The translations under genes and the position numbers were made by a program. A DNA stretch of 64,000 nucleotides from Ashinkailepas kermadecensis (Eukaryota; Arthropoda; Thecostraca; Neolepadidae), in NCBI GenBank assembly GCA_034440615.1, contig JAOTOM010005102.1:62001-126000 (forward strand), written 5' to 3'. Shown piece by piece: positions 1 to 64,000 of the stretch. Every line of letters begins with the position of its first letter. Positions within the stretch are counted from its first letter, which is position 1. The notes beneath the pieces were generated by a model. It saw nothing but the letters and a program-made list of their open reading frames with translations. It had not been told where the DNA came from and did no database searches.

Positions 1-1066
1 TAAAACATAGGACATGATGTGCTGATGAGATGCAGGATGCTGAATGGTACGTGGTGATCACATGCTGGAGGGATTGTGGTACGTGGTGATCACATGCAGG
101 ATGCAGGATGGTACGTGGTGATCACATGCTGGAGGGATTATGGTACGTGGTGATCACATGCTGGATGGATTATGGTACGTGGTGATTACATGCTGAAGGG
201 TACGTGGTGATTACATGCTGGGGGATTATGGTACGTGGTGATTACATGCTGGAGGGATTATGGTACGTGGTGATTACATGCTGGAGGGATTATGGTACGT
301 GGTGATTACATGCTGGAGGGATTATGGTACGTGGTGATTACATGCTGGAGGGATTATGGTACGTGGTGATTACATGCTGGAGGGATTATGGTACGTGGTG
401 ATTACATGCTGGAGGGATTATGGTACGTGGTGATCACATGCTGAAGGGTACGTGGTGATTACATGCTGGAGGGATTATGGTACGTGGTGATTACATGCTG
501 GAGGGATTATGGTACGTGGTGATTACATGCTGGAGGGATTATGGTACGTGGTGATTACATGCTGGAGGGATTATGGTACGTGGTGATTACATGCTGGAGG
601 GATTATGGTACGTGGTGATTACATGCTGGAGGGATTATGGTACGTGGTGATTACATGCTGAAGGGTACGTGGTGATCAAATGCTGGAGGGATTATGGTAC
701 GTGGTGATCACATGCTGGAGGGATTATGGTACGTGGTGATCACATGCTGGAGGGATTATGGTACGTGGTGATCACATGCTGGAGGGATTATGGTACGTGG
801 TGATTACATGCTAAAGGGTACGTGGTGATCAGACGCGGGAGGGATTGTGGTACGTGGTGATCAGATGCTGGAGGGATTGTGGTACGTGGTGATCAGACGC
901 GGGAGGGATTGTGGTACGTGGTGATCAGACGCGGGAGGGATTGTGGTACGTGGTGATCAGACGCTGGAGGGATTGTGGTACGTGGTGATCGGACACTGGA
1001 GGGATTGTGGTACGTGGTGATCAGACGCGGGAGGGATTGTGGTACGTGGTGATCACATGCTGGATG
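1..1066. repeat. 32-bp minisatellite
   Basis: Roughly 33 tandem copies of a 32-bp unit that begins GGTACGTGGTGATTACATGC and ends GGAGGGATTAT. Some copies are shortened to GCTGAAGG-type variants. The distal part (after about 830) shifts to a variant with GATCAGACGCGGG, so the array has local subfamilies. It runs off the left edge of the window. Each unit contains TATG|GTACGT, which looks like a splice donor; whether it derives from an exon edge, like the three arrays downstream, cannot be tested here. Confidence 0.95.
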
Positions 1067-2072
1067 GATCATGAGACGCCGTCATCGGAATACATACAAA
1101 ACGAAACATAACAAGGGCGCAGCACAAATAAACTGTGAATGGGACAGGCGAAATCAACCCCCGGAATCGTGCCAACCACCCGCCTGCGAACGGCGAAACC
1201 ACGCCGTCCAGATCCAATCCGGACAGCCCATCGCTCTCCGCCAGACGACAGCAGTCCCGCAGGCCGCGGGCGTCGGCTGCGTGCCCGCCGGGCATGCCGT
1301 GACCCCGGGTCGCAGCTCACGGGCGCGGAGCGGCTCTGCCGCGGCGACGATTAGCTCGGGGGGGCAGAGTGGGGCCGTGACAGGCTGCGTCTGCCGACCG
1401 CCACTCGGCTCATGGCACGGGCCGACGGCCACAAAAGGCGGCCGCCACTCGCCGCCGCCGCCGACCCGCTCATGATTAGTGGATGGTGATTGGGAAAGTT
1501 GCCGCCGCGGGGGTCGATGACGCCACCGGGCCGCCGTCGGCGTCGCCGGCTCTGTTGTCAGCGCCGGTGTCGGCTCGCCCGTTCGCCGGCGTCGTTTCAC
1601 AGCGCGACACGGACGGACGAGAGTCGACTGTGGAGGCGGCACCCGGTGGGCGGGGCGATTGATGACGTTCCGCCAATAGGATGGCGCCGTGTCCGCTCAC
1701 TAAATGCATACACTCATTATTTCGATCTGCTGGCTTAACGACGAAGATCAATCTTTTATGGCGGTCCTTTGAGTCCCAAATGGGCCTACAGGTTCAGAAG
1801 TTAATTGGTTGTTGTAATTACAAACACGCTTGATACCAAGTTGTAACCGTTTTCGCTCGGCTTCATGGTGTATTTTGGGGTGTTGTCCTCGGCTCCGACT
1901 AGCGAATTGAGGTTGACTGGCTGCACCACAGGCCTGACCGTCTGCTCTACCGACCTAATTGGCCACTCTCCGACCTGACCATCTGTTCTACCGATCTGAC
2001 TGTCTACTCTACCGACCTGACCTTGCGTGAATGCACGGGATTTCGTCTGTTTAATTATTTTGTATTCTTCAG
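1067..2072 (+). other. Presumed kinesin intron, CpG-rich in part
   Basis: Non-coding as far as I can see. Bases 1,130-1,680 are GC- and CpG-rich and carry overlapping short ORFs on both strands with no recognisable domain. No P-loop (GQTGSGK-type) coding sequence was found here in any frame. A short degenerate repeat of 'ctaccgacctgac' occurs at about 1,930-2,025. The last 30 bases are a strong polypyrimidine tract leading to the acceptor at 2,072. Confidence 0.5.
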
Positions 2073-2158
2073 GAATTCCCTGGAATAATGCCGCGGCTGT
2101 GTGAAGATCTATTGGACAGGTTGGCTTCCACCGAATCTGATGGCACAATAAACATGAG
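2073..2158 (+). CDS. Kinesin-3 motor exon a (PGIMPRLCEDLL segment)
   Basis: This internal exon of 86 nt enters in phase 0. It encodes EFPGIMPRLCEDLLDRLAST and onward to NM, ending with a two-base remainder AG. The segment matches the conserved kinesin-3 stretch 'GxIPRxCExLFxRI' before the central strand. The acceptor is textbook (a T-rich tract then CTTCAG) and the donor is ATGAG|GTAAAT. The AG remainder joins the first C of the next exon to make a serine, giving NMSCVEVYNETVRDLL, which reads through correctly. Codon use is less GC-rich than in later exons. The exon lies in a + strand gene whose first exons, including the ATP-binding P-loop, are upstream of the window. Seen: splice sites, frame and motif. 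Inferred: that this exon is spliced in vivo. Confidence 0.82.
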
Positions 2159-2668
2159 GTAAATTATCAACTATGGGCTTCAACTTTTCTTTGCCAGGCG
2201 GGCTTCATGGCTTGCTCAATATGTTGTGGTTGTGTCGCAGATATACAGCTTTTCTTCTGTTCTGTCCCTTCAAGCCGCTGAAGCATCGTATTTAAATTAA
2301 CAATCTCGCATATTTCTAAACATGTAGTCAAAAGTCCATTCATACTGCGAACCTAACATTGAACAACCCTAATACAGAATAAACGTAGATCACAAACCTC
2401 AGGACACACTCAATAAAATCTAGCAACAACAATGTGTGCACGCTTTCCTCTGAGCGCATCGTATTGGTGCAATTAGTATTTTTAAGTCGTGTCGGCCATG
2501 TTCATTGGTGCAAAGAGTGTTTATAGGTTGTGTCGATCATGCCCATTGGTGCAGCAGAATGAGGAAAACTCCAATGTTTTTGTCATCATGTTGTGCTCAC
2601 TGCCAAATGTGTGAATGCGGCCCATTCCACACACGAGACCAACGCAGACGCCACCGCCTGACTTACAG
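2159..2668 (+). other. Kinesin intron a-b
   Basis: A 510-nt intron with donor GTAAAT and acceptor CTGACTTACAG. A 34-36-nt stretch starting TCATTGGTGCAA recurs about twice near 2,460-2,560. Nothing else recognisable. Confidence 0.6.
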
Positions 2669-2769
2669 CTGTGTCGAAGTGTACAACGAGACCGTACGGG
2701 ACCTCCTCTCCGGCCAGCCGCGGGGCCTTCGGGTCAGGGAGCACCCGCGCACCGGACCCTACGTCCAAG
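2669..2769 (+). CDS. Kinesin-3 motor exon b (VEVYNETVRDLL)
   Basis: A 101-nt exon encoding CVEVYNETVRDLLSGQ and LRVREHPRTGPYVQ. These are two hallmark kinesin-3 stretches: the E-(I/V)-YNE-x-VRDLL strand/helix, and LRVREHPxxGPYV, which forms part of the microtubule-facing side of the motor. The acceptor is GACTTACAG|C and the chosen donor is CCAAG|GTGGGT after 2,769, leaving a single G. That G joins GC of the next exon to give GPYVQGLGVH, matching the family pattern GPYVxGLS. The last 50 nt of this exon plus the first 14 nt of the intron form the founding unit of a tandem array, so seven further donor copies follow. The donor at 2,769 keeps the normal protein; those at 2,832 and 2,895 would add 21 or 42 residues in frame. 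Confidence 0.85.
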
Positions 2770-3206
2770 GTGGGTGCCGGCAGCGGGGCCTTCGGGTCAG
2801 GAAGCACCTGCGCACCGGACCCTACGTCCAAGGTGGGTGCCGGCAGCGGGGCCTTCGGGTCAGGAAGCACCTGCGCACCGGACCCTACGTCCAAGGTGGG
2901 TGCCGGCCTTCGGGTCAGGGGAGCATCCGCGCACCGGACCCTACGTCCAAGGTGGGTGCCGGCAGCGGGGCCTTCGGGTCAGGGAGCACCCGCGCACCGG
3001 ACCCTACGTCCAAGGTGGGTGCCGGCCTTCGGGTCAGGGAACATCCGCGCACTGGACCCTTCGTCCAAGGTGGGTGCCGGCAGCGGGGCCTTCGGGTCAC
3101 GGAACACCGGCGCACCGGACCCGACGTCCAAGGTGGGTGCCGGCCTTCGGGTCACGTCACGGAACACCCGCGCACCGGACCCGACGTCCAAGGTGGGTGT
3201 CGGCTC
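2719..3206 (+). repeat. Exon-donor-derived minisatellite, 8 copies
   Basis: Eight tandem copies, mostly 63 bp, some shortened to 55-60 bp. Each copy holds the coding sequence for LRVREHPRTGPYVQ followed by CCAAG|GTGGGTG. Exon bases up to the junction lie at 2,769, 2,832, 2,895, 2,951, 3,014, 3,069, 3,132 and 3,192. Later copies carry substitutions such as AGGAAGCACCTG and CCGACGTCC, while the donor itself is unchanged in all eight. Confidence 0.93.
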
Positions 3207-4443
3207 CCACCTCTGCGACAGCCGGTGACGGACGCGTGACGGAAGGTGCTGAGGCCGGGCCGCCTGATTCCCGGGCTATCGGCAGCACATCGGAACTGCG
3301 GCTCCACTGTGGACGCGCTGGCCTTTGGGGATACGCGGAAACGGCGCCTGTGCCACAGCCGGCCGTGTGATCGATTGGCCGGTCGGTAATTGCTGTCGCG
3401 GTGATGGGTTGCCTGTTTAAGGGCTTGCTGCCGCGGGCTGACGGCGTCAATTTCGAGCTCGCAGTCGGCTATCTCAGCCAGAACTGACGTGGAACACGTT
3501 CAACATGTGGTGGTGGTGGGGGATTGGCGCTTTAGTGTGCGCCGACTACCTAGGTCACTTTGCACCCATCAGACATACAAGACAGGTGGTGAAGAGTGCA
3601 AATTGGTTAAGTACGCTTGTCGGGAAAGATATCCGTGTTCTCAACATGGAAAGGCGGAGAAATGTGCTTGCAGCCTGCCCTACAAATGCGCTTCGATGCA
3701 TGTGTATATCCTCACCTTCCTAACCGCTGACACCGAACACTACAAACACAAGTCAACACGCACGCAGGGGGGGGGGGGGGGGGAATCCACCCACCCCTCC
3801 TGCTTTTTTAGACCTCATAAACCGACATCGATATTGTAACTGCATCTTGTGACTGCTAAACAAATATCAGAGCACGGTATGCAAACAATTCGTTTTATTA
3901 AATCCGTGGGTAAATATAGAAACTGCGGGGGTGCAAAGTCGACCGATCAGCCCTCAGCCACCCTCCGGCCGGCCGGCCGACCGCAGAGCGTCCAGGGTCA
4001 CCAAGGTTTCGTCGGCGCCGCCTAAGGCGGTGCGGTGTGCCACACAACCTTGACCCCGTTTGATCCTGGATGCATCAACCTAGGGTTATGAAATTTATAC
4101 TGCAGTGAGTTCATTACAACCATAATATGTTGTCCAAATCATGCGCTTATTGCTTCAGTAGTTTCCGAGATATCGTGGGAGGGGTGGAATCCGCCCCCCC
4201 CAATCTGAGCCTTGTTATGTGAGAGTTCCTTCGGTGCGCGTGTCAACATTCTTCCACCAAGTCTAATAACACACACGGATAGAACCACTCGCTCAAGCAA
4301 ACGATAGCTCAAACACCCTTCGTCAACCCTACGCTGAGCGAATCGCTTCACTCGTTCAACACGGCCATCCCCCTTCAACACCCGAAAGCCAAGCAGACCA
4401 GTTCCACCAACCGCACGAGCAGTCACGATGACCGCCTTCGCAG
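3207..4443 (+). other. Kinesin intron b-c remainder
   Basis: No gene seen. There is a 15-nt G run at about 3,768-3,782, a CpG-rich patch at 3,950-4,030, and otherwise unique-looking sequence. The intron ends in CCGCCTTCGCAG before 4,444. Confidence 0.5.
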
Positions 4444-4648
4444 GCCTGGGTGTCCACCGTGTGGCGTCTGGGCGGCAGCTGCACACGCTGCTGGGCCGGG
4501 CCGCCAGCCGGCGGCAGGCCGGCGCCACCCACGTCAACCGCCTGAGCAGCCGCAGCCACGCGCTGGTCACCGTCAGCCTGTGCAGCCGACCGGCCGCCGG
4601 CGGACGGCCGCTGCACTCCACACTGCACCTGGTGGACCTGGCCGGAAG
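4444..4648 (+). CDS. Kinesin-3 motor exon c (switch I and start of switch II)
   Basis: A 205-nt exon encoding GLGVHRVASGRQLHTLLGRA onward, then switch I as VNRLSSRSH (the canonical N-x-x-S-S-R-S-H that senses the nucleotide gamma-phosphate), a beta strand ALVTVSL, and LHLVDLAG at the end. The exon breaks inside switch II: GGA-AG before the donor, with T of the next exon completing the serine of DLAGSE. The acceptor is TTCGCAG|GC and the donor GGAAG|GTGGGT. Compared with typical kinesin-3 motors the loop after switch I is short and the usual MND before SSRSH is VNR. The last bases of the exon seed a 27-bp tandem array running into the intron. Frame continuity with both neighbouring exons makes the call firm. 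Confidence 0.88.
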
Positions 4649-5279
4649 GTGGGTGGGCGGCGACCTGGTCCGTAGGTGGGTGGCCGGCTACCTGGTCCGA
4701 GGGTGGGTGGGCGGCGACCTGGTCCGTAGGTGGGTGGCCGGCTACCTGGTCGGACGGTGGGTGGCCGGCTACCTGGTCCGTAGGTGGGTGGGCGGCTACC
4801 TGGTCCGTAGGTGGGTGGCCGGCTACCTGGTCCGTAGGTGGGTGGCCGGCGACCTGGCCGGAAGGTGGGTGGGCGGCGACCTGGCCGGACGGTGGGTGGC
4901 CGGCTACCTGGTCCGAAGGTGGGTGGGCGGCTACCTGGTCGGACAGTGGGTGGGCGGCGACCTGGTCCGAAGGTGGGTGGGCGGCTACCTGGTCGGACAG
5001 TGGGTGGGCGGCGACCTGGTCCGAAGGTGGGTGGACGGCGACCTGGTCCGTAGGTGGGTGGCCGGCTACCTGGTCCGAAGGTGGGTGGGCGGCTACCTGG
5101 CCGGACGGTGGGTGGCCGGCTACCTGGTCCGAAGGTGGGTGGGCGGCTACCTGGTCGGACGGTGGGTGGGCGGCGACCTGGTCCGAAGGTGGGTGGGCGG
5201 CGACCTGGTCCGTAGGTGGGTGGCCGGCTACCTGGTCCGTAGGTGGGTGGCCGGCTACCTAGTCCGAAGGTGGGTGGGC
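4640..5279 (+). repeat. Exon-donor-derived 27-bp minisatellite
   Basis: About 23 tandem copies of a 27-bp unit of the type GTGGGTGGGCGGCGACCTGG + TCCGTAG. The founding copy is the end of the kinesin exon, GACCTGGCCGGAAG|GTGGGTGG. Because the unit is 9 codons long, the exon frame stays open through the whole array (repeating RWVGGDLVR / RWVAGYLVR). Most copies keep AG|GTGGGT, so many are plausible in-frame donors. Variant copies have GGACGGTGGG or GGACAGTGGG. Confidence 0.94.
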
Positions 5280-5398
5280 GCGAGAGGCGCGTGGTGCATG
5301 GTGTGCAGACATGCGAGGTCCGGCCGCGGCGACGCTTGGGGTCAGGGGTCACGTCAGGCGCTGGCCATTGAGGTGCAATCCTCGGCCTTGTCGTGCGC

Positions 5399-5432
<34 letters not shown>

Positions 5433-6099
5433 GTGTGTATGTGTATGTGTGTGTGTGTGTACGTGTGTATGTGTGTTTGTTTGTGTGCATGGGCACACAT
5501 TCGTATATACGTCTATATATGCATGGAGACATGTTGATGCGCAAATGTACGTACATCTACAGATGTTTCAAGAATTAATGAACATATGCACTAAATAGCA
5601 GCCAATTACCAGACCATTACTCGAATCTTTCAGTGTTAGTGTGCAACATCATGGCTGTAAATTTGTGACTGGCTCCTATCTTGAACCACACTATCATTAC
5701 TGTGATCGTCATTCAGTAGTCAATTGTACTACCATTCACAGCGGAGAACCCCCATAATTTGCGGGGGTTGGGGGGGGGGTCGAAGCTGAAATATATGTAA
5801 AGTTTTCTGCGGGAAGCTGAATTAGCTCGTAAAAACGTCCCATTATTTATTAACTTTGTCTGGATTTTGCTCGATAAAGAAGAGGTCATAGAACTCTCAA
5901 CCGCTTTACTGGGTGTGCTATTTCCACCAGACTACCATCAGTGAGTGCAGGGTGTGTCACTCAGGCCACAATTGAACTGAATCGTGCATCAGTCTGGTGC
6001 ATTAGTGACTCGGTGCGCGCCGTCTCGCCGCGGGCGGCCCCGCAAACACGGCCGACAGGCCGCGCCAGAACCGCCTCACGTGCGTCACCACTGTCACAG
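5280..6099 (+). other. Kinesin intron c-d with (AT)n/(GT)n microsatellite
   Basis: An AT/GT microsatellite lies at about 5,398-5,480 and a G run at 5,767-5,780. No coding signal was seen until the acceptor CACTGTCACAG at 6,099. Confidence 0.6.
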
Positions 6100-6200
6100 T
6101 GAACGTGCCGACGGCGGTCAGCTGAGCGCGCGCCGCCTCAAGGAGGCAGCCAGCATCAACCGGTCTCTGGTGGCGCTGGGCAACGTCATCTCGGCTCTGG
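6100..6200 (+). CDS. Kinesin-3 motor exon d (SERADGGQ...INRSLVALGNVISAL)
   Basis: A 101-nt exon completing switch II (DLAG+SERA) and encoding LSARRLKEAASINRSLVALG then NVISAL, the relay helix region found in all kinesins (family form: RLKEGxxINKSLxxLGxVIxAL). The acceptor is ACTGTCACAG|T and the donor CTCTGG|GTGAGT, a strong consensus. The exon enters after two bases and leaves one, consistent with both neighbours. The family Gly in KEGxxINKSL is Ala here and Lys is Arg, mild divergence. Contact with tubulin through this helix is known for the family; nothing here tests activity. Confidence 0.88.
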
Positions 6201-7396
6201 GTGAGTGGCCATCGACGTCCTCCACTGGGCCCAGGTCCACGTGGCGCTCGAGACCCAGCCAGATGCGGGGAATTCAGCAATGGCCTGGCGTGTTTTATCA
6301 TGAAAAGTGTCGTTGGAAAAACAATGCAAAGGTAAAAGGCACTGCAGAAACAGAGTGGATGCTTTGGACACTTTAAGACATCTCCACTTTCGGAAGTATG
6401 CACATAGTAGGACAGATTTTCAGTGCAATCAGGTTTGTTGATTGCCAACTACTTCTGTTAGTTTCTTTTTAACGTGATCTGTGTGGTGTTATGTATATAA
6501 ACTGTTAGTGGTCGAGTCGTGTGGTCGAGTGTACAATCGACTTACTTGACTTACTTGACTTACTCTGCACAATCGACTTACTTGACACGCTTTAAATAGC
6601 CTTTTAAAGGTTCCTGTTTCCACGTAACTCCACAGTGGCGGTTTGCAAAACACTTCTGAGTAGGGAATCGTGAGGGTAAGGGGATCATTCTCCTTTCATC
6701 TGCTCATGTCACGGAATTATCAATTGCATTGCAACTTCTTTCGGTACTGAAAACACGGAAAATTGGTGGCGCCATTTGCCATCGGCCCGATGCTTCGCTC
6801 CTCACCTCGACTGTAGGTGGCGGTAATTTGTCACAACCAGGTGGCAGCACCGGGTGCTTTGGTTGCGCTCCGCGTGGCTTGAATGCCTGTCTGAAGAACT
6901 GTTGACAGCCATCACTTGCACATGCCTGAAATGAAAAATTCAAATAACACTGGCTGTTAAAAGTGAGCAGATCCAATTTGGCCATCGAGTTCGGAGCCTT
7001 TCCCTGCTCATTAACCGTTCGCCTATGACGCATCAATTTCCCTCCACACAAAACATATCATGCATCACATATCAAACTCTGTGATGGCCGCCATGGTCGC
7101 ATCAGAAACACCCGCATTTGTGTGCCTCTACTCTTCTGAACGTTACGCGACAGACACCATGCTAATTGTCCACGCGCAGTTGTCAAGTGTCCGCGCTTGT
7201 CTCGTAGCGAGTTCTCAAAATTACTCCACATAAGTATTATCACCGGCCGAAAGCGCTTGCAGACTGACTGGAATCACAGATCAAAAGCGGCAAAGCAAAA
7301 GCCGAATGTCAGTGCCACGCACCTGCTCGCTGGTTTCTCCGAACGGCACCAGCCGAGCGCAATCACGCCGATGACCTGACACCGTGTCGCCCCCAG
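6201..7396 (+). other. Kinesin intron d-e
   Basis: No gene seen. A short direct repeat of CTTACTTGA lies at 6,541-6,585. The 3' end has a branch-like TGACCTGAC and a C-rich tract before CCCCCAG at 7,396. Confidence 0.55.
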
Positions 7397-7573
7397 CCGA
7401 GCGGAGTCGATCGCCTGCGGACAGCCGGCCGGGGTCAGATAGGTCAGAGAGGTCAGAGAGGTCAGCTGATCACAGACACCGCCGCGGGCCGTTCGTGTCA
7501 TACCGCAGCTCGGTGCTCACCTGGCTCCTCAAGGACACACTCGGCGGAAACTCCAAGACGGTCATGGTCGCAA
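7397..7573 (+). CDS. Kinesin-3 motor exon e (loop 12 and [16 protein letters not shown])
   Basis: A 177-nt exon. The first part encodes a long Arg/Ser-rich stretch ([20 protein letters not shown] and on to HRHRRGPF). The second part encodes [20 protein letters not shown] then SKTVMVA, the conserved alpha-5 region; [16 protein letters not shown] is typical of kinesin-3 and close to the KIF16B/STARD9 form. The stretch between ISAL and FVxYR corresponds to loop 12, the lysine-rich K-loop of kinesin-3. Here it is longer and basic through Arg rather than Lys. The family VPYRDS is VSYRSS. A 9-bp coding repeat (AGGTCAGAG) lies at 7,440-7,466. The acceptor is CGCCCCCAG|CC and the donor CGCAA|GTAGGT, leaving one base that makes Thr with the next exon. 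Confidence 0.87.
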
Positions 7574-9239
7574 GTAGGTGTGATGAGCGCGCATGGAGGC
7601 AGCCTCTTAAAATATGTCATGTACTGGAGGGGAAACTGGATGGAAAACTTCCGTGCGACGGAGCGAGCAAGATGTGTGATGCGATCCACGAATTCCTAAT
7701 GCATACAAGAAATAAAGATCAGTGTGACTGGACAAACACATATGACAGTGTACTTGGGTACATTGGGTATATAGTCGGCGCAAAGGCAATCTTGTTCTTG
7801 TTTGTTTAATGGTTGATTCCTACCATCCATTCATTGTGTGCAATTATTTCATTTTGTGAGGTGATCTGTCTATGCTTTGAAAATGAAGCGTAAAATTGTG
7901 AATCAGAACATACAAATGTTCAGATATCCGTGGGGGCGCCTAAGGTGGCCCGGGGTGACCGCCGCCCTTTTCCCGCCACTTAAAACTCGCTATTTTGTAT
8001 TTCATTATGTTTTCCAAGGAATGAAATATACGTATCTTGAACTCCAAAATAAAGCAGCCGGTATCCGACAATCATTTGGTAGGGAAGGGAGGGGTCAGGT
8101 CTTCCGGACGAAAACCTGTGCCAGTGAAGATCGGGTACGCACTTGCGCACCCAATGGGTTGCCGGGATGCCCCCGATAGATCAGGTGTGTTGTTTGCCAG
8201 AAAAGATTTGGGTACACACTAGCGCACCCAAGGGGTTTACCGGGATGCCACCTATGGATGAAGTTTGCTGTTTCCGTAGCCTACAAATTTGACAATGAAG
8301 ACCAATCTTATCAAGTCATACCCCGTGCTTGATAAATTTGCTTTCCAAAGAAAAAGGCTTTTAGTGAAATCAGAGAGTAACACTGCCGTCCAGCTAGTAA
8401 AACACAAAGAAAAACGGGAGCTTCGCCAATCCTGGCCACTCCATTGAGAGAATCCTGAAGGTAACCCTGATAACTCTTAATAATTCCAACGTGGAAATAG
8501 TGGCCTACTGAACACTGCGCGGTGGATGGTGGTGTAACATATTTCATATTGTTGGAACAGTCGTTCCTCAACTAGGCAGAGTGTATTTTATTGGCCTCAC
8601 TCGAGCGTATTCGCTTTATTGATATTGATGCCCCGTAACAGATATTATTAGTTTGATTATATCCATGGAGGTTCCCTGGCGAACTTCGCTCGATTGAAAA
8701 CAAAGAAATCATCAAGGATCAAAATACCTGGCACAATTATATTGTGTAAGAGTTTTTTTGTGACAATTGTTGTGATTCTATTCACTTGATTGATTGATGA
8801 TTCACAATTATATTGTGACAATTCTATTGTCAATGGTTTTTCTGACTTGCAAAATGAGGGCAGGCAGGAGGACATGCGCGGAACATTCTTAAATCGACAA
8901 CATCATCAATGAGTTTATTCTGCGAACCGTACGACTTCAAGCCACTCTTTCCCACCTCACACCTCTCTATCCCGAGCAAGCGTTGTCGCCTTTAAAACCA
9001 AGATCCGCCCCTTCATTTGATGTCCAAATTGCCCATATGCTCCACCAACGGCTGTGCTTCCATAGCTTTCAACCTTGGCGGTGTATATTTAGGTCAAGGA
9101 CACGCCAGCTGAGCTGCGCGAGCCGGCAGTGGGCCGCCATGCTGCATAATTGAGCCGACGGCGGTGGGCGGCGATGTTGTCGAGCACGGTAGGCGGCGGT
9201 GAGTATTCGATGGTCGTGCGGTGGAGCTCGGATGGTCGC

Positions 9240-9602
9240 GGTGTGCTTTACACCCCATACACACGTGCTACTAGGGATGAGGTACACTTTGCACCCCATA
9301 CACACGTGCTACTATGGCATGAAGTAGCCTTTGCAACCCGTACGCACGTGCTACTAGGTATGAGGTACACTTTACACCCCATACACACTTGCCACTGGGT
9401 ACGAGGTAGCTTTTACAGCCCGTACCCACGTGATACTAGGTACGAAGTAGCCTTTACATCTCGTGCACACGTGCTACTAGGCACGAGGTAGCCTTTACAG
9501 CCCTTACTCACGAGCTACAAGATACGAGGTCGCCTTTACAGCCCGTACGCACGTGCTGCTAGGTACGAGGTACGCTTTACAGCGCCTACCCACGTGCTAA
9601 TA
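9240..9602. repeat. About 41-bp tandem repeat with CACGTG boxes
   Basis: Nine degenerate copies of about 41 bp. Each contains a version of CACGTGCTACTAGG followed by a GAGGTACACTTTACA-like segment. Six or seven copies keep the palindromic hexamer CACGTG. Confidence 0.88.
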
Positions 9603-11749
9603 GGCATGCAATAATGGAGAAGGCTACAATGTGTGTGCATACCAGCGGTGACCGAAGAACACAATTAAGAGCGGTCGGAGTGTCAAGGGTCAAGGGTCAA
9701 GGGTCGCACGGTCCTAAATGCTATTTGGACAAACATTGGGGCCTTTAGGACTGCCAAGAGAGTCAATAGAAAAATTGCATGCCATATACATATTAAATGA
9801 CACTGAGCGACGGCTATAGGGTCAGTTTTGGTGTCCCGACTATGCTGAAGTCTTGTAAGCATGGGCATTGCAAATGAGATGACTTGACATCAATGGTGTG
9901 TAGAGCACTGTCTTGAGTAGCATGTATATTATGTGGGGGGGGACACGAGTTATTTTGAAGTCCATCCTTTCCCTACAACGCCCAAAGGGTCAATATTAAA
10001 CTCACACAAAGTGTGGGGGTGGTGGGGGTGACGCTGCCCCCTCCGTCCCCTGGTTGCCACGCTCTTGATTTTGATTGTCCTCGCGAGTGGAGTTGACGAG
10101 ATCGCCGTCCTCGAAAATTACGTCCATATCGCGATTTAATCTGATGAAGAAGTGGTACCAAGACAAGAGGCGGTACTGACCAATGTCATCAGTTGGCATA
10201 TACACACGCCACGGGGCTTAACATACACTGAGAGCAACTGAAATTGGTGGACGGTATTTCATTTTGATTGACTTTTCGACTCTACTGCCCGAAGTGAGAG
10301 GCATCAATTAACACATTACCTCATACGTTTTTGGGTTATCCTGTCACCTGCCATTAACAGAGGGAAAATGCGTTAAATCGGACTGAACCTAACATCACAA
10401 GCAGGTGCTGGCCAGCTTGGACAAACAAAACACAAACCACAGGCCTGATCAAGGTGCTACCGATGAGGTAAAGCAACAGCCGCCTGTGATCTCCCGGACC
10501 ACAGGCCGCATTGAATGAACATATCTGAACGGTCAGCAGCTCTGCTCATTTTGGCAGGGACGTGCAGCATGGAGCCCAACTTGTTATGTCCAAAATGTGA
10601 CATACAGAGATAGGCTGGCAACTATGAGCCACAAGGGCCTTTTTTAGTTGTGGCTTTTTTGTTAAAAATTTTACACCAAATATTATATTAAACACCATTT
10701 TTTTAAATAAAAAAAAAAAAACCCCTATTCTTATAATGATTTATGGAAGGGGTGGCAATGGTATATCTCCACGTCCCACCTCCCTCCCTGGGCCGAGTCT
10801 TCGGCTCAGCTCAACGGGAAACGGGGACAGGTGGCCGGTGGTATGCATACAATCCGCATGTGCGCTTTGGTTTCGGTACAAATACCATATTCTCGCACCC
10901 GCGTGGGCTTCGGCACAAGCTCATTCTCACGAAGGTATGGGAACAAATTGCATCCTCCAGGTGCTACAGTGTCACTCAACTTACCAACACCAGCCCTAAT
11001 TGTATGTTCTCTTACCCATCTGTCGTTTTCACAGGTGTCAGTTTATGAATACATCACGCACTCCCTAAGATGGCATGCCTAAAGTTAGTGCGTACGGCGC
11101 CAGGTGAAACTATATCACGTAACGACAGAAAGTAAAGTCAAAAGAAGTTGCATCACTACGCTATTTTATTTAATCATTGATGTTGCTTAACTTGCATTTA
11201 AGTTACAAAACTGGTCAAAATACCTTAGGCAGAAGCTTTAACAAAAGGCCACACATGAGCACATTAGAGACCAGGGCAAGGTTCACAACACATCAGACGA
11301 AATGTACAAGTTACGTTCTACAACATAATTTTGATGCCACTATGCACCTCAGGCGGTCACGATTGAAATTACCACTCCCAGTATGGACGTTCGTACTCAT
11401 AACGTGCATGAGAAACATCATCTGCTATATAACCTAGCGGTTGAATGCGTCGTAAAAGAACCCAAAGAAACATCATCTACTTGACATTGACCAATTGATT
11501 GAACTATTCAATTGGCGCCAAATCCGGCCGAGAATACGAAACTAACACGCGATGGTGATGTTAGGGCTCTGAACGTTGTGAGTCGATTCTTCGTTTGCCA
11601 AAGTTCCCAACACAGGAGCTAATATTTAGTGGCATTAGTGTCACGCCGGATTAGTAGCATACACACATAGAAGCTGGTACATACATGCATGCATCTACGC
11701 AAACATACATGCACATATAATACGCATACACACACGCACACACGCACAC

Positions 11750-11755
11750 GCTCAC

Positions 11756-11845
<90 letters not shown>

Positions 11846-11861
11846 ACACACACACATATAT
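11750..11861. repeat. (CA)n microsatellite
   Basis: About 110 bp of almost pure CA/TG dinucleotide repeat, flanked by imperfect CA-rich sequence from 11,655. The ORFs across it are artefacts of the repeat. Confidence 0.97.
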
Positions 11862-12595
11862 AGATATAGATATCACTATATATGCATACATCAACTTTCT
11901 CCGTGCAATGGGAAGGTATGTGCCAGCGCTGTATGTGTACTGATATTTATACCATGCCCATTGCGAGCATCAGTAGTTAATAACATGCAACACAGCTGGT
12001 AATGTCGCAGCCAGTGCTGTACAGCTGTACAGCTGTATAATGTACAGCTGGGTACCGCCGACGGTCGCCGTAGCCATACCAACGCCTGAGTGCGCCACAA
12101 TAGCCGCCGAGGTGTAACCACTGCTGGGTCGCCGCATGACCACTCGGCCTCCTTGAGCCTGAGGCGGTCGATCGGCCTCTGGGCGGCTTACCGGGCGGCT
12201 TACCTGAGAGAGGGGGGGGAGGTACGATATCATGTGGTCGGATCTGGCTGGGGAAAGGCGGCCCTGTCGCGTCGTCAGCTGGAACAGCTAAGTCCGCTGG
12301 CTTGCGACAGAGGCTCGAAGGTGCTCCTCGTACGCGTAGGGGCACCAAAAGAGGAAGGAGGCACCCTGACCCCACCCCCTAAGTGTTCGTAATTCTTGTT
12401 TTCGGAACCTGAAAACCAGAAAATAGAAACCAGTCCCCTACCCCATGCTCGACAACTTGTTGTCTGAAAAATTTTATCTAAAGATAAATTCCAATATATC
12501 TCCCCTATCACCACAAAAAGCAGGAACTTCGTTCAATCCTGCCGATCCCCCCTTCAGAAATCCTGGGTGCGCTGTTCATACATCTGGAGAATGAT

Positions 12596-12790
12596 AATGT
12601 CGACTGTCTGACTGTCGGTCTGCCTGACTGTCGGTATGTCTGACTGTCTGTCTGTCTGACGGTCGGTCTATCTGACAGTCGGTCTATCTGACTGTCGGTC
12701 TGTCTGACTGTGGACTGTCTGACTGTCGGTTTGCCTGACTGTCGGTCTGTCTGACTGTCGGTCTGCCTGACTGTCGGTCTGTCTGCAGTC
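12596..12790. repeat. GACTGTCGGTCT tandem repeat
   Basis: About 195 bp built from an 8- or 16-bp unit (CTGACTGTCGGTCTGT and variants). Confidence 0.9.
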
Positions 12791-13825
12791 CTCATGCATG
12801 TGGAGCGGAATAAGCTATTAACTGATGCTCTACAATTGGCTGCCGCCCGCGGTGATAGCTGGACTGGAGTGGAATTATGCTCGTTAAAGCCACACCAAGT
12901 TGTGTGACAAGCTTTCGTGACGATGCGTTTGTAATGATCTGCTATGCAGTGCAGATTGTAATCTCACCTGGCATGCATGGCTATTGGAAATGCTCCTACA
13001 TAGTTAATATGTGAGATTATATCGTAATGAACTGAGAGAATGCAGTAGACGTTCAGACATACTTTCGAAGTAATGCGTTGGAAAAAAATATGAATACCCC
13101 AAATTCTACTTGGCATAAAGTACCTCCTGTGAAAAACAAATTGTATTTAGTAGTTCCATTCGTCCGGTGATATATCTTACTAGCGAACACAAAGAAGACC
13201 CACATCCAATCAGGTTACAGACCATATACCATACATGTATTATTCACATATACCATACAATTGTAATGTTTTCGCATCGCATTTGCGAATTGGTTAAACT
13301 ATATTTTTGCATGATAGAAAATAAATCAGATCAAACATTTTGGTTCACATCCACAAGGAATACTCTGCGTAAATGTGAACTTACTAAAACAAAGATTCAA
13401 ACTGTTCGATGATAAATCACTTTCAAAAGTAGCCTTGCCTTACTCTTGAATATGCTCTGGCTCTAAAAGTTTCAGTCCTTAATGCAAGCGACATTTACAC
13501 AAGAGTACAGTATTCCTTGCCAATTTGGGTCAACACATTTCATCTTGTTTTATTTCCAATCATGGCACTCAAGGATATATTCTCCATTTCTTCTCACAAT
13601 TACATATCGTGGTGTATTGCCTATTTCAGTGATTATGAAAGGGGCTTTCCCAAACTGAAGGCCAGTTCAGTCAGCTCATTGGTTGTGCGCTTTAGTGTGT
13701 TGCGGTAGACAGAAGATTTCTTGAAGAGCTAAAAAAGCATGGCGTTGTCTCAAGCGATAGAGCGACAATGTAGGTACATCTACAGCATACGCATACATGT
13801 ATTCATAGTTGTAAATATATTTATT

Positions 13826-13826
<1 letters not shown>

Positions 13827-13856
<30 letters not shown>

Positions 13857-13858
13857 CT
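13827..13858. repeat. Short (AT)n tract
   Basis: About 30 bp of AT dinucleotide repeat, 250 bp upstream of the larger GA/TA array. Confidence 0.9.
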
Positions 13859-14082
13859 ATAATTACAGCTATGGGAGGGAGTGCACTGAGCATATTGAAG
13901 GGTGCCTTTTCTCTGAGAGGGTCGCCTTTGTCTGATAAAAATTCCTTCAGTGAAGGGGAATGAGTGGAGGAGGTGCACTCGAACTTCCCCCGTTCAGAGA
14001 GGCGCCACTTTTCAATAGCGGGGCGCATGCCCCAAGTGTCCCTTCCCACTCGATCTGCCCTGGATAGAGGGAGAAAGAAGAT

Positions 14083-14589
<507 letters not shown>

Positions 14590-14913
14590 GATGGACATTT
14601 TACTGTTCGACAATGGCAAATGTGGCATGCAAATGCACCGATAGTAAAATATAGAACAGTTACAGAGGCGAATATCCTCATTCGAAATCAGAGAACTAAG
14701 CGAACACACGTATCGTACACAATAGATGGCATACTGCAATGAAGTAAACTTCGGACCCCTCTTTCGAAATGCGTTTGACTCCCGTGTGCCCAGACCCGTC
14801 GGGTCCTGTCATGAACGCTCCGAGCGGAAGCCGTCACCCGTCGGCCGGCGCCGGCTCACGCTGACGCTGCAGTTGACGCCTCGAGCTGCGGCTGTGGCGG
14901 AATGTTATGCTTT

Positions 14914-15344
14914 AAGGACTGTTCACACCTAGCGTAATCTCGACGCGAAACAGCCAGGGCAATGACGGACTAGGCGTAATCCCGACGCACTGGGCGTAAT
15001 TTCGACGCGACGACATACCAGTGAATATCAGCAAATATAGCAGATATAGCAAGTATAGCAGCAAGTATATAATCAGAAGATCAGCAAATGTGGCGACCGC
15101 AGATTATTCCGAGCAGTGTGTCGACCTTGTGTCAAGGCCGCTTGTGCGCCGAGCGGAAAACGTTGAGAAAACCCAACTTTGTCCGCTCGGAAATCGTCAG
15201 CGTTTTGTAGGACTCGGCAGACAGCTGACGCAAGGCCGACGCAATGGCAGAATCGGCAGACTCATTGGGCCCCATGCTAACTGTCCGCTAGCTTTGCGTC
15301 GATTCCGACAGTGCGTCGAGATTACGCTAGGTGTGAACAGTCCT
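14914..15344. mobile_element. MITE with 32-bp TIRs, PIF/Harbinger-like
   Basis: A 431-bp element with perfect 32-bp terminal inverted repeats (14,914-14,945 and 15,313-15,344) starting AGGACTGTTCACACCTAGCG. It is flanked by a 3-bp TTA duplication at 14,911-14,913 and 15,345-15,347. The 3-bp TTA duplication is the signature of PIF/Harbinger elements. There is no transposase ORF. A GCGTAATNNCGACGC motif repeats inside the left end (14,934-15,010). Confidence 0.85.
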
Positions 15345-16949
15345 TTAGTCAGGTCCGGTGACGGCGCGGCGACGGCCGGTCGGCAGGTGTTATGATTATG
15401 GGGCAAGGAAGTCATTGCGTCATGTCACCATTGTACCATGTCGCCATTGCACATGTAGCTGTTGGAAGTCATCAACCGAGCCCCTCCCTCCGAGTTCCGG
15501 CACGTGATTGACCCGTGATGGGTGTGGCCGAGCGGTGCGGGACAAACTCTGGTCAGGTAGTCGTGACAGGGCAGCGACGGGGGCGAGACGTTGTCGACTG
15601 GCCCACCCGGTAAGACAATGGAGCGTTGTCCCTCACTGGCGATTGGGGAAACTGTTGAAAAACTGTTGCTCGAATGCCCGCCGTATTGTTTAATCATCAG
15701 CCCGGTCAATACAAAGACATTAGCGTCTGTTGAATTCGAGGACTTGTCGGATGACAGAAAAAGTTGGAATTGAGAACCAGTTACCGCACAATGGAAGCAA
15801 ACTCCAGACTATCGCTGCCAGGCAAACCAAACTTGCCTATAATACTCGGATATGCAGGTGCCGATCGACACCACATGGCGTGTAAACGTTTTCGACCGGC
15901 GGCGGTGCTGGCGCCATCGTCCCCGACGGGCGCGTGACCCTGACCGGAAGTGGACCGCGGGGTGGGGTGGCACTCGGTGCGGTCGATGCGGCCAATTGTG
16001 TCCCCGTTTAGCCGGTGCTGGTGCACGTGGCCGTCGTCGAGGGCCGCGTCTGAACTGCCATTCGATGTCGACGAGGCCTGTTTGAGAACACATTAGCACC
16101 GTTTGGGCGGCGGTTCCGGCGCGCTTGTTGACGCGCGCGAGCGGAGAAGTGCTCACATTAATTACACACCCATAATCAGCGACCGTAAATACTTCACTGT
16201 GCGAGTGACACAAACGGTCTGGGCGTGAAAGCCGCATGCCAGGTGATTTGGACGAATGGTGGAAACATACGGCAACAACATACCAACAGCGAGTTGAACA
16301 GAAGTACCCGCCGTTGTAGACTGACCGGCATATTAACCGTCAGCACCAAACACATTTCACTCTCCACCCAAGAGGCAACCAAGAGCGATCACTACCAAAC
16401 AGCCATTTCAACCATAAATGAACTACAATGTAAAAATAGTTTCTCACTATGTGTACTCCAACACTCCAAGGGATGGTGGAGACGGCCTAGTGGCATGGGA
16501 AATGCGGAACAAAACTTCGCAGCTTGAAATATACAACTCGTCGAATATGAATCTACATGCTCGTGCTTACACTGCAACACTGTAACAAGGTTTATTCGGT
16601 TATGCTCGAGCGCACTGTTACCACTTTTATCGCCGTTTACGACCAGGCTGCGGTGAGTTACGCAATAGCTTAATGATATTGACAAGGCTACAATACCATG
16701 CATTACAGGTCCACTGTAATAACACAGCATAGCACTTTCACTATTGTGTCATCTTGCAGCAGATATAAGTACAGGGTTGTTGCTTAACGCAGTCTAACAT
16801 TGACGTCAGACTCCGATAAATGTGCTAAAAATGCACCTCGCGTAGCTGAGTAAACTTTTGCTTACGGTGTAAGCCACAGAACACCATCCAATGTGGTATT
16901 TGCCACGAAATTTAAATCGTACTACATGTTTACATCTGCTGTCAATCGG

Positions 16950-17095
16950 TGTTTCAGGATGGTAGGGTGGTAGGGTCAATGAGTGTTCCAAGGTGGTTGG
17001 GTGGTAGGGTTAATCAGTGTTCCAGGATGGTAGGGTGGTAGGGCCAATCAGTGTTCTAGGGTGGTAGGGTGGTATGATCAATCAGTGATCCAAGG
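16950..17095. repeat. About 38-bp tandem repeat
   Basis: Four copies of a unit containing GGTGGTAGGGTCAATCAGTG. No coding signal. Confidence 0.8.
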
Positions 17096-17574
17096 TGAGT
17101 ATGACGGTAAAACGCTGCCAAAATGAGCTTTCGACAAGTTTAGTTAGGTCATGCTCGGAACGTATTGTGGATGTAGCGGCGGAATAGGTACTGTGTAGAC
17201 ATTTCCGAAACAAACCAACGACATGACCGTATGGCGCGCATTGTTAACGGCCAAATCCGGTCCAATCAAACCCCTGCGCTGCGATTCGCACCGAACCTGT
17301 TGTGCCCGTAAAGGCACGTAGAGGGTGCTGGACGCATAAGGGCAAGTGTAAAAAGCGCAGTGCAGTCGCATCTCCGTATACATCGGTCAGAGGTGCATTG
17401 CCTTGCGAGTTTATTTAGCCACGCGACTTCAAACACGCATGCGTAGATGGAGTGATTTCGGATACGATAGTTTACCAAATTGCGTTATTGAAGGCAGGCA
17501 TCACCTTTCTGTGACTGAACCCGAGATCCCGGGACACAGATGAACTACAGGACCTCTTTACCACCCGGAACGGA

Positions 17575-17765
17575 TGACGAGTGCTGACTGCGGCGAGATA
17601 TTTAGGGCACGATGCCTGCGGGAAGAGATTTACCGTACGATGCGAGCGGCGAGAGATTTGCTGTACGATGCCTGAGGGAAGATAGTTACGGTACGATGCA
17701 CGTGGCGTGAGATTTACGATACGATGCCTGCGGCGAGACTTACGGTACGCTGCCTGCGCGCGTGA
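17575..17765. repeat. About 28-bp tandem repeat
   Basis: Six to seven degenerate copies of a unit of the type GCGGCGAGAGATTTACGGTA + CGATGCCT. Confidence 0.8.
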
Positions 17766-20473
17766 ATGTCGCTGCAAATTTCTTTAATTAAGCAAATATT
17801 GAGATTACTTTAGGAGGGGTATTGTGATGAGATCTGGCAAATCTCAAATGAAGCTTATCAAATCAAATTTTCTCACTCAGAGCAAGATCTGCTCCTGAAG
17901 AGCAGATCTGGCTGTGAGTGAGACAATTAGAGCTTGAGGTGCTGTACCAATACGTCACACGCTGTTGTGAGTTGCCGACGAGCGGAAACGCTGCCGCGAC
18001 CCTCTTTCCTTGAACAAACACTAAGAGCACCCCGTGAGTAATATTGGAATAAGAATTGATAAAAAGCAACAGGAAGCCAACTGAGATACCCATATCCTTC
18101 CAGTTACGGACGAGATGACATGCTATCGGGGCATCCACAATGATGCAATCTGAATGATCTTCGCGCAGAAACCGCAGTGCAGCAGACAAAGCAAATCTGT
18201 AGTAGACATGCACGAAGCCTGCCTGCGGAATTGTACTCCGAGCTCCGTGGCCTGACATGACCTTCCGCTTTTGACAACAAATATCCGGAAAAGATGCGCC
18301 GTCAACTAGGCCAAACAAGCGACGAGTAAGTGTCGCCTACTCCTTGCCGTCGGTAAAAAAAAACAGAACTGTATGGTGGTAGCGTCCACCCCAGGAGGCA
18401 AGAGTTATCGGAGCGAGCAAACCAAATCTGAAGCAGCTGGCGTAAAGTCGGCGCCGTAAAGCGAAGCGATGATTTTGTCATTTAGGGAAAAGTTCGGTGC
18501 CTCCATGATTTTGCTGCAGGCTGAGTTCCATCGGTGGCCAGCGGTGGACGTGGCTACCTATCGCAGTCGCCGGTGGACAGTGGAGCCAGACTAAAGCCTC
18601 TGGCCCGACGGCTGTAGTCCGCAGGTGTACGGACACACACAGTCCCACCCAGGGAGGGGGTGGGGGAGGAGGTGAGTCATGGAATGCTATCGACCGGCTG
18701 AGCCGGCCCGATGAAAAATGCAGCTCTAAAGAATGTAGTCATCGGTTTTTGTTTGCTGCGTTGGATCGCACATGGAGCTGTAGGGAAGGAAAGTTTAGAT
18801 TGCGTTTGTTTTTCGCCTACGTCATCAAATATCATGCAGGATATTAACGGGAAGAACTTGCCCCCCCCCCCTCCCTCCAACCTTCCGTTGTCGAATAATT
18901 GGGCGCATCATCCCACAGTGCCGTTTCTTTTCCATACATTGGAGTACTACGCTGTCCTACCTATTTGTCCATATTCATTATTCATTGACTTATTCATCAC
19001 ACACGTCGATTGATGTCGCAATTCTTAATACCAGCATAAGGCGCCTGGACGTAGTAGGGCAAGTGTCAAAAGCGCCAGTGAAGTCGAATCTCCGTGTATG
19101 TCAGCTATAGGCAGAGTAGATATACTGGGCCGTTCTGGACTCGAGTTCCGAAGAGGAAGAGCGAATGCAAGCTCTTGCTGCGCGATGACCTGGTCAATTG
19201 AATGACCTTGACCGGTCGCCATACGGCTCCATGGTCACGTGAGTCAGCTGGGCGATAGGGTGGTAGCGTGCAATAATGGTTTATTCGGCTACTTTAACTC
19301 GGAGTAGAGTGCATCCAGCAAAACCAGGTGTGTCTGCCCCCGGCCACATACGCATTGTCTGAGTGTTTTACAACCACGCGCCTTCAAGCATGCATGCGGA
19401 GCTACAGTGGTTTCGGATGTGATATATTCGCCAAATTGCATTACTAAAAACAGTGGTAAAAAGCGTCACCTCTTCCTGGTATTGAACACGACGCCTCAGG
19501 AACACTGATCAGTAACGTTCATGGGTGGATAACGTCATGTGACTGGTGTGGCCTATGCCATACCAATTTTGCTTAGATTTAGCATGGGCATCGACAGGAA
19601 AGAATAGCATAGCAAAACGCCGTATGCCCCACCAACCCTGACTGCGCTCCTCCACTCATGGCAACGCTGCCGCTGACACCAGGGACGGGTGCCAATGACA
19701 ACGCTGCCGCTGACACCAGGGACTGGTGCCAGTCGCCGGCTGAGACGTGGCTGTCCGCACACGGGACTGTCGCCGTAAACCACCTTCTTGAAACACAGAT
19801 TGGTAGTACTTCGTGAAAAATCCTGTGATTAATGTCGGCAAATATTAAGGTTAAAAGCGCAACGGACACCGAGGTTGAAAATTGTAGCTGGAAATGTTGC
19901 ATTACCCGGTGATTCGCTGCTTGTCGCTGTGGTGTTTGAGCCGCGGGTTCGAATCCAGGCGTCTCCGATACTTTACGCTCGGTATGCACACACGCCAAAC
20001 CATCAGGACTGCAGCAGGCAGCCATAATATGATTCCGTGGTGATGTGGTTCATAACCTCTCGAACATTCCACCGGGTCATGTGAATTTTTGGCTTGTTTG
20101 TTTAAATGCTAGGGAAGGGTGGATTAACACGCGCACGTCCGGGGGCTTGGCACTGTTACGTGGCACTGTAAGACGTGGAGCTTGGCACTGTTACAAAGTA
20201 TGTCAATTATAAAAGAATACAGCAGCATGAACGCGTTCCGAAGTGAATCGGGTAGCGTCTGTGTGCGAGACGAACGGGCAGCCCCTCTGTGCGAGACGAT
20301 CGGGCAGCGTCGGTGTGCGAGACGAAAGCGAAAGGTGAACGTGTCAGAAACAACGGACGGCGAGTCGATGCCTTTGCTGGCTTGGTGGAGCAGTGGGCCG
20401 AACACAATGTGAAAGGAAGTTCATTCATGGCCACAAAGCGCCGGGAACTAAACTACCCGCAGCCCTAACAGCA

Positions 20474-20546
20474 GGGGCTGTAGCTCAGGTGGTAGAGCGC
20501 TCGCTTAGCATGTGAGAGGTACGGGGATCGATACCCCGCAGCTCCA
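20474..20546 (+). tRNA. tRNA-Ala(AGC)
   Basis: 73 nt fold as a complete cloverleaf. The acceptor arms GGGGCTG/CAGCTCC pair with one G-U, the D stem is GCTC/GAGC, and the anticodon stem CTCGC/GTGAG encloses loop TTAGCAT with anticodon AGC. The T stem is CGGGG/CCCCG and the discriminator is A. The A box (TAGCTCAGGTGG) is good. The T loop is ATCGATA, so the nearly universal T54 is A and the B box has one mismatch (GGATCGATACC). No CCA is encoded, as expected for a eukaryotic gene. It sits in sense orientation in a kinesin intron. It may be functional or a recent pseudogene. Confidence 0.9.
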
Positions 20547-20781
20547 ACGTTTTCGATGACGGGCGCTAATTTTCGTGTTAGTGCAGCAAAATATGATGTT
20601 CGAGAGCCTGGTCGTGAGCGACGCACCCGAACATCTCTCACGAACCTTGTGAGGAACGTCTGCTGGTGCCAAATGGTGCATGTCAACGTCGGCGTCCCAT
20701 ACAAAGTATGGGGGTATGAGAGAGTTATTATGTCAGATGTTATAGTGTGCTGCCGGTGTATACTCCACTGTTTGCTACAAG

Positions 20782-20960
20782 CAGAGGCGCAGTCAGGGTT
20801 CCCCTTAGCACACATAAATACACTAGATAAGCGATACATTTTGAGATTCTCACGACGCAAAACCATGAATTTTTGGCGAGCTTCCCGCGCCGGAACCTTT
20901 CTTTCCTTCATCATTATTTTCGGGTCGGGTCCCTTTAGGAAAATCCTGGTTGCGTCACTG
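20782..20960. mobile_element. hAT-like MITE copy 1
   Basis: A 179-bp element bounded by CAGAGGCGCAGTCAGG at the left and CCTGGTTGCGTCACTG at the right, which are inverted repeats. It is flanked by a perfect 8-bp duplication GCTACAAG (20,774-20,781 and 20,961-20,968), diagnostic of hAT insertion. No transposase. Confidence 0.88.
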
Positions 20961-21255
20961 GCTACAAGTGTGCTATAAGCATGGCAACTTTCCCTGTCAC
21001 AAACAAGTGTTGTGACTTGATTGTGACGGGCAGATTCTGTAATATTGCGATATCCTGATATCGGAACCTTTTGGATTTGCTGATACGCGGTTTTGTTTTG
21101 GATGTGCGCTGTATGCGTGGAATTCTGCTATGAGAAGAACTCACAATAATCCTGTCTGGTAGGGATAGAGTTACTGCGATGCTACTGGAGATGGTATGCC
21201 CTCAGTCTGAGTGAGAGGTCATAAATTGACCAGCACCTTCTCTCCGTGCGACTAT

Positions 21256-21432
21256 CAGAGGCGCAGCCAAGGGTCCCCCTTAGCACCTAAAAGTACACTG
21301 GAACAAACGATAACTTTTCATTTTTCACCACGCAAAACCCTGAATTTTCTACGCACTTAGCGAAGCTTTCTCGATTTCAGCATAATTGTTGGAGGTCGCC
21401 CCCTCCTTAGGAAAGCTCTGGCTGCGCCACTG
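21256..21432. mobile_element. hAT-like MITE copy 2
   Basis: A 177-bp relative of the element at 20,782, with termini CAGAGGCGCAGCCAAG and CTGGCTGCGCCACTG. It shares the internal CACGCAAAACC and TAGGAAA segments with copy 1. The flanks GCGACTAT/GCCACAAT match at 6 of 8 positions, so the target duplication has decayed and this insertion is likely older. Confidence 0.85.
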
Positions 21433-21534
21433 GCCACAATGTCCGTAACTACCGTCCAGTGTCGTCCACCCAGTTGGTGGCACCCGGTAAGTCTCTCCAG
21501 CATGCTCAGCCCCGAACACGACACGGCCACGAGC

Positions 21535-22092
21535 TTGTCTGCGAGTCACACCCCGTCCGCCCTGTTGCAGCCGTGTCCCCGGCCTCCCGCCGGTCTGCGA
21601 GTCACACCCCGTCCGCCCTGTTGCAGCCGTGTCCCCGGCCTCCCGCCGGTCTGCGAGTCACAACCCGTCCGCCCTGTTCCAGCCGTGTCCCCGGCCTCCC
21701 GCTGGTCTGCGAGTCACACCCCGTCCGCCCTGTTGCAGCCGTGTCCCCGGCCTCCCGCCGGTCTGCGAGTCACAACCCGTCCGCCCTGTTCCAGCCGTGT
21801 CCCCGGCCTCCCGCTGGTCTGCGAGTCACACCCCGTCCGCCCTGTTGCAGCCGTGTCCCCGGCCTCCCGCCGGTCTGCGAGTCACACCCCGTCCGCCCTG
21901 TTGCAGCCGTGTCCCCGGCCTCCCGCCGGTCTGCGAGTCACATCCCGTCCGCCCTGTTCCAGCCGTGTCCCCGGCCTCCCGCTGGTCTGCGAGTCACACC
22001 CCGTCCGCTTTGTTCCAGCCGTGTCCCCGGCCACCCGCCGGTCTGCGAGTCACACCTCGTCCGCCCTGTTGCAGCCGTGTCGCCGGCCAGCA
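21535..22092 (+). repeat. Splice-acceptor-derived 56-bp minisatellite
   Basis: Ten tandem 56-bp copies. Each contains CCGCCCTGTTGCAG|CCGTGT (TTCCAG in some copies), i.e. a pyrimidine tract, acceptor AG and the first bases of the following kinesin exon (CCGTGTCCCCGGCC versus CCGTGTCGCCGGCC in the real exon). The last copy is the true acceptor at 22,073-22,074. The unit is not a multiple of 3, so the three long ORFs over it (21.4-22.4 kb) are frame-rotating artefacts. Confidence 0.93.
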
Positions 22093-22247
22093 CGTGCTAC
22101 AGCGACACACTGAGCACGCTGCGCTACGCCGAGCGCGCCCGGGCCATCGTCAACCATCCCGTCGTCAACGACGAGCCGGCCGGTCACGTGGTGCGACGGC
22201 TGCAGGCGGAGGTGGACCGACTGCGCAGCCTGCTCGCCGCCGGCAAG
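22075..22247 (+). CDS. Kinesin-3 motor exon f (STLRYAERARAIVNHPVVNDEP, neck)
   Basis: The exon encodes TVSPASTCYSDTLSTLRYAE and RARAIVNHPVVNDEP, then a neck helix VVRRLQAEVDRLRSLLAAGK. These are the last helix of the motor and the neck coiled coil; STLRYAxRAxxIVNxPxVNED is diagnostic of kinesin-3. The acceptor is GTTGCAG|CC, which with the single A left by exon e makes Thr, giving MVATVSPAS. The donor is less sure: AAG|GTCACG at 22,248 is my choice (phase 0). Otherwise the frame stays open to a stop after 22,325. In KIF16B-like proteins a forkhead-associated domain follows; I did not find one. Confidence 0.86.
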
Positions 22248-23817
22248 GTCACGTTGCCGACACGCTCGGACGCAGCAGTGCCGGAGAAGTCCACGATTTC
22301 TATGTGCTTAGTTTGCTTCTTCAATTGAATGCATTACGAATTTGCCATCTTACGCGATGGTGGAACCCATTTTCACCTCCGACGCATTGTTGACAGATTT
22401 TCCCTGGGTAGCAGACGCCTCGGAGAGACACATGCCCGTAGCCATAGTGTACGTCGCCTATCCACCGGTGACCATGAGGGCCATGCCACCCCAGACTGCT
22501 TGACCTCCGAATGGACAAGAATGTTTTGCTAGGTGTGCTGGGAAATCATCGGAAATCGAATTGCACCTTTCGCGCACATCTTCCTTTTTGTTGATGGCTT
22601 ATATCGTTGATGACTTTTCACTTGCTTTTGAAATTTAAATAAGTATATTCGTCCCCCAAAAGCATTCACTTTCAGTTTTGTAGTTTGGCCCCTCCGAAAC
22701 AATTATTTGGATGCAGCCTTACACTATCTCCATATACGGCAGCTCCACAGAGACGACTCACGCAACCGATTACTCAGTGTGTCAGTGGCCTTGTATGCAT
22801 CAACTTCAAACCTTTCATTTTCCTCCAGCAGTGTTTTCTGCTCCAAATAAGCCTATCTGCAGATCTACACCGCCAAACGCGGCCGCGGCTGTACAGCCAG
22901 AAATAACAGACAGCATCCCTACAGCGAGATATAATACACTGACGGCACGAGTCCCACAACCAAACGTAACACAATGAGGACGGTGAAGACCGACCACGTG
23001 AGCGTGGCACAGACATCAGTGCGGGAAGTGCATCATGTGAACAATTATGTAGCCTATGCAGACAGTTGACAGTGTGACGGATTTAATATTCGCATTAGGG
23101 TTGAGACAAGCCACAATATGCTTGTCTATTCGTGCGCAGTTTTAATTGGGAGGAAGCTGATTTCCTCACACTTAGTACGCATAAGTACAAAAGGACTGTT
23201 TGGTGTCGGCTATTACGGCTACGGTTTGAGGACACCGAAAGGAGGAAATTCCTGACGCAATAGGTATCTTCTGGGCGAATATTTGGCCAAAGATTAACAG
23301 TTTTAAGAACCTTGCGACAGAATGCTATGCCATCTATATTACTGTTATATGCCATGCAAAAGGCATTCGGCACCCATGCGCACAAAGTGTGAGCAATCAG
23401 CTTCATCTGAATTAAGACTGTGTACGAATAGGCAAGCATATTATGACCCGTCTCAACAGTAATGCGAATGTTGAAGCCGCCACATTGTCGAATGTCTTTA
23501 CATTATAGCCGATGCGATTAATCACATGATACTTCACTAGTTAGCGTAGCAAGGGTGCTGCTTCGGCTCGCTACACTCCCAATCTTGCTCGGAACACCCC
23601 TGGCCAGCTCATGCCATCGACCACCGCCAGAACCTGCCTGGCTCAGCTCGCGCTCCATCTGCACACCGACCGCCAGAGACGAGCCGGCGCACGGGATCGC
23701 GTGCCCAGCCGACCCAACTTATTCATGTGGCCACTTTTGTGGCTCGTCGAGCCTCGTGCCGCCGACTCGGAGCTGGCGACCGAACTGCGCCGAGGGATCG
23801 GAACCACCCGACTAACA
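22248..23817 (+). other. Intron or unresolved exon region
   Basis: No FHA, PX or coiled-coil coding segment was recognised. The short open frames at 22,711-22,977 and 23,611-23,830 could hide an exon but lack a convincing donor-acceptor pair with compatible phases. The sequence is otherwise unique-looking and moderately AT-rich until about 23,560, then GC-rich. Confidence 0.4.
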
Positions 23818-24437
23818 CCGGCCGACCTGGTCCACGTCTGCTCCCCTGGGGACACCGGCCGACCTGGTCCACGTCCGCTCCTCCGGGGACACCAGCCGAC
23901 CTGGTCCACGTCCGCTCCCCTGCGAACGCCAGCCAACCTGGCCCACGTCTGTTCCCCTGGGGACGCCAGCCGACCTGGTCCACGTCCGCTCCTCCGGGGA
24001 CACCAGCCGACCTGGTCCACGTCCGCTCCCCTGCGAACGCCAGCCAACCTGGCCCACGTCTGTTCCCCTGGGGACGCCAGCCGACCTGGTCCACGTCCGC
24101 TCCTCTGGGGACACCGGCCGACCTGGTCCACGTCCGCTCCCCTGCGAACGCCAGCCAACCTGGCCCACGTCTGTTCCCCTGGGGACGCCAGCCGACCTGG
24201 TCCACGTCCGCTCCCCTGGGAACACCAGCCGACCTGGTCCACGTCCGCTCCTCTGGGGACACCGGCCGACCTGGTCCACGTCCGCTCCTCTGGGGACACC
24301 GGCCGACCTGGTCCACGTCCGCTCCCCTGGGGACACCAGCCGACCTGGTCCACGTCTGCTCCTCTGAGGACACCGGCCGACCTGGTCCACGTCCGCTCCC
24401 CTGGGAACGCCAGCCTGACTTCCCCACGTCCGCTCCA
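23818..24437. repeat. 37-bp GC-rich minisatellite
   Basis: About 16 copies of a 37-bp unit containing CCGACCTGGTCCACGTCCGC + TCCCCTGGGGACACC. A longer-range alternation (CGAACGCCAGCCAACCTGGC variants at roughly 110-bp spacing) shows higher-order duplication. All three frames on both strands are open, which explains the ORFs of 200-370 codons here. Confidence 0.93.
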
Positions 24438-24699
24438 CCGGAGGCAAAGCACATTTTTTTCCGCTACGAATTCGGTCCGTCTACGGCGACACCAATTCAC
24501 CCGACGTCAAACACTTGCCACCGTCCTCAAAACGGACGTCTTCATTTGTTTCCAGTACCCCACGAGTGGCGACACTCATTACCAATCCGGCGGCCATTGT
24601 TGTGACAGTCTGCCGTCACGCGGGCGGCCGTCACGTGTCAGGAACACAGTGGCAGACTCGTCCACGCACTCGGCGGCGGCAGGCGCGCCGGCTGCCAAT

Positions 24700-24733
24700 C
24701 CGACCCGACCCGACCCGACCCGACCCGACCCGG
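24700..24733. repeat. CCCGA pentamer repeat
   Basis: A run of about six CGACC/CCCGA pentamers, 40 bp upstream of the next exon's acceptor. Confidence 0.85.
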
Positions 24734-24774
24734 CGCCGTGCTGATGACGCGTCGTGTGTCGCCGTGTGTTTCAG

Positions 24775-24827
24775 ATGGTGGCCTCAGGTGTTCAAACAGT
24801 CGGTGATGTCGCCGCGCCGGATCGAAG
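24775..24827 (+). CDS. Candidate short exon linking motor to giant tail
   Basis: A 53-nt exon with excellent splice signals: CGCCGTGTGTTTCAG before it and ATCGAAG|GTGAGT after it. In the frame compatible with the giant exon it encodes WWPQVFKQSVMSPRRIE with one base before and one G after. That G plus AG of the exon starting at 28,390 makes Glu, giving RRIE-E-STVMADVQNS with no stop. The alternative frame (MVASGVQTVGDVAAPDR) would not join correctly. The upstream join is unresolved: the preferred donor at 22,247 leaves phase 0 but this exon needs two bases, so an unseen exon must lie between, or the weak donor at 22,288 is used. Domain not recognised. Confidence 0.55.
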
Positions 24828-24837
24828 GTGAGTCCGG

Positions 24838-25210
24838 CCGACCGGCCGGCTGACGGGTCTGGTCTCGCCGTCAGTGGTGGCGCCGCTCGGGCGGTCGCTG
24901 GACCGAGGCGGGTGGTGGAGAGGTGCCTCTGGAGACAGTGGTGGCACCGCTCGGGCAGTCGCTGGACCGCGGCGGGGGTGGAGAGGTGCCTCTGGAGACA
25001 GTGGTGGCGCCGCTCGAGCGGTCGCTGGACCGCGGCGGGGGCGGAGAGGTGCCTCTGGAGACAGTGGTGACACCGCTCGGGCGGTCGCTGGACCGAGGTG
25101 GGGACGGAGAGGTGCCTCTGGAGACAGTGGTGGCGCCGCTCGAGAGGTCGCTGGACCGAGGCGGGGGCGGCGGAAAGGTGCCTCTGGAAACAGTGGTGGT
25201 GAGGTTGAAT
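24838..25210. repeat. About 63-bp GC-rich minisatellite
   Basis: Five to six copies of a unit of about 63 bp containing GAGGTGCCTCTGGAGACAGT and GGTCGCTGGACCGCGGCGGG. It starts only a few bases after the donor at 24,828. One + strand frame stays open (repeating ETVVAPLERSLDRGGGGEVP). Whether it contains a repeated exon is unknown. Confidence 0.9.
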
Positions 25211-25425
25211 CGTCTCCGGACCGTGGTGTATGGCGGAGAGGTAGGGCCACCTCCGGACCGTGGTGTATGGCGGAGAGGTAGGGCCGCCTCCGGACCGTGG
25301 TGTATGGCGGAGAGGTAGGGCCGCCTCCGGACCGTGGTGTATGGCGGAGAGGTAGGGCCGCCTCCGGACCGTGGTGTATGGCGGAGAGGTAGGGCCGCCT
25401 CCGGACCGTGGTGTAGGGCTCAGTG
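25211..25425. repeat. 37-bp GC-rich minisatellite
   Basis: Five to six near-identical copies of CTCCGGACCGTGGTGTATGG + CGGAGAGGTAGGGCCGC. It lies directly after the 63-bp array. Confidence 0.92.
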
Positions 25426-25464
25426 GCTGGGCCGCCCCCGGGTCGTGTTGTTGGGCGTAGAGTT

Positions 25465-25508
25465 GCCCCAGGACCGTGACATAGTACCCTATGTCACGGT
25501 CCTGGGGC
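25465..25508. repeat. Perfect 20-bp inverted repeat, 4-nt loop
   Basis: The left arm GCCCCAGGACCGTGACATAG (25,465-25,484), loop TACC and exact reverse complement (25,489-25,508) would form a strong hairpin. It lies in the presumed intron; no function assigned. Confidence 0.93.
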
Positions 25509-25689
25509 GACACGACAGGCCGGGCCACTGACCTATACTTCAGCTACAGTGTAGCCGCAGGGGGTCGTGTGCGTCACCCAGACACTCGGCGATCAGATGG
25601 GAGGCACCCCTATGCCGTCAGGGTATCGTGGTATCGTGGTGTGACCACAGACAACCAACTCTGACCTTATCTTCCTGGACTGTGACTGG

Positions 25690-25940
25690 CGACACATCGC
25701 TGTCTTTGGTGGCAATGTCGGACATCGATAGTTAAGTGTGAGTCTGTCCAATTGTACCAAGCTGTGACCTGTGACATCGCCTGAGACTGTGACGGAGGGC
25801 ACCAGGATGTGACCTGCGACACTGCTTGAGACTGTGCCGGAGGACGCCAGGATGTGACCTGCGACACTGCTCGAGACTGTGACCGAGGACACCAGGCTGT
25901 GACCTGCGACATCACCTGAGATTGTGACTGCAGTGACCCG
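25690..25940. repeat. About 48-bp tandem repeat
   Basis: Four to five degenerate copies around GTGACCTGCGACACTGCTCG + AGACTGTG. Short minus-strand ORFs across it are artefacts. Confidence 0.85.
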
Positions 25941-28389
25941 ACTGTGATCAGAACACCAGGTTCTGACTCGGAAACACGAACTACGATTAAGAGCTACCGG
26001 CGCTTTTAAAACCCAGCACCCACGATCCGTACCTGTCATGTACACTGGCGTAGCTTTTAACTTGCATAATCGTTATCCATACATCTGAATAGTGTCGTTT
26101 CTGGGGCCATGGACACGGTTCGTGGCCCAATCATGTCTAGTGGTGACCGAGTTTACAAACGCAGCGGCCGCGGCCCCAACTTGGCAACAAAACAAGCGGC
26201 GACCGGGAAATTTGTTGCCAAGCAATGGCGGGAGATGGAGGAGGGTGACCACTACAAATACCTGAACCGGCCAAATTGAAGAAAGCCACGCCAATGGCGA
26301 TCAACAGCACGTAGGGGATGTCCGGCAGTGAAAATCATTGCCGAACACCACCAGCTGATGACCAGTGGCGACCGACGGCGGCCAGAGGTGGTCACGTGCT
26401 GATCGGAGGTGACTAATCAGCAGCTGGCGAATTCGCGCCGAACACTTGTCGAGGTCGCGCGCGCGGCCGCCCGGCTCGGCGGGGCGGCGCCCGTCGACAC
26501 AGCCGCCACACACGTGACTGGTCGTCACCTGGTGCTGTCGTGTGTGCCGAGCGGTGTCGTCTGGCCACGCGCCTCTGCCGACTGCTCTGGTGGCGTTCCT
26601 CCGTGTGAGTGTGACCTGTTCGGCGACGCGGTGGTTTGCCGCGCGCCACGCGCCGAGTTCGGTTCGATCGTCAGTTGCGGCGATCAGCCCTGTCGTGGCG
26701 GTGCAACAGGCGCTTGATTGTTTAATCAACGCTGCTTCGCATTGTCGGGAGCGCCGACGACCTATGTCCGGTTGACAGCCGAACGCGGCGCGAGTGCTCA
26801 TCATTTGTTGTAGAGGCCGACTTTTACCGGCCATCCGGCCATTTGGTGTTGAATTCCCCCACGCTTAAAACGCTGCCGCTGAAGTTTGATTGCCGGTGTT
26901 AATGCTCATCCAACACCCACGCTCAAATGTCACTACTGAAAGGCCAAGCACAACGCTCGGCGTGCGGCCGTGCTCCTCGTACCCCCATTAAGCATCCATT
27001 AAGTTCGATGGGTGGCGGCACGCAGGGTGAGGCTGGCAGATGTCAGGAGCAGCGCTCCATCAGCGGCCGACAGTCGGCACTCACGTCGGTCGCGTTCCTC
27101 ACGCTGATGGGCCGCCGGCGGGGCACTGACGACCGGACATCGTCGCACGTCGGCGACAGATGTCCGCATTGATTTTAGACTTCGAGCGATTTGTGGCAAG
27201 CTGACTGAATAATGTGCTTAACGTCGTCCAGCAAATGGAAACTATTCATCCAGAAATCACTTCGTAGCCATTAAATAGTTGGAAGCCGACTATTATCATT
27301 TAGCTCGTTAGATGGAAACGGCCCGTCAGGATCGTGCGAAATACCTCCCCTATTGCTCATGATATTACATTTGCTGGCACGTTTGTCAGTTAAAATCAAG
27401 TTGGTGTCGTGAGATGTTTTCTTTCATCTAAAAATCCATTACGGCTGCAATTCATTACTCAGTAAATTGGCATGCACACATTTTCGTCAGCAACAGGATG
27501 AAGGAGGGAGGTGTGGTTTTTAACCATGGAAGAGATGAAAACAGGTGCATCATCTCTGGGTGCTCAGCAATCTATGAATTGCCACGTGTGCAAATTTAAG
27601 CTTATTAGGACTGAGACCACAAGACATCAGGTTTATTTGAGTGGAGTGATATTTGCAGAACTTTTTTTTTACAACGGAAATGTTCCATCAGCTGTTGTAT
27701 TGTATTCTGGTCGATCACTATACTATGCAACTAAAGCTTATTGATCGGTAAAGCATGTCAGGCGCGATGCATGACCTGATATAATGTTAGACTATAAATT
27801 CGAATTTAGCTGTCATTGCTACCTCTGATGACTCAACTTTCGTCATTTCAGAGTAGTACTGGCTTTCTCTCTTAAACCCATCAAGTATGCTAAGTAATCT
27901 AACCTGAAGAATGCCTACGCAGTTGTTGAGATCACATCGAAGTATTTCAGTCTAGTGGTACATTACTGGCTAGATCCAATTTTTCTGCGTCTCAATCGTC
28001 GGTGCAGTGGCCGATCAAATTCGCCATGATCTGACCTTCGCTACGTTCAGCTCTAAATCCGTGCTGCAAGGCCACTAGTAGTCACACCGAAACGAAGAAG
28101 AACATAAATCAAATGCCATCGATTACGTTCGTGCCAACCTTCTAGCCGTTTTGAATGCTTTGCTTTGGCTGAATTAGAGCCAATCATCCACTCATTCATC
28201 CATGAATGGAGGAAATTGTGGGGGTTCATCGATTAGGTAGAGCTTTGTGTGGCGAAATGCACCATACATAGGAACACCATCAATGACACCTCGGCGATAT
28301 TGTATCACATAGCTGGTGTCGAAATTGGAACGCGACATCTTCCCCTATACTTCATGAGACAATCATTCACTAACTACGTTCGCTTCAAG
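25941..28389 (+). other. Intron before giant exon, CpG-rich block at 26.3-27.2 kb
   Basis: No recognisable coding sequence. Bases 26,340-27,170 are CpG-rich and include a run of GCGCGCGCGGCCGCCC, which could be a promoter-type island for an internal transcript of the giant exon (inference). The 3' end reads CACTAAC (branch-point-like, 28,367-28,373) then TACGTTCGCTTCAAG, a plausible acceptor at 28,389. Confidence 0.45.
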
Positions 28390-31300
28390 AGTCCACCGTG
28401 ATGGCTGACGTCCAAAACAGCCACGATTTGACCCAGAGCCGGTGCGTTGAACCCGACCTAACGTCCGCCTCGGTCGGCAGCTTCCGGCGGCGGCCGACAA
28501 GTCGAGCTCCGGACCGGACGGGCCGCCACACCGTGCCCCACCGACTGAGCGCCAGCGAGCCGGAGCTGCTGTCACCACGGCAGCAGCAGACCGCCCCGCA
28601 GCCGGCCGGCCGCCGCCGACTGACCCTGACCCGGGCCGAGGCCACCGAGCTGCCCGAGGCGGCGCCGGCCGCCGAGCGGCCCAGTCCGATCGGCGCCGAG
28701 GAGGTGACGGTGGCCGCGCGCCGGCTCCCGGCGGCCGCCAGTCCGGCCGACTCGCAGCTCAGTCTGACGAGCGGCGCCGGCTCTGAGCTCTGGGACGAGC
28801 TGGCCGGCATCGTGTGCGACCGCGAGCGGCGCTGCTGGACCAGCTTCCTGCTGTGGGAGCGGCGGCGCGGCCTGTACCGGCCGGCCAGCGTGCCGGGCAA
28901 CATGCAGCGGCTGGCCGACGAGCGCAGCGGCCGCCGCCAGGTGGTGCGCCAGGTGGTGCGCAGACTGTACCCGGGCGGCCGGCCGGCGACGGCGGCGCCG
29001 CCGCGCGGCACGACCGCGAACCCGGCCGACGGCGACGGCGACGCGACCGACGCGGCCGACGCCGACTGGTGCTGCTGCGGCGGCCGGAAGCGGCGGCGAG
29101 ACGCGTCGGCCGAGTCGCGGCCGTACGAGAAGCGCAGCCGGCTGATGGACGACGAGCGCGACGAGTTCGACGAGCGGCGGCGGCGGCCGCCGCCGCCCGT
29201 CAGCCGGCGCGAGCGCATCGCGCTGGAGCCGCGACGGCCGCCGCCGGTGCCGCGGCCTGCGGCGGCGAGGTCAGAGCCGTGCGGCGGCTGGCCCGAGGCG
29301 TGCTCCGCGCCCAGCGTCGACCGACTGGCGCAGCAGCGCGTGCCGGTGCGCTGGGAGGCGCCGGTCGCCACGTGGTCGGTGCCGGCCAGCCGCTGCGACC
29401 TGTCCGCCCTGCCGCCGGCCGACCGCCTCTCGCACTCGGTCGACGAGGGCCTGGGCGGCAGCTTCGACGTGTGCGGCGCAGCCCTCTCCGACGACAGCCT
29501 CGAGCCGAGCGACCTGGGCCTGTCGCACGACTCGCTCGACATGATCGACGCTGACTCGATCGACGAGCCGGCCGACGGCAAGCGACTCATCGATCGCATG
29601 TTCGACGTGGCCAACCGCGGCCACGTGGTCGCCGCGCCGGCCGTCGTCGGGACCGACGGCCTGCTGGCGAGCAAGCCGTATGGCCGTGACAGCGCCACCG
29701 TCATCAAGATCACGATGCGGCGTCGGTCGGCGTCGCCCGACAGCGAGTGGGGCGGCGCCGGCTCCGGCGCGGAACGGCACGCCGGCCGCGCGAGCCACCC
29801 GCTGGCGCGCCGGCGTGCCGAACGGCAGCGCGACTCGCGCTCCTGCACGTCCGACTCGGAGGACGAGCTGCGCTTCGTGTCGGCCGGCTCGGAGGACGAC
29901 CTGCGCTTCGTGTCGGCCGGCTCGGAGGACGACCTGCCCTTCGTGTCAGCCGACTCGCCGGCGACGGCCCCAGCGTCGACCGACTCGCCGAGCGCGCCCA
30001 CCACCGACGACGACGACTCGACCAGCTACGAGTCGGCGCTCGACGAAGAGGTCACGAGGCGGGCGGGGTCGGCTGGCGGGCTCGCTGCCGCCCCGGCCGG
30101 CGGCCGACCGGTGTCCGCGGTGACGTGTGACGGCACACGGCCGGTCATTCGTTTCCCGCCGCCGCCGCCGCCCGAGATAGTCGTCGACGAGTGCCAGCCG
30201 CCGGCCAGCTGCGTCGGCACGGGCGCCGACCACGAGACGAGCGCCGCCGGCGCGCCGACCCCTCGCCCATCGCCGCCGACGTCACTCCATCGAGACCGAC
30301 GAACCAGTCGAGACCTGTACACGATAGCCGAGAGCTTCGAGGCTCCTGTCGGGATCGCCGAGACGCCGATCGAGGTCGTCCGGGTGCCCACCGAAACTTC
30401 CGCAGAGCCGGTGCGGACAATCGCGACGCCTGCCGAGGCCGTCGAGTCGACCAACGAGGAGCCCGTGGAGGCTGTGGTGGCGCCCATCAGCGCCACCGAG
30501 ACCACCACGGGGACCATGGAAGCGCCCGCCGAGGCGCCCGTCGACGTTGGCGAGACCATCGATTCGCGCACGGAAGCGCCGCCGGCGCACGCGCCGCCGT
30601 CGGCTGCCCGGGCGATGGCCAGTAAACAGGGCCGGCCGGCGACGGCAGCGTCGGCGGCGACCGGCCGCCGGGCGCCAGTCGCACGCGCGTCGGCGCCGTG
30701 GGAGCAGCGCCAGCTGCACGGCGAGCGGTGGCGCGATGTGGCCGATCGGCGGCGGTGTGTGCGCGCGACGACGGCCGCCGCCGGCCCGGCGGCCGGCTGG
30801 ATAGACGCCGATATGTGGGAGCGATACGTGACGCGACTCGACTGTCGCAGCCACCTGCTGCTCGAGGAGGCGCGCAGCCGGCCCGGCATCGCCGTCAGCC
30901 TGCTGGTGCGCTCGCGCAGCCTGCCCGAGCTGTGCGCGCCGCCGACGGCCGGCAGCCACGTGTCGCGGCTGTTCCGGTCGGCGCTGACCGTCACCGTGCC
31001 CGGCCGCACACAGCCGCAGCGGCCGATCGCCGCCGACGCGTGGCTGCACTTCCTGCCGCCCGAGGCGCGGCAGCGCCGCGTGCCGACCGCCACCGAGGAC
31101 GACGGCGACGCCGACGAGTCGGCGAGCGAGCAGTCGGTCAGCCTGTCCGGGTCGACGCACGACGAGCTGTCCGCGTCGTTCGGCGAGGACGCGCCCAGGG
31201 TGAGTCTGTTCGACTCTCTGTCGCAAAGCGACTTCCCGAGACACCCGGGCCGCGGCGGCGGCGGCGGCGACGACGACGCCGACGACGGCGCACGAGTCAC

Positions 31301-32475
31301 AGAGCACGCGTCGCTCACCGACGTCGCTTCGCAGACCTCAGCAGATGTCGCCACCGAGCCGCCGGTCGGAGATGCCGTCGGAGACGTCGCGGCAGGACAC
31401 GACGACGCCAGCGGGCACGCGGCGGAGCGCGCAGACACCACCGCCACTCGCCACCGGTCCGGCCCGCGGATCGTCACCTACGAAGTCGTCGAGGAGGTCA
31501 ACGTGTTCGTGCTGACAGCCGGTGAGACCAGGGTGTCCACCGCCCGGACGGAGAACACGACACACGTATCCACCTGGACGGTACCGACGCCCGCGGCCGA
31601 GTCGGCTCGGCACGAGCGCACTCGCATGACGCACGACTGCCAGAGCAGCGTGCTCCACTTGTCCCCCAGCCGGCGCAGGATCGTCACCTCCGTGCTGGAC
31701 GTGCAGACCAGACAGCGCGAGATGCCGCCGCCCGGTGACCCGACCGATCGCGAAAGCCCACTCGGGGTCGGCGCTGATGGTTCAGAGCCTCCCAGTCTAG
31801 AGGGACGGCAACCAGAGGCAACCTCAGAGCCTCCCAGTCTGGAGGCATGGCAACCTGATGAAACCTCAGAGCCACCCATTCTAGAGGGACAGCAACCTGA
31901 TGCAACCTCAGAGCCGCCCAATCTAGGGGGACGGCAGCCCATTAGTGACTCAGAACCCAGTCTGGAAGCATGGCAGCCAGATAAAAGCTCACGACCTCCC
32001 AGCCTAGAAGGGTGGCAGCCCGAACATAGTCCAGAACCTGCAAGTTTGGAGGAATGGCAGCCCGACAGAAGCTCACAGCCCACCAGCATGAAGCGGCGGA
32101 GATATGACGCACACAAGCACAGCGGCACACCACCGAAATCAGCCCGGCAGCCAGCCAGCCAAGTTTTCGACCCAGTGAATTTTACAACAGCCACGGCCGA
32201 CAGTTTGAGTGCCAGTCCGCGACCGACCGACGGCCCGGCACGACGCGGCGTCGTTTCCTCGGAGCCGCATGCCGCCAGCCGAGCGACTGGCGTGCTCGAC
32301 ATCCCATTTATCGGCGCGCACGCGGCCCGGCACGCCGAGCCCACCTCTCCATTCCACCTCATCACGAACGTCGAGGACGGCGAGGTGCAGATATCGAGCA
32401 GCGGCGAGCGCCCGCCGAGGCGGTCGTCGCCGCGACACCAACACTCCGCCTTTCCATTCAAATCGTCTGTTATTT

Positions 32476-32507
<32 letters not shown>

Positions 32508-35500
32508 AATTGTATGACGTCACCGGGGGACGGTCGAGCGTCACCGGCCGTGGCGAGGGGCTCGCCCGCGAGCGACCGCCACGACCGCACGAACCATCGA
32601 CCGCCGGACGGCGAGGATTACGCCGCCGGCGATGCCGAGTTGCCCCACGCTCGGCCGCCGGCCGCCGGGCCGCGGCTCGTCTCCGGGCACGGTATTGACG
32701 TGGAGACCTTCGTCGATAACGACGCTATTTGTGGGGGCGACGACGTCACCAGCTGGGAGCGGCCGGCTCAGCAGGAAGTGATGGCGGACGACGCGATCGA
32801 TGGCACAGCGGCAAGATCACCGAGTACCTTAGGCCCAACAGGCGCCACGCCCGACCACGCTCCCGACAGCGATCACATTGCAGTCTTCCAGAAACCACCG
32901 CCAACTATTTTTATCTTCGAGGTGGAGGAGCTCGGTGCACTGCTTCGCAGTGACGAGACCAGGTTCATCGACGTCGACGGTGACTACGCACGAGCGGCAG
33001 CGGCCGAAGCTCAGGCGGAAGCCGAGCCGGCTGTGGTCAAGACTCCAGTCGAGGAGCAGTTTTTCTTCTTGAAGCAGACCGAAGAGGAGATCAGTCTGGA
33101 GACGATCGAAGAGGAAATTGTCGAGGCCTTCGACACCTCCGGCTCACTGTCCTCCAGTTCAAGATCCAGCAACCACTCAAAGAATACCTCGCGTGACGTG
33201 GAGAGTGAGAGTCTCAAGTCTGATGAGACTGGAGCGAGTGCAGCCTACTCGGTGAATCAGTCGGCCAGCACTGAAGGAGAACCGCCTGTCGATGATTCGC
33301 CTATAGATGAGCAGAGTCTTCCCAAAGATCACCAACACGATGGCCACTCTGAAGGAACAGAGCACCGCGAGCGCAAAGAAGACGCAGAGCCCGACGGTAA
33401 GGACGCGGCAGACGACGACGACCACATTGCATCCGCAACTATCACATCCGATAGTCCAAGGGCTGACGCCGACCATGCGAACTTACACCCTGAAGCAGCT
33501 CAGCTGACATCCGGCCCACCATCGGTGCCGAGGGGTGAGGCCAGCGAGCCAGTGACGAGCGTGTCTAGCGGCGTGCAGGCCGACCGTGCGGTGGACGAGG
33601 TGTCCGGACGGCTTGAGATGAGGTCTTCGTCCGCTTTGGACCGCAAAGCGGATGGCGAAGACGGCGGAGGAGACACGGAGGCGGCGCCTCGGTCCAGTAG
33701 CCCACGGCTACCAGCGACGCACGAGACGCCCGACACGAGTGAGGCCGAAGAATGTCGCCACGTGGAGGAGACAGACCACGAGGAGCGCGGCTGGTCGGAG
33801 AAGGGCGACAGTGAGGTGGAAGTGGAAGAGCGTGTGGCAGGTGGTGTGGTCGAAACGGAGACCATCCCCGTTATGCACGCCGAAGAAGACAAGACGAGCG
33901 AACCGCCTTGGGAAAAAGTAGAATCGTTGCCGCATGAAAGTCCCATTCCGCTAACATCTATTCTGGCAGAGTTTACCGCCGAAGAATTGGATGGACCAGC
34001 TTGGGTAAACGTGGAGCAATTGCCGGAGCAGACGATAGACCCAGTGACACCCACTATGGCTGAGCTGTCAGCTGTGGAAGAAGAGGAGGAAGAACCAAAA
34101 TGGGAAGAGACGAAGATGTTGCCTAATTGGATGCCAGCAATAGTAGCGCCTGCAATAGCTGAGCTCACAGCTGAGGATCAAGAGGAGGAAGAGCCGGAAT
34201 GGGAAGCAATCGAGGCATTGGAAGAATTGGCGCCAACAATTGAAACGCCTGTAATAGGTGAACTAAGAGCTGAATATCATGAGGCTGAAGAACCAAAATT
34301 GGAACTAATTGAGGAATTGCCTAACCTGACGCCAGCTATATTAACGCCGACAATTGCTGAGCTGATGGCAGAACAACAACAGCAGGAGGAGCAAAGCTGG
34401 GAAAGCGTGGAACCGCTGACTGATTTGGCACCCATAATAGTGACGCCTGTACTAGCTGAGCTAATAGCAGCAGAGGAACAGATAGATGAACCATCTTCGG
34501 AAGGAGTTGAATCCTTGCCTTATTTGACGCCTACGATAGTGACACCTGTCTTAGCTGAAGCAACAGCACAGGAGGTGACGGTCGGTGAACCATCCTGGGA
34601 AGGAGTTGAATCCCTGCCTTACTTGTCACCTACGATAATGACACCTATCGTAGCTGAAGCAACAGCACAGGAGGTGACGGTCGGTGAACCATCCTGGGAA
34701 GGAGTTGAATCCCTGCCTTACTTGTCACCTACGATAATGACACCTATCGTAGCTGAAGCAACAGCACAGGAGGTGACGGTCGGTGAACCATCCTGGGAAG
34801 GAGTTGAATCCCTGCCTTACTTGTCACCTACGATAATGACACCTATCGTAGCTGAAGCAACAGCACAGGAGGTCACGGTCGATGAACCAGCCTGGGAAGG
34901 AGTCGAACTTCTCGTAGACTATAGCACACCTACAGTGGAGACACCTACACTGCACGAGCTGTCTGCAGTAGAAGATACGGACGAGTTGGTTTTGGAAGTG
35001 GCGGAACCATTGCTCGGATTCAGACCTACATTGATTGAATCAAAACACGACTATGTGGTGCAGGCAGCGTCGAGCATCGGAGCACATGTTGAAGAAGCCA
35101 TAACTGTGGAGCAACAGCTCGAAACCACAGCCATTCGTCCAGCTGGAGTGTCATCAGGGATAAGAGAGCCAGATGAGCTGGACGCGGGTCCTTTAGCTGA
35201 CAGTCTAGCGTATGCTCAACAAGATAGCGACGCAGAAACTAACATAGATGCAAGCGTACAGGAAGTTTCTGATGGTGATCTGGACACTTCGACCCTAGAC
35301 TCTCGAGAGACAGTGATGCGACTGGAGCAACCATATGCACCCGCCGAGAGGAAGCCGAAATCAATACCTGAGTCATCAGTGGTGATGGCAGGTGCATCCA
35401 GACGCCAAATTGATCACGAAGATAGCAGCGATAGCGAATCACATGAAGGACCACGAGAGCGACCGTCAAAGGCAAAAAGTCCAACGATTGAACTACTTCA

Positions 35501-37551
35501 CGATGTAATGGTACAAGTGGAGGGTGACGATTCCAGCGGTGCAATTGTTATACCGTTTGAAGATGCACCGACTGCAATATTGGATATTTCTCAAACGCCT
35601 TTCGTTGAGGAACGGGAGGCGCAATGGGAGGAGCACAATGCGTCAGCAACAGAAAAACTACAACGAAGAAAAACGGCACAAAGTAAAAACGGTGAGATGA
35701 AAGCGGGGTCTACCCCATACAGCACTGAGTCAAGAGCGCCAACAGCAGCTGGACTTGAGTCTGACATGCCAGAGCTTGCCATGGATAAGAATGATGCAGA
35801 TGATAAAGTAGAAAATGACACTGAAATCGAAATACCGGTGTTGGTAGTGGAAAACCATACATTCTTGAAGTATTCTCATACATCAGCCGCACGTCCTGGT
35901 TTGGGGTTGGGACTATTGAAAGGCGAAGAACTACTATCTCGCGGCACTGCGGGCAACGGAGACGAAGCGGGACATTCTGAGAACACACCTGATGGCTCTC
36001 CACATGCCCAACACACTTCTGAACTACAAGAAGATGAATATATGGTGGAGAACTTGGTGGACCAGATAGTTCGACACGGTGGTGACGTCAGAGTCCCAGA
36101 AAACCAGACTGAGGGGCCGAGTGGCCACACCACTCGGCCCCGGGACGTAGATGTTCCACCGGAGAGCCATCCATCGGAAGAGTTCTCTGAGCCCATCGTC
36201 ACGAGGCGATCGTCATATCAATGTGGGACTGAAAGACGTGATAATGAATCAGGTCCCGATCGCACTGGTGATCTGGGCATCTCTAGCATTGGCAATGCAG
36301 CTGATGCGCATGAAAACCCAGAGGATGTTCACCCGGGCGATCGTCTTGCAGCACTGCTGCTCGCCGAGGTTGCCGACCACCTGGCAGTTCCAAGCCCTCA
36401 CGACTCGTTCGAAGTCAGCGATGACCCAGGGGAAATGTTCTACAGCTTTGACACCGAAGACGAGTCAGCTGTGGAGACGCTGCAGCTGCGCCAGACATTT
36501 TCTGAGACGGTATGCGTGTCGCAAGAGACGACTGACTTCACGGAAGTGAACATCACTCCAGTGGGGCATGTCAGAAGGGATGAAAGTGAGGATTCGGACA
36601 CCGATGATGACACCCCTCGCATATCCATTGTTGTCCAGCAGTCCACGGCCGCTTCATCACGCTCCGATACTGATTCGTCAGCAACATCAGAACCACGCCG
36701 TGAAGCGCCCGACACCGAAGAGCATCACGTGGAGCGCGCCGAAACGCGGGCCCCAGCACACGATCCACACACCACACGCGGACAGCCAGCTGCGATTCTA
36801 AACCCAGAAAACGAAAGCAGCCAGGCTGACCGAGGACAAGACAACGCAGATACCGGATCACACCCACGGGCCAGCACCGAGCCCCAAAAGCAGCCGTCGG
36901 GAAAAGAGGAGCCGAAACCACCCAACGCGGAGCGCCCACCACTAACCGTGCACTACGCCGAGTCGCCCCCGCCGCCGTGCGAGGCGAGTTGCCTCGAAGA
37001 CACCGGTCGGCTGACCAACTTCTGCGAGCTGTCTCAGACGAGGGCGCTGGTCCTCAACGCGCCACAGGTGGGCACCATCCCGGACGACTCGAAGACGGAG
37101 GAGTGGCAGCCAGTGTCGGCCACCGTGTTCCACCCGGTGCAGATGCGTGACGTGCAACGGCGCACCTCGCTCTCCGCTCTGGACGGCCCGCTGTCGCCGC
37201 GCGAAACGGTGCCCACGTCGCCTGTGTCGCGGCCGCTGCGAGAGCGCACGCCCACGCTCACCGACATCCAGGAGATGGACGGCGACAGTCAGGAGGAGCC
37301 GTCGCCGCCGGCCGCGCGCCACGACGTCGCCTCCCTCACCGGGTACAGCCGCCACATCGACGACGAAGACGACTGGCCGCCGCCGGCGACGCCGACCGAC
37401 GAAGGCGAACCTGCCGCCGACCACAAGGCGGAGATGTGGCAGGAGTTTGTGGAGCTGCGCCGCAGGTCTGCCGACGGCGACGTTGGGCCGGCGCGGCCGG
37501 CACTGGCCGACTCCAGCGACATCATGTACCTGTACATAGAGTCGGCGGCGG
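28390..37551 (+). CDS. Giant exon, part 1: long disordered tail protein
   Basis: An open frame of about 3,050 codons with no stop, across both GC-rich and AT-richer stretches, so it is surely coding. Either it is a tail exon spliced from 24,827 (phase fits), or it starts at ATG 28,401 (GTG-ATGG context, in-frame stop at 28,371). Residues counted from 28,401: a Trp/Arg-rich block (about 128-193), a basic RKRRRD cluster (about 229-240), three 11-residue repeats EDDLRFVSAGS (488-520), a more ordered-looking block 812-948 (RSRSLPELCAPP), a second at about 1,020-1,110 (RIVTYEVVEEVNVFVLTAGE), 14-15-residue repeats (1,129-1,228), and about eleven 33-residue repeats (1,836-2,210). The rest is acidic, Ser/Pro-rich and low complexity. 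No enzyme domain, FHA, PX or START domain was recognised. A kinesin tail is my preferred reading; a separate gene is possible. Confidence 0.8.
31785..32090 (+). repeat. Coding 14-15-residue repeats (EPPSLExWQPD)
   Basis: Seven to eight tandem units of the form SEPPSLEAWQPDETS within the giant frame. Trp and Pro positions are kept while linkers vary. The nucleotide copies have diverged but stay in frame. Confidence 0.88.
33897..35030 (+). repeat. Coding 33-residue repeats (PxWExVExLPxLxPTIxTP)
   Basis: Eleven or so tandem units of 32-33 residues. The consensus is PSWEGVESLPYLSPTIMTPI followed by VAEATAQEVTVGE. Copies 8-10 (starting 34,590, 34,689 and 34,788) are nearly identical at the DNA level with 99-bp spacing, while the outer copies share only the pattern. 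This shows an old repeat with recent local expansion. Confidence 0.93.
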
Positions 37552-37552
37552 G
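37550..37552 (+). other. Apparent single-base frameshift in the giant frame
   Basis: The frame that has been open since 28,390 continues after 37,552 as low-quality Ala/Arg/His sequence, while the +1 frame from 37,552 gives DGSNSALSDVGLSAAVP and a long sensible protein. Removing one G from GGG at 37,550-37,552 restores ESAADGSNSALSDVG. There is no GT-AG pair that explains it as an intron. A consensus error or a real disabling mutation are both possible. Confidence 0.75.
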
Positions 37553-39450
37553 ACGGCAGCAACTCGGCGCTCTCGGACGTGGGGCTGAGCGCGGCCGTGC
37601 CGCGCGACCAGCACCACGAGCTGGCGGTCATGCTCGAACGCACCACGTCCATGGACAGCGTGCGGCCGGCGCGGCGGCGGCGCACGACGCTGCCGCGCAG
37701 CAGCAGCGCCGACGGTCTGGCACCGCTCGACATCACCAACATCATCGCCATGGGCCGGCTGCACCTGGACGACTCCGGCGAGACGTCGCCCGACCGCCAC
37801 CTGGCCGGGCGCGGCCGCGCCAGCAAGAAGTGCGTCTCGTGGAACGACCTGCACGGCTCCGGCGAGCTGGAGGTCGTGCTGCGCTCGCCCGACGACGAGA
37901 CGGCCGGCACGTGCAGGCCGGCGTCGGCGCAGGCGACGCTGCGGTGCGTCGGCTCGGAGCCGACGAGCGAGGCGAGCAGCGACAGCGGCTCTGACGAGGC
38001 CGACTTCATCGTGGCCGGGGTGGGGCGCCACAGGCAGCCGCTGCCGGCCAACTTCGGCCTGACCATGCCGGCCGATGTGCGGCGCAGGGTTGGCAAGCAC
38101 GCCGCGCCCGACCAGCGCGCCAATGCCGGCCTGGAAGCCGCCGACTGGCACCTGACCGACTCCGGGCGAGCACCGCCACGCTGGTCGCATCGCCTCACCG
38201 ACGCCGCCACGCAGACGGCGCGCGACGCGTCTTCGCAGACCGACCTGAACGCCAACGACACCGCTGGCTCGCAGGACGACTATTCTCACCTCAGTGCTCA
38301 CCAGTATCGCTCTTCCCAGCCTCCCAGCTATGGCATCCACTCTCGACGATCCACCCACCAGTACGACCCGTACGATGTACATCAGGCCTACGACTTCCGA
38401 CAAGCCAGTCGCAACTACGATACAAGTTCTTCGTTCGACACCTACAACATGCGCGCTCCGACTCGCTCGCGGGACGAGCACCACCATCCTCCCAGCTACG
38501 GCACGCGCTCCTTCGCGCACGCTTACGATCCGTTCGGCACCACCAGCTCAGATTACCGAGCCGACCCACCTCGCTACTCCGAATCCAGCGTGCGCGCCGA
38601 GGCGCTGGAGCGCCAAATCCGCGCCGAGATCGACACGCTCCGACTGGAGCGCGAGCGCACCCGCCTCCGCTGGGGCCAGGACTACGACCGGCGACATCGG
38701 CTCCAGCAGGTCGAAGAGAGCCTGCAGAAGAGCCTGCAGCAGATGCGGTGTCTGCTGGAGCGGCGGCGCGGCCGGGTGCGCGCGGTACTCGACACGCTGC
38801 CGCCGTACCAGCCGATCGGCCGGCAGGCGACCGCCCCCTCCGCGCTGCCCGACTGGCGCCTGGCGGCCGCCGACGCCGGCCACGACCGGCACGTCATCCC
38901 AACCGACGCGTACGACGTGACGTCGGGCGCGGCGGTGCCGTCGCACGACCACGTCGGCTCGGCGCGACAGCCGGAGTGGCTTCCTCGGGCTGTGAACGTC
39001 CCGGCGTCGGGCGTCACGCACATCCTCCGCCAGGAGATCCACATGCCGTGCTGCAGCCACTACCACAAGCCGAGTCAGCCGCGCACGGCGCAGCGCATGG
39101 CGCCGTCCCAGTACCGCCAGCACCTGGCCAATATCCGGCGCAGCATCGTGGGCCCGCCGGCCGCCGGGCACCACCATCCGCCGGCCGGCAGCGGCGGCGC
39201 GCACCTGACCCGCCGAGGCGACCCCTGGACGTCGGGCGGCCCGCTGACACGGTCCGGAGCCCGACCTGACCCGACCCACCGTTTGGCGGCAGGAGGTGAG
39301 CATCACGCACGCCGGCTCCGCCTGCAACCTCGGCCACCGACCGCACGGCAGCGACCGCTACGCGTCCGCGGAACTGGGCAGGACCAGGCACGCGTCGTAG
39401 CAGCTGCTGTCACTGGAGGTGGCAGCGGCGACCGGAAGTTACCGCAGTGA
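37552..39450 (+). CDS. Giant exon, part 2: C-terminal region with coiled coil
   Basis: About 632 codons continuing the tail after the frameshift. It holds KKCVSW (37,825-37,842), which fits the RVxF-type PP1-docking pattern, and ATQTARDASSQTD (about 38,207-38,245), with TQT/SQT motifs like those that bind dynein light chain LC8. Next comes a Tyr/Ser/His-rich low-complexity stretch (38,280-38,580), then a heptad-like charged coiled coil (EALERQIRAEIDTLRLERER and on, 38,596-38,790). Near the end are CCSHYHKP (about 39,050) and QYRQHLANIRRSIVG. The stop of this frame is 39,448-39,450. From about 39,281 the next frame encodes a less biased WRQEVSITHAGSACNLGHRP, ending at TAG 39,398-39,400, so the true C-terminus may shift frame. 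A donor-like GGAG|GTGAGC also lies at 39,296. Motif functions are inference. Confidence 0.75.
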   Translation, partial: DGSNSALSDVGLSAAVPRDQHHELAVMLERTTSMDSVRPARRRRTTLPRSSSADGLAPLDITNIIAMGRLHLDDSGETSPDRHLAGRGRASKKCVSWNDLHGSGELEVVLRSPDDETAGTCRPASAQATLRCVGSEPTSEASSDSGSDEADFIVAGVGRHRQPLPANFGLTMPADVRRRVGKHAAPDQRANAGLEAADWHLTDSGRAPPRWSHRLTDAATQTARDASSQTDLNANDTAGSQDDYSHLSAHQYRSSQPPSYGIHSRRSTHQYDPYDVHQAYDFRQASRNYDTSSSFDTYNMRAPTRSRDEHHHPPSYGTRSFAHAYDPFGTTSSDYRADPPRYSESSVRAEALERQIRAEIDTLRLERERTRLRWGQDYDRRHRLQQVEESLQKSLQQMRCLLERRRGRVRAVLDTLPPYQPIGRQATAPSALPDWRLAAADAGHDRHVIPTDAYDVTSGAAVPSHDHVGSARQPEWLPRAVNVPASGVTHILRQEIHMPCCSHYHKPSQPRTAQRMAPSQYRQHLANIRRSIVGPPAAGHHHPPAGSGGAHLTRRGDPWTSGGPLTRSGARPDPTHRLAAGGEHHARRLRLQPRPPTARQRPLRVRGTGQDQARVVAAAVTGGGSGDRKLPQ

Positions 39451-40583
39451 CCGGCAGTGGCAAGTGGTCACTGAACGACAGTGCCAATTGGCCATTGAAC
39501 GATAGTTTGTGTGTTGGTGGTGGCGAACGGTGCTATAAGAAAACGTTCCGTCTTGCTTTAATGGTTTGTTAGCATTTGTTAAGAGTCCGAATATTTTTGT
39601 CTAGTTTTACTTCGTTGCGTTTACTTTTTACGAGCGGCGTCAATTTGTATCAAGACGAAGAATTTTGTTGGTTATTCTTAGGCTGTACGAATACTCTTAT
39701 GTGTCCAACAACTAACTCTGTCATTAATACTTGTTTATCAATATGCGTGTTCCTCCAAGCAGTTCCACTGTTTATTATCGCCTCTTGCTTCGGTGCGCTC
39801 GCTGTAAATGCCATATATAATCCTTTTGTCTCCGAACAGGCAGCATTGACTGGGCTTTATTGGTCATAACAGTCATATAATGATTGAGCCAAGCCGTGAG
39901 CAGCTTTGTTACCTCAGCTAAAACCTGCCGAAGGAGCTCGATGTACGATCAATTTGATACCGGAAATGAAGCGTTTCACAGGGTGTGACGTCACTGACAC
40001 AGTTATATGATACTCACTTGTGTCCTCGAGAAAACGCGCGGTCATTTGACGGAATGGTTTATTGCCGTTATTCAAACGTGTTGTTGCGTGTGTATGACTA
40101 ACTGGATATATTTTAGGTATTGAGTACATATGTGAAAACAGCTGTCTGTTTTCCTCAGAGATGGCGAGCGAGTGCGATGGGCACAAGCCTAGTTGAGTAC
40201 ACGCAGAGATAGTCGGCCTCAGTAGCAGCACATAGGGCTGGTCTGGAGGTAGAAACAAGGGTGTAAGTTTCTGAAGATTATTGTAAGGGCACATTCTACA
40301 TAGGCAATGCGCGGGTCCAAATAGATTGGGGGGAGGGGCGTACCACATAAGGTCCCATGCTAAAAGTCGAATTATTGAGAGGACAAAGCTAACATGTGGA
40401 GGGGGTGGAGTCAAGGCCCCCTCCAAAAGCATACAAAGCTACACCCCTGGGCAGAGATCGCGAGGTGCACCCTCGTACAGGCGTTCCAGTAGCACGCTCG
40501 TTCAGCACAACACACGCTTCCGTGGTATAAACGCACACTTCACGCTACGCCCGACGAGAATGCTGCACTCAGCTTAACGCCAT
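39451..40583 (+). other. Probable 3' UTR and downstream spacer
   Basis: AT-richer, no gene recognised. I found no AATAAA soon after the stop. At 40,425 the segment AAAGCTACACCCCTGGGC resembles the termini of repeats elsewhere in the window. Confidence 0.4.
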
Positions 40584-40828
40584 CCTTCATAAGAGGTGGG
40601 TGACGAGGAGCCACATTATACTCTTCTCGACTTACTACGACACCGGTCGACCCTGCCCTCATACTTCATAAGAGATGGGTGACGAGGAGCCACATTATAC
40701 TCTTCTCGACTCACCACGACACACGACACCGGTTGGCACTGATCCCATCCTTCATAAGAGATGGATGAGGAGGAGCCACATCTTGCTCTTCTCGACTCAC
40801 TACGACACCGGTCAGCACTGCTCATTTT
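40584..40828. repeat. About 80-86-bp tandem repeat, 3 copies
   Basis: Three copies beginning CTTCATAAGAGATGGGTGAC, at about 40,585, 40,664 and 40,750. Each contains GAGGAGCCACATTATACTCT and CGACACCGGT. Confidence 0.9.
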
Positions 40829-41340
40829 TCGCTAAGCGTCAGACGCAATGTGAATGCGGACATCGGGGGATCTCCAGTAAAGATATAAAACAGGTAGGTT
40901 ACTGATGCCATTCAAGATCTGAAATATGCGCCCGCGACAAGCGCGCCCGGATGCTCACTAGTATGTACGCGAAGAATATAGCTACAATTTATGAGACTGT
41001 CTCCATAAAATATGATGCGCAATGCATTTATCAAAGTTAGCTTGCTTTCAGACGACAATTTCATCGCCACTTACAGTGATATATTGCGTATATTGTTACT
41101 TTACGTATTGTTTTCTGGAACTATTTTCCACCATAGACGGCAGGCCGCCGGACGGCGGCGACGCCCGTGGCCCGCGGCTCGTCTCCGACCTCCCGCCATT
41201 CATAATATGGTGGGGCGCGGAACCATACCCTGAATGTTAGTGGTCCCCAAGGCCAAAGCTACATTACAGCGTAGTTCTTCGATTTGTGGACATTCATCGT
41301 CTGTTGTGTTGATAATGCGGCAAAGAATTAAAAATTCGTG
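40829..41340. other. Unannotated spacer
   Basis: No gene seen. A short GC-rich patch at 41,140-41,200 lies in otherwise AT-rich sequence. Confidence 0.4.
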
Positions 41341-42205
41341 CATAGATCACTGATGGCCTTATTTTTTGGGGTCTAAATCCTGAACATAATATTTCATGAT
41401 TGCAACTGAGCTTAACGTTCAACGAGTTCATGGTATTATAGCACAGTGCTGAGACTTTGTAAATTCCTCACCCGCTTATCTGATATTGCGGCAAACAAGT
41501 ATAAATTCGTGGATTCGGAACCCACGACTCGGACCGCCTCCAGGGTCGCTAGTTATCGATTATAAAATCAAATTGTACCCTTTTTTTGTAAAAGCACCTT
41601 ACTGGGGAAATCAACTTCCGATGTTTTCCTTTACATGTATCGTATTCCGGAGGTCCTTGCGCGAGAATTGGTATCGGCATTTTGGTGTTGAAAGTAGCAC
41701 GTCGTCAATCCACTGATGTTGCAAATCGCAATGACGACATCGTTTTGGGGGTCCAAATCCCGAACCGAATTTTTGAACAAGATGATCGCAACTAAGCTTA
41801 ACGTTCGCCAAATTCATGACATCATAACGCAGTGCTGCGACCTTTTGAGAATCGTGGCCCGCTTTCTTGATATTGCGGCAAGCAATTATAAATGGGGGGA
41901 TTGATCAATGACGGCATTGCTTTAGGGGGTCCAAATCCCGAACCGAATTTTTCAACAAAATGACCGCAACTGGGCTCAATGGTCGCCGAATTCATGATAT
42001 CATAAGGCAGTGCTGCGACTTTTTTTTAGATCCATGACCCATTTTCTTGTTATCGCGGCAAACAATTACCAATTCTTGAATGGATCAATGACGGCATTCT
42101 TTTGAGGGTCCAAATTCCGAAGCTAATTTTTCAACAAAATGATCGTAACTAAGCTTAACGTTCGCCGAATTCATGGCATTACAACGCAGTGCTGCGACTT
42201 TTTAC
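41341..42205. repeat. About 175-bp degenerate tandem repeat
   Basis: Four to five diverged copies. Each has AAGCTTAACGTTCGCCGAAT, ATAACGCAGTGCTGCGACTT, TTGATATTGCGGCAAACAAT and a GGGTCCAAATCCCGAACCGA segment. Spacing between the better copies is about 172-182 bp. Confidence 0.85.
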
Positions 42206-42359
42206 ATTTATTGCATGGTTTATTGGTATTTTTGAAATTATGACAGTCTGGCCCCTCTGCCTATGGTTTGCCCGCCGGCCGATTGGCGGCGCCAGTTTCG
42301 CCGCCCGACGGCCGGCGACTAATGTCCGCGCTTGACGCGTAACGTCGTTGCCATGACTT

Positions 42360-42770
42360 TCAATCAATATCTTGTACAAACAAAAGATCGGTCATATCAA
42401 CAACAAGAAGCAAGTCGTAAAAAGAGCGGTAAGAATGGCATTGATCATTCCAGGGATATGAAGTCGCTCGATCTGTATCCAAATTGGTTCTGAAAAGAAC
42501 AGTTCGTCTGGTCCCTTTTACATTGTGGCGAGATACACATTTACCGTGGACTGAGTTTGCCTGCAAATTTAAATGACATGCCAACTGTGCAGTGTGTATC
42601 TGAATGGAGTTTACAGTGGTGGGTAAGGGAGCTCGCCGCTCAAAACCATCTGGGCTTCTGTACGGAGTACATCTGTAACATCCAGCTAGCACCAGTTCAT
42701 CTGCAACATCGACAACACTACTACTGCTACTGGAGGTGTTCGGCTCTGGAGGGTCAATGACAAAGCCGCT
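42360..42770 (-). mobile_element. Fragment of the foldback-type element core
   Basis: This stretch resembles 50,740-50,960, the core of the large inverted-repeat element at 48.3-52.1 kb. Shared segments include CAAACAAAAGATC, AACAACAA and GAAAAGAACAG. No coding frame survives. Confidence 0.65.
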
Positions 42771-42814
42771 ACGTGCGGTGTTTGTGTCAACCGATGTGTC
42801 ACACTCTCGGAAAA

Positions 42815-43295
42815 CACCTGGCACTACCTGACAACACCTGACACTACCTGACAACACCTGACACTACCTGACAACACCTGACACTTCCTGACACTACCCT
42901 ACAATACCTGACAACACCCAACACTATATAACAACACCTGGCACTATCTGACAACACATGACACTACCTGACAACGCCTGACACTATCTGACAACACCTG
43001 ACACTACCTGACACCTGACACTTCCTGACAATACCTGACACTACTTGATAACACCTGACACTATCTGACACTACGTGACACTACCTGACAGCACCTGACA
43101 CTATCTGACAACACCTGACGCTACCTGACATCTGACACTACCTGATACTACCTGACAGCACCTGACACTATCTGACACTATCTGACAGCACCTGACACTA
43201 CCTGACATCTGACACTACCTGACATCTGACACTACCTGACATCTGACACTACCTGACATCTGACACTACCTGAAATTACCTGACATCGCCATGTC
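42815..43295. repeat. CTGACACTAC minisatellite
   Basis: About 480 bp of 9-11-bp modules (CTGACACTAC, CTGACAACAC, CTGACATCTG) in mixed order. It separates two fragments of the foldback-type core (42,360-42,770 and 43,380-43,560). Confidence 0.93.
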
Positions 43296-43379
43296 GCTCG
43301 TCAGCCAACCGAAAGGAACGATTTAATCCTTAGAAGGACGCCTGCTCCGCGGACTTCATTGAATTACTGAAGCCGAGCT

Positions 43380-43560
43380 GAAACGGCTCATTTTGTACTT
43401 CGTCAAGCGGAAAGTCTCCTGGCGAATAAGTCGCCACTTGACGGTGAAGTGCAAGACGTCTATCGATCTGAATTGTCCAGGATACGGGGCATCGGTCGTA
43501 CTGCGGGGCGGCGATATATCGCAGCATCAGGTGGCTAAGGCAGTGCAAAATATTTATCAG
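43380..43560 (-). mobile_element. Second fragment of the foldback-type core
   Basis: In reverse complement it matches about 50,450-50,515: TGATATATCGC, AGTATGACCGAT and ATCCTGGACGATT appear in the same order with substitutions. Confidence 0.65.
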
Positions 43561-43879
43561 TGAGTGAGTCTTCCCATTTTCTCGTTCGAGGGGATCGTTA
43601 AATATTTGCTCTCCGTGGTAAAGAAAGACAGGCATCCATAAAAAGCTCCTTCAGCTAGGCGAATGCCGGCCGCCAATGGCAACTGCTATCGATTGCAGAC
43701 TCCATTGCCCTGCCAGTGTAAAACGCAAATGGCTGCACATGCCCGAGAAGGGATAAAGTTCAACCATGCGAGAGACAATTTCTGAAAGATCAGAGAGAGG
43801 GACATACCAATTACTCGTGCCTTGGCTAGAGGCGCACTCAGGCCTGCTGGTCAAGTACGACCTGAACATGTGGAAACCG

Positions 43880-43952
43880 ATCCGTGCATTCCGTCTGACA
43901 TTCCGTCGGACATTCCGTCTGACATTGCGTCTGACATTGCGTCTGACGTGCC
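43880..43952. repeat. 12-bp tandem repeat CATTCCGTCTGA
   Basis: Five copies of a 12-bp unit (ATTCCGTCTGAC / ATTGCGTCTGAC). The flanks to 44,580 hold no recognised gene. Confidence 0.85.
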
Positions 43953-45177
43953 GAGAGGATCGATCCCATGGACCACATTTCACCTGTCTGATCGGAAGCC
44001 AGTCCGATGTCCACCGGTAACGCAGCGCCCGGAGCAGCACCAGCTCCGTCACTTAGTCTTATTTGGTACCTGTTGCATTCCCCAGCGAAATTGGAAATCG
44101 GCATCATGTCCTGTGCTCAGCAGGATCCTTTAGGATTCAATCGTGCCGTTGCTTCACCTCCAGAATCGAGCTGCGACTGATGCTTCGGTCACTTCTTCCG
44201 GAATGTCCTACAAGCCGCCGCTCTGATCGGCTTCCACGTGTTCAGGTCGCACGAGTGGTAGACCTGAGGGCGTTTCCAGCCAAGGCCTGAGCAGCTGTGA
44301 TGTCTACTCCTCTGGTCAGGTGGGGCCTTTCCCCTCTCTGATCCTTCAGAAAATGTCACTAGCCGGGTCGAAGTTTATATCTTCTCCGATGTGCGCATCC
44401 ATGTTGAATCTTACAATGACACCGCCAGGGACAAATGTCAGATGGCGTCCGCAGTCGATTGTTGCCCTTGGCGGCCGCCTTGTTATGCTGAAAATATTTA
44501 ATAGATGCCTGCCTTACTTGCCACGGAAGGTACATATTTGACGGTTCCTTAAGCAGGGAGTCCATGGCGGACAATAAGTTGAAGGGAATGAAACACCGTC
44601 TTGGCGAGTTGTCATCATCACATACATGGGTGTAACCAGGGGCGGATCCAGGGGGGCAACGTGGCCATGGCCCTCCCTTTAGTCGCGAAAGGGGGGGCCA
44701 ACATACCTTTTGGCCCCACCTTTTGTATTTGTCTGATTAGATAAATAGGCCAATTTCTAGGAATATTTGACCTCAGACCATCTCAGATGGGAAACAATTT
44801 GCACTTTTTGCTAAAAAGCTTGTGGAAGTAGTTGCATTTATTCGCTCGAACAACAATAGAGGGAGCAAGGGGTGATGTGATCCAAGGCTACTAAAAGAAA
44901 GAAGTTGGGTGATCACCGCACGTGACATCATAGGTGTAACTTTCTATTCTTTTTGGGAATACAGTTGCATCCACAATATTTGCACTGCATCCTTAATATT
45001 CCAAAGTTAAAATTAATGGCAGTCTGCAGGGGCGCACTCATTATTTTCGTTGGGGGTCCGGATCCCAAAAATGAATAATTTTTACCAATTATATTGCATT
45101 GGCAATGTATAGCTTTGTAGATCGTTTAACTCAATCAATTCTGCCACTGTCCAGCAGGGTGATCTCTAATTTAAAAC

Positions 45178-45257
45178 ATGAAGAGAAGTTCTGAACATTT
45201 CAAAAGTGGACATCAAAAAGTCGTTACAGAGTTTTTTAAAAGGAAGCCCTCTGAGAG
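45178..45257 (+). pseudogene. First exon of a degenerate hAT-type transposase gene
   Basis: ATG at 45,178 encodes MKRSSEHFKSGHQKVVTEFF then KRKPSE with two bases left, followed by donor GAGAG|GTAAGT. The basic start with an F-F-K-x-KP pattern resembles N-termini of hAT transposases of the ZMYM type. It lies inside the hAT element 44,637-47,551. Confidence 0.6.
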
Positions 45258-45947
45258 GTAAGTATCATCTTGAGGTTATTATAATAATATAATCTAGCAT
45301 TGTATTTTAACCAGGATTCTTATGGTAAAATATGTTTTTAAATCGGTGTAAACCTATTGACTACTTGCCATTCTATTTATAGTTTGGAATGCAAGTCAAT
45401 ATAATCGGTGATGTATGTAAAAAACCATATCCAAAGCCGATCCAATCCTATGGATTGGTCCGGATTCGTATACAAAGAAGCAATCCAGACCATTTCGGAC
45501 TCTCCTACAGTCACATAGAGATCAGTATGTGTTCTATTAACCTGCTTATAAACGTATAAGACATGCACTGTACGTCATGGATTGGATTTTTGTAAATCAG
45601 ATACACGTCTTCATAAAACTCATTCAAAATAACATATTGATGTGCTTGACCTAGCCTACGTACACCTAAAGTTTGAACAAAGATGAAATCCCGTGTCATG
45701 TTATGGATGAAATTGTAAAATCTTGTGATTTGCCAAGAGCATCCAAATATCATAATTTGCATTTCACGAGCAGCCCTTTTGCTCTGGCTTACATATTCAA
45801 GCCCACCTTCTCACTATGTATACAATTAAATATAACATAATTTCTCAATTCCTTTCTGAATAAAAGTATGCATTTTATTTTCGTAAACTTGGCTGCATGT
45901 AGCATATTTCCTTTATAGCATATTGACATTGAATGTCTATTTTCCAG

Positions 45948-46021
45948 CCGAGGTCCTCAGCCATCTCTGATTCCGGTATCCCCGGACGATCCGTCTCCAG
46001 ACATGCTGCAATGCCCTGCAG
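45948..46021 (+). pseudogene. Second exon of the hAT-type transposase gene
   Basis: It follows TCTATTTTCCAG, and its first C completes Ser with the AG left by the first exon, giving SRGPQPSLIPVSPDDPSPDM then LQCPAG, then donor GCAG|GTACCG. The compatible phase supports the pair. No zinc-finger or RNase H-like catalytic exons follow before 47,551, so the gene is truncated. Confidence 0.55.
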
Positions 46022-47062
46022 GTACCGTGAAACATTATCCAAACACATTATTAATTGTAGATTAAAAAATATAAAAATTAGTTTAAGCAACACAATTAGT
46101 GTACCGTTTGTGTTATTGAGTGTTGATCTCTCTGGTAAAGGTCATTTCTGGCATGTTACATTTTCCGTACCGCTGATGTGACGATGCTTAGGCCTCTGAC
46201 CCGATTTTCATTGGCCCCGCGGACCAGTTGCCGCTCGACAGGCAGAGGTTAGAGTATGTCCTCAATGAATTATGGAAAAAAAGTTACATTCGGGGTCCCT
46301 GACCATTTTTTGGCATATTTTGTTTACTGTATTTTTTTTTAGGAAGTTGCTTATTACCGTTTTCTTTTTCAGGTATCTCCCTGAACTAAGTTAGGGGTCC
46401 GAACATAAAATTCGGTGTGGGCCGCAGTGGCGTGGCCTCTGCCAAATCAGTGATCTGAACAGCTCGTTGTGCGATGTTGATAACGTGCTTGCACACTTTT
46501 TCCCCATGCCTGTTTGCCCTCGCGGACAGCTCCCGACTACCAGCGAGGTCATGGACCGTTTCGCCGCATCAGGAGTGCGCCGCCTGGACTTTAAAGTTCG
46601 CCTGTGAGACCTGACGAGGTCTCGCGTTGTAAGCGGATAAGCGTATGATGCAGACAGTAGCGTGACTTTAACGATCTCGCTTTTTTCCCTCGTAACTGTT
46701 TATGTCTCGTTTTGTCCCGTATGTTTATTTCTCGTAACTCGTGCATATGATGTCGTAGGGCGTAAGTTTCGTCAGAATTACGAGATTCATGTTCGATTGA
46801 ATATAGAGTATTGATCGTAGTTTTGGTTGTCAGGCGATTTCGTAAGCACAATGTGTATGCCATATGCCATGGCTCGTAAATCGTGCCTAATGCATATGAT
46901 CTCCTACGGCGTAAGTTTCTTCGTAACTACGAGCTTAATGTTTGATTGAAAAGGGAGTATGGGTACCTATAGGTTTGCTTCCCAGGAGACTACGGTTCGG
47001 TGTACGTGCTATCGATCTGTAGTTAATTTTTCAGCCATTTCCTAGTTGTCGTCTCTTTAGCG

Positions 47063-47277
47063 CAGGGGTCTCCAACCTTTTTGGGCGGAGGGCCACAAAA
47101 CCGAAGTCGTGAGGGGCGGAGGGCCGCACCCACAAAAAATGACGCTAAATACCGCGCTAAATACCGCCAAAAAGGCCGCGGGCCGCAGTGTAATGTAAAC
47201 TCAATATGGCACCGTGGGCCGCACAAATCGGCTCGGGGGCCGCATGCGGCCCGCGGGCCGCAGGTTGGGGACCCCTG
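47063..47277. mobile_element. hAT MITE nested in the 2.9-kb hAT
   Basis: A 215-bp element with termini CAGGGGTCTCCAACCT and AGGTTGGGGACCCCTG. It has a perfect 8-bp target duplication CTTTAGCG (47,055-47,062 and 47,278-47,285). The body is GC-rich with repeated GGGCCGC. No ORF of interest. Confidence 0.92.
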
Positions 47278-47559
47278 CTTTAGCGGATATAAAGAGTGAA
47301 ATATTTATGTTGAATTGAGTTCTGTGAAGCATGTCGGTATTTAAGCAGAGTAAATTATTTTGTGACGTTGCAGATCACTCCCGGTCTGATGCGGCCACTG
47401 TTGTCTGCCAGGCCATTACAGGTAATTAGGTCGTTTGTTTTTAGTGAAAAGTGCCTCCTTGTCGCCCATTCGCAACACGACCCCCTTTCCCGGTCCCCGG
47501 ACTCGTCATCGATTTGGCCCCCTCTTCATTTGCTGGCTGGATCCGCCCCTGGGTGTAAC

Positions 47560-47770
47560 CACGGTTTCGAAATTTGGGGGGGGGACAAACCAGGGACGCG
47601 GTAAGTTTGGACAAGATAGAGGGGTACCCCCCCCCCCCACCCCCACCCCCACCAAAAAAAGAGAAAAAGACAACAAAAAAAACTTGGATTTCAGCCACTT
47701 CTTCGTCAATATCTGGTTTTGGGATTTGCCATTGTTAAAAATGATATTTTGCGGACAAATATGGAAAAAT
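47560..47770. mobile_element. Dispersed repeat, interrupted by the hAT
   Basis: Starting CACGGTTTCGAAATTTGGGG, it continues with a C run, GGATTTCAGCCACTTCTTCG and GCCATTGTTAAAAATGAT. An inverted relative lies at about 53,020-53,255, and a terminal fragment (GGTTACACCCATGATG) at 49,780-49,895. The left end of this copy is at about 44,615-44,636 across the hAT insertion. Family unknown. Confidence 0.75.
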
Positions 47771-47899
47771 TTGCAGTATTAGACTTTTTAATTCTTCAGA
47801 ACACCATGTTTATGAAGGTGATTAAGATTATTGGATCAATTATTTACTGTGGAAATAAAGAAAAAAAGAAGAAATTTTGTTTTATTTTTTATTTTATTT

Positions 47900-48330
47900 C
47901 GAACTTAACAAATATAAACTAACCTAGCCTAACCAAACCTAACCCAGTTGTTTGCTTTATGGAGGCAAATGCGTGTAAAAACTGTTCTTGTTACCACCTT
48001 AAAGCACAATAATACCGAAAACTTTCCAAACATTTTTGCACCAAAATTATATAAAAAAGGATTTTTTTTTCTACAAAAGCAGTTTAGGCTAGATTAGGTT
48101 ATCCTGGGTTATATTTTTTTTACTTATAAAATTTTCAGAAAATAAATGGCTTGACATTTGTCTAATTTTATTTTTGGGATTTTTTTAATCCAAAAGTAGG
48201 TTAGGCTAGGTTAGGTTTGGTTATATTGCATTTTATTATATTTTTTACATTTCCATCACGGGCTATTGCTTCATACCAGATGTGGGGTAGGTTGTGGCGA
48301 CGAAAAAATACAAGGCGAGGAAAACAACCT
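47900..48330. repeat. AT-rich block with AACCTAACC motifs
   Basis: It has repeated TAACCTAGCCTAACC / TTAGGCTAGGTTAGG tracts in AT-rich sequence. The end of the window (62,880-63,200) has a similar organisation, suggesting one dispersed family. Confidence 0.55.
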
Positions 48331-48334
48331 GTTT

Positions 48335-50527
48335 GACCTTTGACCTTTGAAATTAGTTCGGCTTGGTAGCATTATAATACGGCACAAGCCGCGTCAAATG
48401 ACACCAACTTGGTGCAAATTGAACCCATAGCGACGAATCGTGAGGACCTCGAACGATTCAAACTAGCCTTTGACCTTGAGGTTCGACCTTGATATATCCC
48501 GGTTTCAAAACGTTACTCGATGGGTCACCAAGGGCAATCGCTTGATAGTGGATCTGGGTAGGCTTGAACGCAAACCAAAACAAAATGTGAGACGAACGAA
48601 GAGATCAGCTTCAATTTTGACCCAAGATGTCAAGATGATTTCGAATTATCAACTTTCTGATACCGCACAACAAGCGACGTCGAATGACATCCATTTCCCG
48701 CAAATTGAAGCTACAGCGACGAAACGCGAGGTCATCGAAGAACTTCGTCAAATATTTGGCCTTGACCTGTCCCGGTTTGAAATGTTACTCCACTGTTCAC
48801 CACTGGATATTGCTTGATACCAGATTTGGATGGGTTTGAGCGAAAACAAAAGAAAATTGAGCGGACCGGATGATCAGCTTGGCCTTTGCCCTTGAAAAAT
48901 AATTCGATTGCTTAGCGTTCTGATACCGCATAACAAGCCACGTCGAATGACGCCCATTTGATGGAAATTGAAGCGATGGCAACCGAACCCCGCGTTCGGT
49001 CGATATCGCCTCAATATCGCCGTCGAATAAATCAAGCTAACCTTTGACCTTCAAGTTTGACCTTGACATGTACCGGTTTGAAATGTTACACGATGGTTCA
49101 TCACAGGCTATTGTTTGATACCAGATGTGGGCAGGTTTGGGTGAAAACGAAAACAAAATGGAAGGCAACCGAATAAACCGATTTGCGATGGACCTTGACC
49201 GTTAAGGTGGTAATGTGAGACCTATGTAGTTGCTTCCAGCGTGTTCAGTGCAAGCAGAAGCATTTGTGGTAATTGATTCGAACGATCATAAACCCGTCGC
49301 TGAATGCCGATGCCAATACAAATACGCCTCTGGCGAACACGTCGCTGAATACGAATACGAATACGACGTCAACTTAACGTACTTGCTTAAGGCTGCCCAT
49401 GACTCCTCCATAGTCTTGAAGATATCCAAGGGCACCCAGAGTCATGTTTGTTCAAGATATATCAATATATGCGCAGGGGAATGCAACCTAAGACTATAAT
49501 AAAGGATTGCGATAATGCAAATTCGTTGCCTGGCAAAGCACAATATTCCACCGAAGCGAAAACATGAGATGGCCAAGGTTCATGTTATTCAAGAATGGCC
49601 TGGAAGGATACATTTCTAACGTTTGCTGATTAAAATTCGGAGATTTTGTGGCGACAGATAGCCTGTGAAGCCCGTTGATTGGCTTGATCGGTTTCTAGTA
49701 TCTTTGGTGATTCGCTTGCATATATATTTTCACTTTATAAATGATTAAGCATAATTTTGCGGCGATCATACTCAGGTAGCTGAAGCTTGCGGGGACCACC
49801 GAAAAAATGGAGGGGGAGAAATTGCCACTTTTCAGAAAATGGGGGGCATGTCCAACCAGCGGTTGGACCCCCCCAGTGGTTACACCCATGATGACATATC
49901 ATTAGACGCAATGAGGTGGTAGTATGCCACTGGTGAATAGCCCACAAATGCAGCACGCACTGGTACCTGTGTGGTGACCAAAGGTCGCTGTGTCAAGGGT
50001 GTTATGTTCCCGTATCAGTTCAACACATATCGGTTGCATGCCCCCGACTTGCCCATGAGCGAGGACGTCACTTCGGACGTGCTTCAATCTCGCTTTGGGA
50101 AGTATTAGGAGATGAGCCACCCTTTCTTCAATGGCGCGACAACCATTCCACTTCCTTTCAGAAATGAACTATGGTGTGGCATGTGCCTCATTAATGCGAT
50201 GTGGGACGTGGTTAAATCGGATGGTTATACTGTACGTCTTGACCATAGCGGGTTCTATAGTGTATCACATATTATGTCGTCTCGATGAGTTTCCGACAGT
50301 ACACTTCCGCGTGACTGGCGATGAGCGCTGCATGACCACTGTAGTCGACGCACCCCTAAACCCCAATAACCAACCAACGGCTCCCTCGAACAAGAAAGCA
50401 TAAAGATTCGCTTTCTCGATCTAAATATCTTGCAATCTTTCGCTATTTATGCTGTGATATATCGCTACCCCCAGTATGACCGATTTGCCGCATCCTGGAC
50501 GATTAATACATACACACACACACACAC

Positions 50528-50583
<56 letters not shown>

Positions 50584-52137
50584 CTTGTATACTGTGCTTT
50601 AAAGTGGCAAGTTGTTCGTCGGCAGAATTCCCGGTCGACTAAGTACAAAATGAGGCATGAGAGGCATACAAAATCCAAGGCAAAGTATTTTCTGTGCAAT
50701 TGCAATGGCGAATATAATTCGAGCCTTGTCTTGAATCAACATCGTCCGCAAACAAAAGATCAGTCAGGGTACGGTTTAGAGGAAATAAGGACATATGAAA
50801 AGCTTGAGAAAGCGAAAATATGTCAACAACAAAATCGTAAGAGCAGCGGCAATAATGACATCGATCGTCCCAGGTGATAAGAAAACGCTTCATCGGTATC
50901 AAAAACGTCCCTGAAAAGAACAGCTCCTCCAGCCTCCTCTACATTGGGGTTCCACACCACACCAGACTGCGCATTCGTCCGACAAAGATCCTGTTTCGCA
51001 ATTCAGTTCAGCTCGGTTGTTGATGCTTAGTATAATGCTGGCACCAAGTCTGAGAACAAGATGACCTGTGTCAACCTGGCGTTTCTTGCTGGGATTCGAA
51101 CAAGAATGATCACGAAGGCGTGGACGACACCTGCAAGTGACGCACCGACTGTAACGGCTCGGCTGTATCGGCATTCAGCGACGGGTTTATGATCGTTCGA
51201 ATAAATTACCACAAATACTTCTGCTTGTACTGAACACGCTAGAAGGAACTACATTGGTCTCACATTACCACTTTAACGGTCAAGGTTCAACGGAAACCGG
51301 TTTCTTCGGTCGCCTCCCTTTTTTTCGTTTTCACCCAAACCTGCCCAAATCTGGTATCAAACAATAGCCTGTGGTGAACCATCGTGCAACATTTCAAATC
51401 GGTACATGTCAAGATCAAACTTCTAGGTCAAAGGTTAGCTTGATTTATTAGATGGCGATATTGAAGCGATATCGACCGAACGCGAGGTTCGGTTGCTATC
51501 GCTTCAATTTCCATCAAATGGGCGTCATTCGACGTGGCTTGCTATGCAGTATCAGAAAGTTAAGCAATCGAATTACTTTTCAAGGACAAAGGCCAAGCTG
51601 ATCCTTCGGTCGCCTAATTTTTTTCTCTCGTTTTCTCCCAAACCTATCCAAATCTGGTATCAAGCAATAACCAGTGGTGAACACTCGAACAACATTTCAA
51701 TCCGTGATATGTCAAGGTCAACACTGAGACATGTCAAGGTTCGATCGAGTTTTTCGATGTCCTCGCGTTTCGTCGCTATGTCTTCAATTTTCATCAAGTG
51801 GAGTCATTCGACGTGCTGTGTGGTACTGTTCAGAAATCACATTAATTTTAAATGTCAAAGGCTGAACTCATTTCTTCGGTCGCCCCGCGTTTCTTCGTTT
51901 TCCCCCAAACCTACCCATGCTTGGTATCAAGAGATAGCCCGTGGGCAACCCTCGAGTAACATTTCAACCCGGGACATGTCAGATTAAGCCTCAAGGTCAA
52001 ACGTCAGTATAGTTTTCAGAGGCCTCGCGTTTCGTGCCTATGGCTTCAATTTGCATTTTGTGGGTGTCATTCGACGTGGCTCGCGGCACGGTATCATAAT
52101 GTTGAGCTATCGAAATAATTTCAAAGATGTCGAAGGT
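48335..52137. mobile_element. Foldback-type element with about 1-kb inverted arms
   Basis: Left arm (about 48,335-49,310) and right arm (about 51,166-52,137) are diverged inverted copies. Each arm contains three roughly 280-bp subrepeats carrying TTTGACCTTGA, TACCGGTTTGAAATGTTAC, GATACCAGATNTGG and TGACACCAA/CGACGTGGC-type segments. The inner edges share CCCGTCGCTGAATGCCGAT. The 1.85-kb core (49,311-51,165) has no recognisable transposase. A structure of long arms made of tandem subrepeats is typical of foldback elements; the superfamily is not determined. Confidence 0.75.
50513..50583. repeat. (CA)n-(TA)n microsatellite
   Basis: A short CA run followed by about 54 bp of TA repeat, inside the core of the foldback-type element. 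Confidence 0.95.
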
Positions 52138-53019
52138 TCGGCGTGTGTACAATGATTGCGGGTAATAGAAATAGGAGGGTCAAATCTATTTTTGTTTGCA
52201 GCCGTTGTGACAGCAAGCACTCGTACCCTGTATGATTAGGGGCTCCCCCAAGAAATCCGCCATGACCTGCTCGAACGGTGCTCGCATCGCTGGTTTTTAA
52301 TTTACACCGCCACATTGCTGTTCCGGACATATAGAATATATAACTTTTCAACTTGTCCGCTTTCCTCTTAATGGTTCAATGGAAGTTGTCAAATTTGCAA
52401 GAGAAAGCACACGTGAATGCGCACAATTTTATAACTAGCCGGAGTTCTTAACCGCGAGAAAGCAATGTTGTAATCAGGGGTAGATCCAGGAACTGTCATG
52501 GGGGCACTTGTCTGGAGGGGCGCAATTTCTTTGGAGTGGCGCCACTGCGAAAGCACCTGGAGGGGCGCCTCTGGCTGCAAAATTCGAGGGGACGGGTTGC
52601 ACTCGGCCCTTCCTGAAGGGGCGCCTTTCCTTCCAAGGGGTGCTTTTTTATTTCATAGGGCGCCTCCGGCTGAAAAATTCGAGTGGCTACAATGGAACCT
52701 TTCCAGAGGGACGACTTTTCCCGGCCTGAGGGACGCCACCTTCCACGTGAGGGTACACGCCTTCAGTGCCACACCCTTTATCCGCCCGGTTGTCATTGCA
52801 TCGAAATGTGTCACCGTAAAACAGGAAATCATGGGAAAGGTATGTCGATATTTGCTACCATAAATCCATCGTCCAATATTTTATGTATTTCGTGCTACAA
52901 GAGTTTAACATACTTATAGCATCGCTCTATGATGATGGTGAAATCGGATGCAGCACATACGACATAAAGCTAGGTGTTCATAGGCAGTGATAAGTAGTGA
53001 AACTTGCTAGTTTTTGCGG
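52138..53019. other. Spacer with repeat fragments
   Basis: Bases 52,475-52,740 carry a degenerate GGGGCGCC/CTGGAGGGGCGC repeat, starting near a CAGGGGTAGATCCAGG segment that looks like a decayed hAT terminus. No gene recognised. Confidence 0.5.
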
Positions 53020-53255
53020 AACTTTTAGTCCCCTAAACATCATTTTTAACAATGGTAAATCTGAAAAATTGAAATACATTGAACATTGATTTGAAGTGGC
53101 TGAAAATTGCATGGAGAAAGAAGTGGCTGAAATCCAAGGTTTTTTTTCGGGAGGGGGAGGGGAGGCGGGGCTAGGCCCCTCTATCCTGTTCAAACTTACC
53201 GCGTCCCTGGCTTGTCCCCCCCCCCCAATTTCGAATCCGTGGTTACACCCATGGT
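53020..53255. mobile_element. Inverted copy of the 47,560 dispersed repeat
   Basis: It shares, in reverse complement, the ATCATTTTTAACAATGG, GTGGCTGAAATCCAAG and CCGCGTCCCTGG segments and the terminal GGTTACACCCATGG. The homopolymer C/G runs differ in length. Confidence 0.8.
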
Positions 53256-53629
53256 TCCGAATATCCATAGGTGATATATATTTTGGAGATAGATAGGATA
53301 ACCACCAAGACGTCGACAAGCGCAACTAATATGGTTAGCTACTGCAGTCAGTTCGTGAAACATGGGGAGGAGAGGAAGGACGAAATCAGTTCCACATCCG
53401 CACAGGATATGGTTATGTGGCCGGTGTCCCACTGGCTCCGCCGTTCACGGACTCCGGCGAACGGAGATGTAGAACCACGCAGGAAGCAACATCAGCTCGT
53501 AGGGATCGTCACACCAAGTTCCGAAAACATCTTCCTTGCGGATGACATTCCGATGCTGTCCAACCCCAACCTCCCGCTCCAATACGCACGGCACTGAGGA
53601 TGGGGTGGGGGTGGGGGGGGGGGGGTACT

Positions 53630-53775
53630 GGTTTCACAAGTCGACTGTTGGTTCATATAGCGTTGCCAAGCCCTCGCACCGATTGGCCGCAGGTGAAGAG
53701 TAGCGACAGGTGGGACTCGAATCCACAACTTTGTGGTTGGGAGACCGGCGCCTTACCACATGGGGGTCCAGACCC
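53630..53775 (-). mobile_element. tRNA-derived SINE
   Basis: Read on the minus strand from about 53,770: a promoter-like GTGGTAAGGCGCC, an anticodon-arm-like GGTCTCCCAACC, and a B box GATTCGAGTCC (53,712-53,727 region). It continues into a non-tRNA body containing CTGCGGCCAATCGGTGCGAG. The T-arm nearly pairs (GTGG/CCAC), but no complete cloverleaf forms. Such heads are typical of tRNA-derived SINEs. Confidence 0.65.
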
Positions 53776-54110
53776 CCACCATTGCCTGCACCTCTGGTCC
53801 TGACACGAAGCCGCAGTCACCTACATCCACGCCAATCCAGAGACGGAAGCAGCACCACTACCGGTTCTTGTCCAAGCGGCATCAGCACAGGCCTCCATAC
53901 CAATGGCGACGGCTCCAGAAACCGTCCGCTCACAGAGCCAGAATAATCACTCAGAGCGTCTCATTAAAACTATGTTCGAAAAAAAATCAAACTATAACTA
54001 AACAAAGCAAAAACCTAAAACTTGACACTAAGCCTAGAAGCTCTTAGTGATACACGTCGTGTTACATTGTGCTGGATGACTAGTATAGGAAAGGGGTGGG
54101 GGCGAGTCCT
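53776..54110. other. Unannotated spacer
   Basis: No gene, SSR or TIR recognised; a short open frame crosses it with no domain. Confidence 0.4.
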
Positions 54111-54111
54111 T

Positions 54112-55906
54112 TTTGCCGACTGTGGTGCCATCTCTGTAATGTCGTCGACCGTGGCGCCATATAAGTAGTATAGTCGACCGTGGTGCCATCTCTGTACTGT
54201 AGTCGACTGTGGTGCCATCTCTGTACTGTAGCCGACCGTGGTGCCATCTCTGCATTGTAGCCGACCGTGGTGCCATCTCTACATTGTAGTCGACCGTGGT
54301 GCCATCTCTGTACTGTAGTCGACTGTGGTGCCATCTCTGTACTGTAGTCGACCGTGGTGCCATCTCTGTACTGTAGCCGACCGTGGTGCCATCTCCGCAT
54401 TGTAGCCGACCGTGGTGTCATCTCTACATTGTAGCCGACCGTGGTGCCATCTCTGTACTGTAGCCGACCGTGGTGTCAGCTCTGCATTGTAGCCGACCGT
54501 GGTGCCATCTCTGTACTGTAGCCGACCGTGATGCCATCTCTGTACTGTAGCCGACCGTGGTGCCATCTCTGTACTGTAGCCGACCGTGGTGCCATCTCTA
54601 CATTGTAGTCGACCGTGATGCCATCTCTGTACTGTAGTCGACCGTGGTGCCATCTCTGTACTGTGGTCGACCGTTATGCCATCTCTGTACTGTAGTCGAC
54701 CGTTATGCCATCTCTGTACTGTGGTCGACCGTGGTGCCATCTCTGCATTGTAGCCGACCGTGGTGCCATCTCTACATTGTAGTCGACCGTGGTGCCATCT
54801 CTGTACTGTAGTCGACTGTGGTGCCATCTCTGTACTGTAGTCGACCGTGGTGCCATCTCTGTACTGTAGTCAACCGTGGTGCCATCTCTGCATTGTAGCC
54901 GACCGTGGTGCCATCTCTGCATTGTAGCCGACCGTGGTGCCATTTCTGTACTGTAGTCGACCGTGATGCCATCTCTGTACTGCAGCCGACCGTGGTGCCA
55001 TCTCTGCATTGTAGCCGACCGTGATGCCATCTCTACATTGTAGGCGACCGTGGTGCCATCTCTGTACTGTAGTCGACTGTGGTGCCATCTCTGTACTGTA
55101 GTCGACCGTGGTGCCATCTCTGTACTGTAGCCGACCGTGGTGCCATCTCTGCATTGTAGCCGACCGTGGTGCCATCTCTACATTGTAGTCGACCGTGGTG
55201 CCATCTCTGTACTGTAGTCGACTGTGGTGCCATCTCTGTACTGTAGCCGACCGTGGTGCCATCTCTGCATTGTAGCCGACCGTGGTGTCATCTCTACATT
55301 GTAGCCGACCGTGGTGCCATCTCTGTACTGTAGCCGACCGTGGTGTCAGCTCTGCATTGTAGCCGACCGTGGTGCCATCTCTGTACTGTAGCCGACCGTG
55401 ATGCTATCTCTGTACTGTAGCCGACCGTGGTGCCATCTCTGTACTGTAGCCGACCGTGGTGCCATCTCTGCATTGTAGCCGACTGTGGTGCCATCTCTAC
55501 ATTGTAGCCGACCGTGGTGCCATTTCTGTACTGTAGTCGACCGTGATGCCATCTCTGTACTGCAGCCGACCGTGATGCCATCTCTGTATTGTAGTCGACC
55601 GTGGTGCCATCTCTGTACTGTAGGTGACCGTGGTGCCATCTCTGTACTGTGGTCGACCGTTATGCCATCTCTGTACTGTAGTCGACCGTTATGCCATCTC
55701 TGTACTGTGGTCGACCGTTATGCCATCTCTGTACTGTAGTCGACCGTTGTGCCATCTCTGTACTGTAGTCGACTGTGGTGCCATCTCTGCATTGTAGCCG
55801 ACCGTGGTGCCATCTCTGCATTGTAGCCGATCGTGGCGCCCTCTCTGTACTGTAGCCGACCGTGGTGCCATCTCTGTACTGTAGGCGACCGTGATGCCAT
55901 CTCTCT
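54112..55906. repeat. 29-bp satellite, about 62 copies, with higher-order structure
   Basis: Tandem 29-bp units of the type GTGGTGCCATCTCTGTACTG + TAGTCGACC, with two main variants (TGTACTG and TGCATTG). A distinctive run of variants, including GTGTCAGCTCTGC, occurs at 54,473 and again at 55,343, exactly 870 bp (30 units) apart, showing a higher-order duplication. All three minus-strand frames stay open because 29 is not a multiple of 3 and the unit lacks stops. Confidence 0.95.
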
Positions 55907-56903
55907 TTCCAGGGTAATCGACCCCAATAACGGCCAGCTCAAGGACTGTGTTGCACACCTCCACGAGATGAAATGCAGTCGGTGTATAGAGGATGTGATG
56001 CACATGTTTCGAAGATCATTTTTCTGTTTGTCGAAGTCTTACCACAGCCGTGGAAATACGCCCCTAGTTGACAGCTTCGATGTTTAATCCACGGTTCTTC
56101 TAGATATTCCTTGTTGGTTTAATCCTTGTTTGCGTCACGCGGCAGGTGTCCATAAAGGCGATACAATCAGGGGCGTTGTCAGGCTTTCACGCGCGGGGAC
56201 TGCGACCACGGCGGGGGAGGACGGCTGCAGGCACGGCCGGGGGAGGACTGAGCGCACATTGGTAGGCACGACCGTTCCTGCTGTGCCTCTGGGCCAAGAC
56301 CGCGGCGCGGGGGTGGGGGAACTATATCTCATCCGCGAAGGGTCCTGCATCCCCTCGCGCTGCAGCGACGCTCCCGGACAGAACCAGGGATGGAGGTGCT
56401 GGACCGCACTGGATGCGCTCTCAGGGGAACAAAGTAGCTCGATAATACTTGCATGCAGCGGTTCGCAACGGTCTTTTGAGTGGGTGGGACAGACTTTCAT
56501 GCTGGGTCCAGAGGGTCTGGTCCCGACCATCGTCGGTGTCGCCCCCTCATTATATTTTATTATATTTTAAAAAGCTTGAATGCCTTTTTCAGGATGTTTG
56601 AAGTCCCTCGGTGAAAGGCATTCAGCTGGACGTAGATTGGTGCGACGAGTTTAATGGTATACTTTTCATTGCAATTTAAGCACATTCTAGGGTGGAAGAG
56701 ACTCTGTGATTATTAAAGGTTTATTACCTCTGAGTCGCGCGGAGTCCGGGTCACGGCCTCTGACACAACCCCACCAGACCTCTGACAGGGTACTACCGGG
56801 CCTCTGACACGACATTGCTGGCCCATGTTGCCACGTTAACGGACACCTGGCATGGATACTGTGCCCCCGATGCTGGCACCGCAATTCCAGTTTGGACTCC
56901 TAG
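55907..56903. other. Unannotated spacer
   Basis: A 146-codon + strand frame (56,130-56,570) has no recognisable domain and reads as GC-rich filler. Nothing else was identified. Confidence 0.4.
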
Positions 56904-57028
56904 CTCCCGACACGAATACCCAATTCTTGGAAGAGCGTCACTTTGTGCTGGGCCCTTAGCCATGCGGACAGTACCGGCAAGGACATGGCTGATGCCGCGG
57001 CGAGGAGGACAGCTGGTCGGCTCCCCAC
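56904..57028 (+). pseudogene. LINE RNase H fragment, 5' side of the LTR insertion
   Basis: It encodes SWKSVTLCWALSHADSTGKD then MADAAARRTAGRLP, matching the non-LTR retrotransposon RNase H pattern WVPSHxGIxGNExADxxARR with the His and Asp kept. It is severely 5'-truncated: a stop lies at 56,901 and no reverse transcriptase is seen upstream. The LTR element then interrupts it. Confidence 0.72.
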
Positions 57029-57166
57029 TGTGGTGGTTGAGTTGGCAACCAATAGATGTCGCTACGGTCGTACCTCAGCTGAGCGCGGGAATGCAAATAC
57101 AGTTCTGGTTCAGACGCCCTCGTGAGTGTACCGTGTCCTACAGCCGAGTCGGGTGGAACCGAACCA
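57029..57166 (+). repeat. 5' LTR (138 bp)
   Basis: It begins TGTGGTGGTTGAGTTGGCAA and ends GGAACCGAACCA. I compared it base by base with the 3' LTR and saw no difference. Confidence 0.95.
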
Positions 57167-57184
57167 TGGCGCGGTCGGTAGGAC
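57167..57184 (+). promoter_or_regulatory. Putative primer-binding site
   Basis: TGGCGCGGTCGGTAGGAC lies immediately after the LTR end CA. The initial TGG pairs with a tRNA CCA 3' end; which tRNA is unknown. Confidence 0.65.
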
Positions 57185-57253
57185 GATGCTCGACCTGAAC
57201 AGCAGCTTTTGCCTGTGGCTGGCCCAAGAGACATTGGATGGCTTTCGAAAGCT

Positions 57254-57568
57254 ATGCAACCAGAGAAGCTCGACTTCACGACAGACCGCGGGGAGAGATT
57301 CAAGACATGGCGTATGAGATGGGACGACTTCGCCCTGTTATCTGGACTATACACGCAACCGACGGTGGTACAGATGGCCGTGCTACGGTCATGTTTATCT
57401 GATGAGGCGTTGAAAGTCGCTACCAATCTTGATATCGCCGACAGTGATCGAAATGACATTTGTATTATAGGTACCCACACACATTACGGCTCCATACGAA
57501 GAGCGGGACTCGGGCCGGCGCAGCGCGTTGGATGCCGGCAGCAGCGGATGCCAGCCAGCATATATTGA
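57254..57568 (+). pseudogene. Truncated gag
   Basis: The frame starts MQPEKLDFTTDRGERFKTWR and continues MRWDDFALLSGLYTQPTVVQ, a gag capsid N-terminal pattern (W-x3-W, then a helix with LRxCLSDEALKV). Homology stops near 57,470, after which about 40 bp are an inverted copy of sequence at 61,071-61,113. The frame then ends at 57,568. It is far shorter than a normal gypsy gag of roughly 250-400 residues, so the middle is probably deleted. Confidence 0.75.
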
Positions 57569-58100
57569 AGACTGCTCACGATGCGGGCGCGACCACCGGT
57601 GGTCCGACCGATGTCCTGCTCTGGACAGACGATGTCTGCAATGCGGTGAGACGGGACACTTTGCCGCGAAATGCAGATCTCGTGTGTCACGGAGACCTGC
57701 AGCGTCCTCCATAACCCTCGCGTGTGTATCGATCGTGCCGGCCCCCAGGGTAATGGTGGAGGTCACTTCCGAATCGGGAATGCAATGCGGCCGCATTAAC
57801 GCGCTCCCTGACACGGGAGCAGATGTCACTGTCGCCGGGATAGATTTTGCGGCCCGTATTGGAGATGACAACCATAGCTTGAGGCCCCCAACTATGCACC
57901 CGACGGCCGTCGATGGTCGAACGGCGCGTTCTCTTGGCAGCCTCCCCGTACGGATCCGTCTAGGCCCCGCTACCGTGACTGATGTTGTGCATATTATCAG
58001 AGGCGTCAAGGGATTGATCCTCTCTTGGCGCACGACGCGGGGTCTGCATGTTATACCCGAGAATTACCCGCGACAGCTCAGCACACAATCCACGGCATGA
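57528..58100 (+). pseudogene. Gag zinc knuckles and aspartic protease
   Basis: This frame encodes two CCHC knuckles (CSRCGRDHRWSDRCP and CLQCGETGHFAAKC, about 57,570-57,675), then the protease with active site LPDTGADVTVAG (about 57,805-57,840) and a C-terminal GLILSWRTTRGLHVIPENYP. It ends at 58,100 out of frame with reverse transcriptase, which continues in the overlapping frame from about 58,025. Confidence 0.88.
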
Positions 58101-58699
58101 CCGCAATGGAGGCCGAGCAGGTAGAGTTGCCCATTTCTGAGAGGCCATGCCCGTCTTCACGGTCGCCGTCCCCAGGGAGTCGTCGCTCCCAGTACAATGC
58201 AGTGCGCCACCATTGCGCAGCTAGTGCGGTATTGCTGGCAGCACGAGAGGCTGACTCGGTAGCGTCCGCACCACTGAATGAGTACCCTGACGTGCTCGAT
58301 GGAGTTGTGCGGGCCATGCCAGGAGAAACTTTCAAAATTAAACTGAAGGAGGGCGCAATTCCGTTTGCTATCAGAGCACCACGTCGTATCCCACTTGCCT
58401 ATCGAGAAAAGCTTCGAAGTGAACTCGACAAGTTGCAGCAGGAAAAAATCATCGAACCAGTCGTTGAGCCAACTGAGTGGTGTGCACCGATTGTAGTGGC
58501 ACCGAAGAAATGCGGTGGAATTCGTATCTGCTGCGACCTGTCGAAGCTGAATGCATCGGTCCTCCGGGAAAGGTATCAGTCCAGTACGCCAGCGGAATGT
58601 GTCGCATCAATCGCCGCATCAGAGGCTAGGTGGTTCAGTGTATTTGACGCTGCAAGGGGTATCATCAGTGCCCTCTGGAGGAGTCCAGCCGTCACTTGA
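58025..58699 (+). pseudogene. Reverse transcriptase, N-terminal part (frameshifted)
   Basis: It encodes EYPDVLDGVVRAMPGETFKI, then FAIRAPRRIPLAYREKLRSE, ELDKLQQEKIIEPVVEPTEW and CGGIRICCDLSKLN: fingers and palm of a gypsy-type reverse transcriptase. At WFSVFDAARG the frame should continue GYHQCPLEE, but that is in the next frame. One A appears to be missing at about 58,655 (AAGGGG for AAAGGGG), and this frame stops at 58,699. Confidence 0.88.
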
Positions 58700-59865
58700 C
58701 AACATTCATAACGCCCTTCGGCCGGTATCGCTTCTGCCGAGCACCGTACGGCATATCGTCTATATCCGAGCATTACAATCGCAGGATGGATGAATGCTTC
58801 AGTGGGATCGACGGTATCCAGCGACTGGTGGATGACGTCATCGTCTACAGCAAGACAAAAGAGGACCACGTGCAAAGGGTCGAGCGGTTCTTAGACCGCT
58901 GCAGGGCACGACAAGTAACTCTGAATCCTGCCAAGGTTCAGCACATGCAGAAGTCAGTCAAGTTCGCCGGCTTCATCGTCTCTGAGTATGGCTACGTGCC
59001 GGATCCTGACCTAACCAGCGCGATAGCGTCATTCCCAGCGCCACAGTCCCTTACGGATCTACGTCGTTTCTTCGGCCTAGTCAATCAAGTCGCCCCTTTC
59101 TCCGATGAGACGGCGGAGCTGCTAGAGCCGCTCCGCCACCTGTTGAGTACCAGGAGAACTTTTAGTTGGGACGAGTGTCATGACGTGGCGTTCCAAAAGG
59201 CACGCGCTGCTTTGTCGTCGGTGCGCACACTGGCATATTACGACCCGAAGCGCCCAACGTTGTTGTCGACAGACGCCAGTCGGCTCAAAGGGCTGGGCTT
59301 TCTGCTGCAGCAGAAACAGCCAGATGGCACATGGCGTGTAGTACAAGCCGGCTCGCGATTCCTGTCGGACGCAGAGACTCGATACGCCACTATCGAGTTA
59401 GAGCTACTGGCGGTAGCATGGGCGTGCCGCAAATGCCGCCTTTTCCTCGGTGGGTTGCAGCATCTTGATCTGCTTGTGGATCACCGTCCGCTCATTCCGA
59501 TCCTGAATTCCAAAAACCTAGACGAGATAGAAAATCCCCGTCTACAGCGCTTACGAGAGAAGCTGATGGAATGGCACCTGACTGCAAGCTGGCGGCGGGG
59601 AAAGGATCACCAAGGCCCAGACGCGCTATCCAGGGCGCCAACACAAGATCCTTCAAAGGAAGACGAGCTTGCCGAAGATGACGACGCCGTGTCGGTGTCC
59701 ACAATAATCAGCAACGAGATCACAAGGTCAAAAACTGACATACGACTGGACGAGGTTCGTCTGACGGCCGACAGAGACGAGGAGGCACGTCTGCTATTGC
59801 AGACGATGCTCGACGGCTTCCCGTCACAAAAATCCGATCTCCCGGAAATTCTGCGCCCCTACTGA
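58660..59865 (+). pseudogene. Reverse transcriptase C-terminus and RNase H
   Basis: It continues GYHQCPLEESSRHLTTFITP, then the catalytic box LVDDVIVYS (about 58,830), the thumb FAGFIVSEYGYVPDPDL and the connection. RNase H keeps STDAS, IELELLAVAWA and LLVDHRPL. The frame ends at a TGA (59,863-59,865), directly before integrase in the same frame. That in-frame stop is either a lesion or, less likely, a readthrough site. Confidence 0.9.
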
Positions 59866-61068
59866 GCGGTGCACGACCGTCTCACAGTCGACGACGGCTT
59901 TGTGGTATGCGGCTGCCGCCTCGTCATCCCCAGACCTCTCAGGTCCTCAGTTCTGCGTGAGCTGCACGCCGGTCACCAGGGCAAAGAGAAAACCAAGGGC
60001 CGGGCTCGTCAGATCGTATATTGGCCGGGAATAGACCTGGCCATCGAACACATCACCAGGACCTGCCGGCCGTGCCAAAGAGATCTGCCGTCCCTCCAAA
60101 AGGAGACGTACCGCCGTCACCAGTCCGCCAGTCGTCCCTTCCAGCACTTATGTGCGGACTTAAGTCAGTACGCTGGGCAGTACTTCCTCGTCGCAGTGGA
60201 CCCATACTCTGGCTGGCAGATGGTGCGGCTGCTTGGCACGAATGCCACTGCGGCCAGACTTGTGACAGAGTTACGGGGCATATTCTGCATCGCCGGAGTA
60301 CCAGAGATTCTCTGGTCGGACGGTGGCCCACAATTCACTGCCCGATTGTTCCAGCAGTTCCTGTCACGATGGGCTGTGCAGCATCGTGTCTCTTCACCCC
60401 ACTACCCGCAGTCAAACGGACGGGCGGAGGCTGCCGTGAAGCACACGGCAACGTTGATCAGACGATGCTGGGACGAGCGCTCCTCAGCCCTGGATCCGGA
60501 CGCATGGGTGCGCGGTGTGCTGCAGCACCGTAATTCCCCGGGACCGGATGGCCGTTCCCCAGCACAAATCTTGTTCGGACACCCCGTACGGGACATGCTG
60601 CCGGCACACAGACGATGCTTCGCAGCGTGCTGGCAGCGCACCGCCGATGATGCTGAAGCTGCTGCCGCTACTCACCGGGACCGGGTGGAGGCCCATTACA
60701 ACCAGCGCGCGCGCGACCTACCGGGGCTTCAGGTCGGCAGCCAGGTGGCGCTGCAAAATCCCTCGACTGGCAAATGGGATCGATGCGGTGTTGTGACCGA
60801 GGTAACGGGACACCGCCGATACTTCGTTCGTCTGCCAGGCGGAAGAGTATTAACACGAAACAGACGTCATCTACGCCAGCGATACGCCCACGCCACGCCG
60901 GACGAGGTCGAATCGGTGTCATCGCCGGCCGCGGTGCTACATCCGCCTCCGTCCCAGCCTGCGCCGCCGCCGGACGCCGCCGGGGGTGCGCCGCGGCGAT
61001 CCGATCGCGTGCGCCGGCGTCCGCAGCGCCTCATAGAAGTGATGCGTTGTGCGCAACAGGATTGGTGA
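59866..61068 (+). pseudogene. Integrase
   Basis: About 400 codons in the frame of the upstream RNase H. The N-terminal zinc-binding part has HAGHQGKEKTKGRARQIVYW and CRPCQ. The catalytic core keeps D-D-E: CADLSQYAGQYFLVAVDPYS, WSDGGPQFTARL and YPQSNGRAEAAVKH. The C-terminal part (LQVGSQVALQNPSTGKWDRC, then RRYFVRLPGGRVLTRNRRHL) is the usual gypsy GPY/F-like tail, followed by a Pro-rich end. Open over its full length, but separated from reverse transcriptase by a stop. Confidence 0.92.
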
Positions 61069-61221
61069 TGGGGTGGAGCCGTAATGTGTGTGGGTACCTA
61101 TGATACAAATGTCATTTACTTTTGTTCTGCTCGAATCTGCCGCTTAAGTATTTTGGTGCGAAAGTATGATCATTTGTTCAGTCGCTTAGGTACATCGCAC
61201 AGTAAATGACAAGTGATGGGG

Positions 61222-61359
61222 TGTGGTGGTTGAGTTGGCAACCAATAGATGTCGCTACGGTCGTACCTCAGCTGAGCGCGGGAATGCAAATACAGTTCTG
61301 GTTCAGACGCCCTCGTGAGTGTACCGTGTCCTACAGCCGAGTCGGGTGGAACCGAACCA
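61222..61359 (+). repeat. 3' LTR (138 bp)
   Basis: Identical as read to 57,029-57,166. It is preceded by GTGATGGGG, a short purine-rich tract. Confidence 0.95.
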
Positions 61360-61364
61360 CCCAC

Positions 61365-61709
61365 TCGTGTACTTACCGCCCTTCCACAAATATCAACCAA
61401 TCTATCAACGCATTATTCGGGCTTCAATGGCAGAAAACTTGGGATTCCATTAACAATAACAAGCTAAGAAGTTTGAAGGATCGTCCAGCCTTATGGGAGT
61501 CATCAGTGAGAAATCATCGTTGGGAAGAAGTAGTACTTGCTCGGTTAAGGATAGGGCACACATACGCCACCCATAGCTACTTGCTGATGAAGGGATCGAA
61601 GCCGATCTGTGATTTTTTAGATGTACCTTTTACAGTGCGCAATGCTCTGCTGTCATGTCCCCGCTTCGTAGTTCAACGGGGACGGCTTTTTAGGCGACAA
61701 GTGCTTTAG
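61365..61709 (+). pseudogene. LINE C-terminal fragment, 3' side of the LTR insertion
   Basis: It encodes INALFGLQWQKTWDSINNNK, then LRSLKDRPALWESS, EVVLARLRIGHTYATHSYLL and VPFTVRNALLSCPRF. This is the C-terminal region of jockey/I/R1-like LINE ORF2 proteins (W-W spacing, RLRIGHTxxTHxYLL, then a degraded CxxC near the end). It is offset by one frame from the piece before 57,029 when the LTR element is removed, so the LINE was already decayed. Confidence 0.8.
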
Positions 61710-62450
61710 ACGCTTAAGCTTACTGATATTTTAGGTGGCGATTCGCGTCTTATCCTGAAAAATCCCAATGGGATTGGCATTTATTCTCCATGGGACATAT
61801 GGGATCCCATATGTCCCATGGAGGAAAACCTGGATTGTCCCATTATCAAAACCAAATCGCATTGAGTATACAGAATCCCATGGAAAAGCCAGAACAGTCC
61901 TATCGTAGAATTGGGGCAGTTCCATATAGCGTACCGGAACCCCGTCAGACTTTTAGGTGCCCGATCCCTCAGGCATCCATGAGGCTTCCCCTTTTTGGTC
62001 AACCGTACCTAACATGCCTAGAGACTGGTCTAAGAGATTTCAAGTGCGGTATAGCGACCTGCACCAAGACCAACGAATAATTAATTAAGAGCTTAATCAG
62101 TCATGCAGACACTCAATATGTCAGGTAAAATACGTGGTTCTGAAACAGCCAGAACAGTGGCTCGAACGGTACTGACAATCTTCACAATGGAGGATCAGTC
62201 ATCAGACCAATCATCAGCTGACGCTACTCCATCATCACTGTGATTGGCAGCTGGGCAGCGGCCGACCTGTTTTAATCTTTGTGTTTGTGTCAGGTCCACA
62301 GGGGCTATACCTAGGTAAGTTTGTAGCTCAAGGTAATTTTCGATTTCTTGGAATTTCTTTTTCTAATGCAATGTTCATGAATGTGCTTAACAAGATTGTG
62401 ATATGACAGCCCATTTCCTCTACAAATGCATACTTTTCAGTTGGGAGGCA
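61710..62450. other. Spacer with palindromes
   Basis: It contains the 38-bp palindrome listed separately and a shorter AATCCCAATGGGATT at about 61,761. Short ORFs lack domains. Confidence 0.5.
61786..61823. repeat. Perfect 38-bp palindrome
   Basis: CTCCATGGGACATATGGGA is followed directly by its reverse complement, with no spacer. It contains NcoI-, NdeI- and BamHI-like hexamers only because of the symmetry. Confidence 0.97.
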
Positions 62451-62810
62451 AAATCTTTACCTTTCGGCGGCCGACACATACTGCCAATGTTAGTGATTTG
62501 TAAAGAGGTGTACAGTGGGGAACAGTGACGTCACATGAGTCAGGGAAGTGACGTCACGACGTCACAAGTGCTTAGGAGGATTCTGGTTTTCCGGTTAGGT
62601 TAGGTTAGGTTAGGCTAGGCTAGGCTAGGTTAGATTATATTATGCTATGATACATTTTGTATATTATGCTACATTATCTTAGTCTAAGTTAGGTGGTAAT
62701 CTTTACCGACACCCGACTCCTGTGACGTCACTGCTCTCCACTGTACACCTCTTTACAAATCACTAACCTTGGCAGTATGTGTCGGCCGAAAGGTAAAGAT
62801 TACCCAAAAT
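62451..62810. mobile_element. Inverted-repeat element (MITE-like hairpin)
   Basis: Arms of about 95 bp (62,451-62,547 and 62,713-62,808) are inverted and about 90% alike: AAATCTTTACCTTTCGG, CCGACACATACTGCCAA, TTAGTGATTTGTAAAGAGG and CAGTGACGTCAC. The loop of about 165 bp contains the TTAGG-type run. Target duplication not determined. Confidence 0.85.
62594..62633 (+). repeat. Interstitial TTAGG/CTAGG pentamer run
   Basis: About four perfect TTAGG units followed by CTAGG variants. (TTAGG)n is the common arthropod telomere repeat, but this run is short and sits inside an inverted-repeat element. Confidence 0.75.
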
Positions 62811-64000
62811 AACACCCATGAAGGGGCTTGGAGTTGGGTAATATAGCATGAAAAGTAATGTTCAGAATCAGGAAAAATGCAACATAACCTAACCTAGCCT
62901 AACCTTCCACGCAAGAAAATGTTTTTAATGGAAAATTTCTGAACTTTTTTTCTCTAATTTTTTTTTTCAGTTAAAGCACCTAAACTAAACTAACTGAACC
63001 TACCTATCTGTTTTTTAATATATTTTTTTTTAAGCCTGACTTAAACTAACCTAAACTGCCACAAACTGCTTTTGAAGAAAAACAAGTTCTAATTTTTGTA
63101 TTAAAAATATTAAAAAAAAACATTGTTTGATATTTGTTTTCTAGCTTAGAAAAGAGCCTAATATAACCTAACAAAACCTAATCCCTTTGTATGCCTCATG
63201 AAGGTAAACTGTGTAAGCTCATCTCTTGGTTAATTTAAGCTGCAATAATATTCCTACATACAGGGGTGTAGCATTGTATGTTTTTGGGAGCACTCCCCCC
63301 CCCACACAATGTTGGCTGTCCACCACCTCAATAATTTCAACCTTTAACATGGCACCTTATAAGGTATGCCCCAATCCATTTTAGCCTGCCATTACCTTCG
63401 TGTATTGTGCCCCCCCCCCATACACACACACGCAAAAAAAAATCATTTTCAGAAACCTATGCTGATGGTTGCCTAGGTCTATGCCAGGGCAGGGTTCACA
63501 CCTTTTGTACAGCAGGTGGTTTTAACAACAATACTATTATCATTTAGGTTGTTCACAGGATGAATGAGTCACATGTTTTGCTGGTAATGTTGTGCTTTAA
63601 GGTGTTTTATGAATTCTTGGAAGTTTTCCTTCGAATGCAATGTTTATGAATATGACTAAGATGATGGGACTTCTCATTTTCAGTGCAAATGCTTACTTTT
63701 AGTTTGTGAGTAAAATAACACTAGGAAATGGGCTTTGTATTAGATAACAGCATAAAAGTTAGTTTCAAAAATAAAATGTGTCAGCCTAGCTTATCCAAGC
63801 CTAAGCCTTTAGTGAAGCAAAAATATATAAAAATACAATTTAACAAATTTCAAACAATGTGTTGTCTTAAATCTTCCAAATTAAGAAAAAGCATATATTA
63901 ACCTAACCTGAAGAAAAACAATTTTTTTAAAAATATAAATTAAAAATATCAGAAATTTTCCTGTTTTTCTTTGCAATATGCAAACATGTAAGTTGATAGA
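62811..64000. other. AT-rich repeat DNA at window end
   Basis: AACCTAACC-type tracts, poly-A/T runs, and a CAGGGGTGTAGCATTG segment at 63,261 that resembles a decayed hAT terminus. A segment TGTTTATGAATATGACTAAG at 63,643 resembles 47,808 and 62,381. No gene seen. Confidence 0.5.

Follow-up and report, generated by a model that had tools for sequence, protein, structure and literature searches.

Three of the twelve splice junctions of a motor gene in the barnacle Ashinkailepas kermadecensis, as placed by homology and reading frame, are turned into minisatellites: the exon 2 donor, the exon 3 donor and the exon 6 acceptor. The gene lies in a stretch of 64,000 nucleotides (contig JAOTOM010005102.1, positions 62,001 to 126,000), which was analysed as a whole and is called the window here. 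We consider it probable, at about 0.7, that the arrays are minisatellites of the type known as mirages in amphioxus, and that they sit in a minisatellite-rich locus where duplication is common and selection filters what persists. Mirage-type repeats thus apparently occur outside lancelets.

Arrays across three junctions of a kinesin-3-like motor gene

Six exons of a kinesin-3-like motor are visible on the forward (+) strand, with junction positions set by homology and reading frame. Joined in frame via their exon-proximal splice sites, they give 774 nt, or 258 amino acids, and the product aligns with KIF13B (E 5.3e-66) with zero gaps at all three array junctions, so that array-encoded residues would not be needed by the motor. 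The first of the visible exons (2073..2158, EFPGIMPRLCEDLLDRLASTESDGTINM.., donor GTAAAT), which is array-free, is placed by its in-frame join; tblastn matches to it are weak (from three of five relatives, E 0.011-0.11). The others are placed by homology as well as by an in-frame join: exon 2 (2669..2769, SCVEVYNETVRDLLSGQPRGLRVREHPRTGPYVQ), exon 3 (4444..4648, GLGVHRVAS..SSRSHALVTV..LHLVDLAG), the array-free exon 4 (6100..6200, SERADGGQLSARRLKEAASINRSLVALGNVISAL, donor GTGAGT), exon 5 (7466..7573, donor GTAGGT) and exon 6 (22075..22247, VSPASTCYSDTLSTLRYAERARAIVNHPVV..LLAAGK, putative donor GTCACG). Exon 3 ends within the motif DLAG|SER, which we take to be switch II. In the Pollicipes gene model of the closest relative, 33 residues are missing where the junction matching the array 2 site would fall.

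Arrays were called with Tandem Repeats Finder, which returned 58 rows over the window. Three arrays, all on the + strand, cover the exon ends 2769 and 4648 and the exon start 22075, which bears out the sequence-only reading that three of the six visible exons have an arrayed junction with units of 63, 27 and 56 bp. Array 1 (2713-3204; 63-bp unit, 8.1 copies, 85% matches) covers the exon 2 donor at 2769/2770; AAG|GTGGGT is retained in all eight copies, the donors being spaced by 63, 63, 56, 63, 55, 63 and 60. Array 2 (4636-5280; 27-bp unit, 23.9 copies, 88% matches) covers the exon 3 donor at 4648/4649 and comprises 24 copies in exact register, with GTGGGT in 24/24 and AG|GT in 17/24; ten of the 27 unit columns are variable. 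Array 3 (21537-22088; 56-bp unit, 9.9 copies, 94% matches) covers the exon 6 acceptor at 22074/22075, and its unit consists of about 42 intronic and 14 exon-like bases. The AG is retained in 10/10 copies, and each of the nine extra copies matches the true exon 6 start at 13 of 14 bases. In all three arrays the unit contains both exonic and intronic bases, and surplus copies lie on the intron side only. The flank-copy scores at these junctions (80, 68 and 58) exceed the 99th percentile of the background, which is 40, or 49 for GC-rich probes.

The units of the three arrays appear unrelated in sequence. Among 153 pairs drawn from 18 units, three reached the minimum p (1/101), about 1.5 being expected, and arrays 1 and 2 have nothing but the donor motif in common (p 0.02). 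A shared repeat family or mobile unit as the source was rejected on this basis. These unrelated units, at two donors and one acceptor, support the earlier suggestion that junctions of this gene were seeded independently of each other.

Other junctions, other arrays and a coding comparison

Degenerate old arrays at the nine remaining verified junctions were rejected: eight are unremarkable, their flank-copy scores being attained by 29-96% of the background, and the exon 5 acceptor, the highest of these nine non-array junctions, has a score attained by 8.5% of the GC-rich background. A short array of 9-bp units (7433..7465, +; GGTCAGAGA x 3.7) ends exactly at this acceptor, the exon bases not being repeated.

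Further arrays had been associated with exon edges in the sequence-only reading. The one placed at 1-1066 with a GTACGT core does exist (44-1073), but the closest verified junction within the window is some 1 kb away, and a search beside the GTACGT core found no exon. Those placed at 23,818-24,437 and 24,838-25,420 also exist, the first at 23815-24436 and the second as two arrays (24872-25199 and 25214-25462), but none overlaps a verified junction. The exon at 24,775 near which they were set lacks homology support and was rejected as a further case, flank copies being absent from both putative edges, as tested with a donor probe set 2 bases past the AAG|GTGAGT cut on its downstream side.

A 3206-aa open reading frame (28374..37994, +; 9.6 kb) with seven in-frame tandem arrays served as a coding-sequence comparison. 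It has no Pfam match, and no relatives were found among the 7974 candidates scored. Densities were counted on 35 arrays hand-merged from the 58 rows by combining overlapping rows, units under 9 bp and TG-rich rows at 5428-5487 being left out and the end of the reading frame being placed by estimate at 37560. The reading frame (28.4-37.6 kb) carries 0.76 arrays per kb and the motor part 0.70, as against 0.30 per kb in 37.6-64 kb, so that density is lower outside the two GC-rich gene parts. The period is divisible by three in all seven arrays of the reading frame, for which the chance expectation is (1/3)^7, or about 0.0005.

Tolerated duplication and its alternatives

How could a splice junction become a minisatellite without harm to the gene? 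We propose that tandem duplications of tens of bases arise often in this locus and that the duplicated units then grow, presumably by slippage or unequal exchange. Selection would set which arrays persist: those seen in coding sequence preserve the reading frame, and across a junction a unit of any length would be tolerated, because the exon-proximal copy keeps the exon edge and the splice site and further copies would be spliced out with the intron. In arrays 1 and 2 splicing would use the first donor, and in array 3 the last acceptor; the repeats, probably neutral, would be expected to have no function of their own. This proposal draws on the geometry of the arrays, their intron-side copies, a motor frame that is intact without array residues and the in-frame arrays of the large reading frame, whose equal density and periods, all multiples of three, point to common duplication plus selective filtering.

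Counting against it are the uneven array density over the window and the number of arrays at junctions. Positions 1-28373 contain 20 arrays, three of which span one of the 12 junctions. For this count a founder-unit null gave a mean of 0.28 (P for at least three, 0.0026), GC-matched nulls gave P 0.009-0.024, and a whole-array null gave P 0.013 when at most 60 bases were allowed in any exon and 0.20 when unconstrained. All these values are post hoc, the gene having been selected for this very feature, and arrays may be slightly in excess at junctions (nominal P 0.003-0.2, depending on the null model). Neutral filtering alone would not lead one to expect such an excess unless exon edges duplicate more readily.

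Exon edges could be mutational hot spots, with arrays seeded there by R-loops, by replication-transcription conflict or by G-rich donor motifs such as GGTGGGTG that serve as a minisatellite core. Besides the nominal excess under the founder-unit and GC-matched nulls, both visible AG|GTGGGT donors are arrayed and none of the other four donors is, a hint of sequence-specific seeding; AGGTGGGT is absent from the rest of 1-28373 on both strands, and a fourth, small array adjoins the exon 5 acceptor. We nevertheless judge this unlikely, since the coding reading frame carries arrays at equal density, eight of the 12 junctions show nothing above background, and the excess fades under the unconstrained null. 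The exon-edge mechanism of the sequence-only reading is thus not established. R-loops, which it offered as an example, fit poorly: a G-rich non-template strand is the criterion for an R-loop-driven process, but the coding-strand GC skew of arrays 1, 2 and 3 is +0.04, +0.34 and -0.28, and R-loops or transcription-strand bias as a common cause were rejected because the signs differ. It is a doubtful idea that barnacles have recurrent, genome-wide junction-spanning minisatellites, independent of those of lancelets and seeded preferentially by G-rich AG|GTGGGT donors; if true, the sequence of splice sites would itself drive mutation locally, making introns longer and providing material from which new ones could arise.

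Very unlikely, in our view, is that the copied splice sites are functional, serving as alternative donors or dual-specific AG|GT sites for stochastic in-frame insertions like those of the polyubiquitin gene UBC, the precedent for such use (PMC10809524). Counting the natural site, donors are in frame in 24/24 copies of array 2 and 6/8 of array 1, the kinesin frame remains open through both, and AGGT stands at the unit borders in 17/24 and 8/8 copies. However, other forward frames are open as well: arrays 1 and 3 have all three open and array 2 has two, so that openness says little; acceptors are in frame in just 4/10 copies of array 3, and use of array 2 would put 9-aa units between DLAG and SER in a core motor motif. 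The copied motifs are present in every copy but not clearly more conserved than other columns (P 0.042, 0.095 and 0.665). Selection on them was rejected, the best value, for positions +1..+6 of the array 2 donor, being one of several tests.

That a single junction was falsely expanded in assembly is highly improbable: tandem repeats are known to cause misassembly, the evidence comes from a single sequence and the copy number may be wrong, but a sequence copied in error would not yield the many distinct substitutions between copies, nor three mutually unrelated arrays.

Tolerated duplication across splice junctions remains our preferred reading. Three such arrays in one gene would open an old question to testing: do exon edges turn into repeats at a raised rate, or are repeats simply tolerated there? 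In practice, up to 24 decoy splice sites per array could mislead gene predictors.

Comparison with known systems

Among the matches listed in the open-licence PMC literature, no junction-spanning minisatellite in a barnacle was recognisable, which is weak evidence of absence. Earthworm metallothionein has minisatellites inside an intron, the passages available giving no junction placement (PMC12783039). Introns have been gained by tandem duplication or repeat expansion in ATP2A1, potato RdRp and Cryptococcus (PMC4974935, PMC2395259); there, as here, tandem duplication copies splice signals, whereas here existing introns are lengthened and no new intron is seen. UBC has tandem dual-specific AGGT splice sites in coding units shown to be spliced (PMC10809524). 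Arrays 2 and 1 resemble it in part, with AG|GT at 17/24 and 8/8 of their unit borders, but array 3 lacks AG|GT, and the units here follow an exon that is already complete and belongs to a conserved motor.

The sequence-only reading knew of no named system of this kind, but one has been named, the mirages of amphioxus, and there is a human parallel. The human CBS 31-bp VNTR, c.1444_1467+7(16_21), lies across a donor with 24 exonic and 7 intronic bases by its nomenclature, and its 16-21 units differ by substitutions but are invariably 31 bp long (PMC2630376). The junction-spanning geometry is identical, except that CBS has one such junction, known to be polymorphic. The CBS VNTR is reportedly linked to reduced enzyme activity, to go by the title of a 2001 study by Lievers.

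The closest likeness is to the mirages of amphioxus, junction-spanning minisatellites of Adh3, troponin C and the globins BflGb6 and BflGb9, to which PGBD5 adds similar imperfect repeats; their units measure 10-160 bp, donor and acceptor sides are hit, and AG/GT signals occur in many, not all, copies (PMC3087553, PMC3902484). In the passages of these papers that we draw on, mirages by name are confined to lancelets and few genes. Length instability between haplotypes or tissues is a further mark of the class. In the barnacle gene, likewise, a tandem unit of exonic and intronic sequence spans the boundary, at 3 of 12 motor junctions as located by homology and frame; donors and an acceptor are both affected, and a splice signal recurs in 8/8, 24/24 and 10/10 copies. 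Regular splicing, which mirages leave undisturbed, would fit the motor model, whose frame is intact across the joins. What differs is the host, a crustacean and not a lancelet, the copy number, which reaches 24, and the occurrence of three arrays in one gene. Three mirages in one arthropod gene would mean that the phenomenon extends beyond lancelets.

A kinesin motor gene with repeated exon edges

Six exons (2073–2158, 2669–2769, 4444–4648, 6100–6200, 7466–7573 and 22075–22247) join in frame, all donors being GT and all acceptors AG; together they form 774 nt of uninterrupted reading frame, or 258 aa. The joined product matches the Pfam kinesin motor (PF00225, 3.6e-70) and its alignment with KIF13B (6a1z; E 5.3e-66) is gap-free at the junctions that carry arrays. 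In tblastn with five relatives, exons 2–6 were matched by all five and exon 1 weakly by three (E 0.011–0.11); the P-loop part of the motor was absent among the matches listed and therefore probably lies upstream of the window. A tRNA-Ala (AGC) gene is found at 20474–20546, within the 14.5-kb intron separating exons 5 and 6.

Manual merging of the 58 Tandem Repeats Finder rows for the window left 35 arrays whose units are at least 9 bp long. The sequence-only reading had noticed arrays at three junctions of the six visible motor exons, and these were confirmed, with the extra copies on the intron side. Array 1 (2713–3204) repeats the exon 2 donor in eight copies of a 63-bp unit, all with AAG/GTGGGT, and array 2 (4636–5280) repeats the exon 3 donor 24 times at an exact 27-bp spacing, with GTGGGT in every copy and AG/GT in 17. 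Array 3 (21537–22088; 56-bp unit) repeats the exon 6 acceptor in ten copies, all with AG; each of the other nine agrees with the real exon start at 13 of its first 14 bases, beyond which the agreement ends. In the donor arrays homology requires the first copy as the exon edge, in the acceptor array the last, and the remaining copies are intronic.

A 40-base probe at the 12 verified junctions and at the two edges of a putative exon at 24,775 was compared with 1.5 kb on each side, against a background of 1500 positions (295 GC-rich). The three array junctions scored 58–80, on the intron side only. Eight of the nine other verified junctions were unremarkable (scores reached by 29–96% of background), and the score of the exon 5 acceptor was reached by 8.5%. 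A 9-bp array, GGTCAGAGA (7433–7465), ends exactly at this acceptor, repeating AG and no exon bases.

Array density and chance

With 20 arrays in 1–28373 and 12 junctions, random placement of founding units gave a mean of 0.28 spanning arrays (P(≥3) = 0.0026) and GC-matched placement 0.46–0.67 (P 0.009–0.024). Placement of whole arrays, allowed to cover no more than 60 bases of an exon, gave 0.50 (P 0.013), and unconstrained placement 1.58 (P 0.20); all these P values are post hoc and come from one gene.

Arrays are distributed unevenly along the window, although the long coding frame holds as many per kb as the motor part: 20 in the motor part (0.70 per kb), seven in the coding open reading frame at 28.4–37.6 kb (0.76 per kb) and eight in 37.6–64 kb (0.30 per kb). 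This frame (28374–37994, 3206 aa) had no Pfam match and no detected relatives; it may encode the kinesin's own stalk (STARD9-like) or belong to a different gene. Its seven tandem arrays are in frame, with periods of 12–99 bp, all divisible by three. The largest array of the window (54115–55904, 62 copies of a 29-bp unit) lies outside the motor region. At 57029–61359 lies a retroelement whose matches to aspartic protease, reverse transcriptase/RNase H and integrase each fall in a reading frame of their own, ordered as in Ty3-type elements; its flanking 138-bp direct repeats (57029–57166 and 61222–61359) are 100% identical, which suggests recent insertion. The telomere repeat of arthropod type, GGTTA (TTAGG), occurs in nine copies at 62593–62637, internal to the window.

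Duplication, filtering and rival readings

The simplest account is frequent tandem duplication followed by selective filtering: coding sequence would keep duplications where the reading frame survives, introns would tolerate most of them, and a duplication at a junction would leave one edge copy intact and consign the rest to the intron. The splice motifs retained in all copies give no clear sign of function, because conservation at these motifs does not clearly exceed that of the other array columns (P 0.042, 0.095 and 0.665). Against this account, both AG/GTGGGT donors of the gene are arrayed (2/2) and none of the other four is, and the nominal excess of arrays at junctions persists.

Possibly the copies serve as alternative in-frame splice sites, for which the polyubiquitin gene UBC, with its dual-specific AGGT splice-site arrays, is reported as a precedent (PMC10809524). 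Counting the natural site, 6 of 8 copies in array 1 and 24 of 24 in array 2 would be in frame, but only 4 of 10 in array 3; moreover, splicing at copies within array 2 would insert units of 9 aa in switch II, which we judge incompatible with a working motor. R-loops at exon edges, suggested earlier as one example of a shared cause, are disfavoured by the mixed GC skew of the arrays.

A barnacle relative and known junction-spanning repeats

Among the matches listed, the goose barnacle Pollicipes pollicipes supplies the closest relative of the motor, its KIF16B (60% over 246 columns, 46 gapped; 60–76% for single exons), others reaching at most 52% (best 120 of 2766) and 53% (best 120 of 7834). 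This closeness, with which the arthropod-type telomere repeat also agrees, makes a barnacle or a near relative the probable source. The Pollicipes KIF16B model has 13 additional residues near the exon 4/5 junction and lacks 33 around the exon 3/4 junction, the position of array 2 here, a gap that would fit a predictor misled by an array there. For the Pollicipes genome, RepeatMasker repeats are given as 3.2%, nearly all simple or low-complexity, with a library lacking barnacles (PMC8917513).

The sequence-only reading knew of no named system of this kind; one has in fact been named. Junction-spanning minisatellites of amphioxus Adh3 are called mirages, with further cases in troponin C and globins and similar but less perfect repeats in PGBD5; either boundary can be affected and reported units measure 10–160 bp. 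Regular splicing seems undisturbed, according to data cited in these papers (PMC3087553, PMC3902484). The human CBS VNTR c.1444_1467+7 is described with 16–21 copies, and its name implies a unit made up of 24 bases of exon and 7 of intron (PMC2630376). Since the motor arrays share with mirages both a junction-spanning unit and a splice signal in the copies, they would, as judged from sequence, be a further instance of these repeats, apparently extending them to another group of animals.
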